64,000 nt of DNA from Maribacter algarum (ex Lu et al. 2025) (nom. illeg.) (GTDB lineage: Bacteria > Bacteroidota > Bacteroidia > Flavobacteriales > Flavobacteriaceae). The position numbers and the translations under genes are program-made. Numbering within the stretch: position 1 is the first letter of the stretch; every line of letters begins with the position of its first letter. The notes under the pieces were generated by a model. The model made no database searches. It saw nothing but the letters and a program-made list of their open reading frames with translations, and was not told the origin of the DNA. This document shows positions 1 to 64,000 of the stretch, in pieces. The stretch lies in the NCBI GenBank assembly GCA_947495915.1, contig CANMAW010000005.1, forward strand, positions 124,001 to 188,000. The letters are read 5' to 3'.

Positions 1-2080
1 GATCACTCATTAATAATTCTGCCGGGTTAGGTGGTATTCTTCCTGAATATACAACATCTATAGTATTATGATGTACAAGCATAGGGTTGATAATGTCATT
101 TGAGTTCAATGTATCGTCATAAAGAAACTCGGTAAGACCGGCATCTTTATTTCGACTCGCTTTGGTCATTTTATCAACATTACTCCCTGTAAAAAAGGTG
201 TAAATTTTTGGATTTCGAATATCTGCACCGATCAATAGCACTTTTTTATTAGTACTTGCCAAAATCATTGAAAGGTTTGTAGACAAAAATGTTTTACCTT
301 CTCCTGGCACACTAGACGTAACAAATACAATATTGTTTTTTCCGGTACTTGGTTTCTTAGTACGAATAAGATAATCTAGGTTCGTTCGAATAATTCTTAA
401 AGATTCAGCTAGAACAGAACGATCTTCTTTAATAACTAATTTATCATCTTTACGCGCTAATTTAGGAATCTCACCAAGCACAGGTGTATTCGTTGTAAGT
501 TTCTCTAAACTATGCATATTGTGCACTTTATTATCTAATAGGTCATTAGCATATATTATAGAAAATGGAATAAGAAGACCCAATAAAAAAGATGCCAGAT
601 AAACCACACTTTTTTGTGGTGAAACAGGCAGTCTACTAACACTATATCCTCCATCTATAGTTTTAGATTTTGGAGATTGAGAAGCTACTGCTATTTGCGA
701 CTCTTCTCTTTTAGTTAAAAGATACACATATAACTCTTCAATGGTTTGCTGTTTTCTAGTAATATCTCTTAAGGCTCTTTCATTCTTAGGAGAAGAATAT
801 ATCTTAGAATTAAATCGTGCTCTTTGGCCACTTAAAGAGTTCACTGTTAAACTTAAATTATTAACTGTACCCTTCAAACTAGAAGACAAGCTTCTTTTTA
901 AATTATCAAGTTGCTGGTCTATATTAACAATAATTGGATTTTTTTCATTAGAACTTTCTAAAAGCCTTCTTCTTTCTGAAACCAATTGATTGTACTGTGC
1001 CGTGGTGCTTGCAATTGCAGCGCCCCCAATGTTGGCTGGTAAAACATCATACCCCTTTTGATTCTCAATTATACTACTCATTTGAGCAGCCATATTAAGC
1101 TCATTCTCGGCGGCAGATAGTCTTTGCTGCGCATCAACACTAGCACTTAAGTTAATATTTGTTTCTACAGGAATATCAGTAACCCCTTGTTCTGTTTTAA
1201 AATTCTCTGCGGTTTGATCAACATTCGAAAGGTTACCCGAAATTTCTACAATACGATCATTAATAAACTTAGAAGTACGATCTGCTATAATTTGTTTGTC
1301 TTCAATAGCATTTTCGTTGTACACTCGAACTAACGTATTTACTATATCTATTGCTTTTTGCTTAATAGGATCTTCTAAACGAATATCTATAATATTCGAT
1401 TTTTCATCTGTATTACTAATTGTAATTTTCTCTTTATACCCTAAGGCTATAACATCTATAGGTCTTAATGAAACTTTTAATTTCTTACCTTTAAATCTAT
1501 TAAAACTAATAAGGTTCGGCGTTATAACAATATCACCTATAGGTGTGGTTATATTTTTACCATAGGAATACACTTTTACAGGCTTATCCTCTTCTTCACT
1601 ATACCCAAAAGTAGTAGAAGATGAAAGTGTAAGATAAAAATCGAAATTTGCATTATTTATAGTAGAATCTGCAGCGATAAAATTAAGGTTAATAGGCGGA
1701 TTGACATAAAGCTCTGTACTAATAACATTACCAATAACTTGAATTTGAGAATTCAATTTTAGCTCTTTCACAACATCTATAAAGTTAGATCGAGAACCAA
1801 TTAATTCAATCTCATCAATTACCTTGTTTTTAATTCCACCAAAAACGTCTAAATCAGAAAAAGCCCCTAAACCTGCACTAGAGTTTTCATCTTCTAAAAT
1901 TTGTATTTTGGCAGCAGCAGCATATTGAGGACTAGCATATCTGATGTAAACAACAGCCAATAACAGCATTACAATTACTGAAATCACAAACCATTTCCAA
2001 TGCTTGGTATATCTTGTAATGATCTCATTTAAATCGATGCTACCATCAGATTCAGTAGGGTTTTGAGGAGTAAGATTCAT
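1..2080 (-). CDS. Wzc-type polysaccharide co-polymerase / BY-kinase (3' end outside window)
   Basis: This inner-membrane tyrosine autokinase would control chain length and export together with the Wza-like lipoprotein encoded just upstream. The reading frame starts at the ATG at 2080 and runs off the left edge, so about 693 residues are visible. In order I see an N-terminal membrane segment (about residues 30-50, near WFVISVIVMLLLAVVYI), a Wzz-like periplasmic region, a long coiled-coil stretch rich in Gln/Asn/Glu, a second membrane segment (about 495-515) and a cytoplasmic kinase domain. Walker A reads SSVPGEGKT with Lys596, and the Walker A' motif reads LLIGADIRNP. The tyrosine-rich C-terminal tail would lie outside the window. 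It is the last visible gene of a four-gene minus-strand run starting at 5980 and lies 19 bp after the wza-like gene. Confidence 0.93.
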   Translation of the reverse strand, partial: MNLTPQNPTESDGSIDLNEIITRYTKHWKWFVISVIVMLLLAVVYIRYASPQYAAAAKIQILEDENSSAGLGAFSDLDVFGGIKNKVIDEIELIGSRSNFIDVVKELKLNSQIQVIGNVISTELYVNPPINLNFIAADSTINNANFDFYLTLSSSTTFGYSEEEDKPVKVYSYGKNITTPIGDIVITPNLISFNRFKGKKLKVSLRPIDVIALGYKEKITISNTDEKSNIIDIRLEDPIKQKAIDIVNTLVRVYNENAIEDKQIIADRTSKFINDRIVEISGNLSNVDQTAENFKTEQGVTDIPVETNINLSASVDAQQRLSAAENELNMAAQMSSIIENQKGYDVLPANIGGAAIASTTAQYNQLVSERRRLLESSNEKNPIIVNIDQQLDNLKRSLSSSLKGTVNNLSLTVNSLSGQRARFNSKIYSSPKNERALRDITRKQQTIEELYVYLLTKREESQIAVASQSPKSKTIDGGYSVSRLPVSPQKSVVYLASFLLGLLIPFSIIYANDLLDNKVHNMHSLEKLTTNTPVLGEIPKLARKDDKLVIKEDRSVLAESLRIIRTNLDYLIRTKKPSTGKNNIVFVTSSVPGEGKTFLSTNLSMILASTNKKVLLIGADIRNPKIYTFFTGSNVDKMTKASRNKDAGLTEFLYDDTLNSNDIINPMLVHHNTIDVVYSGRIPPNPAELLMSD

Positions 2081-2099
2081 GTTTAGTTTTACCTTTTAA

Positions 2100-2879
2100 T
2101 TAATTTCTAGTAAGAAATAATACGGTGGAAGTTATTAAAACTGAAGCAATTGAAATTGCTATTGTTGCTCTATTATCTAAACTAGAAGATGTAATTGCAG
2201 ATTGGTTTGGCTCTACATATACTACATCATTTTGAGTTAAATAATAAACCGGTGAGCTCATTGCTTCCTTCTTAGTCAAGTCAACTCGAGTGTATACTTT
2301 AGTACCATCAAAGTCTCTAATAACCATTACATTTTCACGCACCCCTTTAACTGTTAGATCTCCTGCATAACCTAAAGCCTCTAAAATTGTGATTCGCTCT
2401 CCGCTGATTGGATAGGTGCCAGGTCGATTTACCTCACCTAATATGGTAACAGTAAAGTTTTTTAATCTAATATTAATAATAGGATCTTTTAAGTAATCGC
2501 TAAGTCGTTCTCTAAGTAATACCCTAACTTCCTCGGAAGACAGGCCAGATATTTTCACTTTGCCAACTACAGGAAAATCAATTTCACCTGCCTTATCAAT
2601 TAAATAGTCTACTTGTTCAGGACTAATACCGCCCTCAGATGCACCTCTAAAAAGATTAAAAGGAGCACTTGCCTCATTATTTAATGTTGAAACATGAATA
2701 CTTACCAAATCATCAACTTTGAACTTTGGTGTAAAGCTATTTTTATCAACAATAGTTTCAAATGAACCTGTGTTTTGAAAATAAACGACTTCTTTTTTAG
2801 AAGCACAGGAAGTTAGAAAAAGTGTTGATATTGATAAAACAATTAGAATTAATTTGAAAGGGCTTTTCATTTTTTGCAT
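2100..2879 (-). CDS. Wza-type outer-membrane polysaccharide export lipoprotein
   Basis: It would form the outer-membrane export channel for the polymer and work with the adjacent Wzc-like kinase. The protein begins with a lipoprotein signal ending in FLTSC (Cys25 from the chosen start). A polysaccharide-export domain follows (about 40-135, including VDDLVSIHV and PVVGKVKISGLSSEEV), then an SLBB domain with ILGEVNRPGTYPI, and a C-terminal hydrophobic segment (SIASVLITSTVLFL). The frame is open to a TTG at 2900, but I chose the ATG at 2879 because an AGGAAA lies 11 nt before it; an ATG three codons further in is also possible. Length is about 259 residues, short like other Bacteroidota members. 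Only about 33 bp separate it from the dehydratase gene upstream, which fits an operon. Confidence 0.92.
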   Translation of the reverse strand: MQKMKSPFKLILIVLSISTLFLTSCASKKEVVYFQNTGSFETIVDKNSFTPKFKVDDLVSIHVSTLNNEASAPFNLFRGASEGGISPEQVDYLIDKAGEIDFPVVGKVKISGLSSEEVRVLLRERLSDYLKDPIINIRLKNFTVTILGEVNRPGTYPISGERITILEALGYAGDLTVKGVRENVMVIRDFDGTKVYTRVDLTKKEAMSSPVYYLTQNDVVYVEPNQSAITSSSLDNRATIAISIASVLITSTVLFLTRN

Positions 2880-2912
2880 AATCACTGAAATTTCCTGCAA
2901 TATTAGTAAAAA

Positions 2913-4853
2913 TTATGATTGAAATATTTTCTTGTCTTTTTTAAGGTCTCCATTTGATTTCTCTTCTGTGCTCTCATCGAGCTTGCAGAACTCAGAGTTA
3001 TTGGAAACATATTCAGGAACTATTTCCTTCATAAGTGCCATAGTATTACTGTTGAAAAACATGTTTGAAACACATAACTCATCAATTTTAGACTTTACCA
3101 AAGCATAATTCAACTCTCTAACTTTACCAATTAAAATCTTTTTATGATAAGTTGGTAAAGTATTTTCTCCATTAGCTAAAAGTTCTTCATATAGCTTTTC
3201 ACCAGGTCTAAGTCCGGTAATTTTAATATCTATATCCTCAGGATATTTCAATCCTGACAATTTGATCATGTTTTTAGCAAGGTCAAAAATCTTGACTGAT
3301 TTACCCATATCAAATATGAATATTTCGCCCCCTTCACCCATAACAGCTGCCTCTAAAACCAACTGTGAAGCCTCAGGAATAGTCATGAAATATCTTGTTA
3401 TATCTTTATGCGTTACCGTTAAAGGACCACCTTTTTCAATTTGTTTTCTAAATAATGGAATTACTGACCCGTTTGAGCCTAAAACATTACCAAATCTAGT
3501 GGTGATAAATTTGGTTTTGTTTTCTTGTTGAACACTACTTATATACATTTCTGCAATTCGCTTTGTAGCTCCCATTACATTTGTAGGGTTAACTGCCTTA
3601 TCAGTGGAAACAAACACAAATTTATTTACGTTGTGATTCATTGATAAATCAACTATTGTTTTGGTACCAGCGATATTAATTTTTATGGCCTCATAATAAT
3701 TATATTCCATTAAAGGAACATGCTTATAGGCAGCAGCATGAAATACCATCGTTGGTTTATGCTCTTGAAAATAGGTATTCATTCTATTTTTATCACGAAT
3801 ATCACCTACAATTGGAATAAAATTATGAAAACCATTTTGCTTTAATTCTTGCTGAAGATCATAAAGTGCTGATTCAGCTTGATCGATAATTATTAAAGAT
3901 TTGTAATCATAGTTTGCAATTTGACGTACAATTTCACTCCCTATCGATCCAGCACCACCCGTAACTAGAATAGTTTGGTTCTTTAATTGTTCTGAAACCT
4001 TAGATTTTTTAATATCAATAGGAACTCTATCTAATAAATCTTCAATCTGAACTTGTTTAATCTGAGACGCTTTAAGCTCACCATTAATCCAACTTTGAAC
4101 TGGTGGAACAATTTTCACCTTTACAGGATATTCTACCAAACTTTCAACCAATTCTCTTAATCGCTCACTATCAACATTATTTATAGAAACGATAATCTCA
4201 CCAATTTCTTTAGAGCTCAAGAAGTACTCAGAAAGCACTTCTCTGTTTAAAACCATCACACCGTTAATGATCTTTCCAATTTTCTTAGGGTCATCATCTA
4301 GATACGCTACTACACGCGAATTACTGCTTGTTTGATTGGTAATAGCATTGTAAGTTAAAATACCAGACTCCCCTGCTCCATATATTAATACGTTTTTGGT
4401 TACTTTAAACTTTTTTACAAGGTTAAAAAACATAGTTTTGAAAACGTATCTTGCAGAGATCAAGGCCATGAAAGCCAGCAAACTATGAATAATAACTATA
4501 CCTCTTGGAATAGTAAAATTATCTATAAACCCATATTGCTCATTTACTATGACTAGAAAAATTGCTAAAATACTAGCTAAACAAACCGCATTGAAAATTT
4601 TATAGACATCTCGAACACCAGTATGCCTAACTACACCTTTATATGATCCTGTATATATAAATGCAAGTGTAGCTACAAACACCACTATGGGTAACTGCAC
4701 AAAGAGATCTTCTCCTTTAAAATTTAGCGTAAGGTTGAAACGAATAATATATGCTAATACAAAAGATACTGCAGTCAAAAATACATCAATGGCTAATACC
4801 AACCACTTAGATGCATATCTATGAGCATTACTTACAAGATAATTTTTTATCAT
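2913..4853 (-). CDS. Membrane-bound UDP-GlcNAc 4,6-dehydratase (PglF/WbpM/CapD family)
   Basis: Family members convert UDP-GlcNAc to UDP-4-keto-6-deoxy-GlcNAc at the inner membrane. The 646-residue protein has four N-terminal membrane segments (about 18-38, 53-68, 86-103, 118-135). A CoA-binding-like Rossmann domain follows (YGAGESG, 158-164), then the catalytic extended-SDR domain with TGGAGSIG at 298-305, STDK at 416-419, and Met427 with Lys431. The Met in place of the usual catalytic Tyr is characteristic of this family. The start codon overlaps the stop of the aminotransferase gene (TAATG, one base shared), so the two are probably translationally coupled. Together they predict a 4-amino-4,6-dideoxy sugar nucleotide. 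The last 30 residues are polar and lysine-rich. Confidence 0.94.
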   Translation of the reverse strand: MIKNYLVSNAHRYASKWLVLAIDVFLTAVSFVLAYIIRFNLTLNFKGEDLFVQLPIVVFVATLAFIYTGSYKGVVRHTGVRDVYKIFNAVCLASILAIFLVIVNEQYGFIDNFTIPRGIVIIHSLLAFMALISARYVFKTMFFNLVKKFKVTKNVLIYGAGESGILTYNAITNQTSSNSRVVAYLDDDPKKIGKIINGVMVLNREVLSEYFLSSKEIGEIIVSINNVDSERLRELVESLVEYPVKVKIVPPVQSWINGELKASQIKQVQIEDLLDRVPIDIKKSKVSEQLKNQTILVTGGAGSIGSEIVRQIANYDYKSLIIIDQAESALYDLQQELKQNGFHNFIPIVGDIRDKNRMNTYFQEHKPTMVFHAAAYKHVPLMEYNYYEAIKINIAGTKTIVDLSMNHNVNKFVFVSTDKAVNPTNVMGATKRIAEMYISSVQQENKTKFITTRFGNVLGSNGSVIPLFRKQIEKGGPLTVTHKDITRYFMTIPEASQLVLEAAVMGEGGEIFIFDMGKSVKIFDLAKNMIKLSGLKYPEDIDIKITGLRPGEKLYEELLANGENTLPTYHKKILIGKVRELNYALVKSKIDELCVSNMFFNSNTMALMKEIVPEYVSNNSEFCKLDESTEEKSNGDLKKDKKIFQS

Positions 4854-5980
4854 TAGGAAAGTTCTTTTAAGATGATAGAAACAATTCTTTCTAAATCTTG
4901 ATTAGTCAAATTAGATCCACTAGGTAAACATAGGCCACGCTCGAAAAGTTCTTCAGAGGTGCCGTCAGAGTAATTTGGCTCGTTTTTAAAAATAGGCTGT
5001 AAATGCATTGGTTTCCATATCGGTCTAGATTCAATATCTTCCTGTGAAAGTGCATAACGAATTCTTTCGCGCATTTCGTATGAAGGAGTTAAAATACAAC
5101 TTAACCATCTATTAGAAAAGTAACCTTCAGGCTCATTTAAAAACTCTAATTGTTCTAAATGACTTAATTTATCTTTATAAAATTGAAAATTAGACCTTCT
5201 GGCAGCTACCCTATCGTTTAAAACTTCCATTTGCCCTCTGCCAATTCCGGCCAAAACATTACTCATTCTATAATTGTAACCAACATGAGAATGCTGATAA
5301 TGTGGAGCGTCATCTCTTGCTTGTGTAGCAAGAAAAACTGCCTTTTTCTTAAAATCTACATTTTTTGAAACAAGTGCTCCACCACCTGAGGTGGTTATTA
5401 TTTTATTTCCATTAAAAGATAATATTCCAATGTCTCCAAAACTTGCGCAATTCACATCGTTCACACTACTACCTAAGGCTTCCGCACTATCTTCAACTAC
5501 CGGGATTTCGTATTTTGTAGCTATAGCGGTAATCTCTGCTACATTATAAGGCATTCCATACAAATGAACTGCAACAATCGCCTTTGGCTTTTTACCTAAT
5601 GCAATTCTATCTAATATAGCTTTCTCCATTAATTTTGGTGAAATATTCCAGGTTTCTTTTTCACTATCAACAAATACGGGAGTGGCTCCCAAATACTTAA
5701 TAGGATTTGCAGATGCCGAAAATGTAAGACTCTGACAAATTACTTCGTCTCCCTTTCCTACTCCTAATATCTCTAAAGCTAAATGTATTGCACCTGTTCC
5801 TGAGCTCAAAGCCGCAACATGCACGTCATTATTAATAAACTGTTGAATTGCTTCTTCAAACTGATTTACATTAGGGCCAAGTGGAGCTATCCAGTTAGTT
5901 CTAAATGCTTCATCCACATATTTCTGTTCGTTGGTTCCCATGTGGGGTGAGGAAAGCCAAATTTTTGTTTGTGTCTCCAC
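4853..5980 (-). CDS. PLP-dependent sugar 4-aminotransferase (DegT/DnrJ/EryC1/StrS; PglE-like)
   Basis: It is expected to transaminate the 4-keto sugar made by the neighbouring dehydratase, giving UDP-4-amino-4,6-dideoxy-GlcNAc. The N-terminus contains IWLSSPHMGTNEQKYVDEAF, typical of the PglE-like branch. The PLP-binding Lys is Lys193 in SFNGNKIITTSGGG, and Asp164 in VEDSAEALG would contact the PLP ring nitrogen. The start is a GTG at 5980 directly after an in-frame stop (TAA GTG), so no longer protein is possible, and the conserved N-terminus begins right there. It is the first gene of the minus-strand operon 5980 to 1. No PglD-type acetyltransferase gene adjoins it, so the final substituent on the 4-amino group is unknown. 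Confidence 0.93.
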   Translation of the reverse strand: METQTKIWLSSPHMGTNEQKYVDEAFRTNWIAPLGPNVNQFEEAIQQFINNDVHVAALSSGTGAIHLALEILGVGKGDEVICQSLTFSASANPIKYLGATPVFVDSEKETWNISPKLMEKAILDRIALGKKPKAIVAVHLYGMPYNVAEITAIATKYEIPVVEDSAEALGSSVNDVNCASFGDIGILSFNGNKIITTSGGGALVSKNVDFKKKAVFLATQARDDAPHYQHSHVGYNYRMSNVLAGIGRGQMEVLNDRVAARRSNFQFYKDKLSHLEQLEFLNEPEGYFSNRWLSCILTPSYEMRERIRYALSQEDIESRPIWKPMHLQPIFKNEPNYSDGTSEELFERGLCLPSGSNLTNQDLERIVSIILKELS

Positions 5981-6012
5981 TTAAAAATGTTTAGTTAAGT
6001 TCATTCAGGAAT

Positions 6013-6020
6013 CAAAAATA
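6013..6020 (-). promoter_or_regulatory. Candidate -7 element for the minus-strand export operon
   Basis: Read on the minus strand this is TATTTTTG, a full match to the flavobacterial -7 consensus TANNTTTG, 32 bp before the GTG start at 5980. I found no TTG at the expected upstream spacing, so the call rests on the -7 match and position. Confidence 0.45.
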
Positions 6021-6216
6021 ACTATAGTATTTTAGTTTACATTTTTATTTCGACTAATCTTTACTATTTATCGGTTAAGCGATTATTTGAATATCACTAG
6101 TTTAAGTTAATTCAAATACAATTATTTAAGTCCTATTAAACGATAAACGCACCAAACAGAAAATTAGTCCTTTTAATCGACAATATTTATATTATTGCGG
6201 AGTTATTTTGTAATCT

Positions 6217-6250
6217 TTGCAGCTTTTAAAGTGAGAATAAGATAAATTTG
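6217..6250 (+). promoter_or_regulatory. Candidate promoter for ugd
   Basis: A TTG at 6217-6219 and TAAATTTG at 6243-6250 are separated by 23 nt, fitting the flavobacterial consensus TTG-N17-23-TANNTTTG. Transcription would start near 6257, about 90 nt before the ATG at 6345. Confidence 0.5.
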
Positions 6251-6344
6251 ACATTCTAGATATATTTCTTTTTTAAATGATAAAGAAGAGTAAAATGTAT
6301 AGATGCAAATAATAACAAAATTGAATAAAACCTAAATTCTACAA

Positions 6345-7739
6345 ATGAAAATTTCAAAAATCTGTTGTATCGGAGCCGGTTATGTTGGTGGACCTACCAT
6401 GTCTGTTATTGCAAGTCAATGTCCCGAAATTAAAGTTACGGTAGTTGATATAAGCCAAGAGAGAATTGCAGCATGGAATGATGCTGATTTAGATAAACTA
6501 CCAGTGTATGAACCTGGCTTAAAGGAATTGGTAGCAGAAACTAGAGGAAAAAACTTATTTTTTTCTAATGACATTGATACAGCAATCGATGAGGCGGAGA
6601 TAATTTTCATTTCCGTTAACACCCCTACCAAAACTTATGGTAAAGGCAAAGGACAAGCAGCTGACTTAAAAAACATAGAATTATGCGCTAGAAACATTGC
6701 TAAAGTTGCCAAAACAAACAAAATAGTTGTTGAAAAATCAACCTTGCCCGTTCGAACCGCAAGTGCAATAAAGAGCATTTTAGATAATACCGGTAATGGT
6801 GTAGATTTCGAAATACTTTCAAATCCTGAATTTTTAGCAGAAGGAACAGCCGTTGACGACCTGCTAAACGCTGACAGGGTGCTCATTGGTGGTGCTGAAA
6901 CAGAAGAAGGACAAAAAGCTAAAGATGCTTTAAGTAGTATTTACGAACATTGGCTACCCAAAGAAAGGGTTTTACAAACTAATGTTTGGTCATCAGAACT
7001 TTCAAAATTGGTTGCCAATGCTTTTTTAGCTCAAAGAGTTTCTTCTATTAATTCAATTTCAGCGTTATGTGAAAAAACCGATGCAAATGTCGCAGAAGTT
7101 TCTCGTGCTATTGGTTTTGATAGTAGAATAGGTTCTAAATTTTTAAACTCTTCAGTAGGTTTTGGTGGATCATGTTTCCAGAAAGACATCTTGAATCTAG
7201 TTTATATCGCACAAAGTTATGGATTGCAAGAAGTAGCCGATTATTGGGAGCAAGTCATTATCATGAACGATTATCAGAAAAGAAGATTTGCTGAAAATAT
7301 TGTAACAACCCTATACAATACGGTATCTGGCAAGAAAATTGTTTTCTACGGATGGGCGTTTAAGAAAGACACTAACGATACTAGAGAATCTGCTGCTATA
7401 TATGTAGCAGATGCCTTACTTGATGAAAAGGCAGAAATTGTAATTTATGATCCTAAAGTACCTGAAAAGCAAGTTTACGCAGATTTAGACTATCTTGGTA
7501 CCAGATCTCCGGAAGAAAACCGAAGATTACTCAAAGTTGTTAACGACCCAATGGAGGCAGCTGAACAGGCCCATGCCATTGCTATACTTACCGAATGGGA
7601 TGAGTTTAAATCATATGATTGGAAATCCATCTATGAAAAAATGCTAAAACCTGCATTTGTATTTGATGGAAGAAGATTGCTTGATGCAGCGACAATGAGT
7701 AAAATTGGATTTGAATTTTATAAAATAGGACAGTCATGA
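6345..7739 (+). CDS. ugd: UDP-glucose 6-dehydrogenase (long, eukaryote-like form)
   Basis: It oxidises UDP-glucose to UDP-glucuronate with two NAD+, supplying the acidic sugar and the substrate for the epimerase encoded next. The 464-residue protein opens with a Rossmann motif (GAGYVGGPT, 10-18). It has the catalytic Lys221 in [15 protein letters not shown] and the nucleophile Cys277 in FGGSCFQKD. The GGPT motif, the length and the ELSKL / FGGSCFQKD blocks resemble the longer animal-type UGDH rather than the roughly 390-430-residue bacterial forms. Its TGA overlaps the next ATG by four bases (ATGA), indicating coupled translation. Confidence 0.95.
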
Positions 7740-8800
7740 AAATATTGGTGACCGGTGCTGCAGGGTTTATTGGTTACCATGTTTGCAAACTTCTTTTAAA
7801 ACATAATTTCACCGTAATTGGCATTGATAATATTAATGACTATTACGACCCCTATTTAAAGTATAGTCGATTAAAACAATTAGGAATAGACAAGAAGGAT
7901 GCTGAGTTATATTTTGTAAAATCTCAGGGTTCTGAATATGGAAACCAATTTTCTTTCTATAGAATGAATCTTGAAGATCGTGACGGTTTACCAAGACTAT
8001 TCAAAAGTGAAAAATTTGATATCGTATGCAATTTAGCTGCACAAGCTGGTGTAAGATATAGCCTAGAAGAGCCCAATGTGTATGTTGATAGCAACGTAGT
8101 AGGTTTTCTAAATATTCTTGAATGTTGTAGACATAATAATATTAAGCATTTAGTATACGCTAGTAGTTCTAGCGTATACGGTGCTAATAAAAAAATTCCG
8201 TTTTCTGTTAAAGACAACGTAGACCATCCGATTAGTTTGTACGCCGCCACTAAAAAGAGCAACGAATTAATGGCTTACACTTATAGTCATTTATTTCAAT
8301 TTCCTACTACTGGATTGCGATTTTTTACAGTTTATGGACCATGGGGAAGACCTGATATGGCTCCATTTTTATTTACTGATGCTATAGCAAATAACAGGCC
8401 TATTAAAGTTTTTAATCATGGTAAAATGGAAAGAGATTTTACATACGTCAGTGATATTGCAGAAGGTGTATTTCGAGTCATAAATGGAAAATTAAATCAA
8501 AGAGTAAAAAACAAAGAATTTTATAAACTTTATAATATTGGAAATAATAGTTCTATAAAATTACTTGATTTCATCAATGAAATTGAATTAAACCTTGGCC
8601 TTAAAGCAAATAAAAAAATGTTACCCATTCAACCTGGTGATGTCGAAAAAACATGGGCAAATATTGACGAGCTAATTGAAGATTATAATTATGGGCCAGA
8701 GATTGGCTTTAAAGAAGGTGTAAAAAAATATGTAAGTTGGTACCAAACCTTCTACGGTGCATCATCAGACAATAAAACTTCGCAACACTTGGTAAAATAA
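7736..8800 (+). CDS. UDP-glucuronate 4-epimerase-like NAD-dependent epimerase
   Basis: The likely reaction is UDP-GlcA to UDP-GalA, using the product of the overlapping ugd gene. The extended-SDR fold is clear: TGAAGFIG at 6-13, ASSSSVYG at 142-149, and the catalytic pair Tyr169/Lys173 in YAATKK. The early [16 protein letters not shown] and later [14 protein letters not shown] are the blocks that distinguish uronate epimerases of this family from GalE. The 354-residue length is normal, with a polar tail ([14 protein letters not shown]). A decayed second copy of its 3' third lies at 11565-11714, beyond gmd and fcl. Confidence 0.9.
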
Positions 8801-8810
8801 CTTGTTATAT

Positions 8811-8945
8811 TTACTAAGATTATAAACGTCTACCACCAACCCAATTAAATTTCACCGAAATTTTTGGTTATACATCTAGCTTTTAACAAATAATGCTCAA
8901 CATTGGAGGCGGGGGACTAGTTTTTCACTTTATTTGTAGCTTAAT
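8811..8945 (+). repeat. Direct repeat copy A (left of gmd-fcl)
   Basis: This 135-bp segment matches 11787-11922 in the same orientation at roughly 85% identity by eye. The core 8845-8889 equals 11821-11865 over 45 bp without a mismatch. The homology also extends leftwards in patches into the 3' end of the epimerase gene, matching the remnant at 11565-11714. The two copies bracket gmd and fcl. Confidence 0.9.
8903..8936 (+). promoter_or_regulatory. Candidate promoter inside repeat copy A
   Basis: TTG at 8903-8905 and TTTATTTG at 8929-8936 (one mismatch to TANNTTTG) are 23 nt apart. Exactly the same arrangement is conserved in copy B although the spacer sequence has diverged, which supports function. 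It would transcribe toward gmd. Confidence 0.5.
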
Positions 8946-9258
8946 TAATCAATACATATAAATCAGTTAACAATAGTTATTATTGATATTTATGTCTCAT
9001 TAATTTGTTGTGAAATCTATTTTTGTTGACAACAACCAGTTTAAAAAGAATTGAAGATTACTAACCCAGTATATAACAACATTAAAAAAGTGTTATCATT
9101 CTACCCACGCTTAAAACTTTTCTCTGTAACCTCAGTAGTTTTTCGCCGCAATATTGGAACTTTGTTGTTTTTAGCATTCTGCAATAAATTGCTCATTAAA
9201 GTTCCCAATCACCTTTTAACTAAATAATTAAAAATAAAATAACTAATCATTATCAAAC

Positions 9259-10374
9259 ATGAGTAAAATTGCTTTTATTACCGGAGTTACCGGTCAAGAC
9301 GGTGCTTATTTAAGTGAATTTCTGTTAAAAAAAGGATATGAAGTTCATGGTCTTAAAAGAAGGTCTTCTTTATTCAACACAGATAGAATAGACCATTTAT
9401 ACCAAGATCCACATATTGAGAATAGAAATTTCATTCTTCATTATGGTGATATGACTGATAGTACCAATCTCATCCGCCTTATAAAAGAAATTCAGCCAGA
9501 TGAGATCTACAATCTTGCAGCAATGAGCCATGTTCATGTTTCATTTGAAATACCAGAGTACACAGCAAATGCAGACGGTATCGGTACTTTAAGAATACTT
9601 GATGCTGTTCGGTTATTAGGCCTAGAAAAGAAAACTCGAATTTATCAAGCATCTACTTCTGAATTATACGGTAAAGTACAAGAAGTACCACAATCTGAAA
9701 CTACGCCTTTCTATCCTAGAAGTCCGTATGCGGTTGCGAAGATGTATGCGTATTGGATAACTGTAAATTACAGGGAGGCTTATAATATGTATGCCTGCAA
9801 TGGTATCTTATTCAACCATGAATCTCCGATTCGAGGTGAAACATTTGTTACTAGAAAAATCACAAGAGCTACAGCAAGAATTGCCTTAGGATTACAAGAC
9901 AAACTTTATCTAGGTAATTTAGACGCTAAACGCGATTGGGGGCATGCTAAGGATTACGTTAGAATGATGTGGATGATATTACAAGCAGATAAGCCAGAAG
10001 ATTGGGTAATTGCTACAGGAAAAACAACTCCAGTTAGAGAGTTCGTAAGAATGAGTTTTGCAGAAGCTGGTATTGAATTAGAGTTTAAAGGTGAAGGTGT
10101 TGATGAAAAAGCATTTGTAAAATCATGTAGCAATAAAGATTATCAATTAGAAATTGGAAAAGAAGTTCTTTCTGTAGATCCAAAATATTTTAGACCAACT
10201 GAGGTTGATCTGCTAATTGGAGATCCGAGTAAAGCTATGAATAAACTAGGCTGGACCATCGAATATGAATTGAAAGACTTGGTTAACGATATGGTTCAAA
10301 GTGACCTAAAGGTGATGCAAAAAGAGCAGTATCTGAAAAATGGAGGATATAATATTCTAAATTATTTCGAGTAA
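9259..10374 (+). CDS. gmd: GDP-mannose 4,6-dehydratase
   Basis: It converts GDP-D-mannose to GDP-4-keto-6-deoxy-D-mannose, the first step to GDP-L-fucose. The 371-residue extended SDR has the NADP motif [11 protein letters not shown] at 8-18. The catalytic Thr133 and Glu135 lie in STSELYG, with Tyr157 and Lys161 in [26 protein letters not shown] and [14 protein letters not shown] are diagnostic of Gmd. It is followed after 4 bp by fcl, so the two are one operon. This pair forms the body of a segment bracketed by direct repeats, unlike the other sugar-nucleotide genes here. Confidence 0.97.
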
Positions 10375-10378
10375 TTAG

Positions 10379-11470
10379 ATGAATAAGGAAGATAAAATTT
10401 ACGTAGCTGGTCACAGAGGTTTAGTGGGTAGTGCTATTGTCAAAAATTTAAATTCAAAAGGCTTTAATAATATAGTTACTAGAACGCATTCTGAATTAGA
10501 TCTAACTAATTCAGATGCTGTAAAAGCTTTTTTCAAAGAAACAAGTCCCGATTACGTTATTTTAGCTGCTGCGAAAGTCGGTGGTATCGTTGCAAATAAC
10601 ACCTATCGGGGTGAATTTATTTATGAGAATTTAATGATTCAAAATAATGTAATTCATAACGCTTATTTAAGTGGAGTAAAAAAACTACTTTTTTTAGGGA
10701 GCACTTGTATTTATCCTAAAGAATGTCCACAGCCAATGAAAGAAGAATATTTACTTTCTAATGTTTTAGAATATACTAATGAGCCTTATGCTATTGCTAA
10801 AATTGCAGGCATTAAGCTCTGCGAAAGTTACAACCTTCAATATGGAACTAATTTCATATCGGTGATGCCTACTAATCTTTATGGCCCAAACGATAATTTT
10901 GATTTAGAAAAGTCTCATGTTTTACCAGCTTTGATTAGAAAAATTCACCTGGGCAAAGCATTAGAACAGGAAAATTGGGAAACCATAAGAAAAGACTTAA
11001 ATAGACTACCTATTGAAAGTATTAATGGAAAAAAATCAGATGATGAGATTTTGAACATTCTTGAAAAGTATGGTATCACCAAATCCAATCGCACAGTATC
11101 TGTAGAGATTTGGGGCAGTGGAAAACCAATGAGAGAATTTTTGTGGTCAGAAGACATGGCCGATGCTTGTGTGTATATTATGCAGAAAAAAGATTTCTCT
11201 GATGTTATTAAAAATCTAGATAAAGAAATTAGAAATACGCATATCAATATTGGTACGGGTTTTGACATTTCTATTTCGAAGTTGGCTGAACTTATCAAAA
11301 CCGAAATTGGTTTTAATGGTCAATTCATTTTTAATTCTGATAAACCAGATGGCACCATGAAAAAGCTAACCGATGTATCTAAACTAAATTCGCTTGGTTG
11401 GAAACATGAAATAAACCTTCAAGAAGGAATTCAAAAACAGTATTCATGGTACCTGAACACAAAAGGGTGA
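10379..11470 (+). CDS. fcl: GDP-L-fucose synthase
   Basis: This 3,5-epimerase/4-reductase turns the product of Gmd into GDP-L-fucose. The Rossmann motif is GHRGLVGSAI (11-20). Ser108 and Cys110 lie in FLGSTCIYP, and the catalytic Tyr137/Lys141 in PYAIAK. At 363 residues it is longer than the roughly 310-320-residue enterobacterial enzyme. The extra length is an insertion around residues 185-240 (helical, with SINGKKSDDEILNILEK) before the SVEIWGSGKPMREFLW block, a form I associate with Bacteroidota. It lies 4 bp after gmd. Confidence 0.95.
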   Translation: MNKEDKIYVAGHRGLVGSAIVKNLNSKGFNNIVTRTHSELDLTNSDAVKAFFKETSPDYVILAAAKVGGIVANNTYRGEFIYENLMIQNNVIHNAYLSGVKKLLFLGSTCIYPKECPQPMKEEYLLSNVLEYTNEPYAIAKIAGIKLCESYNLQYGTNFISVMPTNLYGPNDNFDLEKSHVLPALIRKIHLGKALEQENWETIRKDLNRLPIESINGKKSDDEILNILEKYGITKSNRTVSVEIWGSGKPMREFLWSEDMADACVYIMQKKDFSDVIKNLDKEIRNTHINIGTGFDISISKLAELIKTEIGFNGQFIFNSDKPDGTMKKLTDVSKLNSLGWKHEINLQEGIQKQYSWYLNTKG

Positions 11471-11564
11471 CAAAAAAGAAGTTTTTAGTTAAAATACGAG
11501 ATTAAAACATATAGGCTGATCTATAAGATATGACATGACCAAGAATATGGATAATTCTTAAAAA

Positions 11565-11714
11565 AACCTTGCTTTAAAAGTTGGCAATAAGACCCTACCT
11601 ATTCAACCTAGTGATATCAAAATACATAAGCGAATATAATCGTACTTAATGAAGCAAATTAATTATATACCACCAATTGGATTTAAAGATGATGTGAAAA
11701 AATATTTAAGCTAA
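11565..11714 (+). pseudogene. Decayed 3' fragment of a UDP-glucuronate 4-epimerase gene
   Basis: Translation in one frame gives NLALKVGNKTLPIQPSDIK, matching [20 protein letters not shown] near the C-terminus of the intact epimerase at 7736-8800. After a frameshift it gives INYIPPIGFKDDVKKYLS and a stop, matching [19 protein letters not shown]. An in-frame stop and the frameshift between the blocks show it is not functional, and no 5' part of the gene is present. It precedes repeat copy B just as the intact gene precedes copy A. Confidence 0.88.
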
Positions 11715-11786
11715 AATCAACCTTTTGTGTAGTGAGCCATTGGATAATTGACCTAGGTAACTCAGAGGTAAAATATCGAATTTAAT

Positions 11787-11922
11787 TTACTAAGATTATA
11801 AACGCCTATCACTAACCCATTTAAATTTCACCGAAATTTTTGGTTATACATCTAGCTTTTAACAATTAACACTAAACATTGAAGGAAGGGTACCAGTTTT
11901 TCCCTTTATTTGCAGCTTAATG
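11787..11922 (+). repeat. Direct repeat copy B (right of gmd-fcl)
   Basis: This is the partner of 8811-8945 in the same orientation, including 45 identical bases at 11821-11865. The two copies start 2,976 bp apart. Recombination between them would delete gmd and fcl and leave one copy, restoring an epimerase-to-WbpP-like arrangement. Confidence 0.9.
11879..11912 (+). promoter_or_regulatory. Candidate promoter inside repeat copy B
   Basis: TTG at 11879-11881 and TTTATTTG at 11905-11912 are 23 nt apart, the same arrangement as in copy A. It would start transcription near 11919, about 45 nt before the ATG at 11965, a normal leader length. This may be the ancestral position of the promoter. Confidence 0.55.
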
Positions 11923-11964
11923 AATGCATATTAGTTAATCATAAAATATTCAACAAATAGTTTC

Positions 11965-12966
11965 ATGAATACAAACGACCTAAATTTAGACAAAAACTAC
12001 CATATTTTAGTAACAGGAGGGGCTGGCTTTATAGGATCAAACATCTGTAAAACCCTTTTAAACAACGGAAATAAAGTTCGAGTTCTTGATAATTTAGCCA
12101 CGGGAAAAAAGGAAAATATCAGTCCAATCATCGACCATGATAACTTTGAATTTATAGAAGGTGATATAAGAGATTTAAATACTTGTGAAGTTGCTTGTAA
12201 AGGTATTGATTATGTTCTTCATCAGGCAGCATTAGGCTCAGTTCCAAGATCTATTGCTGACCCCATAACTAGTAATGCCGTAAATGTGTCTGGTTTCTTA
12301 AACATGTTAATAGCAGCGAGAGATGCTAAGGTAAAACGATTTATCTATGCCGCTAGTTCATCAACCTATGGTGATTCTGAAGCATTACCCAAGGTTGAAG
12401 ATAAAATTGGTAAACCATTATCTCCGTATGCAATTACAAAATATGTAAATGAGCTATATGCTGATGTTTTCGCCAAAACCTATGGCATGGAAACTATCGG
12501 ACTAAGATATTTTAATGTTTTTGGACGTCATCAAGATCCTAATGGTGCCTACGCAGCGGTTATTCCAAAATTTGTTTTAGCATTTATGAATCATGAATCT
12601 CCTGTAATCAACGGAGATGGAACATATTCACGAGACTTTACGTATATTGATAATGTAATTCAAGCTAATATTCGCGCCATTACAACTACGAAACCCAATG
12701 CTACTAATAGTGTTTATAATGTAGCCTATGGTGAACGTACTACACTGAATGAATTAGTTCTTCTTGTAAGAGAATATCTTACAAATTTTGACCCTAAAAT
12801 CGGTACAATTGATATCAAACATGGTAGTGAAAGAGCTGGTGATATTCCGCATTCTTTAGCATCTATTGAAAAGGCAAAAAGTCTTTTAGGTTATGACCCT
12901 CAGTACAATATAAAAAATGGATTAAAAGAGGCGATAGAATGGTATTGGAATAATTTGAAACGATAA
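11965..12966 (+). CDS. UDP-GlcNAc 4-epimerase (WbpP/TviC-like)
   Basis: It would interconvert UDP-GlcNAc/UDP-GalNAc or their uronic acid forms for the dehydrogenase encoded next. The 333-residue SDR has TGGAGFIG at 17-24, HQAALGSVPRS at 86-96, SSSTYG at 131-136 and the catalytic Tyr155/Lys159 in SPYAITK. The GSVPRS loop and the YFNVFGRHQDPNGAYAAVIP block are typical of the WbpP/TviC group rather than plain GalE. The pairing with a TviB-like dehydrogenase 84 bp downstream supports this assignment. It is transcribed from the repeat-borne promoter just upstream. Confidence 0.92.
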   Translation: MNTNDLNLDKNYHILVTGGAGFIGSNICKTLLNNGNKVRVLDNLATGKKENISPIIDHDNFEFIEGDIRDLNTCEVACKGIDYVLHQAALGSVPRSIADPITSNAVNVSGFLNMLIAARDAKVKRFIYAASSSTYGDSEALPKVEDKIGKPLSPYAITKYVNELYADVFAKTYGMETIGLRYFNVFGRHQDPNGAYAAVIPKFVLAFMNHESPVINGDGTYSRDFTYIDNVIQANIRAITTTKPNATNSVYNVAYGERTTLNELVLLVREYLTNFDPKIGTIDIKHGSERAGDIPHSLASIEKAKSLLGYDPQYNIKNGLKEAIEWYWNNLKR

Positions 12967-13050
12967 ATTTATCTTTCTCCCAAAATTGAAAATCGAATTA
13001 ACACCTACATTTCATTTAAAAATAAGACATTACTTTTTATAATTTTAAAC

Positions 13051-14331
13051 ATGAATACAGATAAAATTGCAGTTATAGGACTTGGATATGTAGGATTACC
13101 TTTAGCACGACTATTTGCTACTAAATATTCAGTAGTAGGTTTTGACATCAATCCGAATAGAATTAAAGAATTACAGTCTGGTATTGACGCTACTCTAGAA
13201 GTAGATAAAGATGTATTGCAAAAAGTTACCAAAACCGAGCCAAACTCAGAGATTGGATTGTATTGTTCTGATCAACTTGAAGATATAAAAAATTGCACCT
13301 ATTACGTTGTAACGGTTCCAACACCTGTTGATAGCACCAACCGACCTGATTTAACACCCTTATATAAATCAAGTGAAACTGTAGGCCATGTTCTAAAAAA
13401 AGGTGATATCGTTATTTATGAATCTACCGTATATCCTGGAGTTACAGAAGATGAATGCGTACCTGTTCTTGAAAAGGTAAGCGGATTGAAATTTAATGAA
13501 GATTTTTATGTTGGATATTCTCCTGAGAGAATAAATCCAGGAGATAAAGAACATACAGTAGAAAAAATACTAAAGGTAACATCAGGTTCAACACCAGAAA
13601 TTGGTGAAAAAGTAGATAACCTATATAGTTCAGTTATTACTGCAGGCACGCATTTAGCACCAAGCATTAAGGTGGCTGAAGCGGCCAAGGTAATTGAAAA
13701 TTCACAACGTGATATTAACATAGCCTTTGTTAATGAACTTGCAAAAATTTTCAACTTAATGGGTGTTGATACCAATGAGGTTTTAGAAGCAGCAGGCACT
13801 AAATGGAATTTTCTACCATTTAAACCAGGTCTAGTTGGTGGGCATTGTATTGGTGTTGACCCTTATTATTTAGCTCAAAAAGCGCAAGAATTTGGTTATC
13901 ATCCAGAGATTATTTTGGCAGGTAGAAGAATGAATGATGGAATGGGTAAATATGTCTCTGCTGAAGTTATTAAACTAATGGTTCAAAAAGACATTAAAGT
14001 GAAAGACGCTAACATATTAGTTCTTGGCGTTACTTTCAAAGAAAACTGCCCTGACGTTAGAAACACCAAAGCTGTTGATGTTATAAATAACCTTAAAAGC
14101 TATGGCGCTAAAGTTGATGTGTATGACCCTTGGGCGACACCTAGTGAGGTTATGCATGAATACGGACTAGTAACTACTGATAAATTACCGAATCAAAAAT
14201 ATGACGCTGTGGTTTTGACCGTTGCTCACAAAGAATACTTAGAATTAGATTTGAGAGATATGCTAACCCCTAGTGGTATTCTATATGATGTTAAAGGCAT
14301 TTTAAAATGTAAAGTAGAAGGAAGGTTATAA
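13051..14331 (+). CDS. UDP-N-acetylhexosamine 6-dehydrogenase (WbpO/TviB-like)
   Basis: Family members oxidise UDP-GlcNAc or UDP-GalNAc at C6; together with the preceding epimerase this predicts UDP-GalNAcA. The 426-residue protein has GLGYVGLPLA at 10-19, the conserved VYESTVYPG at 122-130 and YSPERINPGD around 156-165. The nucleophile is Cys266 in GGHCIGVDPYYL, and FKENCPDVRNT lies in the C-terminal domain. These blocks follow the Vi-antigen TviB sequence closely. It is a different subfamily from the ugd product at 6345. A strong hairpin terminator at 14356-14388 ends the plus-strand run. Confidence 0.93.
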   Translation: MNTDKIAVIGLGYVGLPLARLFATKYSVVGFDINPNRIKELQSGIDATLEVDKDVLQKVTKTEPNSEIGLYCSDQLEDIKNCTYYVVTVPTPVDSTNRPDLTPLYKSSETVGHVLKKGDIVIYESTVYPGVTEDECVPVLEKVSGLKFNEDFYVGYSPERINPGDKEHTVEKILKVTSGSTPEIGEKVDNLYSSVITAGTHLAPSIKVAEAAKVIENSQRDINIAFVNELAKIFNLMGVDTNEVLEAAGTKWNFLPFKPGLVGGHCIGVDPYYLAQKAQEFGYHPEIILAGRRMNDGMGKYVSAEVIKLMVQKDIKVKDANILVLGVTFKENCPDVRNTKAVDVINNLKSYGAKVDVYDPWATPSEVMHEYGLVTTDKLPNQKYDAVVLTVAHKEYLELDLRDMLTPSGILYDVKGILKCKVEGRL

Positions 14332-14355
14332 GCTCAAGATATTTAATTGAATCAA

Positions 14356-14388
14356 AAAAAACCTGAAAACTATGTTTTCAGGTTTTTT
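14356..14388. terminator. Bidirectional rho-independent terminator
   Basis: A 15-bp perfect stem (14356-14370 with 14374-14388) and a 3-nt loop are flanked by A and T runs on the two sides. It lies between convergent genes ending at 14331 (+) and 14410 (-), so it can serve both. Confidence 0.9.
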
Positions 14389-14409
14389 CTTTAAACTATA
14401 TTACAAAGG

Positions 14410-15351
14410 TTACTTCATACCCAATTTCTGCAACAATACATTTTTATAAGCATTTATATACCCAAAATCTCGCAATTTATCCATAGGACTCATCCATTGC
14501 ATTACATTTTTGTACATTAAATTATCTAAATTTTGTGAAGGCTTGAATATTAAAGGGTGGTTTAAGGGAAATTTTAAATTCTCAAGTGCTCGTTGGTTTT
14601 TCACTTCTCCTTGAGTATGAGTAGCATTTTCACCAAACCCTATATTTTTAATCAAATTCTTAGACGGATGTGCAATCAACCCATTGTTGACAATACATGA
14701 AAAATGCCAAATATAATCCCAAGCATCAAGCTGGTCTTCAAATGCCATTATTGCATTATTAACCAAATTAGACAAGGCGTATTTGTTTGAAATTAACCCG
14801 TCAACATCTTTATGACAAGCATATTCATAAAATGAATCTACAATTTCTAAATGACGTTGCCATCGCGACCTCCATGTGGCCCAACCCCACGTGAAGAAAA
14901 ATGAGCTAAAATAATAACTATGATCTAGCGGAATTTGAGAATGAAAATTTACACCTGAAACCCCATAAATTCTATAATCATCTTCAAAACGATGTAACAG
15001 TTCATTACAATACCTAAAAAAGCTAGAAGATGGTAAACAATCATCTTCTAAAATGATACCTTTCTCTTCATGCTTAAAAAACCAAGATATAGCCTCTTGC
15101 GGGCCGTACTTACATCCTAAGTTATGTTCGGAAAATTTTGTGTATACCTCACAATCCCAATCTACATTTGAAATAATGAAATTTCGAAGTTCCTCTACGT
15201 TATGATTCTCATTGGCAACATCTGCCCTAGCCCCATCTGAGGCTATATACAATCGTGTTGGTTTATATTTTCTAATATTTTCAAGAACTTTTATTGTTGT
15301 AGACAATCTATTGAATACAATAAATAAAACAGGTACTTTATTACTATTCAT
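14410..15351 (-). CDS. GT-A-fold glycosyltransferase (family not resolved)
   Basis: This is probably a cytoplasmic glycosyltransferase of the repeat-unit assembly. The 313-residue protein begins with KVPVLFIVFNRLSTT and has a DxD-like acidic motif in GIILEDDCLPSS (about residues 97-108). A tryptophan-rich FFFTWGWATWRSRW follows in the acceptor half. This layout matches bacterial nucleotide-diphospho-sugar transferase-like proteins of the GNT-I/GT2 type. A distant relative with the same two motifs is encoded at 26213-27364. The gene is alone on the minus strand inside a plus-strand region, ends at a shared terminator, and has a 656-bp gap upstream. I cannot name the donor sugar. Confidence 0.8.
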   Translation of the reverse strand: MNSNKVPVLFIVFNRLSTTIKVLENIRKYKPTRLYIASDGARADVANENHNVEELRNFIISNVDWDCEVYTKFSEHNLGCKYGPQEAISWFFKHEEKGIILEDDCLPSSSFFRYCNELLHRFEDDYRIYGVSGVNFHSQIPLDHSYYFSSFFFTWGWATWRSRWQRHLEIVDSFYEYACHKDVDGLISNKYALSNLVNNAIMAFEDQLDAWDYIWHFSCIVNNGLIAHPSKNLIKNIGFGENATHTQGEVKNQRALENLKFPLNHPLIFKPSQNLDNLMYKNVMQWMSPMDKLRDFGYINAYKNVLLQKLGMK

Positions 15352-16007
15352 GAAATTTTAATCAGACTTAATGGTTAGTTCAATACTATATTGAAATGGT
15401 TTTCAGTCAAATAAGCATTGATAAATTGCAAGTACCGATATATCTTTAGTACCAAATAATAACTACGATAACGGTTAGTAAAAACTCGTTAATAGAACAA
15501 AATGTGCTAAGAAAATAAGATTACAAAATAGTCATCACTACATCAATCAAAATGAAACTATGTTATAGCTGTATTGAATGTAACTCATATGAAGTTTAAA
15601 AAGACCATACTAAGGTAAAAAGTACATGTTTTTGACCTTAATTTTATTCATCACCATACTTACGTAGTCTTTGATCGTTTTTTTCCTACAAAAAACAGCA
15701 TTTTATCGATTTAATGCTGTTAAAGACGCATTTCATCTATAAAATTTAACCTTTCACAACAATCTGAAATATCGAATGTTATAACTACAAGAATTTGCTA
15801 TGGCACCACCCTGTAAATTCAAAATGTTAATAAAAGATGTATTTCATCGAATTAATATATAATGAAAGATCCAACTAAAATGAATTAACCGTACCATAAT
15901 CAGAGCATTGTTTAAATCTGTCTGTTATCGATAAAATTAGCCCCTTTATCGAATAATAAAGACAAAAAGCCCAAATCAACAAGAACTCTCAAAATTATTA
16001 CCTACTT
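15352..16007. other. 656-bp intergenic region with repeated GCATTTCATCGA-like sites
   Basis: This gap lies between divergent genes (15351 minus, 16008 plus) and contains no open frame. Its right half holds at least five copies of a 12-mer motif, listed separately. An inverted repeat CAGCATT...AATGCTG (15696-15702 / 15713-15719) surrounds the first copy. I find no perfect TANNTTTG promoter for either gene. Confidence 0.65.
15698..15952 (+). promoter_or_regulatory. Cluster of GCATTTCATCGA-type operator candidates upstream of the 692-aa lipoprotein gene
   Basis: Copies are GCATTTTATCGA (15698-15709), GCATTTCATCTA (15728-15739) and GTATTTCATCGA (15839-15850), plus a weaker pair at 15920-15931 and 15941-15952 (both ending TATCGA, exactly 21 bp apart). 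The pair lies about 55-90 bp before the ATG at 16008. The same motif recurs at 18.2-18.3, 39.8 and 46.76 kb. Confidence 0.55.
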
Positions 16008-18086
16008 ATGAAGCTTAGCCCCTTAAACGTCAGTAAAATGACCCTACTTCTTTTGGTCTTTACCTTTATTTTTTCTTGCAGCAAAGACACCGATTTACTT
16101 TTAGATTCAGTAATTACTGAGACCGAGGTTTCAGTTGAAACTAGAAACTATACCGAATTACCTGCTGAAGAAGCTGGGTTTGTTCTTAGAACTTATACCT
16201 TCTCTCCTACCTACGATGCTTACCTTCAAGGTGAGGAAGGGCATAATCAAGATATTATTCGTTTACAAGAAGATGTTCGAACAAGTTTTTTGATGTTTGA
16301 CTTAAGTCAGGTAGATGGTCCTATTACTGATGCAGTTTTACAGTTTCATGTTGATAGCGATGAAGGAGATGGTGATATTAGAATTCACCAAGGTAGTTCA
16401 ACTAATTGGACAGAATACAATTTGAACCAGAACAATGCGCCAGCAATAACAGAAGAAATTGGCAGTATGAGCAAGGACTATCTAGTTGGTGATGCAGAAA
16501 AAGTAGCTCTTAAAGTGGAAAACCTAACCTCTAAAGAAACAACTTTAATTTTAAGTCATCAAAAAGGTAATGACTTGGCTTTTGCATCGAAAGAACATCC
16601 AAGAAATATTGGTCCGAAATTAATTGTCACCTATAAAACTGAAGAAGGCTCGCCAGCTATTGAACAAGAAGAAGTTTATCAAGAGGAAGAAGTACAACCT
16701 GAAGAAGAAGTAGATTCTTCTCAACCTAAAACTGACATTCCTCAGCCAGATTATTATGTTACGGTGAATGGAAATTCATCTAATGACGGTAAAACAGAAG
16801 CCACTGCCTGGAGTATTTCTCATGCTTTTGATAGAGCTGTTGCTGGTGATGTTGTTTATATAAAAGCTGGCAATTATGGTAATATTAATTTGATCGCCGA
16901 TAATTCAGGAACACCTGGCAAAAAAATAAGCTTTATTGGATATACAAATTCACCTGGTGACTTAAATAGTAGTAACGGCTCTACCTTTAATTACGGAGAT
17001 TCTGTTAATTCAAGTAAAATGCCATTAATCGAAGGAAGTCCGCTAAATGGTATTGGTACTGGTATTGGTATAACCGCAATTGAATCATACGTACACATCG
17101 AGAATTTTCAAATTACCAAATATGAATACGGATTGTTTGCAAAAGGAAATCACTCAACCTACAAAAATATTATTGTAACCAACGTTGGTAATTTTAATCC
17201 TGCACATTCTTATCCTTCAGCTACTAGTGATTCTCACTTAAATTATTCTGGAAATGGAATTGTAATTTCTGGTGTTCAAACTGAACTACTAAACTCATTC
17301 GTATTAAACGCTGGAGCACAAGCCATAACATTTAACAATAGTAGTGATATAATAGCATCCAATAATAAAGTATACTCTGATAATAACATTAATCCGACAG
17401 ACTACTACTTCCTAATTGGAGAAAACACTGTTAATTCCACCTTTACAAATACAACAGTTTATAGAGTTGGTGAATTAGAACACTTAGGACATGGCATTGT
17501 ATTTAAAGGAAACGGTTTAATAAACGGAAATATGGTTGATGGTTTTTCAATAACGAATACGGTTCTAGAAGCTCAATTTCCATATACACGAAATAACACG
17601 TTTAGAAATGGTACCATAACCAAGGAGGCACACATTAATGTTACAACCCCAAACGTATCAGGCATTAGGTTAGCCAATGGAACAGGTAAGAATATTTTTG
17701 AAGACATAGTACTAACGAACTGTAGTATAAACTTTCATGATTGGAAAGATGGACTTGCAGGTGATGTTAGTGATGCTAGTGATGATAATATTTTAAGACG
17801 ACTTACAGTAAAAGATGCTTATTCAGCAATAGCTTTTGCATATTTTCAAGTAGAAAACCATGCGAGCTCAGCAGACAACAACACCTTTGAAGACTGTGTG
17901 TTCACAAACATTGAACACCTATTTGAAGTAGATAGAGCAAATAGTAATACATTACTTAAAAATTGCACGATAAACGCTGTAAATAATTTAATGATTGAAC
18001 GTATACCAGGTGGGCCGTCGTATAGTTTAAATGCCAATTATGAAAATTGTACGTGGACCAATATTGGTTTCACTCCTCCAAATTAA
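16008..18086 (+). CDS. Surface lipoprotein with DNRLRE/CBM96-like domain and right-handed beta-helix
   Basis: This is a secreted, lipid-anchored protein with a fold typical of polysaccharide lyases, epimerases and depolymerases. The signal peptide ends in FIFSC (Cys24). Residues about 50-210 form a DNRLRE/CBM96-like beta-sandwich (SPTYDAYLQ, SFLMFDLS, DLAFASKEH, GPKLIVTY). An acidic linker (about 215-245) leads to a parallel beta-helix to the C-terminus (YYVTVNGNSSNDG, GDVVYIKAGNYG, many Asn-rich turns). The end, GFTPPN, is shared with the next gene. No type 9 secretion tail is visible. It may modify, trim or bind the polymer made by this locus; the reaction cannot be read from sequence. Confidence 0.82.
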   Translation: MKLSPLNVSKMTLLLLVFTFIFSCSKDTDLLLDSVITETEVSVETRNYTELPAEEAGFVLRTYTFSPTYDAYLQGEEGHNQDIIRLQEDVRTSFLMFDLSQVDGPITDAVLQFHVDSDEGDGDIRIHQGSSTNWTEYNLNQNNAPAITEEIGSMSKDYLVGDAEKVALKVENLTSKETTLILSHQKGNDLAFASKEHPRNIGPKLIVTYKTEEGSPAIEQEEVYQEEEVQPEEEVDSSQPKTDIPQPDYYVTVNGNSSNDGKTEATAWSISHAFDRAVAGDVVYIKAGNYGNINLIADNSGTPGKKISFIGYTNSPGDLNSSNGSTFNYGDSVNSSKMPLIEGSPLNGIGTGIGITAIESYVHIENFQITKYEYGLFAKGNHSTYKNIIVTNVGNFNPAHSYPSATSDSHLNYSGNGIVISGVQTELLNSFVLNAGAQAITFNNSSDIIASNNKVYSDNNINPTDYYFLIGENTVNSTFTNTTVYRVGELEHLGHGIVFKGNGLINGNMVDGFSITNTVLEAQFPYTRNNTFRNGTITKEAHINVTTPNVSGIRLANGTGKNIFEDIVLTNCSINFHDWKDGLAGDVSDASDDNILRRLTVKDAYSAIAFAYFQVENHASSADNNTFEDCVFTNIEHLFEVDRANSNTLLKNCTINAVNNLMIERIPGGPSYSLNANYENCTWTNIGFTPPN

Positions 18087-18113
18087 TCTAAATGATATTT
18101 AAATTTTCAAAAA

Positions 18114-18150
18114 GCCTACATGCTAATCTAAAGTTTGTAGGCATTTTTTT
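18114..18150 (+). terminator. Rho-independent terminator after the 692-aa lipoprotein gene
   Basis: GCCTACA (18114-18120) pairs with TGTAGGC (18136-18142) across a 15-nt loop, followed by A and seven T. The stem is short and the loop long, but position and T run fit, 27 bp after the stop codon. Confidence 0.65.
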
Positions 18151-18205
18151 GCAATAGAATGAACTTGCCCCAAAATTTTAAGAATAAACTATTCTGCCAA
18201 AAAGT

Positions 18206-18217
18206 GCATTTCATCGA
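18206..18217 (+). promoter_or_regulatory. Exact copy of the GCATTTCATCGA motif
   Basis: This is one of two exact copies in the window (the other is 39804-39815). No second half-site occurs 21 bp to either side. It lies about 85 bp left of the paired sites at 18291-18323. Confidence 0.5.
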
Positions 18218-18290
18218 ATTTTTCAATCTCTTATATAATTATTAAATAGTATTAGTTACGTTTGCAACTTCGAAATTATACGAAAAGTGT

Positions 18291-18323
18291 GCATTACAAC
18301 GTTATTAAAGTTCATTTCATCGA
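18291..18323 (+). promoter_or_regulatory. Paired direct-repeat operator candidate, 21-bp period
   Basis: GCATTACAACGT (18291-18302) and TCATTTCATCGA (18312-18323) start exactly 21 bp apart, two helical turns, as expected for a dimer or two subunits on one DNA face. The pair ends 77 bp before the -33 element of the promoter at 18401, a usual activator distance. A similar pair precedes asnB at 23688-23721. Confidence 0.55.
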
Positions 18324-18400
18324 AAAATGGGATAATTTGGCAATAAATTTATAAAGGCCAACTAAAATTTTTCTTGAAGCGAATGGTATTGTTGAAAATT

Positions 18401-18432
18401 TTGTAAAGTGCTCTATTAAAAATCTATTTTTG
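18401..18432 (+). promoter_or_regulatory. Consensus promoter for the 1073-aa lipoprotein gene
   Basis: TTG at 18401-18403 and TATTTTTG at 18425-18432 are 21 nt apart, a full match to the flavobacterial consensus. Transcription would begin near 18439, leaving an 80-nt leader before the ATG at 18519. This is one of the best promoters in the window. Confidence 0.72.
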
Positions 18433-18518
18433 GACTATTACCTACTAACAACATAAAAATTCGGTTTTACCTCCGAAACAACAAAAAATGAACAACTATT
18501 AATAAGTCCCGAATAGCA

Positions 18519-21500
18519 ATGAAATTTCATCCCACAAAAATTCACCTCATCATATTATGTTTTATTCTTAGTTCGATATCCTTAAATTTAGGATGTAGTA
18601 AAGACAACGACATATTGTTAGAGACCGTCGTTTCTGATTCGGCAGCTACAGTTGAGACAAAAGAACAAACAACAGATAATAGCACTGTAAACGAAGATGT
18701 TCAACAAGATGAATCAACCACTGATGAAAATACTATTGTTGAAAGTACTTTAGAGCTAAGAACCACTAGTTTTTCTCCTTTACATGATGCTCATGTTCAA
18801 AGTGGACGTGGGTACAATCAAAATATCATTCGTTTAGAAGAAGGAAGTCGAACCAGTTATTTAATGTTTGATTTAAGTCAAATTGCAGATATCTCAGGAA
18901 ATATTAAGCAGGCAACCTTACAGTTTACTATAAATAGTGATGATGGAAGTGGAACTGTTAATGTTTTTAAAGGTTCATCAAGCGAATGGACCGAAAATAC
19001 TTTATCTGATGAAAGCGCACCAGAAGCTATTGATAAAGTAGGCTCTATTGCTAAATCATATCTTATAGGTGAAACCCAAGCCATTGAACTCGACCCAACA
19101 CTTTTAGATGCAGAATTGAAAACACTTATTTTACAACATGAAAACGGTAACGACTTAGCCTTTGCATCAAAAGAACATGTGTCAAAAACCGGACCTAAAT
19201 TGGTAGTAAGTTATGAAGTGTCTGAATCTGCTTCGCAAATAGAAGATAATTCTCTGATTGAAGTTGAATCAGATGAGCCTGAGGATGTTGTAGTAGAAGA
19301 CCTTGATACAGTGGAAAGCGAAAATGCCCCAGTAAATGAAAGCACTGAAAACCAGGCACCAATAGCTATTGCTGATGCTGTACCTTCAAGTGGTAAAGCT
19401 CCTTTAGAAGTAACCTTTACTGGCGAAAATTCATCGGATGATACAAAAGTTGTTAGTTATGTTTGGAATTTTAACGATGGTGGTGCTACCAGTGCTGAGG
19501 CTAATCCCAAGTATACCTTCAACCAAGTTGGCACATACCTCGTTGAACTTACAACTACAGATGAAGAGGGTCTTAAAAGTACAGACCAAGTTACCATTAC
19601 CGTATCTGATGAAAATAATGAAGCTCCGGTTGCTGTTGTAAGCGCAACTCCTACAACAGGAGAAGCTCCATTAGAAGTGTCATTTAAAGGTAGTGACTCA
19701 ACCGATGACAATGCCATCTCCACTTATGGCTGGGATTTTAAAGATGGGTCAAAAACCAATGTAGCAGATTTTAATTATACCTATAAAACACCCGGCACAT
19801 ATGAAGCCGAACTCACAGTTACTGATGAAAATGGTCTGAGCGACGTTGAAACAATTACAATTGTGGTTGAAGAACCAAGCAATGATGGTCCGACCGCTGT
19901 AGTTAGTGCCAATGTTACCTCTGGTCCTGCCCCCTTAAATGTTCAGTTTATTGGCGACAAATCTTCTGATGATAAAGGAATTTATAGCTATGCTTGGAAT
20001 TTTAAAGATGGTAGCTCAAATGCCTACACGGCCAATCCTGCACATAGTTTTAATCAACCAGGAAGTTATGAAGTAGAACTGACGGTAAAAGATACTGATG
20101 GCGCGGAAGACACAAAATCAATAATGATTACGGTTAGTGCTTCAGAAAACAATGCGCCAAACGCTGTTGCCACAGCAAATGTAACATCTGGAAATGCCCC
20201 TCTTACAGTTCAATTTAGAGGTGACACTTCATCAGATGATAATGGAATTACAAGTTATTTTTGGAACTTTAAAGATGGAACTACTGCAAGCTCTGCTAAC
20301 GCAACTCATACTTTCACTCAACCCGGTAATTATACCGTAGATTTAACGGTAAAAGATGCTCAAAACCTTAGTAGCACAGCTAGTATGGTGATTCAAGTAA
20401 ACGCCAATAATACTTCAAGTACAAACAACCCACCAGGATATTACGTTTCTACATTTGGAAATTCAAGCAATAATGGTCTTTCTCCATCAAGTCCATGGAG
20501 TTTAGCACATGCATTTAATGTTGCTAAAGCGGGAGATGTGGTTTACGTTAAGGCTGGAAACTATGGCAACCTTCAACTAAGAACAAATAATACTGGTAAT
20601 AGCGGTAGTCCAATAAAATTTATTGGTTATACAAATAATCCAGGAGACGTTGCAAGTTCTAACGGTTCCACTTTTAATTATGGAGAAAACCTGAATGCAG
20701 GTAAAATGCCCTTATTACAATCGTATAATAGCCAAGGCACAGCAATTACTCTACATGATAGATTCATTCATGTTGAAAATTTTCAAATAACCGGTTACGC
20801 CGTGGGTATTCAAACAATTAATCTAGCAACGAATGCAACAATAAAAAATGTAATTATAACTAATGTTGGAAATCAATCTAGCGCTAGCTCTTATACTGGT
20901 GTTGGATTTAAGATAGAATCAAATAACGCCCTATTAGAAAATTGCTTTGTGCTAAACGCTGGTGCAGAAGCATTCAATTTATCTGATTCAGATTATTCTA
21001 GAGTAAATAATTGTAAAGTTTACGCAAATAATAACTCCAACCCTACTGATTACTACTTTTTACTTACAGGTGGTACAAACAATACAATTGTTGAAAATAG
21101 TTATGCTGAAAGAGAAGCTTATTTGAGTCATGGCGGACATGGTTTTGACATGAAAGACCTTGCTACAAATAATACGTTTAGAAATTGTACCGCAAAACGC
21201 ACAAACTTTGAATTAAATTTTTCTGGAGTTAAATATAACACGATCGTTGACTGTGCAATTTACGGTGTAAATACTTCGTCAGGAAATTGGCATTCGGTAA
21301 TGGCTATTTTTAATGGTGCTAACAATAATTTAATCAAGAACATGTACATTCAAGATACATGGGCTGCCATATCATGGGCCGATTATGACGATGGATTTGT
21401 AGGGCCAGGAGGTGATCGAGATGAGGTAAGTTTAGGTTATGATAATACCTTTGATGGAATTGTTGTAAAAAACACTAATAGACTTCTAAATATCGGTGGT

Positions 21501-21740
21501 GGTAATCAATTTGCTGCTGCTGCAAAGCGAAATAAACTAATTAACTGTCGCGTAGACAACTTTGAGTTTGTGGCAGTAACTCATTACAGAACTGAGGGAA
21601 TTGTAATTCAAAACTGTAATTTCTCAAATGGCCGCAATTTAGTTGTGGAGGCAATTGGCCAATATTTACCTTATAGCAAGTTCAATGTAAGTTGGATTAA
21701 CAATAGTTGGTCAAACGTAAGTTTCACTCCTCCGAATTAA
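18519..21740 (+). CDS. Surface lipoprotein with DNRLRE/CBM96-like domain, four PKD domains and beta-helix
   Basis: This is a paralogue of the preceding gene with an added PKD region. The lipoprotein signal ends in NLGC (Cys26), followed by SKDNDILLETVV, nearly the same as the neighbour. The DNRLRE/CBM96-like domain spans about 75-235. Four PKD repeats of about 85-90 residues follow (about 280-632), each with a core such as APLEVTF, SSDD, WNFNDG or WNFKDG, and a GTY/GSY/GNY-V-L-T strand. The C-terminal parallel beta-helix (about 640-1073) starts GYYVSTFGNSSNNG and ends SFTPPN like its neighbour. PKD domains usually act as spacers or binding modules in extracellular enzymes. Extracellular polysaccharide binding or processing is the likely role; catalytic residues are not identifiable. 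Confidence 0.84.
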   Translation: MKFHPTKIHLIILCFILSSISLNLGCSKDNDILLETVVSDSAATVETKEQTTDNSTVNEDVQQDESTTDENTIVESTLELRTTSFSPLHDAHVQSGRGYNQNIIRLEEGSRTSYLMFDLSQIADISGNIKQATLQFTINSDDGSGTVNVFKGSSSEWTENTLSDESAPEAIDKVGSIAKSYLIGETQAIELDPTLLDAELKTLILQHENGNDLAFASKEHVSKTGPKLVVSYEVSESASQIEDNSLIEVESDEPEDVVVEDLDTVESENAPVNESTENQAPIAIADAVPSSGKAPLEVTFTGENSSDDTKVVSYVWNFNDGGATSAEANPKYTFNQVGTYLVELTTTDEEGLKSTDQVTITVSDENNEAPVAVVSATPTTGEAPLEVSFKGSDSTDDNAISTYGWDFKDGSKTNVADFNYTYKTPGTYEAELTVTDENGLSDVETITIVVEEPSNDGPTAVVSANVTSGPAPLNVQFIGDKSSDDKGIYSYAWNFKDGSSNAYTANPAHSFNQPGSYEVELTVKDTDGAEDTKSIMITVSASENNAPNAVATANVTSGNAPLTVQFRGDTSSDDNGITSYFWNFKDGTTASSANATHTFTQPGNYTVDLTVKDAQNLSSTASMVIQVNANNTSSTNNPPGYYVSTFGNSSNNGLSPSSPWSLAHAFNVAKAGDVVYVKAGNYGNLQLRTNNTGNSGSPIKFIGYTNNPGDVASSNGSTFNYGENLNAGKMPLLQSYNSQGTAITLHDRFIHVENFQITGYAVGIQTINLATNATIKNVIITNVGNQSSASSYTGVGFKIESNNALLENCFVLNAGAEAFNLSDSDYSRVNNCKVYANNNSNPTDYYFLLTGGTNNTIVENSYAEREAYLSHGGHGFDMKDLATNNTFRNCTAKRTNFELNFSGVKYNTIVDCAIYGVNTSSGNWHSVMAIFNGANNNLIKNMYIQDTWAAISWADYDDGFVGPGGDRDEVSLGYDNTFDGIVVKNTNRLLNIGGGNQFAAAAKRNKLINCRVDNFEFVAVTHYRTEGIVIQNCNFSNGRNLVVEAIGQYLPYSKFNVSWINNSWSNVSFTPPN

Positions 21741-21773
21741 TCAACTATCTTATTGTTTAATAAAAAAAAAAAA

Positions 21774-21800
21774 ACGATGCTATTAAGTTAATAGCATCGT
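21774..21800. terminator. Bidirectional rho-independent terminator
   Basis: A 12-bp perfect stem (21774-21785 with 21789-21800) and 3-nt loop have a 13-A run on the left and a 9-T run on the right. It separates convergent genes ending at 21740 (+) and 21812 (-). Confidence 0.9.
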
Positions 21801-21811
21801 TTTTTTTTGAG

Positions 21812-23656
21812 TTACATTTTGTGATTTCGATCTAACACTGATTTCCCCCAAATATAGGGTGTAAGATCTCTCCAAGAATCTTGAGCCGTAACAAAGTTGT
21901 TACTTTTTCCACTGGCAATATTCATAATGTTAGATTTCAAGACTTCAGGATTGTCAACTAATGCCGATTCTAAAAATGATTTAGAATGAACAGTATCTGA
22001 AAACCACTCATTCAAATCATTTTGCATCCAATCTACGATTGGAGAAGTAAATCCAATTTTAGATTTACGCCAAGTTACTTCTTTAGGCAGGTAAGGATCT
22101 ATAGCATCACGAATTAACTTTTTAGTATACCCCCCTCCCATTTTACTAGTATAAGGAAGTGAATTTACAAAACTAACAAGCCTATGATCCATAAACGGCA
22201 TTCGAATTTCTACTCCGCTAATCATAGCATATCTATCATAATTACGCAGCAAAGTCGGTAAAATGGTTTCATTAAATATTACATACAAATGTTTCGATAA
22301 ATTATCTAACTTTTTGAAGTTAGGATGATCATGATCTCTAGATATTCGATCTTTACCAAGAATCTTTTTAGCAGCAGTCTTAACCATGAAATTAGCATAT
22401 AATTTCTTATAATTAATTCTATCGAATTGATCACTAGTATTCAGAGTGCCTTGATAAGTATCTAAGATGTCTTTAATATTCTTATAATTAAACTTACTAT
22501 CCCAAAGAGCTTCAATTAATCCATTATATCCGCTAAACAATTCATCAGCCCCATGGCCATCTAAAGTAACCGTTACCCCGTTGTTTTTAACAGCCTCATA
22601 TATCATTATCATTGGTATAGGAGTTGTTATATAAAGATCTTCAAACAAATAAAAATATTCTTCCAACTTACCCCAATGCTGTAATGGTTCAACTTCCATG
22701 AAAGTTCCTTTAATACCCAAATGGTCTGTTACCATTCTAGCATATTTCGACTCATCCATCGGCGTTTCTGGAAATGTTGCAACAAATGCATGTTGCCAAT
22801 CTTTTGAATAACTATTGTTATTTTTAGATAGATGAGCCATTGCGCCAATTGTAGCACTACTGTCTAAACCACCACTTAGGGCTGTACCAATAGCAACATC
22901 AGATCTCATTCTTAATTTACAAGAATCTAAAAACATTGATCTAAACTGTTCTACTTGATCTTCATATTTTTCGGGTACCTCAATCAAATGATCTAATGTA
23001 TTCCAATATCGTTTTAGTGAGAGTTTTCCATCTCTATACCAACCGTTGTGGCCATGCGGAAACCTTTTAATTCCCTTAATTAAACATTTATCAGTGGTTT
23101 CGTAAGCGAAGATATTTCGTTTCATCCAATCAAAATCTTCTGAAACCTCTAGTTTATTAATAAAAGGATAGATAGCTTTCATTTCTGAAGCAAAAATAAA
23201 TCGCCCTTCTATTTCGGCATAAAACAATGGTTTTTTTCCATACCTATCTCGTGAAAAGAAAAGTTCATTTTTGTGATTATCCCAAATTGCGAAGGCCCAC
23301 ATTCCATTGAACTTAAGAACACAATCTTCACCCCATTCAATATAAGACTTTAGTAAAACTTCCGTGTCAGAAGATGAGTTAAAACTGTGACCCTTTTTTG
23401 AAAGTTCATTCTTTAACTCTAAAAAATTATAGATTTCTCCGTTAAGTACAATGGTATACCTGCGGTCTTCATTACTCATTGGCTGGTGACCATTTTTAGA
23501 TAAATCTAGTATAGAAAGTCTTCGATGACCCATGGAGATTTTACCTCCAACATCTTCAATTCCATAGCTATCAGGACCCCTGTGAGTCAAGGTATCTAAT
23601 GCATGTTTAAACAAGTTGTGTTCTGTTGTTGGCAATGTTCCAAATATACCGCACAT
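21812..23656 (-). CDS. asnB: Asparagine synthase (glutamine-hydrolysing)-like amidotransferase
   Basis: The AsnB family transfers ammonia from glutamine to an adenylated carboxylate. The N-terminal class II glutamine amidotransferase domain begins MCGIFG with the nucleophile Cys2 and contains THRGPDSYG and MGHRRLSILD. The C-terminal synthetase domain has the ATP motif SGGLDSSAT (near residue 265) and VTWRKSKIGFTSP. The length (614) is normal. It lies inside the polysaccharide locus, so the substrate may be a uronic acid of the polymer rather than aspartate; homologues in the Francisella and Pseudomonas O-antigen loci are assigned to uronamide formation. Sequence alone cannot separate the two. 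A weak pair of motif sites lies upstream at 23688-23721. Confidence 0.9.
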   Translation of the reverse strand: MCGIFGTLPTTEHNLFKHALDTLTHRGPDSYGIEDVGGKISMGHRRLSILDLSKNGHQPMSNEDRRYTIVLNGEIYNFLELKNELSKKGHSFNSSSDTEVLLKSYIEWGEDCVLKFNGMWAFAIWDNHKNELFFSRDRYGKKPLFYAEIEGRFIFASEMKAIYPFINKLEVSEDFDWMKRNIFAYETTDKCLIKGIKRFPHGHNGWYRDGKLSLKRYWNTLDHLIEVPEKYEDQVEQFRSMFLDSCKLRMRSDVAIGTALSGGLDSSATIGAMAHLSKNNNSYSKDWQHAFVATFPETPMDESKYARMVTDHLGIKGTFMEVEPLQHWGKLEEYFYLFEDLYITTPIPMIMIYEAVKNNGVTVTLDGHGADELFSGYNGLIEALWDSKFNYKNIKDILDTYQGTLNTSDQFDRINYKKLYANFMVKTAAKKILGKDRISRDHDHPNFKKLDNLSKHLYVIFNETILPTLLRNYDRYAMISGVEIRMPFMDHRLVSFVNSLPYTSKMGGGYTKKLIRDAIDPYLPKEVTWRKSKIGFTSPIVDWMQNDLNEWFSDTVHSKSFLESALVDNPEVLKSNIMNIASGKSNNFVTAQDSWRDLTPYIWGKSVLDRNHKM

Positions 23657-23687
23657 AATAATTTAAGTTTAAGGTTGAAAAAGTTGT

Positions 23688-23721
23688 ACAATACAACGAT
23701 TATTAAGATGAATTTTGTTGA
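23688..23721 (+). promoter_or_regulatory. Weak paired operator candidate upstream of asnB
   Basis: ACAATACAACGA (23688-23699) and GAATTTTGTTGA (23710-23721) are 22 bp apart. The surrounding 40 bp align with 18291-18330, including TACAACG, TTATTAA and TTGAAAAATGG or TCGAAAAATGG. It lies 32-65 bp before the start of the minus-strand asnB gene, in opposite orientation to it. Confidence 0.35.
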
Positions 23722-23763
23722 AAAATGGACTAAAGGTCAAATAAAATAACGACACATTTTTAA

Positions 23764-25080
23764 TTATTTACGCTTTGTAAAAACAGAGGCGAATGTTAGT
23801 GCTTGAATCATCATATAAAAAGATGGCCTTGTTTGTTTAAATAGTAAGGGCGCAAAAAGTACTGAAATTGATTGGGAAATTATTGTTGCCCCTGCTGCAC
23901 CGGTAATTCCAAATGCAGGAATCATAATCATATTTAACCCTATATTGCTTAGCATACCTATAAATAAACAAATACTACTATAACGTTGAAGATTTTCTGT
24001 TAGTGTCCATTTACTAGTCGACACCCCTAAAAAAACAAATACACCAGCCCAAACATGAATGCTCAATACATTTCCAGTTTCGGTAAATTCTGTGCCAAAC
24101 AAAATTTCTACCAAAAAATCACTTATAAATGTCATTGGTATTGCGATTGCAATTGCAATAATAACCATCAAATCATATAGTTTCTGCAGTCGATCTCTAT
24201 ATAATTCTTTACTGATATTTTTGGCATTAACAATAGCAGGAAACAAGGAACTACCAATGACTGTCGGAATAAAATACCAGGCTTGACTTAAGCTTACTGC
24301 AGCTGAATACTGACCTACTGCATTAGAATTCATTATTTCCTTAATCATCACTTGATCTACCCTCATGTAAATTGAAACAAAAACTAAATTCAGAATTAGT
24401 GGCCAACTATCCTTCAGAAGTTCTATTGAGGTTTTAAACGAAAATTTCCATTTAAAAAGTGATTGTCCATTCTTATAATAAACAAAAATTCCTCCAAGCG
24501 CCAGAAAAACGGTATCAAAAACTAACACATAGACAAAATAAATCAAAGGCGCTCCTGAATAAATAAACCAAATCTTCAGTAAGGTTGATAATACTAAATT
24601 TACAATGCTAACTATAACGATTGCATCGTTTTTTACAATGCTCAAAAAATAAGAATTGATTACATTAAAACTGCTTATAAAAGTTAATAAACCAATTATT
24701 ATAATTATTTTATTTGTTAACTCGTCATTTTCATTAAAAATAAAAGACACAAAAAGACAAGTCATGAGTAATACAGAACCAAATACCTGAAGAAAAAATG
24801 ACGTTCCAATAAGGGTGTATTTTTTTTCAGGATAATTGACCAAATCACGAGATAAAATCTCTGCTAAACCTAAGGTAGAAAATGCGGCAAAAATCCCCAC
24901 AAAACTTTGAGCGTAACTTAAAATACCATAATCTGAAGGACCTAAATAACGAATTACCCATACCCCTACAGTTAAAGCTGCAACTATTCTTAGAACTTTT
25001 TCACCTAAAAGCCATGATGTATTTTTAAAATACTTCATGAATCCAGCATTAGCTTGTAATTGTTTTATTTTTTCTATCAT
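23764..25080 (-). CDS. Wzx-type oligosaccharide flippase
   Basis: It would flip the lipid-linked repeat unit to the periplasmic face of the inner membrane for polymerisation by the Wzy-like protein (27432-28658). The 438-residue protein is almost entirely hydrophobic, with about 12 predicted membrane segments. It has the family's N-terminal pattern: KNTSWLLGEKVLRIV, then WVIRYLGPSDYGILSYAQSF and GLAEILSRDLV. It is the only flippase in the window. It is transcribed from its own divergent promoter region and followed by asnB after 107 bp, so the two may share a transcript. Confidence 0.92.
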   Translation of the reverse strand: MIEKIKQLQANAGFMKYFKNTSWLLGEKVLRIVAALTVGVWVIRYLGPSDYGILSYAQSFVGIFAAFSTLGLAEILSRDLVNYPEKKYTLIGTSFFLQVFGSVLLMTCLFVSFIFNENDELTNKIIIIIGLLTFISSFNVINSYFLSIVKNDAIVIVSIVNLVLSTLLKIWFIYSGAPLIYFVYVLVFDTVFLALGGIFVYYKNGQSLFKWKFSFKTSIELLKDSWPLILNLVFVSIYMRVDQVMIKEIMNSNAVGQYSAAVSLSQAWYFIPTVIGSSLFPAIVNAKNISKELYRDRLQKLYDLMVIIAIAIAIPMTFISDFLVEILFGTEFTETGNVLSIHVWAGVFVFLGVSTSKWTLTENLQRYSSICLFIGMLSNIGLNMIMIPAFGITGAAGATIISQSISVLFAPLLFKQTRPSFYMMIQALTFASVFTKRK

Positions 25081-25229
25081 TATAAATTCGACCTAACCGT
25101 AAGGTGTAAAACTATTTTTGATTAAATAATAATTATTTTATCCAGCGTTAACTATATTGAAAAAGACAAAGAAATTGAATTACAAAACTATTGTTAACTA
25201 TTAAAACTCAAATTACAACGAATGCCTAT

Positions 25230-25263
25230 CAAAAATATTGACATAGATTTTTTAATTTGTCAA
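25230..25263 (-). promoter_or_regulatory. Candidate promoter for the flippase gene
   Basis: On the minus strand, TTG (25263-25261) and TATTTTTG (25237-25230) are 23 nt apart, a full consensus match. Transcription would start near 25223, leaving a leader of about 140 nt before the ATG at 25080. Confidence 0.6.
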
Positions 25264-25412
25264 AAATAGCCAATTATAGAGCTCTTTAGACTACATTTCA
25301 ATAAATCATAAATTGAAATCAAATTTTAAATTCTATTTGTTTACCAATATGTAGCTAATTATATCGTTTGATATTTAAATAATCACATTAGTAAAATTAG
25401 CATGTTGCTAAT

Positions 25413-25447
25413 TTGGTGAAGATTTATATATGGAAACATTATTTTTG
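25413..25447 (+). promoter_or_regulatory. Candidate promoter for the acetyltransferase operon
   Basis: TTG at 25413-25415 and TATTTTTG at 25440-25447 are separated by 24 nt, one more than the usual maximum. The -7 match is perfect and lies about 60 bp before the ATG at 25507. Confidence 0.5.
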
Positions 25448-25506
25448 TTGTGAAATACACCAAATAATTGAAAGCTATTTAGTTTGATACTTTCCCATTT
25501 TTGATT

Positions 25507-26220
25507 ATGACCAAAAACTTAAAAAAAATAATTCTTTCAAATAGTTATTTGATTAGCTGGGTCAACAGACTTAACAAAATCAGACTGAGACGAAAGTTTA
25601 ATATATCATATGGCAAGCGTGTATTCATAGGGTTTTCAGTAATCTGCGAAGGTAATAACGTCTTTGAACGAAATAGTTCTATAACGGGGTCTAGCATAGG
25701 CTATGCTTCGTATTTAGGCGCAGGAACAAATATTCAAAAAGCAAAAATTGGCCGTTATTGCTCTATAGGGCCAAACGTTCAATGTGTTTTTGGTAAACAT
25801 CCAACAAACACTTTTGTATCAACACATCCTGCATTTTTTTCAACACGTAAACAATCAGGTTTTACTTATATCAATGAACAAAAATTTGAAGAGTTTGAAA
25901 AACCACGAGATGCTGAAGGTAAATATTCCATCATAATAGGCAATGATGTTTGGATAGGAGCCAATGTAACTATATTAGATGGAGTGTATATAGGTGATGG
26001 TGCTGTAATTGCTTCTAACTCTTTAGTCAATAAAGATGTTGAGGCTTATACTATAGTTGGAGGCGTGCCCGCAAAACCAATTAAAAAAAGGTTTGATGAT
26101 GAAATAATTTCAGTTTTATTGGATTATAAGTGGTGGACAAAACCTGAAAAGTGGATTGCAGCAAATGCTGAATTATTCTCAGATATTTCAAAATTCATAA
26201 AAGTTGTAAAAAATGATTAA
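25507..26220 (+). CDS. Left-handed beta-helix acyltransferase (CatB/LbH family)
   Basis: This is probably an O- or N-acetyltransferase that decorates a sugar of the repeat unit. The 237-residue protein has hexapeptide repeats in two blocks (about 55-90, [12 protein letters not shown]; and about 138-185, [19 protein letters not shown] and [17 protein letters not shown]). [13 protein letters not shown] follows, typical of the CatB/NodL/WbbJ type. The open frame reaches a TTG at 25501, but I take the ATG two codons later. The start of the next gene overlaps it by 8 bp. It lacks the N-terminal Rossmann domain of PglD, so I do not assign it to the 4-amino sugar pathway. Confidence 0.87.
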
Positions 26221-27364
26221 GACCACCGCTATAGTTGTAATAGGCTATAATAGACCTGACTCATTAAAAAGACTTTTAAAATCTGTCAGCAAAGCTCATT
26301 ATCCAAATAATGATATTCCAATTATTATAAGTATTGATTACTCGATATCGGGTGATACCGTTTTAAAAGTGGCAAACGATTTTAATTGGCAATATGGCTC
26401 AAAAGAAATAATTCAACATAAGAAAAACCTAGGGTTGAAAAATCATGTTTTAAGTTGCGGAGATCTAACCACAATTTATGGTTCAATAATCATGCTTGAA
26501 GATGATTTATATGTTTCTCCCAACTTCTATTCTTATGCAATTGATGCTTTAAAATTTTCAGCTAATGAGCCGCAAATTGCTGGTATATCTTTATACAATC
26601 ACCCGGTAAATGTTCATACAAATGAAGTTTTTAATGCGATTGAAGATGGTTTTGACAATTACTATTTTCAATTTGCATCATCATGGGGGCAAGCTTGGTC
26701 ATTAAATCAGTGGAAAGAGTTTAAGAATTGGTATTTAAATAATCAAGTGTTAGTACCCACTATGAACATTCCTAAAAACGTAACAGATTGGTCTGAAAAG
26801 TCATGGCTAAAATTCTATACTACTTATCTGATACAATCGAACAAATACTTTCTTTACCCAAAAATTTCTTTGTCTACAAATTTTAGTGATGCTGGTACAC
26901 ATGTTAATTCAGATAGTACATCTTACCAAGCAGCATTATGTTATTCACAAAGTAAAATATACAATTTTAGCTCCATAGAAAATTCTCAAAGTATTTACGA
27001 CTCTTTTTACGAAAATAGAAACCTTTTTAAACCACTTGAAATAAAATATTCAGACTTGTGCATTGATCTATATGGCTATAAACCGCAACCTAAAGAGAGA
27101 TACTGGTTAAGTTCTCAATTAAAAGACTATGAGATTGTAAAATCTTTTACAAGGTCATTAAAGCCATTAGATGCCAATATTGTAGAAAAACTACCTGGTA
27201 AAGATTTTTATTTATACGATACCTCAAAACAAAAAACAAACCCTAATAAACCAAACCAATATAGAAGAATCACCTATAACATAAGACACCTCTCGGTAAA
27301 AAACTCTTACATCGTAACCATGAAATTGCTTGCTTTAAAAATTAAAAGTAAATTTGGTCTTTAA
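26213..27364 (+). CDS. GT-A-fold glycosyltransferase (family not resolved)
   Basis: A cytoplasmic glycosyltransferase of 383 residues that begins [20 protein letters not shown]. It has an acidic DxD-like motif in [15 protein letters not shown] (about residues 92-106). [19 protein letters not shown] corresponds to the tryptophan-rich block of the protein at 14410-15351, so the two belong to one extended family with different acceptors or donors. The last 100 residues are basic and have no family match I recognise. Its start overlaps the acetyltransferase gene by 8 bp. Substrates are unknown. Confidence 0.8.
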
Positions 27365-27431
27365 AATTCCTTTACAAGATTTATTTTTCTTTCATCATTT
27401 GAAAACAAAGTCATAAAATCTTATTTATATA

Positions 27432-28658
27432 TTGAAAATTTTAAATAACTTTTTTGAAAAGCCTGGCTTTTTAGGACTCCTATTAGCCATCTACCTCATA
27501 AACCCTCTCGATTTGGGTTTTCTTTTAGGCTACATGATTTTCGCCCTACTAATAACTAAAGGAAGGTTTTTAAAAGAAAATATTGACTTTGATGCTTTTC
27601 TTCTTACCATATTTTCATTGATTTACGGAGCGTTTTATGCCTTAGATCCTGAATTCGGTTTGCAATTTATTCTAATTTATGGCGTTTTTCCTCCTACTTT
27701 TTATTTACTCGGTAAATATTTAAGTAACAAGGTAACCACAGAAGAAAACTTATTTAAGTCGTTAATAACAGTAGGTTTTTTACTCTCTTTTTCTGCTTTA
27801 ATATCTGTATTAGTAAGTATTATGGCCGATGGTTTTGGACAAATAGATAGAAGTCTACCTATGATTTGGGGAGACCAAGTTGTATCAGCAACAATTATGG
27901 GATCATATTTTGTCTTAAATATGTGTATTCCAGCATTATTAATTGTTCGACAAATAAAAATATCATTAATCATGCGAATAGTGATGATTGTTGTTTTTGT
28001 TCTTTCATTGCTGTGTATTTTAAGAATAGGTACTAGAACTCAAATTGTAATTAGTCTATTTACCCTATTAGCTGCTTTAATCTTTATCATTCCTAAACAA
28101 TCTTTAAAGAAAAATGTCATAATGTTTTCGATTTTCATCGGCGGTATCATTTTACTAATTCAAAACGTGAAGTTTGATCTAAGTTCTGATTGGTTGTCTG
28201 CTTTTGCCGATCGTATGGAAAATAATAACGGAGCTGATATTGCTAGTGGAGGCGGTAGAACATCGCGTTGGGTAAAGTCAATGGAGTATTTATTTAAAAA
28301 ACCTCTAGGGTGGGATGTTGAAGAATTTGGGCATTCACATAACTTATGGCTTGACGTTTTAAGAGCTTCTGGTGTCTTACCTTTCCTTTTACTTATTATA
28401 TTTTCTATTCGTTCTGTAATTAAGGTTAAGAAGATTTCAAGTCTAAATAAAAAGTTACTATCATTTTTCAATCAAATTAGAATTTACACATTAGCACTTT
28501 TACTTTTATTTATGGTTGAGCCTATTTTTGAAGGAATGTTTGCAACTTTCATTGTATTCTGTTTTTTAATTGGTGTAATAACAAAATTTGACTCTCGTTA
28601 CAAATTGACGAAAAAAGAAGAGCAAAAAATCATAAAAGAAAATGAAGTACAAGTATAG
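27432..28658 (+). CDS. Wzy-type O-antigen polymerase/ligase family protein
   Basis: It would polymerise the lipid-linked repeat units in the periplasm. The 408-residue protein has about ten membrane segments and, in its large late loop, GHSHNLWLDVLRASG, the hallmark of the Wzy_C/WaaL superfamily, preceded by GGGRTSRW. Low sequence conservation elsewhere is usual for these proteins. The start is a TTG at 27432: an in-frame stop lies 6 codons upstream and no ATG intervenes, and the N-terminus KILNNFFEKPGFLGLLLAIY fits. It is the only polymerase candidate here, making a Wzx/Wzy-dependent pathway likely. Confidence 0.86.
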   Translation: MKILNNFFEKPGFLGLLLAIYLINPLDLGFLLGYMIFALLITKGRFLKENIDFDAFLLTIFSLIYGAFYALDPEFGLQFILIYGVFPPTFYLLGKYLSNKVTTEENLFKSLITVGFLLSFSALISVLVSIMADGFGQIDRSLPMIWGDQVVSATIMGSYFVLNMCIPALLIVRQIKISLIMRIVMIVVFVLSLLCILRIGTRTQIVISLFTLLAALIFIIPKQSLKKNVIMFSIFIGGIILLIQNVKFDLSSDWLSAFADRMENNNGADIASGGGRTSRWVKSMEYLFKKPLGWDVEEFGHSHNLWLDVLRASGVLPFLLLIIFSIRSVIKVKKISSLNKKLLSFFNQIRIYTLALLLLFMVEPIFEGMFATFIVFCFLIGVITKFDSRYKLTKKEEQKIIKENEVQV

Positions 28659-28778
28659 TTAAGAATAATTCTATTTTCAAAAATTGTCAATTTTGTAAAG
28701 TTCACTTTCAAAATACTATTTTTAAAAGACATCGTTATACTAGTATAATTCGTATTATTTTTTCCCCAAAATTCAAGA

Positions 28779-29987
28779 ATGACCAAAATTCTTTATTTAA
28801 GTTCACTTTGTTCAGAAAAGCTGTTAGACTATATCTTTAAAACAGCTAATAAAAAACCAGAGCAAGCGGTTCAAAAATTTCACAGACTAGTAGTAAATGG
28901 TTTCGCGAGTAATAATTCAAGTTGTACTATAGAAACACTTAGTACATTACCTATTGTTAGTTCTACACACAATCGCAAAGTATGGATCTTAAAATCTGAA
29001 AAAAACAATGGCATTAAATACAACTACGTTCCTACCATTAACGTTAGTAAAATAAAGAACGTTGTAGTTTTCATTTATAGTTTTTTTAGAATTTGGTTGT
29101 GGTGCTTATTAAGAATAGGCAAAGAAAGAGTGGTCGTATGTGATGTCTTAAATATTTCGATTAGTTTAGCCTCAGTGCTTGCAGCCAAGTTATCATTCAC
29201 AAAAAGAATTACTATTGTTACTGATTTACCTGGCTTAATAGTAACTAATAAAAAAAACACTAGAAAAATAGCAAGTAGGGGGTTTCACACTATTTTCAAC
29301 TATATGTTATCCAATTTCAATGGTTATGTTTTACTTACGGAACAAATGAATGCGGTGGTCAATCCGAAAAATAGGCCATACATGATTATGGAAGGTTTGG
29401 TTGATAAAAACATGCAATCTTCAGTTAATAAAATTGATGAGAAAACCCATGAAAAAATAATTATCTATGCTGGCGGATTATATGAAAAATATGGGGTTAA
29501 AAACTTAATTGACGCATTTAAATTAACCAACGACTCGTTAGCCAGATTACATTTATATGGAACAGGTGAAATGGTTACTAATATGGAGTCATACATTGAT
29601 AACGATTCCCGTATTACTTTCAAGGGAATGGTGCCAAACAAAGAAGTTGTTCAAGATCAATTAAAAGCAACTCTATTAGTTAACCCAAGACCAACCCACG
29701 AAGAATTCACAAAATACTCTTTTCCATCAAAAAATATGGAATATATGGTTTCGGGCACGCCGACTTTAACCACTAAACTACCAGGAATGCCTGCTGAATA
29801 TAACGAACATGTATTTCTTTTTGAAGATGAAACCGTTGACGGAATGCATAAAACTTTAGCTAAAATATTGGCAAAGTCTAAACAAGAGTTACATGAATTC
29901 GGAGATAAAGCCAAAAAATTTGTTCTTAACAAAAAAAACAATTCAGTTCAAACACAACGTATTATTGAGTTTTCAAAAATGTTATGA
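28779..29987 (+). CDS. GT4-family glycosyltransferase
   Basis: A GT-B-fold glycosyltransferase of 402 residues. The C-terminal half has the GT4 features YAGGLYEKYGVKNLIDAF, RLHLYGTGEM, ITFKGMVPNKEV and SFPSKNMEYMVSGTP. In this last block a Lys/Asn pair takes the place of the usual EPFG-type acidic motif, as in several capsule GT4 enzymes. The N-terminal domain is divergent, with a hydrophobic helix near residue 90-105 that may associate with the membrane. It lies 120 bp after the polymerase gene in the same direction. Donor and acceptor are unknown. Confidence 0.85.
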   Translation: MTKILYLSSLCSEKLLDYIFKTANKKPEQAVQKFHRLVVNGFASNNSSCTIETLSTLPIVSSTHNRKVWILKSEKNNGIKYNYVPTINVSKIKNVVVFIYSFFRIWLWCLLRIGKERVVVCDVLNISISLASVLAAKLSFTKRITIVTDLPGLIVTNKKNTRKIASRGFHTIFNYMLSNFNGYVLLTEQMNAVVNPKNRPYMIMEGLVDKNMQSSVNKIDEKTHEKIIIYAGGLYEKYGVKNLIDAFKLTNDSLARLHLYGTGEMVTNMESYIDNDSRITFKGMVPNKEVVQDQLKATLLVNPRPTHEEFTKYSFPSKNMEYMVSGTPTLTTKLPGMPAEYNEHVFLFEDETVDGMHKTLAKILAKSKQELHEFGDKAKKFVLNKKNNSVQTQRIIEFSKML

Positions 29988-30047
29988 AACCAAAATAACC
30001 TTTTGAATGCAATATTGAACGTATCAAATGATCAATGCTATTTTCAA

Positions 30048-30055
30048 TATCTTTG
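30048..30055 (+). promoter_or_regulatory. Candidate -7 element upstream of the 351-aa glycosyltransferase gene
   Basis: TATCTTTG is a full match to TANNTTTG, 63 bp before the ATG at 30119. The nearest upstream TTG gives a spacer of about 30 nt, longer than usual, so the promoter is uncertain. Confidence 0.4.
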
Positions 30056-30118
30056 CAATCAAAGTTAATAAGACTTTAAATTGCCCTATATTCTAAAGCT
30101 AAACCCCTTAGTAGCCTG

Positions 30119-31174
30119 ATGAAAATTGCCCTTATTTTTCCTAACAATTTATTTAGAGCACCCTACCTTGATTATTACACTAAAATTTTAACGCAACAAG
30201 GTGTCGATTTTACGATTTACAATTGGGATAGAGAAGGTAAAGCTGAAGAAAATTGCATATCATTTACTTCCTCTAATGATTCTCGAACACCCTTAAAGAT
30301 TCTTTTAGATTTTTATAAATTCCGAAAATTTATTACTACGCAAATTGACAATCAAAAATATGATAAGGTAATCGTATTTTCTGCTCAAATATCGATTTTA
30401 CTTTCTGGTTTTCTGAGAAGAAACTTTAAAAGAAACTATCTTGTTGATATTAGAGATTACACCAAGGTAATTTCCTTTTTAACAAAACGATTTAATAAAA
30501 CATTAGTAAATGCATCTTATGTTTGTATCTCATCTCAAGGATTTAAAGAATGGCTTCCAAAAAACATAGATTACATTATAAGTCACAATATCAATTCCTC
30601 ATTATTATCTACTTCAATTCCTGCAAAATCATTTTTTAAAAATAATCGAATTCATGTAGACACGATCGGTGCATTGCGCGATCATATTTCTAATTCAAAA
30701 GTAATTCAGTCTTTAAAAAATCATCCTAAATTTTTTATGACATTTATTGGTGATGGATACGCTTTGCCAATATTAAAAGATTTAGCTGCCAAAGAAAATG
30801 TGAAGAATATAGACTTTTATGGCTATTATAAAAAAAAGGACGAATTTGAACTATTACAATCAAGTGACTATATCAACATTATGGTTGGAAATGATTTTTT
30901 AAGTAAAGGGCTAACGTCAAATAGACTTTATTTATGTGCCCTATATCAGATTCCTGCAATAGTGAACAGCAACACCGAACAAAGTAGGATCATTGATAAA
31001 TTTAAATTTGGAATTGTTGTTAATCATATTGATGATTTACCAAAACAATTACTAGAATATAAAAAGCAATTTAATGAAGACACATTTCGAAACAATTGTG
31101 ATTATTTCTTAAAAGAAGTAAAAAAAGAAATGAAGAGCTTTGAGAATTGTGTAATCACTTTTATTCAAAACTAA
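30119..31174 (+). CDS. Probable GT-B-fold capsular glycosyltransferase
   Basis: The 351-residue protein looks like a divergent glycosyltransferase with two Rossmann-like halves. The N-terminus KIALIFPNNLFRAPYLDYY resembles other capsular GT-B enzymes. The C-terminal half has MTFIGDGYALPILKDLA, IDFYGYYKKKDEFELLQSSD and a late region IVNSNTEQSRIIDKFKFGI in the position of the donor-binding site. No transmembrane segment is obvious. It lies between another glycosyltransferase gene and the capE-like gene. The family assignment comes from fold-like pattern only. Confidence 0.68.
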   Translation: MKIALIFPNNLFRAPYLDYYTKILTQQGVDFTIYNWDREGKAEENCISFTSSNDSRTPLKILLDFYKFRKFITTQIDNQKYDKVIVFSAQISILLSGFLRRNFKRNYLVDIRDYTKVISFLTKRFNKTLVNASYVCISSQGFKEWLPKNIDYIISHNINSSLLSTSIPAKSFFKNNRIHVDTIGALRDHISNSKVIQSLKNHPKFFMTFIGDGYALPILKDLAAKENVKNIDFYGYYKKKDEFELLQSSDYINIMVGNDFLSKGLTSNRLYLCALYQIPAIVNSNTEQSRIIDKFKFGIVVNHIDDLPKQLLEYKKQFNEDTFRNNCDYFLKEVKKEMKSFENCVITFIQN

Positions 31175-31348
31175 TTCTTACCTACAATTAATTACGCCTC
31201 TTTTCTCAAAACAAAATGAAACCCAACATACAAAAACGAAAATATTAACGTTTACTAGTTGAACCATAATTTATAATAATTAACCATTAAAATTATAAAA
31301 GACTTTAAGTGACTAGATCACAATCTTTTACAGCATAAACCTAAAACA

Positions 31349-32353
31349 ATGTTTAAAGACAAAACACTACTTATTACTGGCGGTACAGGCTCATTCGGAA
31401 ACGCGGTTCTTAACCGATTTTTAGAAACAGACATCAAAGAAATACGCATTTTTTCTCGTGATGAGAAAAAACAAGACGACATGCGTAATACCCTAAAGAA
31501 TGAAAAAGTGAAATTTTATATTGGCGATGTACGCGACTTTAATAGCATTTCACGTGCTATGAGCGGTGTCGATTACGTATTTCATGCGGCTGCTTTAAAG
31601 CAAGTACCTTCCTGTGAGTTCTTTCCAATTGAAGCTGCTAAAACAAATGTTTTTGGTACACAAAATACCATTGACGCTGCTGTAGCCAATAAAGTTAAAA
31701 GGATAATCTGTTTAAGTACTGATAAGGCAGCCTACCCAATTAATGCCATGGGTATTAGTAAGGCTTTAATGGAAAAAGTGGCAGTTGCTGCGTCTAGAAA
31801 CATTCCGAACGATGATACCATTGTGTGTCTCACAAGATACGGCAATGTGATGGCTTCTCGGGGTTCTGTTATTCCTCTATTTGTAAAACAGATTGAAGAA
31901 AAAACTCCGCTTACTATCACAGATCCGAACATGACACGTTTTCTAATGTCATTAGAAGATGCTGTTGATTTGGTTCTTTTTGCCTTTCAAAATGGTAATC
32001 AAGGAGATCTTTTTGTAAATAAAGCGCCGGCAAGTACTATTGGTGATTTAGCAAATGCTGTTAAAACGATTTTTAAAGCCGATAATGATATTAAAATTAT
32101 TGGAACAAGACACGGTGAAAAGTTATATGAAACACTTTGCACCCGAGAAGAAATGCAAAAAGCAGAAGATATGGGTGAATTCTATAGAATTCCCGCCGAT
32201 AATAGAGACTTGAATTATAGTCGTTATTTCTCTGAAGGTGAAACCGATACTAGTGCTATTGAAGATTATCATTCTCATAACACATCGCAATTAACTGATG
32301 AAGAATTAAAACAAACCTTACTTAATCTTGACTATATCAAAGAAAATCTCTAA
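31349..32353 (+). CDS. UDP-GlcNAc 4,6-dehydratase/5-epimerase (CapE/WbjB/FnlA-like)
   Basis: It performs the first step of UDP-L-FucNAc synthesis: dehydration and C5 inversion of UDP-GlcNAc to the L-arabino 4-keto sugar. The soluble 334-residue SDR has ITGGTGSFG at 9-17, STDKAAYPINAMG at 123-135 and the Met134/Lys138 pair in place of Tyr/Lys, as in CapE. LKQVPSCEFFPIEAAKTNV is also diagnostic. Unlike the PglF-like protein at 2913-4853 it has no membrane part. Its stop directly abuts the GTG start of the cupin gene. CapF- and CapG-like genes follow, completing the pathway. Confidence 0.93.
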   Translation: MFKDKTLLITGGTGSFGNAVLNRFLETDIKEIRIFSRDEKKQDDMRNTLKNEKVKFYIGDVRDFNSISRAMSGVDYVFHAAALKQVPSCEFFPIEAAKTNVFGTQNTIDAAVANKVKRIICLSTDKAAYPINAMGISKALMEKVAVAASRNIPNDDTIVCLTRYGNVMASRGSVIPLFVKQIEEKTPLTITDPNMTRFLMSLEDAVDLVLFAFQNGNQGDLFVNKAPASTIGDLANAVKTIFKADNDIKIIGTRHGEKLYETLCTREEMQKAEDMGEFYRIPADNRDLNYSRYFSEGETDTSAIEDYHSHNTSQLTDEELKQTLLNLDYIKENL

Positions 32354-32782
32354 GTGATATTTCATAATTTTATTCAAGGTTCAACATACACAGACAGCCG
32401 TGGTATTCTAAATTTCTTTAATACTTTCGATATGAGTGAAATTAATCGAATGTATGAAATATCCCCTGCTGACACTAGTACAGTGCGAGGTTGGCAAGGG
32501 CATAAAGCTGAAAAAAAATGGTTCTATTGTAATAAAGGATCTTTTGTTTTAAATCTAATAGAAATTGATAATTTTAACAACCCTTCACGAGCTTTGAAAC
32601 CTAAACGTTTTGTGCTTGAGGCAAGTAAACCAGGTATTTTAGAAATTACTGGTGGTTATGCTACAGGGTTCAAGGCTATTCATGAAAATTCGAAATTATT
32701 GGTGTTTTCCAATTTTTCGCTGGAAGATTCTAAACAAGATGATTTTCGCTACGAAGTCGATCATTGGTCTGCCAAGTGGTAA
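32354..32782 (+). CDS. Cupin-fold sugar epimerase-like protein (RmlC-related)
   Basis: A 142-residue protein with features of the RmlC-like cupin fold: an early YTDSRGILNFFN, RGWQGHKAEKKWFYCNKGSFV in the position of the first cupin motif, and a C-terminal EITGGYATGFKAIHENSKLLVFS. Family members isomerise or epimerise 4-keto sugar nucleotides, but several are uncharacterised. The start is a GTG immediately after the capE-like stop codon (TAA GTG), so expression is tightly coupled. It is inserted between the CapE and CapF equivalents, a position not found in the classical cap5/fnl order, so its exact role in L-FucNAc synthesis is open. Confidence 0.75.
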   Translation: MIFHNFIQGSTYTDSRGILNFFNTFDMSEINRMYEISPADTSTVRGWQGHKAEKKWFYCNKGSFVLNLIEIDNFNNPSRALKPKRFVLEASKPGILEITGGYATGFKAIHENSKLLVFSNFSLEDSKQDDFRYEVDHWSAKW

Positions 32783-32809
32783 ATAAAATATATTCAACGA
32801 TTTTAAAAA

Positions 32810-33943
32810 ATGAAAAAAATAGGAATTACTGGGCAAGCAGGTTTTGTGGGAAACCACCTCTACACTACCCTTTCTTTAGATGATACCGTTAAATTAATTC
32901 CTTTCGAAAGGTCTTTTTTTGATAATCAGGTAGCCTTAGAAGATTTTGTAAGCCAATGTGACATCATAGTTCACCTAGCGGCCATGAATAGACACGATGA
33001 CGTCAATGTCATTTACAATACTAATTTAAAGTTAGTTGACTCTTTAATTAGTGCATGTACAACTACTAAATCTACTCCACATATAATTTTTTCTTCTTCT
33101 TCTCAAGAAGATCGTGACAACTTATATGGGCAATCAAAAAAAGAAGGAAAAGAAAAGTTTGTAGCTTGGGCTGCAAAAAGCGAAGGTAAATTTACCTCAC
33201 TGACTATTCCCAATGTATTTGGGCCATTTGGAAAACCAAATTATAATTCAGTAGTAGCTACATTTTGCCATAAAGTGGCACGAAATGAAGAGCCTACCAT
33301 TATAAACGATGGAGAAGTAGGACTCATTTACATCAATGAATTAGTTAAGATATTCGTTGACGCTATAAACGGTGATGCAGAAGCTGATAGTATTGGTCAG
33401 AATAGTACTGAAATACGTATTCAACCTACAAGTAAAAATAAAGTTTCTCGAATTTTAGAGTTGCTGAATCGATACAAGAAAGATTATATGGGCAATGGTG
33501 TTTTTCCAAGTCTTGAAGAACCTTTCGAAAAGGCTTTATTCAATACTTTTCGCTGTTATGTACCTCAAGATCATTATCCTGTAAAATTCACGAAACATAC
33601 CGATCCAAGGGGAAGTTTTGTAGAAATTGCAAGAACGCAAACTAGTGGTCAATTTTCATTTAGCACCACCGTGCCTGGTATCACTCGTGGCAATCACTTT
33701 CATACTCGAAAGGCAGAACGCTTTGCTGTAATTAGTGGAAAAGCATTAATTCAGTTGCGAAAAATCGGTACTGACGAAGTGATCAACTATCACCTTGATG
33801 GTAAAGAGCCAGCATATGTAGATATGCCTATTTGGTACACCCACAATATTAAAAACGTAGGAGAAGAAGAATTAATCACACTATTTTGGATTAATGAACC
33901 TTATAACCCCGAAGATGCTGATACATATTTCGAGGATGTTTAA
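32810..33943 (+). CDS. CapF-type bifunctional reductase/epimerase (UDP-L-FucNAc pathway)
   Basis: CapF/WbjC/FnlB enzymes take the CapE product through C3 epimerisation and C4 reduction. The N-terminal SDR domain starts KKIGITGQAGFVGNHLY and has IVHLAAMNRHDD and the Tyr/Lys pair in NLYGQSKKEGKE. The C-terminal cupin domain (about residues 255-377) has TDPRGSFVEIARTQTSGQFS, the metal-binding-type GITRGNHFHTRKAERFAVI, and a late PIWYTHNI. The 377-residue two-domain layout is exactly that of CapF. It lies 27 bp after the cupin gene and 33 bp before the CapG-like gene. Confidence 0.93.
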   Translation: MKKIGITGQAGFVGNHLYTTLSLDDTVKLIPFERSFFDNQVALEDFVSQCDIIVHLAAMNRHDDVNVIYNTNLKLVDSLISACTTTKSTPHIIFSSSSQEDRDNLYGQSKKEGKEKFVAWAAKSEGKFTSLTIPNVFGPFGKPNYNSVVATFCHKVARNEEPTIINDGEVGLIYINELVKIFVDAINGDAEADSIGQNSTEIRIQPTSKNKVSRILELLNRYKKDYMGNGVFPSLEEPFEKALFNTFRCYVPQDHYPVKFTKHTDPRGSFVEIARTQTSGQFSFSTTVPGITRGNHFHTRKAERFAVISGKALIQLRKIGTDEVINYHLDGKEPAYVDMPIWYTHNIKNVGEEELITLFWINEPYNPEDADTYFEDV

Positions 33944-33976
33944 ATAAATAAACTAACCATAATCAAAACATACATT

Positions 33977-35113
33977 TTGAAAAAATTAAAAGTACTAACC
34001 GTAGTAGGAACTAGACCCGAAATAATTCGTTTGGCTTGTGTATTAAATGCTTTAGATGCCAATCAAGCCATTGACCATACTTTGGTTCACACAGGCCAAA
34101 ATTATGATTATGAATTGAATGAAATATTTTTTGATGATTTAGGTATTCGCAAGCCAGATCATTTCTTAAATGCTGCAGGAAAAAATGCTACTGAAACCGT
34201 TGGTAATATTCTAATAAAAATTGATCCATTACTAGAAAAAATTAGTCCTGATGCTTTTTTAGTTCTTGGAGATACAAATTCATGTTTATGTGCTATACCA
34301 GCCAAGAAAAGAAAGATTCCTGTTTTTCACATGGAAGCTGGTAATAGATGTTTTGATCAACGGGTACCTGAAGAAACCAATAGAAAAATTGTAGATCACG
34401 TTGCTGATGTAAATCTAACTTATAGTGATATTGCACGAGAGTACTTATTGAGAGAAGGCTTACCGGCAGACCGTGTTATTAAAACTGGAAGCCCAATGTT
34501 TGAAGTGCTTCAACAGTTTATTCCGAAAATTGAGAAATCAAACGTATTAGCAGATCTCCATTTAGAAAAAGAGAAATACTTTGTAGTTTCTTCTCATAGA
34601 GAAGAGAATATCAGCAATCCGAAAAATTTTGAAGGGTTAATCACTTCATTAAATCAAATTGCGGAAAAATATGATTATCCAATAATTGTTTCAACACATC
34701 CGCGAACGCGAAATATGTTGAACTCTAAAAATTTAGAAACTCATAAAAACATCCAGTTTTTAAAACCATTAGGTTTTACTGACTACAATGCCTTACAATA
34801 TAATTCATTTGCAGTACTATCAGATAGTGGTACTATTTCAGAAGAGTCTTCAATTTTAAATTTTAGAGCTTTAAATATTCGTGAAGCACATGAGAGACCT
34901 GAGGCAATGGAAGAAGCTTCGGTAATGATGGTTGGTATGAATCCTGAGCGAATAATGCAAGCTTTGGCTGCGTTAGAGGTTCAGAAAAGAAACCCAGATC
35001 GAAACTTCAGACCTGTTGCTGATTACTCAATGCCTAATGTTAGTGAAAAGGTTGTTAGAATTATTATTTCTTATGTAGATTATATTAATAGAGTGGCATG
35101 GTCTAAATACTAA
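33977..35113 (+). CDS. UDP-N-acetylhexosamine 2-epimerase (CapG/WbjD/FnlC-like)
   Basis: It performs the last step to UDP-L-FucNAc: C2 epimerisation of UDP-N-acetyl-L-pneumosamine. The GT-B-like fold of the 378-residue protein shows VVGTRPEIIRLA, HTGQNYDYELN, VLGDTNSCL, the catalytic block HMEAGNRCFDQRVPEETNRK, VSSHREENI and LSDSGTISEESS. The start is a TTG at 33977, with no ATG in frame nearby. The stop is 3 bp before the next start, which encodes the likely L-FucNAc transferase. Confidence 0.93.
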   Translation: MKKLKVLTVVGTRPEIIRLACVLNALDANQAIDHTLVHTGQNYDYELNEIFFDDLGIRKPDHFLNAAGKNATETVGNILIKIDPLLEKISPDAFLVLGDTNSCLCAIPAKKRKIPVFHMEAGNRCFDQRVPEETNRKIVDHVADVNLTYSDIAREYLLREGLPADRVIKTGSPMFEVLQQFIPKIEKSNVLADLHLEKEKYFVVSSHREENISNPKNFEGLITSLNQIAEKYDYPIIVSTHPRTRNMLNSKNLETHKNIQFLKPLGFTDYNALQYNSFAVLSDSGTISEESSILNFRALNIREAHERPEAMEEASVMMVGMNPERIMQALAALEVQKRNPDRNFRPVADYSMPNVSEKVVRIIISYVDYINRVAWSKY

Positions 35114-35116
35114 TTT

Positions 35117-36310
35117 ATGAAGGTTGTATTTTTAGCATTGGCTTTTCCTAAAATGGATAAGTCTAAATACCTTTATACACAGCTTGTTTCACAATTTCAT
35201 GAAAACGGTCATGATATTACGGTTGTGGCACCGGCTTATGATGAAAACTTAACAGGACTTCAAATTGAGGAGGGAGTAAAAGTTATACGTGTAAAAACTT
35301 TACCACTTTTTGGTGTTGGTCTTATTAAAAAAGGTATAGCAAATGTGTTATTACCCTATCAATATAAATTAGCTTTAAAAAAATATGCCGTACATCTTAA
35401 TTTTGACATTATAATCACTCCTACTCCACCAATTTCTCTTTATGGAGTAGCATCATGGTTAAAACAAAAATCAAAAGGCAAACTTTACTTAATTCTAAGA
35501 GATATATTTCCGCAAAACGCAGTGGATTTAGAAATGCTGAAAAAGAATGGATTGATCTATTCCTACTTTAGAAGAAAAGAGAAAAAATTATACAAGGCTT
35601 CTGATGCTATAGGTTGCATGTCACAAGGAAATATAGATTATGTAATCAAACATAATCCTGATTTGAATGCTGAAAAACTACATTTATTACCAAATTGGGG
35701 AGATTTATTGCCCATGGCTAGTAAATCTGAAATTGATGCATTGCGCGAAAAAGAAGGATTAAGAGAGAAAACGGTCGTAATTTTTGGAGGAAATATTGGT
35801 ATACCACAAAAACTTGAGAATATTGTTTCATTAGCTAAGGCTTGTCAAAATGAAGAAAATCTATTTTTCTTAGTTATGGGCAAAGGCAATGAAAGAGATA
35901 GTTTAGAAAAACTAGTCGATAACCAGGGTTTAACAAATATTAGTATACGAGACGGTCTACCACAAAATGAATATATGAAGTGGGTTCAAATGGCCGATAT
36001 CGGACTCATTTCATTACATGAAAATTTTACGATACCAAATATTCCATCTAAAGCACTTTCCTATTACAATACCAAAACACCCATTTTAGCATCAATTGAC
36101 ACCAATACTGATTTTGGTGAAATAATTGAGAATTTAAATGTCGGGGTATGGGCAGAAGCTGGAAACACTAGCGAATTAAAAAGAAAATTATTAGAACTTA
36201 ATAATAACCCTAAGCTACGTGAACAAATGGGCAATAATGGTTATAACTATATGAAAGAACATTTAACTGGTAAGAAAGCTTACATGACTATATTAAACCA
36301 GTGTAAATAA
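35117..36310 (+). CDS. GT4-family glycosyltransferase (WbuB-like, probable L-fucosamine transferase)
   Basis: A 397-residue GT-B enzyme in the WbuB/CapM-like group. The N-terminus KVVFLALAFPKMDKSKYLY and the block ILRDIFPQNAVDLEML are typical of WbuB. The C-terminal domain has VVIFGGNIGIPQKLENIV, FLVMGKGNERDSL, RDGLPQNEYMKWVQMADIGL and NIPSKALSYYNTKTPILA. In enterobacterial O-antigen loci the wbuB gene directly follows fnlABC and transfers L-FucNAc. The same order and the 3-bp spacing here support that activity. The acceptor is unknown. Confidence 0.88.
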   Translation: MKVVFLALAFPKMDKSKYLYTQLVSQFHENGHDITVVAPAYDENLTGLQIEEGVKVIRVKTLPLFGVGLIKKGIANVLLPYQYKLALKKYAVHLNFDIIITPTPPISLYGVASWLKQKSKGKLYLILRDIFPQNAVDLEMLKKNGLIYSYFRRKEKKLYKASDAIGCMSQGNIDYVIKHNPDLNAEKLHLLPNWGDLLPMASKSEIDALREKEGLREKTVVIFGGNIGIPQKLENIVSLAKACQNEENLFFLVMGKGNERDSLEKLVDNQGLTNISIRDGLPQNEYMKWVQMADIGLISLHENFTIPNIPSKALSYYNTKTPILASIDTNTDFGEIIENLNVGVWAEAGNTSELKRKLLELNNNPKLREQMGNNGYNYMKEHLTGKKAYMTILNQCK

Positions 36311-36451
36311 GTTTTCTAATAGCAACATGTACTATAAACTGACCAGTTTTTAACTTAAATAAATTAATCCATTTTTGTTGCTGTTAATCTATTTGTTAAG
36401 GGTGACTAATGAATAATAATGTAATTTGTTGAAAGGTATTTAAGAAACAAT

Positions 36452-37054
36452 ATGTATAAATTATTTATAAAAAGAGTATTAGATATTCTCGTAGCAAGTA
36501 TTATACTGGTTATGGTCAGTCCTATATTTATTGTTGTTTTTATATTGTTATCATTTGCTAATAATGGTAAGGCATTTTTTGTTCAAAAACGACCTGGTAA
36601 AAATGAAAAAGTTTTTGAAATCATCAAGTTTAAGTCTATGAATGACAAAAAAGATGCTTCAGGAAATTTGTTACCTGATGCTGATAGAATTACACCTGTT
36701 GGTTCTTTTGTAAGAAAAACTTCTTTAGATGAAATACCTCAGTTATTGAATGTATTAAAGGGAGATATGAGTATGATAGGCCCCAGACCATTACTAATTG
36801 CATATTTAAACCTGTATTCTGAAGAACAGAAAAGACGACATGATATAAAGCCAGGCATTACCGGTTGGGCCCAAGTCAATGGTAGAAATGCAATTTCTTG
36901 GCAAAAAAAATTCGAGTATGATGTATGGTATGTAGATAATTGTTCGTTATGGGTTGACATCAAAATATTTTGGATGACATTTATGAAAGTTCTAAAAAGA
37001 GATGACGTATCGTCAACAACACATGCTACCATGGAAACATTTACAGGTAATTAA
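36452..37054 (+). CDS. Initiating phosphoglycosyltransferase (PglC/WcaJ-type, monotopic)
   Basis: It would start repeat-unit synthesis by transferring a phosphosugar to undecaprenyl phosphate. The 200-residue protein has one N-terminal hydrophobic re-entrant helix (about 10-34). The catalytic dyad Asp93-Glu94 lies in KTSLDEIPQLLNVLKGDMS, with IGPRPLL and PGITGWAQVNGRN. The short, single-helix form is the PglC type, not the five-helix WbaP/WcaJ form. Because the locus also encodes PglF- and PglE-like enzymes, a bacillosamine-type sugar is a plausible first sugar, though L-FucNAc is also possible. It is separated by 141 bp from wbuB and by 6 bp from the next gene. Confidence 0.93.
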   Translation: MYKLFIKRVLDILVASIILVMVSPIFIVVFILLSFANNGKAFFVQKRPGKNEKVFEIIKFKSMNDKKDASGNLLPDADRITPVGSFVRKTSLDEIPQLLNVLKGDMSMIGPRPLLIAYLNLYSEEQKRRHDIKPGITGWAQVNGRNAISWQKKFEYDVWYVDNCSLWVDIKIFWMTFMKVLKRDDVSSTTHATMETFTGN

Positions 37055-37060
37055 AGAAGT

Positions 37061-38080
37061 ATGCAGTTAAGTATCGTCATACCATGTTATAATATGGAGC
37101 GCTATCTACCAGAGTGTTTAGACAGCTTGCTATATCAAAATTTGAACCCTGCTGAATATGAGGTAATTATTGTAAATGATGAATCAAAAGATTCAACATT
37201 AAAAGTTGCCAATAATTATGCCGCGAAGCATTCAAATATGATTGTAGTTGACAAAAAGAATGCGGGTGTTGGTGCAGCAAGAAATTCTGGATTCGATATT
37301 GCGAAAGGAAAATACTTGTACTTTCTAGATCCTGATGATTATTTAGCAAAAAATACGGTGACTACGATTTTAGGACTTATGGAGGCCAATGACCTAGATA
37401 TTTTGACCTTTCATAGTATGCCTGTAGTCAAAAAGCATGTTCCAAATTCATTAAATATTGAACACGGCGTTAAAGAATTGGTGGTGCGAGATGGCATTTC
37501 GTATATCGCCAATATAAAACATCACAATGAAATTTGGTGGTACTTTATTAAACGTGAATTCATGTTGAAATCTAAGGTTCGTTTTATTGAAGGAAAATGG
37601 ATGGAAGATGCTATTCTTACATCTGAACTTTTTCTTAAAGCAAAACGTATTGCCCATGCTGACTGTGATGTACATCGCTATCGTATTTTACCTACATCAG
37701 CAATGCGTAATAAAAGTCCAGAACATTACAACAAAGTGATTTTTGACAATGCAAATGCAGCACACGTATACGCTGAGCTCATTGAGTCAGTACCCAAGAA
37801 TCACCCAAATGCAAAAGCATGTATCAAAAGGCTTAAAACTAGGCAACAATCATTTGTATTTTTCTTAATGGTACGATTAATGAAATCAGACATTTCTATA
37901 GATCGAATTCCTGAAATGCTAAGTGGCTTTGAAAAAGTGGATGCTTACCCTCTTAAAAAATTTATTGGTGAAGATTACCATGGTATTGGATACTCCTTTT
38001 TGGTTTTTATTTTTAATCGAAAATCGTTAATAAATCCATTCATAAAGATCTTTAGAACTTTTTATAACATTGGCAAATGA
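37061..38080 (+). CDS. GT2-family glycosyltransferase
   Basis: An inverting GT-A enzyme of 339 residues with SIVIPCYNMERYLPECLDSL at the N-terminus, VIIVNDESKDST, NAGVGAARNSGFDIAKGKY and the DxD-type LDPDDYL (about residues 88-94). A C-terminal helical region carries a WYFIKREF block and the conserved EDAILTSELFLKA. It follows the initiating transferase by 6 bp, so it could add the second sugar. Its TGA overlaps the next ATG by four bases. Confidence 0.92.
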   Translation: MQLSIVIPCYNMERYLPECLDSLLYQNLNPAEYEVIIVNDESKDSTLKVANNYAAKHSNMIVVDKKNAGVGAARNSGFDIAKGKYLYFLDPDDYLAKNTVTTILGLMEANDLDILTFHSMPVVKKHVPNSLNIEHGVKELVVRDGISYIANIKHHNEIWWYFIKREFMLKSKVRFIEGKWMEDAILTSELFLKAKRIAHADCDVHRYRILPTSAMRNKSPEHYNKVIFDNANAAHVYAELIESVPKNHPNAKACIKRLKTRQQSFVFFLMVRLMKSDISIDRIPEMLSGFEKVDAYPLKKFIGEDYHGIGYSFLVFIFNRKSLINPFIKIFRTFYNIGK

Positions 38081-39045
38081 ATATTTTAATCACTTCAGCT
38101 GGTAGACGAGTATCACTGGTTAGAGCTTTTCAAAAAGAATTAACAACAATTTTTCCGAATGGAAAAGTTATTGCCGCAGACGCTAATCCAAAATTATCAG
38201 CTGCTTGCCATACCGCTGATAGCTATTTTGAAGTTCCAAGGCTTGACAACCCTAATTATATACAAGTTTTAATCGAAAAATGTAAAGTTCAAAACATTCG
38301 ATTAATCATTCCAACTATTGATACCGAACTTTTACTTCTCGCCAAAAACAGAGAAGTGCTAGAAGCAGAAGGTATAATTCCGGTAATAGCTTCAGAAAGC
38401 TTTATACAAAAATGCCGTGATAAAAGAGTGATTCACGATTTTTTTGAGTCACATAATGTGGCAATCGCAAAAGAGTATTCAAAAACTGACTACAAGCTGC
38501 CTTTATTTATAAAACCTATTGACGGCAGTAGAAGTGTTGATACCTATTTAATTAAAACAAAAGAAGATTTAACCGATTATCACTTTTCTAATGAAAAATT
38601 AATGTTCTTAGAATATATAGATCATAACTTGTATGATGAATACACCTGCGATCTTTATTTTGATAAAAGGCATCAATTAAAGTGTGTTGTGCCAAGAAAA
38701 CGAATTGAAGTTAGAGATGGTGAAGTCAATAAGGCCGTTACTTGCAATAATGAACTGGTATCGTATATTCGTAAAAATCTAAGTTATGTAGATGGAGCAG
38801 TAGGTTGTTTAACTGCACAATTTTTTCTACACAAAACAGATTCAAAAATTTACGGAATTGAAATAAATCCTAGATTTGGAGGCGGATATCCATTGTCATA
38901 CTTAGCTGGAGCAAACTTTCCGAAATGGATAATTTCCGAGTATTTACAACATGAAAATATAAGCGAACAATTTGATAGTTGGGAAGATAACCTACTTATG
39001 ATTCGATATGATGATGAAATATTAGTACATGGATATTCAAGTTGA
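38077..39045 (+). CDS. ATP-grasp family protein (carbamoyl-phosphate-synthase-like)
   Basis: ATP-grasp enzymes join a carboxylate to an amine or thiol through an acyl-phosphate. The 322-residue protein starts with a Rossmann-like preATP-grasp domain (NILITSAGRRVSLVRAFQ, DANPKLSAACHTAD). It has LFIKPIDGSRSVDTY, MFLEYIDHNLYDEYTCDLYF and the metal-binding EINPRFGGGYPLSYLAG. It overlaps the GT2 gene before it by 4 bp and the HAD gene after it by 17 bp, so the three are tightly coupled. In a polysaccharide locus this suggests attachment of an amino acid or other amide to a sugar, but the substrate cannot be inferred. Confidence 0.82.
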   Translation: MNILITSAGRRVSLVRAFQKELTTIFPNGKVIAADANPKLSAACHTADSYFEVPRLDNPNYIQVLIEKCKVQNIRLIIPTIDTELLLLAKNREVLEAEGIIPVIASESFIQKCRDKRVIHDFFESHNVAIAKEYSKTDYKLPLFIKPIDGSRSVDTYLIKTKEDLTDYHFSNEKLMFLEYIDHNLYDEYTCDLYFDKRHQLKCVVPRKRIEVRDGEVNKAVTCNNELVSYIRKNLSYVDGAVGCLTAQFFLHKTDSKIYGIEINPRFGGGYPLSYLAGANFPKWIISEYLQHENISEQFDSWEDNLLMIRYDDEILVHGYSS

Positions 39046-39697
39046 TTCTCAAACCGTTATAGTTTTCGATCTTGACGATACTCTTTATAATGAAATTGAA
39101 TATTTAAAGTCAGCCTATATTCAAATTTCTAAAGAATTAGAGCCTAACAAATGGAAACGTTTGTACGCTACACTTTTTTCAATGTATAGAAATAAGCTTA
39201 ATGCATTTGAATATATCACCTCAAATTATGATATTTCAGTTAAATATTTAATTGAGCTATACAGAAATCACTATCCAGACATATTACCTTTTCCTGGTGT
39301 CGTTGAAAGTTTGAAGAAAATTAAAACCATTGGTGGGCACGTCGCAGTACTTACAGATGGTAGATCTATAACCCAACGAAACAAAATTTCTGCACTTGGT
39401 TTAAATGAACTAATTGATTTTATAATTATTTCTGAAGAAATTGGAACTGAAAAACCAAACAAAAAAAACTTCTTAGCAATAGAAAAGAAATTCAATGCTA
39501 ATAATTACTATTACATTGGCGATAATATTAAAAAAGACTTTATTAGTCCAAATTCCCTGAAATGGAATAGCGTCTGTATTTTAGATGCTGGGTTGAATAT
39601 TCACAGTAATGCTTATAATTATATTAACAATGAGCATCAACCTGAAAGATTTGCTCTTGCTTTCAAAGACCTAAACTTCATAAAATCAATAGATTAA
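39029..39697 (+). CDS. HAD-superfamily hydrolase
   Basis: A probable phosphatase of 222 residues. Motif I is VFDLDDTLYNE (two catalytic Asp, residues 14 and 16), motif II is AVLTDGRS, motif III is the Lys in ISEEIGTEKPNKKNF, and motif IV is YYIGDNIKKDF. A helical cap lies between motifs I and II. The start lies 17 bp inside the upstream ATP-grasp gene, an unusually long overlap that suggests a coupled pair. The substrate is likely a sugar phosphate or the product of the ATP-grasp enzyme. Confidence 0.85.
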   Translation: MDIQVDSQTVIVFDLDDTLYNEIEYLKSAYIQISKELEPNKWKRLYATLFSMYRNKLNAFEYITSNYDISVKYLIELYRNHYPDILPFPGVVESLKKIKTIGGHVAVLTDGRSITQRNKISALGLNELIDFIIISEEIGTEKPNKKNFLAIEKKFNANNYYYIGDNIKKDFISPNSLKWNSVCILDAGLNIHSNAYNYINNEHQPERFALAFKDLNFIKSID

Positions 39698-39758
39698 TAG
39701 GTTTTACATATTACACACTTAGATTTTTACAGAAAATGAAATTAAAAATCAAAAAAAG

Positions 39759-39789
39759 TTGGACACAATAAATCCAAATTGTACATTTG
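39759..39789 (+). promoter_or_regulatory. Consensus promoter upstream of the large HAD gene
   Basis: TTG at 39759-39761 and TACATTTG at 39782-39789 are 20 nt apart, a full match to the flavobacterial consensus. Transcription would begin near 39796, about 220 nt before the coding start. The -7 element overlaps the left half of the operator-like repeat. Confidence 0.6.
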
Positions 39790-39815
39790 GTCGTATATAA
39801 ATAGCATTTCATCGA
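39783..39815 (+). promoter_or_regulatory. Paired operator candidate with 21-bp period, overlapping a -7 element
   Basis: ACATTTGGTCGT (39783-39794, 8 of 12 matching) and the exact GCATTTCATCGA (39804-39815) start 21 bp apart. The left half-site covers seven of the eight bases of the -7 element and the right lies at or after the predicted start, a position more suited to repression than activation. Confidence 0.55.
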
Positions 39816-40016
39816 TGATTTTAAGTTAACCAAGAATCATTTGGCTCTTATACCCCATAATTATGAACACCTATCAGCCCTCAGTAGTTAAAAGTTTTCT
39901 TGAAAATTTGAATGAGAAAATTGTAATTTGGCTATATAATAGGTCACAGATCTTATTTACATTACTGGTTTAGTACGAATTAAGTATATTTATTGCCTAA
40001 CCATTAAACCTTTCCC

Positions 40017-42065
40017 TTGGCAAGCTTGATTCCTAAAATCGAGAAGATTTCTTCTGGTAAAATCATTTTCACTGATTTCTTTGATACGTTAGTTCACAGA
40101 AAAGTTCACCCTAATTATACTTTAAAATTATGGGCAAAATTGATGATCCGAGAATTAGCCATCCATATCTCAGTCAATGAATTATATACTATAAGGACTG
40201 ATGCTCTTCAATTTTTATCAGATAAGCTGAAAGAAAATTTATTAGAAATTCCCTATGAATTTTTAATTAAAGAGGTACACAATCGATTGCTAAACGCCAA
40301 CCTAATCACTACTAAAAACCTTGAAGAGTTTTATAAAATTTTTGAGCAAGCAGATTATGTTGCTGAAGTTTCAGTGCAATTCAAGAATAATCTAATAATT
40401 AATGATCTCATTAGTTTAAAAAATCAAGGGTATCAAATTTTTCTCATTACCGATTTCTTTTTTTCGAAAGAGCTCATGTTGCGTATAATAGATCATCACG
40501 ACCTCACGAATTTATTTGATGAAATTTTTGTTTCAGCTGATGTACGCAAAAGTAAAGAAACAGGCTCTATCTATCCCTTTGTTCTTAGAGAGCTAAATGT
40601 TTCGGCTGAAGACGCAATTATGATTGGGGATAATAAGGCTAGTGACATTATCAATTCTGGCCATTGCGGTATACGAAGTATTCATACAAAAAACCTTTCG
40701 CATCATCGGCGCAATAAGCTTAATTTATTCGGTAGTGATGATCATAGTTTTGAAAAAGTTTGTACTCAACTTGAAAAAAAATGTCAGAAAAGTAATTTTC
40801 CGTTCAGTGAATATATCATTCATTTCTATTTCTTTACCGAACGCCTATACACCAAAGCAATAGAGCAAGGTATTAACGATTTATTTTTTTTAGCACGAGA
40901 AGGTCAATATTTAAAAACATTATTCGACCTGTATCAAGAATTAAATCAATTTACCGATTCAAAAAAAATTAAAACTCATTATCTTAAAGCATCAAGACAA
41001 TCGGCGCAAAAACTAGCTTTACAGCCACTAAACGAAGAAAATTTCGAAGGTTTCGCAAAGATACATGGCGAAATGTCGCTTTATCATTTTTTACAGTGGT
41101 TTTTATTTTCTGAGGACATTCAAGGCAAAATCATATCTGAAATTGGTGTCGACCCTAATGAAACACATCATAATATCTTTCATTCAGAGGTAATGGGAAA
41201 ATTAAAAATGAACCCCACTTTTGTAAAAGAATATGAAGCTACACGTGTAAATCAAAGAAATGCATTTAATGTATATTTAAACTCTTTTGGAGTTAATTTT
41301 GAAGCAGACGGAATCACTTTAGTTGATGTTGGTTGGGGAGGAACAATGCAAGAAAGTTTGTATCACTTTTTAGAGGAAAAAATTCCGGTTACTGGTTATT
41401 ACATCGGACTAAAAGAAATCTATAACATACAACCAGACACCAATAGGTATGGTTTAAATTTCTCAATCTATCCCTGTAGAGATCGTTCTTTTGATATTTT
41501 AAAAGCAAACGGACAACTTTATGAACAACTATTAGCTGCTTCTCATGGTAGTACCTTAGGCTATACCCTGATTGATGATGTTGCTGATACGATAGAATTT
41601 CATGAAGAAAATGAAAAATATGTTTTTGACACCTATATATCAGACATTCAAGATTTTATGCTTCAGGAATTTGAAAATTTCTTCATTAATTTAAGATCTA
41701 TCAATTATTCTCAAAAATTAGCACAAACCTTTATGACCGATATGGCTCTTCGTGTAGGTATATTAGGAAAAAAGAAAAAAATTAAATTTATAGAAAACCT
41801 ATCAAAAGGTTTTTATCAAAATGTGGGTGAAAATAAAATTGGCCTCAATTACAAGCCAAGTCAATTAAATATGCCCAAAAGAAACTTTTTAAAAACATTT
41901 ATTCGATCTCCAGAAAAGGTTTTTAGATATCTGGTTAAAATAAAGCCGTTTATGTACGCCAAAGGTATTTATTGGGTTTCATGGCCTATAAACCTAACCT
42001 ATTATTATATCAAATTTAATTTTTGGGTTAAAAAACGGTTTTTTCCCAAAAAACTAATACGATAA
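40017..42065 (+). CDS. Large HAD-domain protein with uncharacterised C-terminal domain
   Basis: A 682-residue protein whose first 240 residues form a HAD hydrolase: motif I FTDFFDTLVHRKVHP, motif II FLITDFFFSKELM, motif III SADVRKSKETGSIY, motif IV IMIGDNKASDI. The remaining 440 residues carry LFFLAREGQYLKTLFDLYQE (about 290) and TLVDVGWGGTMQESL (about 440), blocks I have seen in HAD fusions of other surface-polysaccharide loci but for which I know no proven activity. A basic C-terminus has two hydrophobic aromatic stretches that may touch the membrane. The start is TTG (40017 or 40026), since an in-frame stop lies 3 codons upstream. It is the last gene of the polysaccharide region. Confidence 0.78.
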   Translation: MASLIPKIEKISSGKIIFTDFFDTLVHRKVHPNYTLKLWAKLMIRELAIHISVNELYTIRTDALQFLSDKLKENLLEIPYEFLIKEVHNRLLNANLITTKNLEEFYKIFEQADYVAEVSVQFKNNLIINDLISLKNQGYQIFLITDFFFSKELMLRIIDHHDLTNLFDEIFVSADVRKSKETGSIYPFVLRELNVSAEDAIMIGDNKASDIINSGHCGIRSIHTKNLSHHRRNKLNLFGSDDHSFEKVCTQLEKKCQKSNFPFSEYIIHFYFFTERLYTKAIEQGINDLFFLAREGQYLKTLFDLYQELNQFTDSKKIKTHYLKASRQSAQKLALQPLNEENFEGFAKIHGEMSLYHFLQWFLFSEDIQGKIISEIGVDPNETHHNIFHSEVMGKLKMNPTFVKEYEATRVNQRNAFNVYLNSFGVNFEADGITLVDVGWGGTMQESLYHFLEEKIPVTGYYIGLKEIYNIQPDTNRYGLNFSIYPCRDRSFDILKANGQLYEQLLAASHGSTLGYTLIDDVADTIEFHEENEKYVFDTYISDIQDFMLQEFENFFINLRSINYSQKLAQTFMTDMALRVGILGKKKKIKFIENLSKGFYQNVGENKIGLNYKPSQLNMPKRNFLKTFIRSPEKVFRYLVKIKPFMYAKGIYWVSWPINLTYYYIKFNFWVKKRFFPKKLIR

Positions 42066-42090
42066 AAATTACCAAACATAATAGTTGTAA

Positions 42091-42564
42091 CTATTTCACC
42101 GCAGAACCTACAACCACCTGCTTTTCAGAAATTGGCATTTTGTAAACACAAAACGGACTCGCTTCTATGTTTTGATTTTTAGATTTTTCATTACCGTCAG
42201 AAAACTGAGTTAACATTATTTCAGAATCTGTCTCTTCTAAGAATTTCAAGGTTAAGGCACTATTTTGTGGATGCCGGCCACTACAATACACAACTACCAT
42301 TTCTTTTGTGAAGTCAATAACTGGCAAAGGGATTCTAGGCTTACGAGTTAAATTAATCTTGGAATAAAAGCTTTTTAAACGCTTTTCATCTTTAAACACC
42401 ATAATTTCTCTCGCATCAAAACTGCTATTTTCTTCAACTAATAATAATTCTAACTGTTGTTCATTCTCCATGGTTGTTTGAACGGTTTCATTATTCAATG
42501 TCACTTTCTTTTGCCCATTACAAGACAACAAAAACAAAGAAACTACAATAGCTATTAATTTCAT
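42091..42564 (-). CDS. Small SPII lipoprotein of unknown function
   Basis: A 157-residue predicted lipoprotein: signal peptide KLIAIVVSLFLLSC with Cys15, then NGQKK. The mature part is a small beta-rich domain with EMVVVYCSGRHPQNSALTL, weakly like PrcB C-terminal-type domains (a VVV strand followed by a turn), but I would not rely on that. Its ATG overlaps the stop of bshA by one base (TAATG), so the two are co-expressed on the minus strand. It converges with the large HAD gene ending at 42065. Confidence 0.75.
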   Translation of the reverse strand: MKLIAIVVSLFLLSCNGQKKVTLNNETVQTTMENEQQLELLLVEENSSFDAREIMVFKDEKRLKSFYSKINLTRKPRIPLPVIDFTKEMVVVYCSGRHPQNSALTLKFLEETDSEIMLTQFSDGNEKSKNQNIEASPFCVYKMPISEKQVVVGSAVK

Positions 42565-43709
42565 TAACTGAACGTTTTATTAAACCTACTTTCGTATGCT
42601 TTTTTATAAACTGCTTCGTATAAAGGAAGCACATTTAATATATCAAATTTTTCTGCAGATTTCACGGCGTTAGCTTTAAACTTTTCTAATACAGCATCGT
42701 CACTTAAAATTTTAAGTGCATTTTCAGCCATTTCATCTACATCACCAACATCACTCAAAAACCCTGTTACTCCTTGTTCATTTACTTCCGGTATACCACC
42801 GGTATTACTTGAAATTACCGGTACTTTATTCATCATAGCTTCTAAAGCTGCTAAACCAAAACTTTCAGATTCCGAAGGAAGTAAAAACAAATCTGAAAAA
42901 CAAAGAATACGGTCGATCTCATTACTATTTCCCAAGAAAATAACGCGTTCAGAAATACCCAATTCTTCACATAACTTTTCAGCCCCAGCCTTTTCAGGCC
43001 CTTCTCCTACCATAACCAATTTAGCGGGTACTTCTTTTTGAATTTTATTAAAAATTTGCACCACATCAGGAATTCGTTTTACCTTTCGAAAGTTGCTGAT
43101 ATGAGTTACAATTTTCTCATGATCTTCCGCCATCAAAGAACGTTGGCAATCTGTAAATGAACTGCTATACTTACGCTTATCGATAAAATTTGGTATCACT
43201 TCAATCTCGTTTCGAATATCAAAAATATCTAAGGTTTGCGCTTTCAAACTTTCTGAAACAGAAGTAACTACGTCCGATTTATTTATACTAAAAGTTACTG
43301 CTGGTTTATAAAAAGGATGTTTACCAACTAAAGTAATATCAGTGCCATGCAGCGTGGTAATCATAGGAATATGAATATTTTCTTCAGCCAACATTTTCTT
43401 GGCCATATAACCTGCATATGCATGTGGAATGGCGTAATGAACATGTAACAATTCAATGCCATACAACTTAATAGTATCTACTAATTTACTTGATAAAGCC
43501 AACTCATAGGGTTGATATTTAAAAAGGGGATATTCAGGTACATGTACTTCGTGAAAATGAATTTTATTATTCAATAACCCCAGGCGCACAGGTTGGCGAT
43601 AGGTTACAAAATGTACTTCATGCCCTCTATCAGCTAAAGCTATTCCTAATTCTGTGGCTACAACCCCACTTCCACCAAAGGTTGGGTAACATACTATTGC
43701 TATTTTCAT
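42564..43709 (-). CDS. bshA: N-acetyl-alpha-D-glucosaminyl L-malate synthase (bacillithiol synthesis)
   Basis: A GT4 enzyme that joins GlcNAc from UDP-GlcNAc to L-malate, the first step of bacillithiol, the low-molecular-weight thiol of many flavobacteria. The N-terminus KIAIVCYPTFGGSGVVATEL and HYAIPHAYAGYMAKKML are diagnostic of BshA, with the GT4 C-terminal motifs VMVGEGPEK, LLPSESESFGLAALEAM and ISSNTGGIPEV. The frame is open to a TTG at 43712; I chose the ATG at 43709. The length of 381 is typical. Confidence 0.96.
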   Translation of the reverse strand: MKIAIVCYPTFGGSGVVATELGIALADRGHEVHFVTYRQPVRLGLLNNKIHFHEVHVPEYPLFKYQPYELALSSKLVDTIKLYGIELLHVHYAIPHAYAGYMAKKMLAEENIHIPMITTLHGTDITLVGKHPFYKPAVTFSINKSDVVTSVSESLKAQTLDIFDIRNEIEVIPNFIDKRKYSSSFTDCQRSLMAEDHEKIVTHISNFRKVKRIPDVVQIFNKIQKEVPAKLVMVGEGPEKAGAEKLCEELGISERVIFLGNSNEIDRILCFSDLFLLPSESESFGLAALEAMMNKVPVISSNTGGIPEVNEQGVTGFLSDVGDVDEMAENALKILSDDAVLEKFKANAVKSAEKFDILNVLPLYEAVYKKAYESRFNKTFS

Positions 43710-43796
43710 CAATCAAATTTAGTGAATACTAGTAATAAGTCGAGCTAGTAGATTTTTATTTACAGAAAATTTAAGAGAAATGGTAGTATAAAAAGT

Positions 43797-46709
43797 CTAA
43801 TTTTCTATGGCATCATAAATCGCCTTTTGTATTCTAGTTCTCAAACCAGATTTAACTAATAAGGTATTAGATGCTGTTGGGTATGTACGATTCGAAAGAA
43901 AAACATAAACAATTTCTTCTTCAGGATCTGCCCAAGTATAGGTACCCGTAAACCCACTGTGACCGAAACTTTTTCTAGAAACACAACCACAGGTAGGGCC
44001 TTTGTCACTTAATTGAGGTTTGTCGAAGCCAACTCCTCTCCGTACTTTTTTATCACAGAAGTAACAGGTGTTAAATCGTTTTACTGTTCTACTCTCTAAA
44101 AAGCGAACCCCACCATATGTACCATTTTGAAGGTACATTTGCATAATTTTGGCAACATCATTAGCATTACTAAATAAACCCGCATGACCCCCTACGCCGC
44201 CTTGCATGGCTGCCCCCATATCATGAACATAACCTTGAATAGTTTGATATCGATAATATTTATCTTCTTCTGAAGGTACTATTCTGTTTTTAGGAAACTT
44301 CTCTAAAGGATTATAGCCTGTACTTGTTGCCCCAATGCGACGATAAACAAAATCGTCTGCAAGTTCATCTAAAGGTTTCTTTTTATAGTCTTCAATGTAT
44401 TTTTTCATCACATAATAAGCAACATCACTATACCTATATCGGTTAGATTTTAAATCTTGCCTACCTATACGGTTGTAAATAGAATCTCTATATACATCAG
44501 TTAAATACAGATTGTTTGCCACTTTAGTCGAGAAACCATCAATGGGCTTAGATCGATAAAACTCTGTTGAAGGTTTTCTTTTGTCATCTAAGGTGCTTAC
44601 ATAAAATGCGATCCAAGCAGGCAGCCGACCATAATGTGATAAGGCTTTCAAAACCGTAACATTTTTTAATTCGGTATCTGCATAGGCAGGCACTAAATCA
44701 GAGAATGTGTTATTTAGTGCTATTTCACCATCTTCTTCCATTTTCATTACCAATGGTAGTGTGCCCAAAATTTTGGTTATTGAAGCCAAATCATAGATGT
44801 GTTCTGGAGTAATTTTTTCTTCGGATTTATAGGTAGGCTTACCAAATCCTTTGTTGTAAATCACCTTTCCTTTTCGGGCTATTAATACTTGTGCTCCAGG
44901 ATACATCAGTGAATCTAAACCGTCTTGTACTAGTTCATCTACTTTTGCCAACTTTTCAGGGTTAAACCCCACACGCTCAGGAAAACTATATCCCAGTCTT
45001 AATAAAGACTTTAATTGAACATTTGTGTTCACAGGAAAATCAGGATGTGAACTTACTGGTAAGACTCCCTTTGCCGGAATTGCTCCAAAAATTAATTGCG
45101 CAGTTTTTTCTTGGGCAAGTTTACTATTTTGATGTGCTACCACTACCCCATCAATATGTTCAAAACTAGCTATACCTGAAAGCGCATATGGTTTTGCGAA
45201 AACCGAAAGAATTAAATTAGAAGATCTTGATTTTGCGATTTCCTCTAGCCACTGTTTTTCCTTGTTAGAAAAACTATAACTTTTCCATGGCGTGTCTGTG
45301 TTTTTATGTAAACCTACTATGATTAGATTATACTCTTTCAATTTACCGTTTAAAGTAAAAACATCTTTGGCATTAACTTGTGTAACATTGGCGTACTTAT
45401 TAAGTTCTTTTATAAAAGGTTTACTACCCGAATCTCCAAATTTGATATAAGCTATTTTCTTGTTTTCAAGATTCTTAATACCCATGAGGTAGTAAGAATT
45501 TTTAACCACAGTTATGGCATTTTCAATAGCCTCTTCATATATCAAATCATCATTTACTGAATTTAAATCTTCATATAAGTTATTTAGACTTATTGGCTTG
45601 TATTTGTTTAAACCAACCTTGTATTTTGCCAACAATATTTTTTTTACTGAATGTGCTAGTCGACTTTCAGAAATTTTTCCTTTTTCGTACGCCTTTGTTA
45701 ATTTTTCTTTAGCTTTTATAACCTCAGTTGGCATTAATAACATATCGTTACCAGCCAAAAAAGCATTCAATTCAACATCTCCATTTTTACCGGTATCTGA
45801 AACACCTTTCATATTCAAAGCATCTGTAAAAACCAATCCTTTAAAACCCAATTGTTCTTGCAAAACACCCGAAATAATTTGCTCTGACAATGATGAAGGT
45901 AGTTCCTTTTTAAGTTCTAATGCCGGTACCTCTAAGTGAGCGACCATTACACTACTCAAACCAGCCTTAATTAATTTTTTATAAGGATACAATTCTAAAC
46001 TATCGAGGCGAGTTCTATTAAACGAAATAATAGGCAATCCCTTATGTGAATCTGTGGCGGTATCACCGTGACCCGGAAAATGTTTTCCACTTGATAAAAC
46101 TCCAGCACTTTCCATTCCAGTCATAAATGCAATTCCTTTTTGGGTTACATTATCTCTATCCTCTCCAAAAGATCTACTACCTATTATAGGATTTTTAGGA
46201 TTGGTATTTATATCAATATCTGGGGCAAAATTAATATGAACTCCTAAGCGTTTTGCATGAATTCCAATTTGACGACCAACTTTTTCAACTATTGAATTAT
46301 CAGCAATAGCTCCTAAGGTCATATTATACGGAAATGCATAAGTAGAGTCTAAACGCATTGATAACCCCCATTCTGCATCCATTCCAATCATCAAAGGAGT
46401 TTTTGATGCCTTTTGATAATCATTGGTTAATATTGCCTGCCGAACTGGACCTCCTGTGGAGAAAATCACCCCACCTATATGTTCTTCTTTTATTAAATCT
46501 AGAATCTTATCAGTACTACTTTTAGATTGATCAGATGCTACGCTAACCATAAATAGCTGACCAAGCTTCTCATCTAGAGACATGGATTCATACTTCGCAT
46601 CAACCCATTTTTTTTGAGCTATGCTATCTTTTGTAATCAAGGGGTTACCTTGCCCATAAATGGCATTAACTGTAAGAAAAAATAAAGCGAGGGCTTTTAA
46701 AAATTGCAT
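43797..46709 (-). CDS. GH3 beta-N-acetylglucosaminidase fused to serine hydrolase (beta-lactamase-like)
   Basis: A secreted or periplasmic two-enzyme fusion of 970 residues. After a signal peptide (ending near Gly19-Gln20) the GH3 domain carries the NagZ-type loop KHFPGHGDT at 209-217 and the nucleophile Asp296 in VFTDALNM. A Rossmann-like C-terminal GH3 domain follows (about 400-560). From about 580 a class C beta-lactamase/PBP-like domain shows the SxxK motif SITK (Ser643, Lys646), YSD near 748 in place of YxN, and HSGFTGT near 920. Such fusions occur in Bacteroidota and are thought to act on muropeptides. Two motif copies 21 bp apart precede it (46755-46787). The gap to bshA is 87 bp. Confidence 0.92.
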   Translation of the reverse strand: MQFLKALALFFLTVNAIYGQGNPLITKDSIAQKKWVDAKYESMSLDEKLGQLFMVSVASDQSKSSTDKILDLIKEEHIGGVIFSTGGPVRQAILTNDYQKASKTPLMIGMDAEWGLSMRLDSTYAFPYNMTLGAIADNSIVEKVGRQIGIHAKRLGVHINFAPDIDINTNPKNPIIGSRSFGEDRDNVTQKGIAFMTGMESAGVLSSGKHFPGHGDTATDSHKGLPIISFNRTRLDSLELYPYKKLIKAGLSSVMVAHLEVPALELKKELPSSLSEQIISGVLQEQLGFKGLVFTDALNMKGVSDTGKNGDVELNAFLAGNDMLLMPTEVIKAKEKLTKAYEKGKISESRLAHSVKKILLAKYKVGLNKYKPISLNNLYEDLNSVNDDLIYEEAIENAITVVKNSYYLMGIKNLENKKIAYIKFGDSGSKPFIKELNKYANVTQVNAKDVFTLNGKLKEYNLIIVGLHKNTDTPWKSYSFSNKEKQWLEEIAKSRSSNLILSVFAKPYALSGIASFEHIDGVVVAHQNSKLAQEKTAQLIFGAIPAKGVLPVSSHPDFPVNTNVQLKSLLRLGYSFPERVGFNPEKLAKVDELVQDGLDSLMYPGAQVLIARKGKVIYNKGFGKPTYKSEEKITPEHIYDLASITKILGTLPLVMKMEEDGEIALNNTFSDLVPAYADTELKNVTVLKALSHYGRLPAWIAFYVSTLDDKRKPSTEFYRSKPIDGFSTKVANNLYLTDVYRDSIYNRIGRQDLKSNRYRYSDVAYYVMKKYIEDYKKKPLDELADDFVYRRIGATSTGYNPLEKFPKNRIVPSEEDKYYRYQTIQGYVHDMGAAMQGGVGGHAGLFSNANDVAKIMQMYLQNGTYGGVRFLESRTVKRFNTCYFCDKKVRRGVGFDKPQLSDKGPTCGCVSRKSFGHSGFTGTYTWADPEEEIVYVFLSNRTYPTASNTLLVKSGLRTRIQKAIYDAIEN

Positions 46710-46754
46710 AAAGAAATAGGTCTAGGGCTTTAACTTAAAAGGTTTCAATTTATT

Positions 46755-46787
46755 GCATTTCATCGGATTTATCATGCATTTCATCTT
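46755..46787 (+). promoter_or_regulatory. Paired operator candidate with 21-bp period upstream of the GH3 fusion
   Basis: GCATTTCATCGG (46755-46766) and GCATTTCATCTT (46776-46787) share ten identical bases and start exactly 21 bp apart. They lie 46-78 bp before the start of the minus-strand gene at 46709. The motif strand is opposite to the gene, unlike the sites at 15.7-18.3 and 39.8 kb. The gene on the other side ends at 46873, so the GH3 fusion is the only gene these could control. Confidence 0.6.
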
Positions 46788-46872
46788 GATTTTACCCATG
46801 AAAGTAATTGAAGAATTCAAAACCTATACCAAATCATTATGATTTCGACTGAATACCGATAAAAACGATATG

Positions 46873-47355
46873 CTACAAAAAGCGACTATGCCAACTTTCA
46901 GATGCAGGCACTTCCCAATGCTCAAGATATTCACCCTTATTGGTAACCAAATTGTTAAAGACAATAGTATTTTTAGAAATTGCTTTTTGCTTAGCCATTT
47001 TCTTAAAATCAATCAGCGATTTATATGCTACAAATTCGCCTTGTTTATAAGAAACGTTCATTTTGTCAAGTAATTCGACATGGTACTTTTTCTCAAGGCC
47101 CTGTATAAAATGAACTGAAGCATCAATACTGCAACCTGATGCCGCCGTTTGCGATTGATCTAGAGCTAGAATAATAAACCGATTGTATCGAATTTCATAA
47201 CCGGCTTTTAATGAACTTCCATGGGCCGTCCATTCTGTTATAAACTCATTAAAAGCTAATTTAATTTCGCTCAGTTCTGTCTCCGAAAAACTACGATTTG
47301 CTTGATAAATCCAAATTCTAGAAGAATCTGGCAATGAGTTAAATTCTGATAACAT
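46873..47355 (-). CDS. Conserved flavobacterial protein, often labelled ABC transporter ATPase
   Basis: A soluble protein of 160 residues beginning LSEFNSLPDSSRIWIYQANR, with LALDQSQTAASGCSIDASVHFIQ in the middle and HWEVPASESWHSRFL at the end. Databases often name this family an ABC transporter ATPase, but no Walker A, Walker B or signature motif is present, so that name is not supported. It is the last gene of the minus-strand run with two Fe-S oxidoreductase genes, 59 bp after the 263-aa protein. Conserved Cys and His residues (GCSIDAS) are seen but their role is unknown. Confidence 0.82.
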   Translation of the reverse strand: MLSEFNSLPDSSRIWIYQANRSFSETELSEIKLAFNEFITEWTAHGSSLKAGYEIRYNRFIILALDQSQTAASGCSIDASVHFIQGLEKKYHVELLDKMNVSYKQGEFVAYKSLIDFKKMAKQKAISKNTIVFNNLVTNKGEYLEHWEVPASESWHSRFL

Positions 47356-47414
47356 ATTTATAAGTTGAAATTAATGTCTATGGCTTAGATACCATAAAAC
47401 ACATCAAACTAGAA

Positions 47415-48206
47415 TTACAAATCTTCAGCTGTAGCGATTAACTCAGCAATATCCATAACCGCAATTGAAGATTCTTTTTCTTTATTTTTTACCCCATCAG
47501 TCATCATTGTGTTACAAAAAGGGCAGCCAGCTGCAATAATTTCAGGCTGTGTTTCTAAAGCTTGTTCTGTACGTTCGATATTTACATCTTTAGAACCATT
47601 CTCTGGTTCTTTAAACATTTGAGCACCTCCAGCACCACAACACAAGCCTTTTTTCTTGCAATTCTTCATCTCAACGAGCTCTGCATCTAGCTTTTTAATA
47701 AGTTCTCTAGGAGCTTCATAAACGTTATTAGCGCGACCTAAGTAACAAGGGTCATGAAAGGTTATCCGCTTTCCTTTGTACTGGCCACCTTCCATAGAGA
47801 TTCGGCCTTCTTCTAAAAGTTGTTTTAAAAATTGAGTATGATGAACTACTTCATAGTTACCTCCTAAACCTGGATACTCATTTTTCAGCGTATTGAAACA
47901 ATGCGGACATGCTGTTACCACTTTTTTTACTTCATAGGCATTCATCACCTCAATATTAGTGACTGCTTGCATTTGAAATAAAAACTCATTGCCTGATCTT
48001 TTTGCAGGATCTCCTGTACAACTTTCCTCTGTACCTAATACTGCAAAACTTACGTTTGCTTTGTTTAATATTTTAACGAAAGCCTTCGTGATTTTTTTTG
48101 CTCTATCATCAAAACTTCCCGCACAACCTACCCAAAAAAGCACTTCTGGTTGTTGACCGGCAGCAAATAATTCAGCCATAGTTGGCACTTTCAATGTATC
48201 ACTCAT
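47415..48206 (-). CDS. CCG-domain Fe-S oxidoreductase subunit (HdrB/GlpC-like)
   Basis: A soluble 263-residue protein with two cysteine-rich CCG domains: VTACPHCFNTLKNEYP with the later CCGAGGAQMF, and an earlier WVGCAGSFDDRAKK; a further Cys pair is in AGCPFCNTMM. These usually bind a 4Fe-4S or noncubane cluster in heterodisulfide-reductase-like complexes. It follows the membrane Fe-S subunit by 17 bp and would form a complex with it. The electron donor and acceptor are not known in flavobacteria. Confidence 0.92.
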   Translation of the reverse strand: MSDTLKVPTMAELFAAGQQPEVLFWVGCAGSFDDRAKKITKAFVKILNKANVSFAVLGTEESCTGDPAKRSGNEFLFQMQAVTNIEVMNAYEVKKVVTACPHCFNTLKNEYPGLGGNYEVVHHTQFLKQLLEEGRISMEGGQYKGKRITFHDPCYLGRANNVYEAPRELIKKLDAELVEMKNCKKKGLCCGAGGAQMFKEPENGSKDVNIERTEQALETQPEIIAAGCPFCNTMMTDGVKNKEKESSIAVMDIAELIATAEDL

Positions 48207-48223
48207 AAAAGCAATGCTTTATT

Positions 48224-49534
48224 TTATTGTTCTTGCGCCCAATTTAGCCGATCCATCTGATTGAAAGGCCAAGGGGCACCATTATTTTCAATATTACCCA
48301 TCATATTATTTAAATCTGAAGGGGCTGCAGACTGCTCCATTACTAGGTATTGTCTCATATCCATAATTATAGATAGAGGGTCTATACTCACCGGACAAGC
48401 TTCCACACAGGCGTTACAAGAAGTACAAGCCCATAATTCTTCATGCGAAATATAATCACCCAACAACTGTTTTCCGTCGTCAACGAAACTTCCATTATTG
48501 GCATCAATTACTTTGCTTACCTCTTCTAGACGGTCACGGGTGTCCATCATAATTTTTCGGGGCGAAAGTTTTTTACCCGTTTGATTTGCCGGACATTCAC
48601 TAGTACACCTACCACATTCAGTACAGGTATATGCATTTAACAATTGTACCCAACTTAAGTCAGCTACATCAGAGGCTCCAAATTTTTCAGCTTCTGGGGC
48701 ATCTTCAGCAGGCGCTGCAAAAGGGTCTGCCTCTGGATCCATCATTAATTTAACTTCGCGCGTAACCGCATCTGAGTTTTTGAATTGTCCTTTGGGAACT
48801 AACTTACCGTAATAAGTATTCGGAAAGGCTAATAATATATGTAAGTGCTTTGAATAATAAAGGTAATTTAGAAATATCAAAATTCCCACAATGTGCAACC
48901 ACCAAGCAGTTCGTTCCACAAAATGCAATGATTCAGGTGACATTGAATTAAACCATGGTACTATATGTTGACTGATTAAATTACCGGTATCTAAACCTTG
49001 AAAACTAGAATCGGCAGCATTCATTATCAAGAATAGACACATTAAAACAACCTCAAAGTATAAAATGATATTACCATCGCTTTTGGGCCAACCAGTCATT
49101 TCATTACTCAGAAATCGCTTTAGTTTAATAATGTTTCTGCGAATCCAAAAAACGATAACTGACACTAAAACTAAAACTGCTAAAATTTCAAATGCACCTA
49201 TTAAAAACCCATATACAGAGGCGCCTAAAACATTTAACCCAATACGATGAGTACCAAATACACCATCAATTACTATTTCTAGTACTTCAATATTAATAAT
49301 TACAAACCCCACATAAACAATAATATGCAGCAATCCGGCTATGGGTCTAACTACCATTTTTGTTTGACCCAAAGCAATTTTCGCCATGTTTTTCCATCGC
49401 TGTGACTTATTATCAGAAACATCAACATCTTTACCTAGTTTAATATTTCTACGAAGACGCATAACATTCTTTGAAAAGAATACTATAGCTGTTACAAAAA
49501 TGATTGCAAATAAAATGTTAGGGAGATAAGTCAT
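48224..49534 (-). CDS. Membrane-anchored 4Fe-4S dicluster protein
   Basis: The 436-residue inner-membrane electron-transfer protein has one N-terminal and about four further membrane segments in the first 240 residues, some with histidines that could hold haem (for example LLHIIVYVGF and WWLHIVGILIFL). A cytoplasmic domain follows with two classic clusters, CTECGRCTSECP (about 303-314) and CTSCNACVEACP. It pairs with the CCG protein encoded 17 bp downstream. Upstream, mlaD ends 3 bp before, so all belong to one operon. Confidence 0.92.
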   Translation of the reverse strand: MTYLPNILFAIIFVTAIVFFSKNVMRLRRNIKLGKDVDVSDNKSQRWKNMAKIALGQTKMVVRPIAGLLHIIVYVGFVIINIEVLEIVIDGVFGTHRIGLNVLGASVYGFLIGAFEILAVLVLVSVIVFWIRRNIIKLKRFLSNEMTGWPKSDGNIILYFEVVLMCLFLIMNAADSSFQGLDTGNLISQHIVPWFNSMSPESLHFVERTAWWLHIVGILIFLNYLYYSKHLHILLAFPNTYYGKLVPKGQFKNSDAVTREVKLMMDPEADPFAAPAEDAPEAEKFGASDVADLSWVQLLNAYTCTECGRCTSECPANQTGKKLSPRKIMMDTRDRLEEVSKVIDANNGSFVDDGKQLLGDYISHEELWACTSCNACVEACPVSIDPLSIIMDMRQYLVMEQSAAPSDLNNMMGNIENNGAPWPFNQMDRLNWAQEQ

Positions 49535-49537
49535 GTA

Positions 49538-50500
49538 TTAATTATCTATAATTTCCGCAGGATCTTCTTCTGGTAATTCATATTCTTTTTGCTTTTTTCC
49601 AAAAACAGATACATTAACATATCTTTTTGGGTTCAAGCGAAAGTCTTGAAGTAGTAAATCCAACTCTCTTGAAGCATTGTTAAGATTAGTATATAAAGCT
49701 TCATCATGCATTAATTTTCCTAAAGTACCATCACCTTTTTCAATTTTACTCATGATTTGATTCAAATTTGAAATAGTAGATTCTAAACTAGCTAAAGTAC
49801 GTCCTAAGCCAGCATTATTTAAAGAATCAGATAGTTTTGCGAAATTATCTGTGAGTGTTTCAAAATTTCCTAAAGCGTTGTCAAGTGAAGACTCATTATT
49901 TTTTAATAATCGATTTAACGAACCCGCAGTTCCTTTCAAATCAGCCATTAAGAAACTTAAATCACTAATTGATTGCCGTAAATCACGTTTCGCTTTTTTA
50001 TCTAATACAGCATTTACATTTAACATGACTGAGTCTGCATCGGTAAGCGCAGATTCAAATTTTTCTAATATTGGTGATAGTTTACGATCGGCTACTTCGC
50101 TTAAACTTGCTTTTGTAGTTGTAGAAAGAGTATCCTTATCTGCAATTGGAGTTCCTTCAAAAACTGGATTTATTCTAAGTCCTTTACCTCCTATTAAACC
50201 CGTATCATATAATTCGACAGTGCTTGAATTTGTAAAGGCCAAATCACGATTCACTGAGAAAGTAACTAGCAACTTACCAGAGGCGTCTTTGAATTTAATA
50301 GCATTTACTGTACCTACATTTTTACCATTTATTGACACGGTTGTACCCGTTTGTAAACCACCGACATTTTGGTACACTGCATAAAGGGTAAGGTTATTGT
50401 CGAAAAAAGAGCTTGATTTTAGAAAACCGTACCCTAATATGACACATAAAATTCCTAAAATAACGATAAGTCCTGTTTTGATTTCTCTTGATAATTTCAA
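49538..50500 (-). CDS. MlaD/MCE-domain lipid transport protein
   Basis: An inner-membrane-anchored MCE protein of 320 residues that would carry phospholipid between the membranes. One N-terminal membrane helix (KTGLIVILGILCVILGYGFL) leads into the MCE domain (about 35-115, with VYQNVGGLQTGTTVSINGKNVG and LYDTGLIGGKGLRI). A long helical region with repeated Ser/Asn/Leu heptads (about 150-290) probably forms the oligomeric barrel. The C-terminus is acidic. It lies 55 bp after the amidase gene and 3 bp before the Fe-S gene. Confidence 0.93.
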   Translation of the reverse strand: MKLSREIKTGLIVILGILCVILGYGFLKSSSFFDNNLTLYAVYQNVGGLQTGTTVSINGKNVGTVNAIKFKDASGKLLVTFSVNRDLAFTNSSTVELYDTGLIGGKGLRINPVFEGTPIADKDTLSTTTKASLSEVADRKLSPILEKFESALTDADSVMLNVNAVLDKKAKRDLRQSISDLSFLMADLKGTAGSLNRLLKNNESSLDNALGNFETLTDNFAKLSDSLNNAGLGRTLASLESTISNLNQIMSKIEKGDGTLGKLMHDEALYTNLNNASRELDLLLQDFRLNPKRYVNVSVFGKKQKEYELPEEDPAEIIDN

Positions 50501-50555
50501 AAAGCTGGTTTTATTGTTCTAAACAAAATTAGAAATAATTAATTTGACAATACTA

Positions 50556-51962
50556 TTATTCTGATACCATTTTAATGGCATCAGGAGTTGGAATTCGTAC
50601 TCCATCCCTATAAGCAACTATATATGAAGTGGTATAGCCTTTCATATCTGCATTAGATTTTAACAATTTTGCCTCTTTTAAAGTTGTCGCATTTCCATAC
50701 ATGTATCGATAAAACTGTTTGAATTGCTCTTGAGACAATTTATTTAAACCATTAAACTTACTTGGTAATAAAGGAATTTCTTTGGTACTGGCCATCAACT
50801 GAACCTTAAATACAATATTCACTTTATTGACAGATGGTTTCTTTGGTTGACTTGTTGGTATAACTTTCTTTTCAACTACAATTTCTGGCTGCTTTACCTC
50901 CTCTACTGGCTCTTCTTCATTTATTTCCATTGGTTTATCAACTTCAGGAACTACAACTTCTTTCACTGCCTCATTAATATTTTCAGATTTAACTTCTGGT
51001 AAATTCTCAACTTCCTTTTCTTTTAAAGACTCTGTTTTTGGTGTTACCACAGGATTTTCTGCAACCTGTTTTGCCTCATTTTTAACTTCATCAACCACCG
51101 TTTCTGTCGCTTTAACCTCTGTAATTTCTTTTGGGGGTTCAGGTGTTGTAACAGCAATTGGGGTTTCATTTTGCGCACGACCAGTAGAAACTCCATCTTT
51201 ATAAGTTAAAATTGCCTGAGCAATGGCATTACCCATTTCAGACTGACCTTGTCGTGAATTTAAATAAGCTCCTTCTGCTTTATTGGTTAAAAAACCTGTC
51301 TCTACCAATACACTCGGCATAAACGTTTGGTGTAATACAATAAAACCTGCTTGCTTTACTTCTCTGTTTTTACGTTTTAATTTGTGGGCAAAATTATCTT
51401 GAATCGTTTTCGCCAAATTTATACTTTGATCAAGAAATTCTTCTTGCATAATGGTTAAACCAATGACACTTTCGGGTGAATTTATATCATAGTTTGCATA
51501 CCTACTTTCATAATTATCTTCTAAGTATATTACCGAGTTTTCTTTCTTTGCAATTTCGAAATTTTGTTTGTTAGCATGCAAACCCAAAACAAAAGTTCCG
51601 GCACCATGAGCGTCTGAACTATGTGAATCACAGTGAACAGAAACAAATAAATCTGCATTGGCCTTGTTGGCTATTTCTCCACGAACAAAAAGATCAATAA
51701 ACGTATCATCTTTTCGAGTATAAATTATTTTAATATCATTATTTCTTGCTAAAATTGTACCAGCATTTAAAACTATATTTAAAGCAATATTTTTTTCTAA
51801 GTAACCATTACCTAAATTACCCGGATCATGCCCCCCGTGCCCTGCATCAAGAACTACAACAAATTGACCATCATTGCTTTGCGCATGAATAGGAGATAAA
51901 AGTGAGGAAAATAATGTTATAAAAAACAAAAGAAGTAACGTAATAAAATGTCTTGCATTCAT
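50556..51962 (-). CDS. N-acetylmuramoyl-L-alanine amidase (Amidase_3) with SPOR-like C-terminus
   Basis: A secreted zinc amidase that cleaves peptide stems from peptidoglycan during cell separation. After a signal peptide (to about residue 28) the catalytic domain shows VVLDAGHGGHDPGN, LEKNIALNIV, VSVHCDSHSSDAHGAGTFV and VLVETGFLTNKAEG, with His and Glu zinc ligands. A Pro/Glu/Val-rich linker (about 265-385) follows. The last 80 residues (FKVQLMASTKEIPL, SYIVAYRDG) resemble a SPOR domain for septal targeting. It is the first gene of the minus-strand run to 46873 and divergent from lptD. Confidence 0.94.
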   Translation of the reverse strand: MNARHFITLLLLFFITLFSSLLSPIHAQSNDGQFVVVLDAGHGGHDPGNLGNGYLEKNIALNIVLNAGTILARNNDIKIIYTRKDDTFIDLFVRGEIANKANADLFVSVHCDSHSSDAHGAGTFVLGLHANKQNFEIAKKENSVIYLEDNYESRYANYDINSPESVIGLTIMQEEFLDQSINLAKTIQDNFAHKLKRKNREVKQAGFIVLHQTFMPSVLVETGFLTNKAEGAYLNSRQGQSEMGNAIAQAILTYKDGVSTGRAQNETPIAVTTPEPPKEITEVKATETVVDEVKNEAKQVAENPVVTPKTESLKEKEVENLPEVKSENINEAVKEVVVPEVDKPMEINEEEPVEEVKQPEIVVEKKVIPTSQPKKPSVNKVNIVFKVQLMASTKEIPLLPSKFNGLNKLSQEQFKQFYRYMYGNATTLKEAKLLKSNADMKGYTTSYIVAYRDGVRIPTPDAIKMVSE

Positions 51963-52038
51963 ATTAACAAGTTGTTTTGACAGGTTGAATATGGTTAAAT
52001 TTATCGTAATAACCTATATAGGGAATAAAAAATATATG

Positions 52039-52046
52039 TAAGTTTG
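52039..52046 (+). promoter_or_regulatory. Candidate -7 element for lptD
   Basis: TAAGTTTG fully matches TANNTTTG. No TTG lies at the expected upstream distance. Transcription from it would start near 52053, which excludes the earlier in-frame TTG at 52044 as the start of lptD. Confidence 0.5.
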
Positions 52047-52106
52047 ACTTGCAATTCCAATGGCTGTTGGAAAGACCCCACGTTTACAAAAATAGGATAT
52101 ATAGCC

Positions 52107-54863
52107 TTGCAATCAAACAAACATCATTTTCTTTTCCTATTCCTGCTGTTTATTGGAGTGCTTTCAGGAGTCGCTCAGGAAGATAAAGTTGTCGTACTAC
52201 CGTTTAAACCGAAGTCAGATTCAATAGTAGCTCCGTTGATGCCTGATCCAATGCTTAAAGACACTGTACTCAGAGATTCAACGCAGATCGATAGCCTAAA
52301 CAGTAAACCCACATTACTTCTTGATAAAATTCAATACAAGGCAAAAGATTCGATAATTCTAAGCCAGAAAAATCAAAAGATTTACCTCTACAACGAAGCA
52401 GAGATCTTTTATCAAGACACCGAATTAAAGGCAGGGGTAATAATTATGGACTATGTGAAGAATGAGGTTTATGCTGGTAGACTTAAAGATTCATTAGGTG
52501 TATATTCACAACTGCCCTACTTTAAACAAGGTGAAAATGTTGTTATACCTGATTCTATACGCTTCAATTTTGACACACAAAAAGCTTTAATTTTTAATTC
52601 AAGAACAGAACAACAGGCAGGAGCAGGCCAGTTAGGTAGTGACGCCATGAAAGTATATGCGAACATTACTAAAAAAGAAAATGATTCGGTTTATTTTATG
52701 AGTGAAGCTAAAATAACCACAGCTGAAGACACCTTAAACCCTGATTACTACATTCGTGTTCGAAAAGCAAAGTTTGTACCTGGTAAGAAAGTGATTGCAG
52801 GTTTAAGCAATATTTATATTGCCGATGTTCCTACTCCTATAGGATTGCCATTTGCTTATTTTCCGTTAAGCGTTGGCAAAACTGCTGGCTTGTTGATGCC
52901 TTCTATAGGTAATGACCCTAATAGAGGTTATTTTCTTCAAAACGGCGGATACTATTTGCCTATCGGAGATAACTTTGATCTCGAAGTTACTGGAGATTTT
53001 TACACGAATGGTAGCTGGGGAATACGCTCACGTTCAAATTACGCAAAAAGATATCGCTATCGTGGAAATATCAATCTACGTTATGAAAATTTAGTCACTA
53101 GTCAAAAAGGATTTAGTGACTTTAGTAACAGCTTAAATTATAATATACAAATTTCTCACTCGCAAGACCCGAAGGCAAGTCCGAATTCTCGATTTTCAGC
53201 TTCTGTTAATTTAGGAAGTAGTCAATATTTTAGAAATGCACTAGGCCAAGTAAGCAGCTCAAACTTATTAAGCAACAACAATTCTTCATCAATATCATAC
53301 TCTAAAACTTTTCCGGCTTACCCTTCTGTAAATATGAGCTTAACAGCCACACATAGTCAAAATACCTCACCAGGTTCAACCGATGATGGAGCGGATAATA
53401 TACAAATGACCTTACCTACTTTTCAAGCCAGTATGGAACGTATATTTCCTTTTGCTAAAAGAGAAGGAATTAAAAAAGGATTCATTCAGAATGTAAACTT
53501 TCAATATGATGTAAACGCCAGGTATCAGTTAACCACCAATGATGAAGATTTTGCAAGTTCAGCAATGTTTGACAATGGTAGATTCGGAGCAGTTCATCGC
53601 ATACCGATTAGCACTAATTTTAAACTTGCAAAATATTTTAGTGTTACCATGGGAGGAAACTATACTGACACTTGGACACTAGAAACATTTAATCAAAGCT
53701 TTCAAGAATCTGAAGAATTAAACCAAAGAGGTACTGTAGTTCGTGACACTATTGCTGGTTTTGATCGCTATAACACTTATAATTTAAGCGCAAGCATTGG
53801 AACCACCATTTATGGAACTTTTCAATTTGGTGATGACAAAAAAATACAAGCCATAAGACACGTTATGAGACCTTCAATAAGTTATGGTTATGCACCTTCT
53901 TTTGAACAGTTTTATGATGAATACATTGGTGAAAATGGACAAGTCGTTCAATATAGCAGATTTGACGGCACATTGAATGGATCACCCAGTTTAGGCAAAT
54001 CAAATAGCCTAAGCTTTTCTCTTGCAAACACTTTAGAAGCAAAAGTGCGAGACAAAGACTCTACCGTAACAGAGGCTAAAAAAGTTCCTATTTTAAGCAA
54101 CTTTAATATTGCTACAGGATATAATTTTGAAGCCGATTCTTTAAAAATAAATGCCGTTAGCATCAATGGCGGAACTTCCATTTTAGACAGTAAGATGTCT
54201 ATTAACTTTTCTGCTGGCTTAGACCCCTATGCTATTGATAATAATGGCACACGAATTAACAAATTTAATATTAACAATGGAGGTAGTTTGTTTCGACTAA
54301 CCAGAGCCAATATGAACATAGGTTATCGAATTGATAGTGAAATGTTTCGCAAAAAAGAGGAAGAAGAAGAAAAAGAAGAAAGAGAAGGAGACCCTTTTGA
54401 TGAACCCAGTCAATACGATTATTCTGCCCAAGAAGAACTTAACAACCCTTTTGATAAAGTCGATGAGTTCGGTAACCCCATCATTCAGAAAGATGAACGA
54501 AAAGATGAAAATATTGAAAACCCCATTTTTGCTTCGAAAATACCTTGGGATTTTAACTTAGCCTATTCTGCTTCCTATACCAACGCAGCCCGTCAAAATG
54601 AGTTTAGTAGCCACTCCTTAATGGTAAGAGGCAATGTTCAATTAACACCTCGTTGGGCCGTAAGCGGATCTTCTGGGTACGATTTTAAAGGAAAAGGCTT
54701 TACATTAACTCAATTAGCATTTTCAAGAAAACTAGGAAGTTTTGATCTTCGCTTTAACTGGACACCCTTTGGGCAATATCGAAGATGGGATTTCTTTATA
54801 GGAATTAGCTCAAGTATTTTGAAAGATTTAAAATGGGAAAATCGAAGTCAACCTACTCGCTAA
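52107..54863 (+). CDS. lptD: LptD-like outer-membrane LPS-assembly protein
   Basis: It would insert lipopolysaccharide into the outer leaflet. I place the start at TTG 52107: the protein then opens QSNKHHFLFLFLLFIGVLSGVAQ, a clear signal peptide, and the -7 element at 52039 lies upstream; the frame remains open to a TTG at 52044. The length is about 918. An OstA-like periplasmic domain (about 65-220, with LYNEAEIFYQDTELKAG and PTPIGLPFAYFPLS) leads into a beta-barrel with many aromatic-alternating strands. A Lys/Glu-rich low-complexity loop follows FRKKEEEE near residue 750. It is divergent from the amidase and followed by ridA. Confidence 0.88.
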   Translation: MQSNKHHFLFLFLLFIGVLSGVAQEDKVVVLPFKPKSDSIVAPLMPDPMLKDTVLRDSTQIDSLNSKPTLLLDKIQYKAKDSIILSQKNQKIYLYNEAEIFYQDTELKAGVIIMDYVKNEVYAGRLKDSLGVYSQLPYFKQGENVVIPDSIRFNFDTQKALIFNSRTEQQAGAGQLGSDAMKVYANITKKENDSVYFMSEAKITTAEDTLNPDYYIRVRKAKFVPGKKVIAGLSNIYIADVPTPIGLPFAYFPLSVGKTAGLLMPSIGNDPNRGYFLQNGGYYLPIGDNFDLEVTGDFYTNGSWGIRSRSNYAKRYRYRGNINLRYENLVTSQKGFSDFSNSLNYNIQISHSQDPKASPNSRFSASVNLGSSQYFRNALGQVSSSNLLSNNNSSSISYSKTFPAYPSVNMSLTATHSQNTSPGSTDDGADNIQMTLPTFQASMERIFPFAKREGIKKGFIQNVNFQYDVNARYQLTTNDEDFASSAMFDNGRFGAVHRIPISTNFKLAKYFSVTMGGNYTDTWTLETFNQSFQESEELNQRGTVVRDTIAGFDRYNTYNLSASIGTTIYGTFQFGDDKKIQAIRHVMRPSISYGYAPSFEQFYDEYIGENGQVVQYSRFDGTLNGSPSLGKSNSLSFSLANTLEAKVRDKDSTVTEAKKVPILSNFNIATGYNFEADSLKINAVSINGGTSILDSKMSINFSAGLDPYAIDNNGTRINKFNINNGGSLFRLTRANMNIGYRIDSEMFRKKEEEEEKEEREGDPFDEPSQYDYSAQEELNNPFDKVDEFGNPIIQKDERKDENIENPIFASKIPWDFNLAYSASYTNAARQNEFSSHSLMVRGNVQLTPRWAVSGSSGYDFKGKGFTLTQLAFSRKLGSFDLRFNWTPFGQYRRWDFFIGISSSILKDLKWENRSQPTR

Positions 54864-54933
54864 ACCTATTTTAACTGTTTAAATATAAATCACCGAAGTT
54901 GGCAATTTTTTAAGCACCATAAAAACTTTACTT

Positions 54934-55317
54934 ATGAAAAAGATTATCATAAATACCACGAACGCCCCGGCTCCTATTGGCCCTTACAATCAAGCAGTTT
55001 TAAGCGGTAACACCTTGTACATTTCTGGGCAGATACCATTGGATGCCACAACCGGAAAACTCGTTGTAGGTGATATAAAAAAAGAGACCGAAAAATGTAT
55101 GCTTAATCTCAAAGCGATTCTAACAGAGGCTAATATGAGCTTTGAAAATGTAGTAAAATCATCAATTTTTTTAGCAGATATGAACCAATTTGCTCAAGTC
55201 AACGAGGTTTACGGATCTTATTTTGAAGCTGACACAGCCCCTGCCAGAGAAACTGTTGAAGTTGCTAATTTGCCTAAATTTGTCAATGTTGAAATTTCAA
55301 TGATTGCTATTCTGTAG
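54934..55317 (+). CDS. ridA: RidA enamine/imine deaminase
   Basis: It hydrolyses reactive enamines such as 2-aminoacrylate produced by PLP enzymes. The 127-residue protein has APAPIGPYNQAV, LYISGQIPLD, the catalytic-site block TAPARETVEVANLPKFVNVE with its Arg, and a C-terminal VEISMIAIL. Length and motifs are complete. It follows lptD by 70 bp in the same direction and converges with the kinase gene at 55354. Confidence 0.95.
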   Translation: MKKIIINTTNAPAPIGPYNQAVLSGNTLYISGQIPLDATTGKLVVGDIKKETEKCMLNLKAILTEANMSFENVVKSSIFLADMNQFAQVNEVYGSYFEADTAPARETVEVANLPKFVNVEISMIAIL

Positions 55318-55353
55318 TTACAGAATAATTGTCTTAAAAAAAAGAGAGGTTGC

Positions 55354-56205
55354 TTATATATTTTCTCTATGGAATTCAACTAACCCTTCAATGGGTTTTT
55401 GTCGAATTACCCCAACAATCAAATCATTTCGTTCTAACACCGAAATTAATTCATCTTTAAGGTAATAAGCTATACTACCAACAAAGTTCACAGGAACCTT
55501 GGTTGCTAATTCAAATTGCATTATATAATTATTCACAAATTGCTGAAAGCCCTTGTCTATAACCCCTTTACAATATGGATGCTCTTTATTTTCTACTAAA
55601 AATCGAGCAAAGGTAGCTAAGTAGGTATTCGGATTTGGCTGTTTATATAAATTCTCTTTAATCACATCAGCCTCTAAATCGTGATTTTTGGCAAATTTCA
55701 TAGCCAAATCTTGAGGCATTTTATGAAAGTAGTAGTCTCTTATCAATTTTCGACCAAAGAAATTACCGCTACCATCATCCATCGGAATATAACCTAGTGA
55801 AGTCACTTTTTGAAAAAGCTGATGACCATCATAATAGCTGCAGTTTGAACCAGTACCAAGTATACAAACAATACCTTGTTGGCCTATTTTCATGGTTGAA
55901 AAAATAGCCGCGTACGTATCCTCTTTTACATGAGCTTTGGCATTTGGAAAAAAGTCTGAAAATATATCAGTTAAAAATTTTTTCATGCGATCAGTACCAC
56001 ACCCAGCACCGTAAAAATGTAATCGTGTAACTTTGTCTTTGTTTTTTGAAAGCTCAAAGTTATTTGCCAACCGATCTTCAATAACTGCCTTTGTTAAAAC
56101 TTCAGGACTCAAACCTAAGGTTTGCGTTAAAAATAATTGTTCCCCGTTCTCGTCTAAAGCAATCCAATCAGCTTTTGTAGCTCCACTATCAACAATTAAA
56201 ATCAT
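55354..56205 (-). CDS. N-acetylglucosamine kinase-like ATPase (BadF/BadG/BcrA/BcrD family)
   Basis: An actin-fold sugar kinase of 283 residues, probably phosphorylating GlcNAc or a recycled amino sugar. It begins ILIVDSGATKADWIAL, the phosphate-1 motif. A GAGCG motif precedes DRMKKFL, LGTGSNCSYYDG is the phosphate-2-like motif, and MDDGSGNFFGRKLIRDY and VGSIAYYLKDEL follow. It lies 74 bp after gapA on the same strand. Its role could be amino-sugar recycling together with the GH3 fusion, but no direct evidence ties them. Confidence 0.88.
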   Translation of the reverse strand: MILIVDSGATKADWIALDENGEQLFLTQTLGLSPEVLTKAVIEDRLANNFELSKNKDKVTRLHFYGAGCGTDRMKKFLTDIFSDFFPNAKAHVKEDTYAAIFSTMKIGQQGIVCILGTGSNCSYYDGHQLFQKVTSLGYIPMDDGSGNFFGRKLIRDYYFHKMPQDLAMKFAKNHDLEADVIKENLYKQPNPNTYLATFARFLVENKEHPYCKGVIDKGFQQFVNNYIMQFELATKVPVNFVGSIAYYLKDELISVLERNDLIVGVIRQKPIEGLVEFHRENI

Positions 56206-56279
56206 GCGTAATTTTTAAGAGTAATGTCCTAAAAACAAGTGATACACACCAATTCTTAGGACATTAGATAAATAAAATA

Positions 56280-58294
<2,015 letters not shown>

Positions 58295-58321
58295 CACAAA
58301 AAATTAAGCTAGCGAAAGTAG

Positions 58322-58329
58322 CAAACTTA
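58322..58329 (-). promoter_or_regulatory. Candidate -7 element for pfkA-gapA
   Basis: On the minus strand this is TAAGTTTG, a full match to TANNTTTG, ending 27 bp before the ATG at 58294. No TTG is present at the expected -33 spacing. Confidence 0.5.
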
Positions 58330-58452
58330 AATCATTTTATGAACTGTTAGCTGCCTTATTTACATTGAATTAACTTCGAAAACGTTTTCGTGTGCTCGAT
58401 ACCACCTATTTTGTTGAGAATACAACATTAAGATAATTATAAGTGGTAAATT

Positions 58453-61400
58453 TTATTTTAGTTCTTTAGGTTTAAATCTGACTAAACTGTCATTTCCCAT
58501 TACAGTGGTAATTGGAATAGCGGGTTTTACAGGTAATGGTTCTTCAACTTTCTTTTTCTTGAATAATTTTCGCCACAACTCTTTAAAGCTATCAAAATCA
58601 ACCTCGTACGAAAGACCCGCACCCTGAGTTGAACCTACTCTATCAGCTAAATACTCTTGAATCTCACTTTCACGACTAAAAAACTTAGCACTTAAAGTTC
58701 CTTCTTCATTCAATAATAATTGAATTTCAAAATCACCAGCTACAATCGTTTCGGTTGTACCACCTACTGGCACCCCAACTTTTCCATTAAATAATAATCG
58801 ATCACTTAGCTGGGTAGAAACCGTTACGCCAAACCTACTATCTGTTTCAATTGCTGCAGTACTAACGCCTTGTTGATAATCTACTCCTAATTTAAATTTA
58901 TCATCATTTGAACTTAAGAGTTGATTTAGCATACTGGTTACCGATTGTGTTAAAGTACCTGTAATTGCTTGTTCACTGATGCCTGTTTGATCACTAACAA
59001 AAGATCCTTGTGCTAGTAAAAAAATCGCATTATTTTCCTCTACTGTCGGATCTTGCAAACTATATTCTAGTTGTGATTGAATAATAGAATTTGTTCCTGG
59101 AAACTCGATTTCAAAATCAATATTCGGGCTTTCAAGCTGACCTGTTAAACCAATTACAACATTAGTAGAGATACTTCTAGAATACCCCTGATTATCAAGT
59201 AATGGAGCTGGGTTCGCATTCAGATTATACACCGCTTCCATTCTAAGTTCTGCCGCCAACGGATCTTGCTGCCAGTTAATGGTACCCCCTGGCTTCACAG
59301 TGAAGGTTTTATCAATTATACCGCCATACTTATAATTATATTCACCAGTAACTACAACAAATTCACCGAACATATGAAACTTTCCACGGGTATTGATTCG
59401 CATTAGAATAATTCCTGCTCCTGTTCCACTCAGCGTACTTCCTGTCTTAGTATCAGTTACTATTTTAACCTCAGCTTCAGGAGTTACATCAAGATCAAAT
59501 TCAAGCTCTAAACCTTCAACATCATTTAACACTCGTTGCTCATCTATGGTTTTAATACTATTCTTATCAATGAAATTGATAAACGAATAATCACCCAAAG
59601 AGGCAACATCACTTAACGGAATATTAATGGAAGTTCCGCGAGATGTTTTACCTTCAACACGAATGGTCAATGCTTTTGTAGAACCAAAAATACGCCCCGT
59701 ACCATTTAGAAAGCCGGTACCATAGTACAGTTCTTCTTCATCGTATGCCGTGTTCAAAATAAGTAAACGATCATTATTGGTATTGACATTTAGGTCTAAA
59801 GTCCAATCTTTGAAAAAAGAGTGTTTAATTGTACCATCTATGGTAGCTTTTGTATTTTCTGCAATATCTGTTAACGCAATTTGATCAAAGTCAAAAGTTT
59901 GGTTATTTAACCGAACTTTCGAGTTAGGCGCAAAACTATAATCAACATTCAAATATGGCACTGCAATACCTGCTTGATCAAGAGTCAACAATCCATTAAT
60001 TTCCGGATTATTCACATTACCATTAATTCGCACACTACCATTAACAAAACCTCGTATTCTATCAATTACTCCTTCACCAAGCGGACTAAAAGGCTCTAAA
60101 TCAAAGTCTCTAAAATTTGCCAGCAACTGTGCTTGAGGAACATCTCCTTTATTTAAGATATTACCAACAACTCCTAACTTTTCAATACCCTTATCTGAAA
60201 TTTGTGTATTTACTACGAAATCTGTTAAATCTTTATTTCCAACAATTCCCATGGTTAAATCACCCATTCGAATACTGTTGATTGAAAAATCGTCAATTGC
60301 TAAGTTTGAAGAGGGAAGGTAAACCCCTTCTTTTTGAAAAACGTTAAGCGTACCATTAACTTCACCTTCTAGATTTAAACTGTCAATGACCGGAGCTATT
60401 TTATCTAACGATACAATCTTAAACTGTAATTGTAAATCTTTATATGTAGAGTCGGCCAACTGACCTCTAAGTCTAATCTGCTCTTGTTCACTATTATTCA
60501 TGACGATTTCTTGAATAGAAATACTATCAAGTGTTCTGTTTACAATAACCTTGTTCTTGGTATCACCATCTTTATTTAGCACCCAAGTATTACCTTTAAA
60601 ACTGATATCAGAGGTTTTAAGGCCAATTACCGATTTGTTTTCTTTGTTAAACGTATGATAAAAGTTCAGGTTATAACTGTCATCATATTCACTACCGCCT
60701 TTAAACTCTGTTCTAAAAAACAAAGTATCTTTTAAGGTCGTATTGATAAGATTAAAGTCTTTTACATCATAATAAGGGTTAGATAAATCACCAACAGAAA
60801 CAAAGGTGTTAAAAAGCGGATTTTTATTATCTATTTTCAATTCAATTTTATCTGCATTTGTACCAAAAGCAGAAATACTAGGTGATTTAAAATTTAGTTT
60901 AAAATCACCCTCATCGGCCACAATATTGCCTTTAATAAAGGTATTAGGGTCAAATTTAATTTCTGGGAAAAAGACATCAACAATCTTATTGTAAATTTTA
61001 AAATTAAAGGCTAGGGTTTGTCCGCTAGAAATTTTAAAAGGTCGGTAATTTGTATAAACGGAACCTAAGGAGTTTTGAAGTAATTCTCCCAACTCTTTAA
61101 CTTTGAATTTTCCTTTTAAATATCCTGTAATTATGTCTGTTGAATTGATATCAATTGTTCGCACAGAATCTTGTGTGAAAGTCGATGAAACTTTAAAATC
61201 TTCAAAGTAATACGTGTCATTTTTATTTTGAAAATTAGTTTTGGTAAACTTGATATCTCCTTCAATATTATCAAGAGTATTTCCAGAAATATCCATATTA
61301 ACATTACCCTTAAATATCGAGATGCTATCATTAATAAAATTTAATTTATTTAAATCTGCATAACCTACGTTCGCTATAAAGTTAAAGTTGTTTTTATCTG

Positions 61401-62886
61401 ACCCAAATTCGGCCAATCCTTTAAAATTAAACTTTAAATTTTCATCATCAACAAATAGCGATCCGTCAAATAATTGATCTTTTAAAACTCCAGAAACCTT
61501 TATGTTTTGGTATTGGTATTTATTAAAATCTACGGTATAAATCTGCCCTATGACTTCTGTATTTAAAATCTCTTGCAAAAACCCTTTTCCTTCTACATTA
61601 AAATCTAGAGTTGTTAACCCTAGACTTTTATTATCAGCAAACTCACCTAAATCAAAATCTATTAGTGATATAAAACCTTTGTAAGTTGCATTATCAATAT
61701 GATCAATATTTGTCAATTCAGCATCAACATAACTACTACCTACCGCTGTATTTAAATTTATTTTGGCGTTGATAGATGTTTCTGTAACCAAAGCATCTCC
61801 ACGAACCGTAAACTGGCCTAATTTTTTGAAGGTAGTTGGTAATTTACCCAAAATATTGGGCATAAGCGATCGTAATTCATAATAGCTTGAAGTAACATTT
61901 TTCATTTTAGCATCCATCGAAAATCGATCAGTTTTGCTAAATAAGTTTTTGAAATTAAAATTACCACGTATACCAGTGTTATCAGATAACACAAAAAGAT
62001 TTTCTGCATTCAAGTCATTTAAAACACCATTAATTTCAGAAGTAAATTCTACTTTTTTACCTTGACCAAATTGGTCATAAAGTAAATTAATTTCATCGAA
62101 AGCCACGGTAGATTCAGTGAAATAAGCATCAACCTTCACCTTATTCAAGAAGTCTTTAAAATCTTTTCGTTCATAATTAAAAATCAAATTTCCAATAAGG
62201 TTTGAGTTTGGGGTTTTTATTTGCAAAGAATCAAACCTCATTTGTTGCTTGGTATATTTAAAATCTGTTTTTAAATCATCAACATGTATTCCACGTTGAC
62301 TATCGAAAGACATCTCATTGATACGGGTTGATACTTGTGGCCCTAAAATTTGAAAATCACCTGCAACTATATTTAAACCTCGAAAATTTAGCATTTCTTC
62401 GGTCTCACGATTTTCATCTAAAAGTTTAAAAACACTATTCGATATTTTAACATTAGACGAGGAAAAGAAAAACGGATCTGTACCAGGTTTTCTTGGCTTA
62501 CCATCATCTAATTTATCGATAAACACTTCTAAATTTGTGGTAGTAGAATCTTTGTAAGTTTTTAATTTAAACTCAAGCTTATCAATTGCTATGTCACCAA
62601 ATTCAAGTCTTCCATTGGCTACATTCTTTAAATTTAGAACAGAAGTGGTGAGATCATTGACATAAAATAAAGTGTCTTTCTCGTAGTCTTCAATATAAAT
62701 TCCTTTTAAAGAAGTATCCCATGAAATAAGCGAAAACTTTAACTTTTCAATACTAATATTAGTACCGTATTGATCATTGATTGATTTCGTGGCAAACTTA
62801 GCAAAGCGAGTTTGCACAGGGGGCAAAGAAAGTACAATGGTGCCAAGAATGCATATCAGCATAATCACCAATACAATTCGGAGCAA
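58453..62886 (-). CDS. tamB: TamB-like translocation/assembly or inter-membrane transport protein
   Basis: A very long (1477 residues) AsmA/TamB-family protein, anchored in the inner membrane by an N-terminal helix (VLVIMLICILGTIVLSL). The rest is repetitive beta-strand (bridge-like groove) in the periplasm. The C-terminal DUF490/TamB domain (about 1080-1440) has DLDVTPEAEVKIVTDTKTG, VGLTGQLESPNIDFEIEFPG and FLLAQGSF. The start used here, TTG at 62886, is the first standard start codon after an in-frame stop at 62914-62916. The nine codons in between encode SPIRKLRKI, which looks like the basic stretch usual before this helix, so a non-standard start is conceivable. It is divergent from tsaD. 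Confidence 0.92.
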   Translation of the reverse strand: MLRIVLVIMLICILGTIVLSLPPVQTRFAKFATKSINDQYGTNISIEKLKFSLISWDTSLKGIYIEDYEKDTLFYVNDLTTSVLNLKNVANGRLEFGDIAIDKLEFKLKTYKDSTTTNLEVFIDKLDDGKPRKPGTDPFFFSSSNVKISNSVFKLLDENRETEEMLNFRGLNIVAGDFQILGPQVSTRINEMSFDSQRGIHVDDLKTDFKYTKQQMRFDSLQIKTPNSNLIGNLIFNYERKDFKDFLNKVKVDAYFTESTVAFDEINLLYDQFGQGKKVEFTSEINGVLNDLNAENLFVLSDNTGIRGNFNFKNLFSKTDRFSMDAKMKNVTSSYYELRSLMPNILGKLPTTFKKLGQFTVRGDALVTETSINAKINLNTAVGSSYVDAELTNIDHIDNATYKGFISLIDFDLGEFADNKSLGLTTLDFNVEGKGFLQEILNTEVIGQIYTVDFNKYQYQNIKVSGVLKDQLFDGSLFVDDENLKFNFKGLAEFGSDKNNFNFIANVGYADLNKLNFINDSISIFKGNVNMDISGNTLDNIEGDIKFTKTNFQNKNDTYYFEDFKVSSTFTQDSVRTIDINSTDIITGYLKGKFKVKELGELLQNSLGSVYTNYRPFKISSGQTLAFNFKIYNKIVDVFFPEIKFDPNTFIKGNIVADEGDFKLNFKSPSISAFGTNADKIELKIDNKNPLFNTFVSVGDLSNPYYDVKDFNLINTTLKDTLFFRTEFKGGSEYDDSYNLNFYHTFNKENKSVIGLKTSDISFKGNTWVLNKDGDTKNKVIVNRTLDSISIQEIVMNNSEQEQIRLRGQLADSTYKDLQLQFKIVSLDKIAPVIDSLNLEGEVNGTLNVFQKEGVYLPSSNLAIDDFSINSIRMGDLTMGIVGNKDLTDFVVNTQISDKGIEKLGVVGNILNKGDVPQAQLLANFRDFDLEPFSPLGEGVIDRIRGFVNGSVRINGNVNNPEINGLLTLDQAGIAVPYLNVDYSFAPNSKVRLNNQTFDFDQIALTDIAENTKATIDGTIKHSFFKDWTLDLNVNTNNDRLLILNTAYDEEELYYGTGFLNGTGRIFGSTKALTIRVEGKTSRGTSINIPLSDVASLGDYSFINFIDKNSIKTIDEQRVLNDVEGLELEFDLDVTPEAEVKIVTDTKTGSTLSGTGAGIILMRINTRGKFHMFGEFVVVTGEYNYKYGGIIDKTFTVKPGGTINWQQDPLAAELRMEAVYNLNANPAPLLDNQGYSRSISTNVVIGLTGQLESPNIDFEIEFPGTNSIIQSQLEYSLQDPTVEENNAIFLLAQGSFVSDQTGISEQAITGTLTQSVTSMLNQLLSSNDDKFKLGVDYQQGVSTAAIETDSRFGVTVSTQLSDRLLFNGKVGVPVGGTTETIVAGDFEIQLLLNEEGTLSAKFFSRESEIQEYLADRVGSTQGAGLSYEVDFDSFKELWRKLFKKKKVEEPLPVKPAIPITTVMGNDSLVRFKPKELK

Positions 62887-62921
62887 TATTTTTCTTAGTT
62901 TTCGGATAGGGCTTTATGTTT

Positions 62922-62929
62922 TACCTTTG
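62922..62929 (+). promoter_or_regulatory. Candidate -7 element for tsaD
   Basis: TACCTTTG fully matches TANNTTTG, 25 bp before the TTG start I choose for tsaD at 62955. Because transcription would start after about 62935, the upstream in-frame ATG at 62916 cannot be used from this promoter. Confidence 0.55.
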
Positions 62930-62954
62930 TACTCCAATTTTTATTCCAAACCTT

Positions 62955-63989
62955 TTGAACAACGAAAATAAATTTATTCTAGCTATTGAATCATCTTGTG
63001 ATGACACTTCTGCTGCAGTATTACAAAACAAAAAAGTACTTAGCAACATCGTGGCAACCCAGAAAATACATGAAGAATATGGAGGAGTAGTTCCTGAACT
63101 TGCCTCAAGGGCGCATCAGCAAAATATCGTCCCTGTTGTTCATCAGGCCTTATTAAAGGCAAATATCGATAAAAAACAGTTATCAGCCATAGCTTTTACT
63201 CGTGGACCTGGACTAATGGGCTCACTGTTGGTTGGCACCTCATTTGCCAAGTCTCTTTCTTTAGGTTTAGGTATACCACTTATTGAGGTTAATCACATGC
63301 AAGCCCATATTTTAGCCCACTTTATTGAAGATGATTCTCAAAAAACTCCGGAATTTCCTTTCTTAGGCATGACCATTAGCGGTGGTCATACGCAAATTGT
63401 TTTAGTAAAAAATTATTTCGATATGGAGATTTTAGGCGAATCGTTAGATGACGCTGTAGGAGAAGCATTTGATAAAAGTGCGAAAATCTTAGGTCTGCCC
63501 TACCCAGGCGGCCCACTAATCGACAAGAATGCACGACTCGGAAACCCCAAAGCCTACGCTTTTACAAAACCCAGAGTAGATGGTCTCAATTTTAGTTTTA
63601 GCGGACTCAAAACCGCTATTTTGTATTTTATTCAGCGAGAAACTAAAAAAAATCCGGATTTTATCACTGAAAATTTAAATGATATTTGCGCATCAATTCA
63701 ACACACCATTATTGAGATATTGATGAATAAACTGAAACAGGCCGTTAAACAAACAGGAGTAAAACGAATTGCAATTGGTGGTGGCGTTTCTGCAAACTCG
63801 GGAATAAGAGAAGCCCTAAATAATGCCGAAACTCGTTATGGTTGGCAAACATATATTCCTAAATTTGAATATTGTACTGACAATGCTGCAATGATAGGAA
63901 TTGTTGGTTATTTCAAATACTTAAACAACACTTTTACTGAACAGTCCATCACTGCCAAAGCCCGATACATTATAGGATCAAACAAATAA
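62955..63989 (+). CDS. tsaD: tRNA N6-adenosine threonylcarbamoyltransferase
   Basis: It transfers threonylcarbamoyl to A37 of ANN-decoding tRNAs (t6A synthesis). With the TTG start at 62955 the 344-residue protein reads NNENKFILAIESSCDDTSAA, matching the usual family N-terminus. The frame is open to an ATG at 62916, but that would add 13 hydrophobic residues (FYLCTPIFIPNLL) and overlap the -7 element. The metal-binding motif HMQAHILAH, SGGHTQIVLVKNY, GEAFDKSAKILGLPYPGGP and IAIGGGVSANSGIREAL are all present. The stop is 11 bp before the end of the window. Confidence 0.95.
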   Translation: MNNENKFILAIESSCDDTSAAVLQNKKVLSNIVATQKIHEEYGGVVPELASRAHQQNIVPVVHQALLKANIDKKQLSAIAFTRGPGLMGSLLVGTSFAKSLSLGLGIPLIEVNHMQAHILAHFIEDDSQKTPEFPFLGMTISGGHTQIVLVKNYFDMEILGESLDDAVGEAFDKSAKILGLPYPGGPLIDKNARLGNPKAYAFTKPRVDGLNFSFSGLKTAILYFIQRETKKNPDFITENLNDICASIQHTIIEILMNKLKQAVKQTGVKRIAIGGGVSANSGIREALNNAETRYGWQTYIPKFEYCTDNAAMIGIVGYFKYLNNTFTEQSITAKARYIIGSNK

Positions 63990-64000
63990 TACCACATTAC

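What the first reader, a model, noticed from the sequence alone, without database searches (positions are those of the whole stretch)
15698..46787. A recurring intergenic 12-mer (GCATTTCATCGA) with 21-bp periodicity suggests an undescribed polysaccharide-locus regulon
Seen directly: exact copies at 18206 and 39804; near copies at 15698, 15728, 15839, 18312, 46755 and 46776; weaker ones at 15920, 15941, 18291, 39783, 23688 and 23710. All are intergenic. Five pairs start 21 or 22 bp apart (15920/15941, 18291/18312, 39783/39804, 46755/46776 at 21; 23688/23710 at 22). At about one-third G+C, two exact 12-mers in 64 kb are unlikely by chance (roughly 0.01 expected, my estimate). Direct half-sites two turns apart resemble sites bound by LytTR-type and some response regulators. 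The downstream genes (two beta-helix lipoproteins, asnB, a HAD fusion, a GH3 hydrolase) are all linked to the cell surface. No regulator gene lies in the window.
Basis: partly seen in the sequence, partly recalled or inferred. Interest (0 to 1): 0.72.

Follow-up and report, generated by a model that had tools for sequence, protein, structure and literature searches.

The report
Flavobacterial LytTR-type tandem operator and regulon
A short repeated DNA word between genes of this marine bacterium is very likely the docking site of a LytTR-type gene switch; it is shared by many Flavobacteriaceae and often stands before genes for surface and secreted proteins.

Summary
The window has seven copies of GCATTTCATCGA with at least 11 of 12 bases, all non-coding; simulated non-coding DNA gives 0.005. 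Three solid pairs lie 21 bp apart; two claimed pairs are weak.

TGCATTTCATCGA occurs in 14 of 14 genomes of the genus (107 sites, reversed control 2) and 105 of 149 of the family (442 against 26), but near background in 192 genomes of other families (36 against 19). In 397 family genomes, 30 of 61 tandem pairs have a period of 20-21 bp. Of 80 GH3/beta-lactamase promoters, 48 carry the site, in one orientation.

The half-site matches, 9 of 9, the box of E. coli LytTR regulator YpdB; yhjX carries it twice, 21 bp apart. The ten family genomes without LytTR lack the site. Best reading: a LytTR tandem operator, probably activating. The regulator is unproven; an orphan receiver-LytTR clade and P0002, beside a TPR kinase with sites in its upstream region, are candidates.

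Targets are wider than polysaccharide genes: surface lipoproteins, MreB, DUF1800, T9SS cargo, gldK in some genera. Known mechanism, apparently undescribed regulon.

The parts
15698..15709 (+). half-site GCATTTTATCGA (11/12) upstream of lipoprotein gene 16008-18086
15728..15739 (+). half-site GCATTTCATCTA (11/12), 30 bp after the previous one
15839..15850 (+). half-site GTATTTCATCGA (11/12), about 158 bp upstream of 16008
   Evidence: (L079)
15920..15952 (+). weak pair (8/12 + 8/12, 21 bp); not significant alone
16008..18086 (+). putative target: 692-aa protein with CBM96 domain (lipoprotein by the look of its start)
   Evidence: homologues with a site upstream in cluster CL0
18206..18217 (+). 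exact 12-mer, 302 bp upstream of 18519
   Evidence: (L059)
18291..18323 (+). tandem operator GCATTACAACGT-N9-TCATTTCATCGA, period 21
18519..21740 (+). putative target: 1073-aa protein with four PKD domains and a sub-threshold beta-helix match
   Evidence: member of cluster CL0
23688..23721 (+). weak pair (8/12 + 8/12, 22 bp) upstream of asnB; not significant alone
39783..39815 (+). tandem operator ACATTTGGTCGT-N9-GCATTTCATCGA, period 21
40017..42065 (+). putative target: 682-aa protein with N-terminal HAD domain, about 200 bp downstream of the operator; orthologue promoters not tested
   Evidence: L081
46755..46787 (+). tandem operator GCATTTCATCGG-N9-GCATTTCATCTT, period 21, in reverse orientation relative to its target
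43797..46709 (-). putative target: GH3 / beta-lactamase-domain fusion (970 aa); site found upstream of 48 of 80 orthologues

Best explanation
The 12-mer is the half-site of a tandem operator for LytTR-domain response regulators: two direct copies of (T)GCATTTCATCGA, one often degenerate, start 20-21 bp (two helical turns) apart on one DNA face just upstream of the promoter. A phosphorylated receiver-LytTR protein would bind both half-sites and most likely activate transcription. Shown here: motif, spacing, non-coding location, conservation, strong enrichment in the family, identity of the half-site and spacing to the E. coli YpdB operator, and absence of the exact motif from the LytTR-free genomes examined. 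Inferred: binding by LytTR proteins, activation, and which protein binds. Candidates: (i) an orphan receiver-LytTR clade (own members L018 and L022); (ii) P0002 (L023), next to a TPR/HisKA_2 kinase gene (P0001) whose upstream region carries three tandem sites scoring 7, 11 and 10 of 12, a likely feedback loop. Several paralogues may share the site.
For: Enrichment: genus 14 of 14 genomes, 107 sites against 2 for the reversed control; family 105 of 149, 442 against 26; 192 genomes of other families 36 against 19. Location: 24 of 29 own-genome sites non-coding, 86 of 105 unique sites in the genus by a crude ORF caller. Spacing: 61 exact pairs in 397 genomes, 11 at 20 bp, 19 at 21 bp, 35 at 19-22 bp, with 31 periods allowed; of 21 such pairs looked at in 20 loci, 19 are non-coding. 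Conservation: 48 of 80 GH3/beta-lactamase promoters carry at least 11/12, all in reverse orientation, 43 of the 48 with the far edge at -53 to -58 of the aligned start; none forward; none in 4000 shuffles. LytTR identity: YpdB binds a direct repeat of GGCATTTCAT (PMC4847170, passages); read in E. coli, yhjX has GCATTTCAT beginning 113 and 92 bp before its start codon, each after a G, period 21. Co-distribution: the ten family genomes without LytTR have no exact site (17.4 Mb); rho 0.52 across 149 genomes, 0.40 after genome size. Promoter geometry: TAnnTTTG-like boxes are commonest at offsets 53 and 43 from same-orientation sites (6 and 5 of 46, mean 0.84 per offset). Feedback: tandem sites upstream of P0001 and in the stretch after the LytTR gene at 11 of 26 P0002 orthologue loci.
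Against: No binding or expression data. LytTR genes are not generally close to sites: 1 in 60 family loci holding 62 sites; in the genus loci only P0002 itself (L074) and one gene inside a stretch that I had fetched to reach it (L155). No single LytTR clade explains the distribution: P0002 orthologues (59% identity or more) are in 26 of 149 genomes while 105 have sites, and G120 has an 88% orthologue but no exact site. Members of the L018/L022 clade occur in 5 of the 14 motif-negative genomes examined, such as G020 and G065. LytTR-free genomes are small (1.3-2.7 Mb). Eight genomes with 12 or more LytTR domains have no exact 13-mer (G029, G046, G091, G106, G120, G129, G131, G155). Many sites have no good partner: 23 of 62 family sites have one of at least 8/12. 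Genomes, and some pairs, are related, so counts are not independent. The GH3 sites overlap the presumed -33 region, which would also suit a repressor.
Confidence: 0.8

Rival explanations
1. The direct repeat is bound by a transcription factor of another class (an OmpR/PhoB-type regulator or an unknown flavobacterial factor), and the match to the YpdB box is coincidence.
For: No single LytTR gene tracks the motif. A regulator gene that looks OmpR/PhoB-like by eye lies next to a site and a small T9SS-cargo-like gene in three genus loci, L111, L125 and L154.
Against: 9 of 9 half-site identity and the same 21-bp period as the E. coli YpdB operator; exact motif absent from the ten LytTR-free genomes; repeats of 9-11 nt with 11-13 nt spacers are described as typical of LytTR sites (PMC4847170, passages). 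That OmpR-type repeats have 10-11 bp periods is recalled knowledge.
Confidence: 0.12
2. Several LytTR paralogues with overlapping specificity share the site, so there is no single regulon but a family of overlapping ones, some wired to TPR kinases. This refines the best explanation rather than opposing it.
For: Own genome has 12 LytTR genes. Sites stand upstream of TPR kinases with three different phospho-acceptor families: P0001 HisKA_2, L279/L282/L296 HisKA, and L286 HisKA_3, the last with its site 571 bp away. Different LytTR clades occur in motif-positive genomes with few LytTR genes.
Against: The site is very uniform across the family (one exact 13-mer in 105 of 149 genomes), which suits one dominant regulator.
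Confidence: 0.4
3. The site acts as RNA or is a dispersed repeat: a 5'-UTR element or a mobile palindromic repeat.
For: Some sites lie only 7-40 bp upstream of called starts.
Against: No Rfam family in the window at gathering thresholds. Sites occur in both orientations relative to downstream genes, 59 same and 44 opposite. Of 86 intergenic genus contexts, 55 remain after similar flanks are removed. The pair spacing is direct and close to two helical turns.
Confidence: 0.03
4. Composition or shared ancestry only; no function.
For: Orthologous promoters share descent, so cross-species counts are not independent.
Against: Reversed-pattern controls are about 6 to 53 times lower inside genus and family (61 against 10, 442 against 26, 107 against 2); non-orthologous promoters carry it (55 non-redundant contexts in the genus).
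Confidence: 0.02

Closest known systems
E. coli YpdA/YpdB (PyrS/PyrR) operator in the yhjX promoter
   Same: Half-site GCATTTCAT identical 9 of 9; direct repeat; period 21 bp, read directly in MG1655; LytTR-domain regulator (PMC4847170, passages).
   Different: Described as having one direct target gene in E. coli (PMC4847170, passages); here many sites per genome. No own LytTR protein groups closely with YpdB in the tree. The half-site extends by CGA.
LytTR operators in general (AgrA, ComE, VirR, BtsR; details partly recalled)
   Same: Two direct repeats of 9-11 nt with 11-13 nt spacer (PMC4847170, passages); AgrA sites lie immediately upstream of its P2 and P3 promoters (PMC4227749, passages).
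   Different: Different sequences; the best-known are virulence, competence or bacteriocin systems of other phyla (recalled).
PorX/PorY regulation of the type IX secretion system
   Same: A two-component system said to take part in T9SS gene regulation (abstract starts of PMC4800418 and PMC10951265 in the listing).
   Different: The PorX paper PMC10951265 holds no LytTR term (listing); the present site is upstream of gldK only in some genera. PorX sites were not compared.

Membership tests
LytTR-type tandem operator | two direct repeats of about 9-11 bp, period about 20-22 bp | tested here: met
   30 of 61 family-wide pairs at 20-21 bp; three solid pairs at 21 bp in the window
LytTR-type tandem operator | half-site resembles a box of a characterised LytTR protein | tested here: met
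   9 of 9 to the YpdB box, same period in E. coli yhjX
LytTR-type tandem operator | LytTR proteins encoded in genomes with the site | tested here: met
   own genome 12; 139 of 149 family genomes have LytTR, and the ten without it have no exact site
LytTR-type tandem operator | position immediately upstream of the core promoter | tested here: inconclusive
   -7-like boxes are commonest at +53 and +43 of same-orientation sites, with others at +22 and +45; no phase for 20 opposite ones; no transcription starts are known
LytTR-type tandem operator | bound by a LytTR protein | not testable with these tools
   needs EMSA or DAP-seq
YpdA/YpdB system | orthologue of YpdB in the genome | tested here: inconclusive
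   YpdB sits on its own long branch among the 66 LytTR rows
YpdA/YpdB system | 5TM-5TMR_LYT/GAF histidine kinase partner and yhjX-like target | not tested
   no search was made for this kinase family or for yhjX; P0001 is a TPR/HisKA_2 kinase
   putative targets include MreB, DUF1800, an Ldh/Mdh-type dehydrogenase, 5-FTHF cyclo-ligase, Por_Secre_tail proteins and GldK

The most novel reading that the evidence does not exclude
A Flavobacteriaceae-wide global LytTR regulon coordinates the cell envelope: cell shape (MreB), an envelope hydrolase (GH3/beta-lactamase fusion), surface lipoproteins and T9SS cargo, and in some genera the T9SS core gene gldK, under an orphan receiver-LytTR regulator and TPR sensor kinases that the site itself feeds back on. 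The DNA code is the one that E. coli YpdB reads.
Probability: 0.35. Interest if true: 0.72.

Novelty: new member of a known kind. Interest (0 to 1): 0.55.

Why it matters
LytTR regulators are abundant in Flavobacteriaceae (139 of 149 genomes; counts up to 31, the most the tool scored). Eight literature searches listed no paper on a LytTR operator or regulon in the family. The lists were capped at 15-20 titles (one search listed 20 of 75, 15 of 723, 20 of 43, 20 of 56, 20 of 131), the library holds only open-licence PMC papers, and of the Flavobacterium papers that mention LytTR (10 held, 9 listed) I saw passages of four, which only count or name LytTR proteins. So 'undescribed' is provisional. 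A common operator that can be read by eye makes the regulon testable in any cultured species and gives a handle on how these glycan-degrading, gliding bacteria control surface and secreted proteins. That YpdB and a distant phylum use the same nine bases suggests conserved or convergent recognition by the LytTR fold.

Tried and rejected
Tried without success. (1) Regulator by proximity: LytTR genes are not enriched near sites. (2) Regulator by phylogenetic profile: P0002 orthologues in only 26 of 149 genomes. A tree of 66 LytTR rows (53 from 8 motif-positive and 14 motif-negative genomes with few LytTR genes, 12 own, and YpdB; one fetched row, L380, gave no protein) put a member of the L018/L022 clade in 7 of 8 positives, including G059 and G104, whose only LytTR it is; the eighth, G100, is an 87% complete genome. 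The clade also holds rows of 5 of 14 negatives, and its sister group rows of 4 more. G059 counts as positive through one tandem pair only; it has no exact 13-mer. (3) gldK as a family-wide core target: rejected. Of 30 gldK loci with the best family score, 1 had a pair scoring 17 or more; of 20 others 11 had one scoring 18 or more, but 5 of the 20 were picked because a site was listed there and most of the rest because their genomes are rich in sites or poor in LytTR; the own genome has none. (4) RNA element: no Rfam hit. (5) Literature: searches for the motif listed one relevant paper, on YpdB.

Rejected claims: the 15920/15941 and asnB pairs as real operators; 'polysaccharide' as the label of the regulon. 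Orthologue promoters of the HAD gene and asnB were not tested. The ORF caller behind the non-coding counts is crude (longest ORFs first) and called at least the YraN/DUF1800 promoter site coding in the own genome (L038), which works against the claim. The high core information is inflated, because only GH3 loci with at least 10/12 were aligned; the unbiased figure is 48 of 80.
Full report
WHAT WAS CHECKED. The window is G000 C5:124001-188000, of a 4.17-Mb genome in 35 contigs. Three genomes of the same genus group have contigs of exactly the lengths of named records: G001 C15, 418200 bases, as in Maribacter algarum RZ26; G007 C14 and G013 C7 as in uncultured Flavobacteriaceae records. All 14 listed copies are present and outside called ORFs. 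Seven copies score at least 11/12, all non-coding, against 0.005 expected in Markov-simulated non-coding DNA. Three pairs with two good halves lie exactly 21 bp apart: 18291/18312, 39783/39804 and 46755/46776.

THE MOTIF BEYOND THE WINDOW. The exact 13-mer TGCATTTCATCGA occurs 7 times in the own genome with no match of the reversed control, in 14 of 14 genomes of the genus (107 sites, control 2, my sums), and in 105 of 149 genomes of the family (442 sites, summed; control 26 by my count of the table). In a class-wide draw of 198 genomes, the 192 outside the family had 36 sites against 19 for the control by my count. The strong signal was thus seen only in the family; but only one of the 192 is of the same order, so other families of the order are untested. 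In the own genome 24 of 29 sites with at most one mismatch are non-coding, in loci that are about 15% non-coding (reversed control 6 matches against 29); in the genus 86 of 105 unique sites are non-coding by a crude ORF caller. The shorter 11-mer CATTTCATCGA is less clear-cut: 14 against 6 in the own genome.

SPACING. Without using the window, a search for two exact CATTTCATC words with periods of 13-43 bp in 397 family genomes gave 61 pairs in 53 genomes (control 10 by my count): 11 at 20 bp, 19 at 21 bp, 3 at 19 and 2 at 22; 7 at 36 bp include repeats that look coding. One of the 61 is the window's own 46755/46776 pair, and some pairs come from two species of one genus, so they are not independent. 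Of 21 pairs with periods of 19-22 bp looked at in 20 loci, 19 are non-coding. Around exact sites in the genus (55 non-redundant), a second direct half-site scoring at least 8/12 was found 6 times at +20, 5 at -20 and 4 at +21, against 0 or 1 at the other seven listed offsets; but by mean score the opposite-strand offset 21 ranked first, so this test alone is modest.

CONSERVATION. The GH3/beta-lactamase fusion gene (43797-46709) was sought in named genomes; the best 80 loci were kept by the tool. In the 110 bp before the aligned start, 48 of 80 carry a match of at least 11/12, all in the orientation seen in the window and 43 of the 48 with the far edge at -53 to -58; none is forward, and none occurred in 4000 shuffles. 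Loci clearly without it include L211 and L216 (Arenibacter) and L229 and L231 (Maribacter). In 57 loci chosen for a match of at least 10/12, mean information is 1.79 bits over the core (inflated by that choice), 0.81 in the 20 bp on the gene side, 0.93 beyond them, 0.46 and 0.36 on the far side and 0.15 further off; the block on the gene side reads TAAGTT in gene sense and starts 17 bp after the site. Other sites recur before homologous genes: MreB (8 genus loci), DUF1800 with YraN divergent (9 loci, genus plus two other genera), PKD/CBM-type surface proteins (9 target genes of one homology cluster, which holds both of the window's lipoproteins, the second as a target), an Ldh/Mdh-type dehydrogenase, 5-FTHF cyclo-ligase, NeuD-type acetyltransferase, Nramp transporter (L408; L045 by eye), and small proteins ending in a T9SS sorting domain.

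gldK. Sites upstream of gldK (TIGR03525) were first seen in L303, L325 and L392. A deliberate test gave 1 pair in 30 gldK loci chosen by score and 11 in 20 others, of which 5 had been picked for a known site and most others for being rich in sites or poor in LytTR. The own genome has none. All 11 are in reverse orientation. So gldK is a target in a subset of genera, not a core target.

WHAT READS IT. LytTR sites are described as two repeats of 9-11 nt separated by 11-13 nt, and YpdB of E. coli binds a direct repeat of GGCATTTCAT (PMC4847170, passages). Read directly, the E. coli yhjX upstream region has GCATTTCAT, each after a G, beginning 113 and 92 bp before the start codon, a period of 21. 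The flavobacterial half-site is identical over GCATTTCAT. Across 149 family genomes the number of sites follows the number of LytTR domains (rho 0.52; 0.40 after genome size). The ten genomes without LytTR lack the exact site, and among genomes of at most 2.8 Mb, 1 of 21 with at most two LytTR genes and 10 of 18 with three or more have it (p 0.0008). Species are related, so these p-values are optimistic. Eight genomes with 12 or more LytTR domains and no exact site show that the rule is not strict.

WHICH LytTR. The own genome has 12. P0002 (C3:343.4 kb) is a receiver-LytTR protein; the next gene, P0001, is a TPR/HisKA_2 kinase whose upstream region carries three tandem sites at 21 and 20 bp, scoring 7, 11 and 10 of 12. 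Of 26 P0002 orthologue loci of 59% identity or more (own included), 11 have a pair or a full site in the stretch after the LytTR gene (no null was run for these loci, and the next gene was not annotated in each). But 105 genomes have sites and only 26 have a P0002 orthologue. The L018/L022 clade of receiver-LytTR proteins (called orphan because the flanking ORFs of the own two do not look like kinases, by eye) is present in 7 of 8 motif-positive genomes with few LytTR genes and is the only LytTR of G059 and G104, but also in 5 of 14 motif-negative ones. A receiver-only gene whose receiver is nearest this clade has a one-mismatch site 54 bp upstream. G104 has only one site, which chance could give. 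I rank the L018/L022 clade about level with 'several paralogues', P0002 next.

HOW IT WORKS, MOST LIKELY. For sites in the same orientation as the gene (46 non-redundant), boxes like TAnnTTTG (the Bacteroidota -7 element, recalled) are commonest at offsets 53 (6) and 43 (5), with 5 at 22 and 4 at 45, mean 0.84 per offset. Taking the +53 group, the two half-sites fall near -60 and -38 of a start point, which suits an activator; this is inference. For the opposite orientation no clear phase was seen (20 cases). GH3 sites lie over the presumed -33 region, so repression there is not excluded.

VERDICT. A real, conserved LytTR-type tandem operator and an apparently undescribed regulon of Flavobacteriaceae; the mechanism is of a known kind. 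The label 'polysaccharide-locus' is too narrow.

Noticed in passing
window 8702-8965 and 11676-11941: A diverged direct duplication (175 nt at 83% and 50 nt at 76%) repeats the end of the gene 7736-8800 and the stretch after it, so the stretch before 11965 looks like a remnant of a segmental duplication.
   Followed up: partly
L157 968-2935 (own genome, C3) and L279, L282, L296, L286: Sites stand upstream of TPR sensor kinases with three different phospho-acceptor families (HisKA_2, HisKA, HisKA_3), as if the site fed back on kinases generally.
   Followed up: partly
L068 1567-1983 (own genome, C1:1198.3 kb): A receiver-only protein, nearest to the receiver of the L018/L022 LytTR clade, has a one-mismatch site 54 bp upstream.
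   Followed up: partly
L274 4079-4324 and L319 2719-2991: Two small proteins (81 and 90 aa) that look alike by eye, with cysteines and histidines near the start, lie 69 and 166 bp downstream of sites in two genera; the first has no Pfam match.
   Followed up: no
L060 (same site as L012) and L048: The exact 13-mer also lies inside a gene, in the same sequence context in two genomes of the genus; probably coincidence kept by protein conservation.
   Followed up: no
window 43797-46709: The GH3 target is fused to a C-terminal beta-lactamase-family domain; near full-length relatives were found in Maribacter, Flagellimonas, Allomuricauda, Arenibacter and Zobellia.
   Followed up: no
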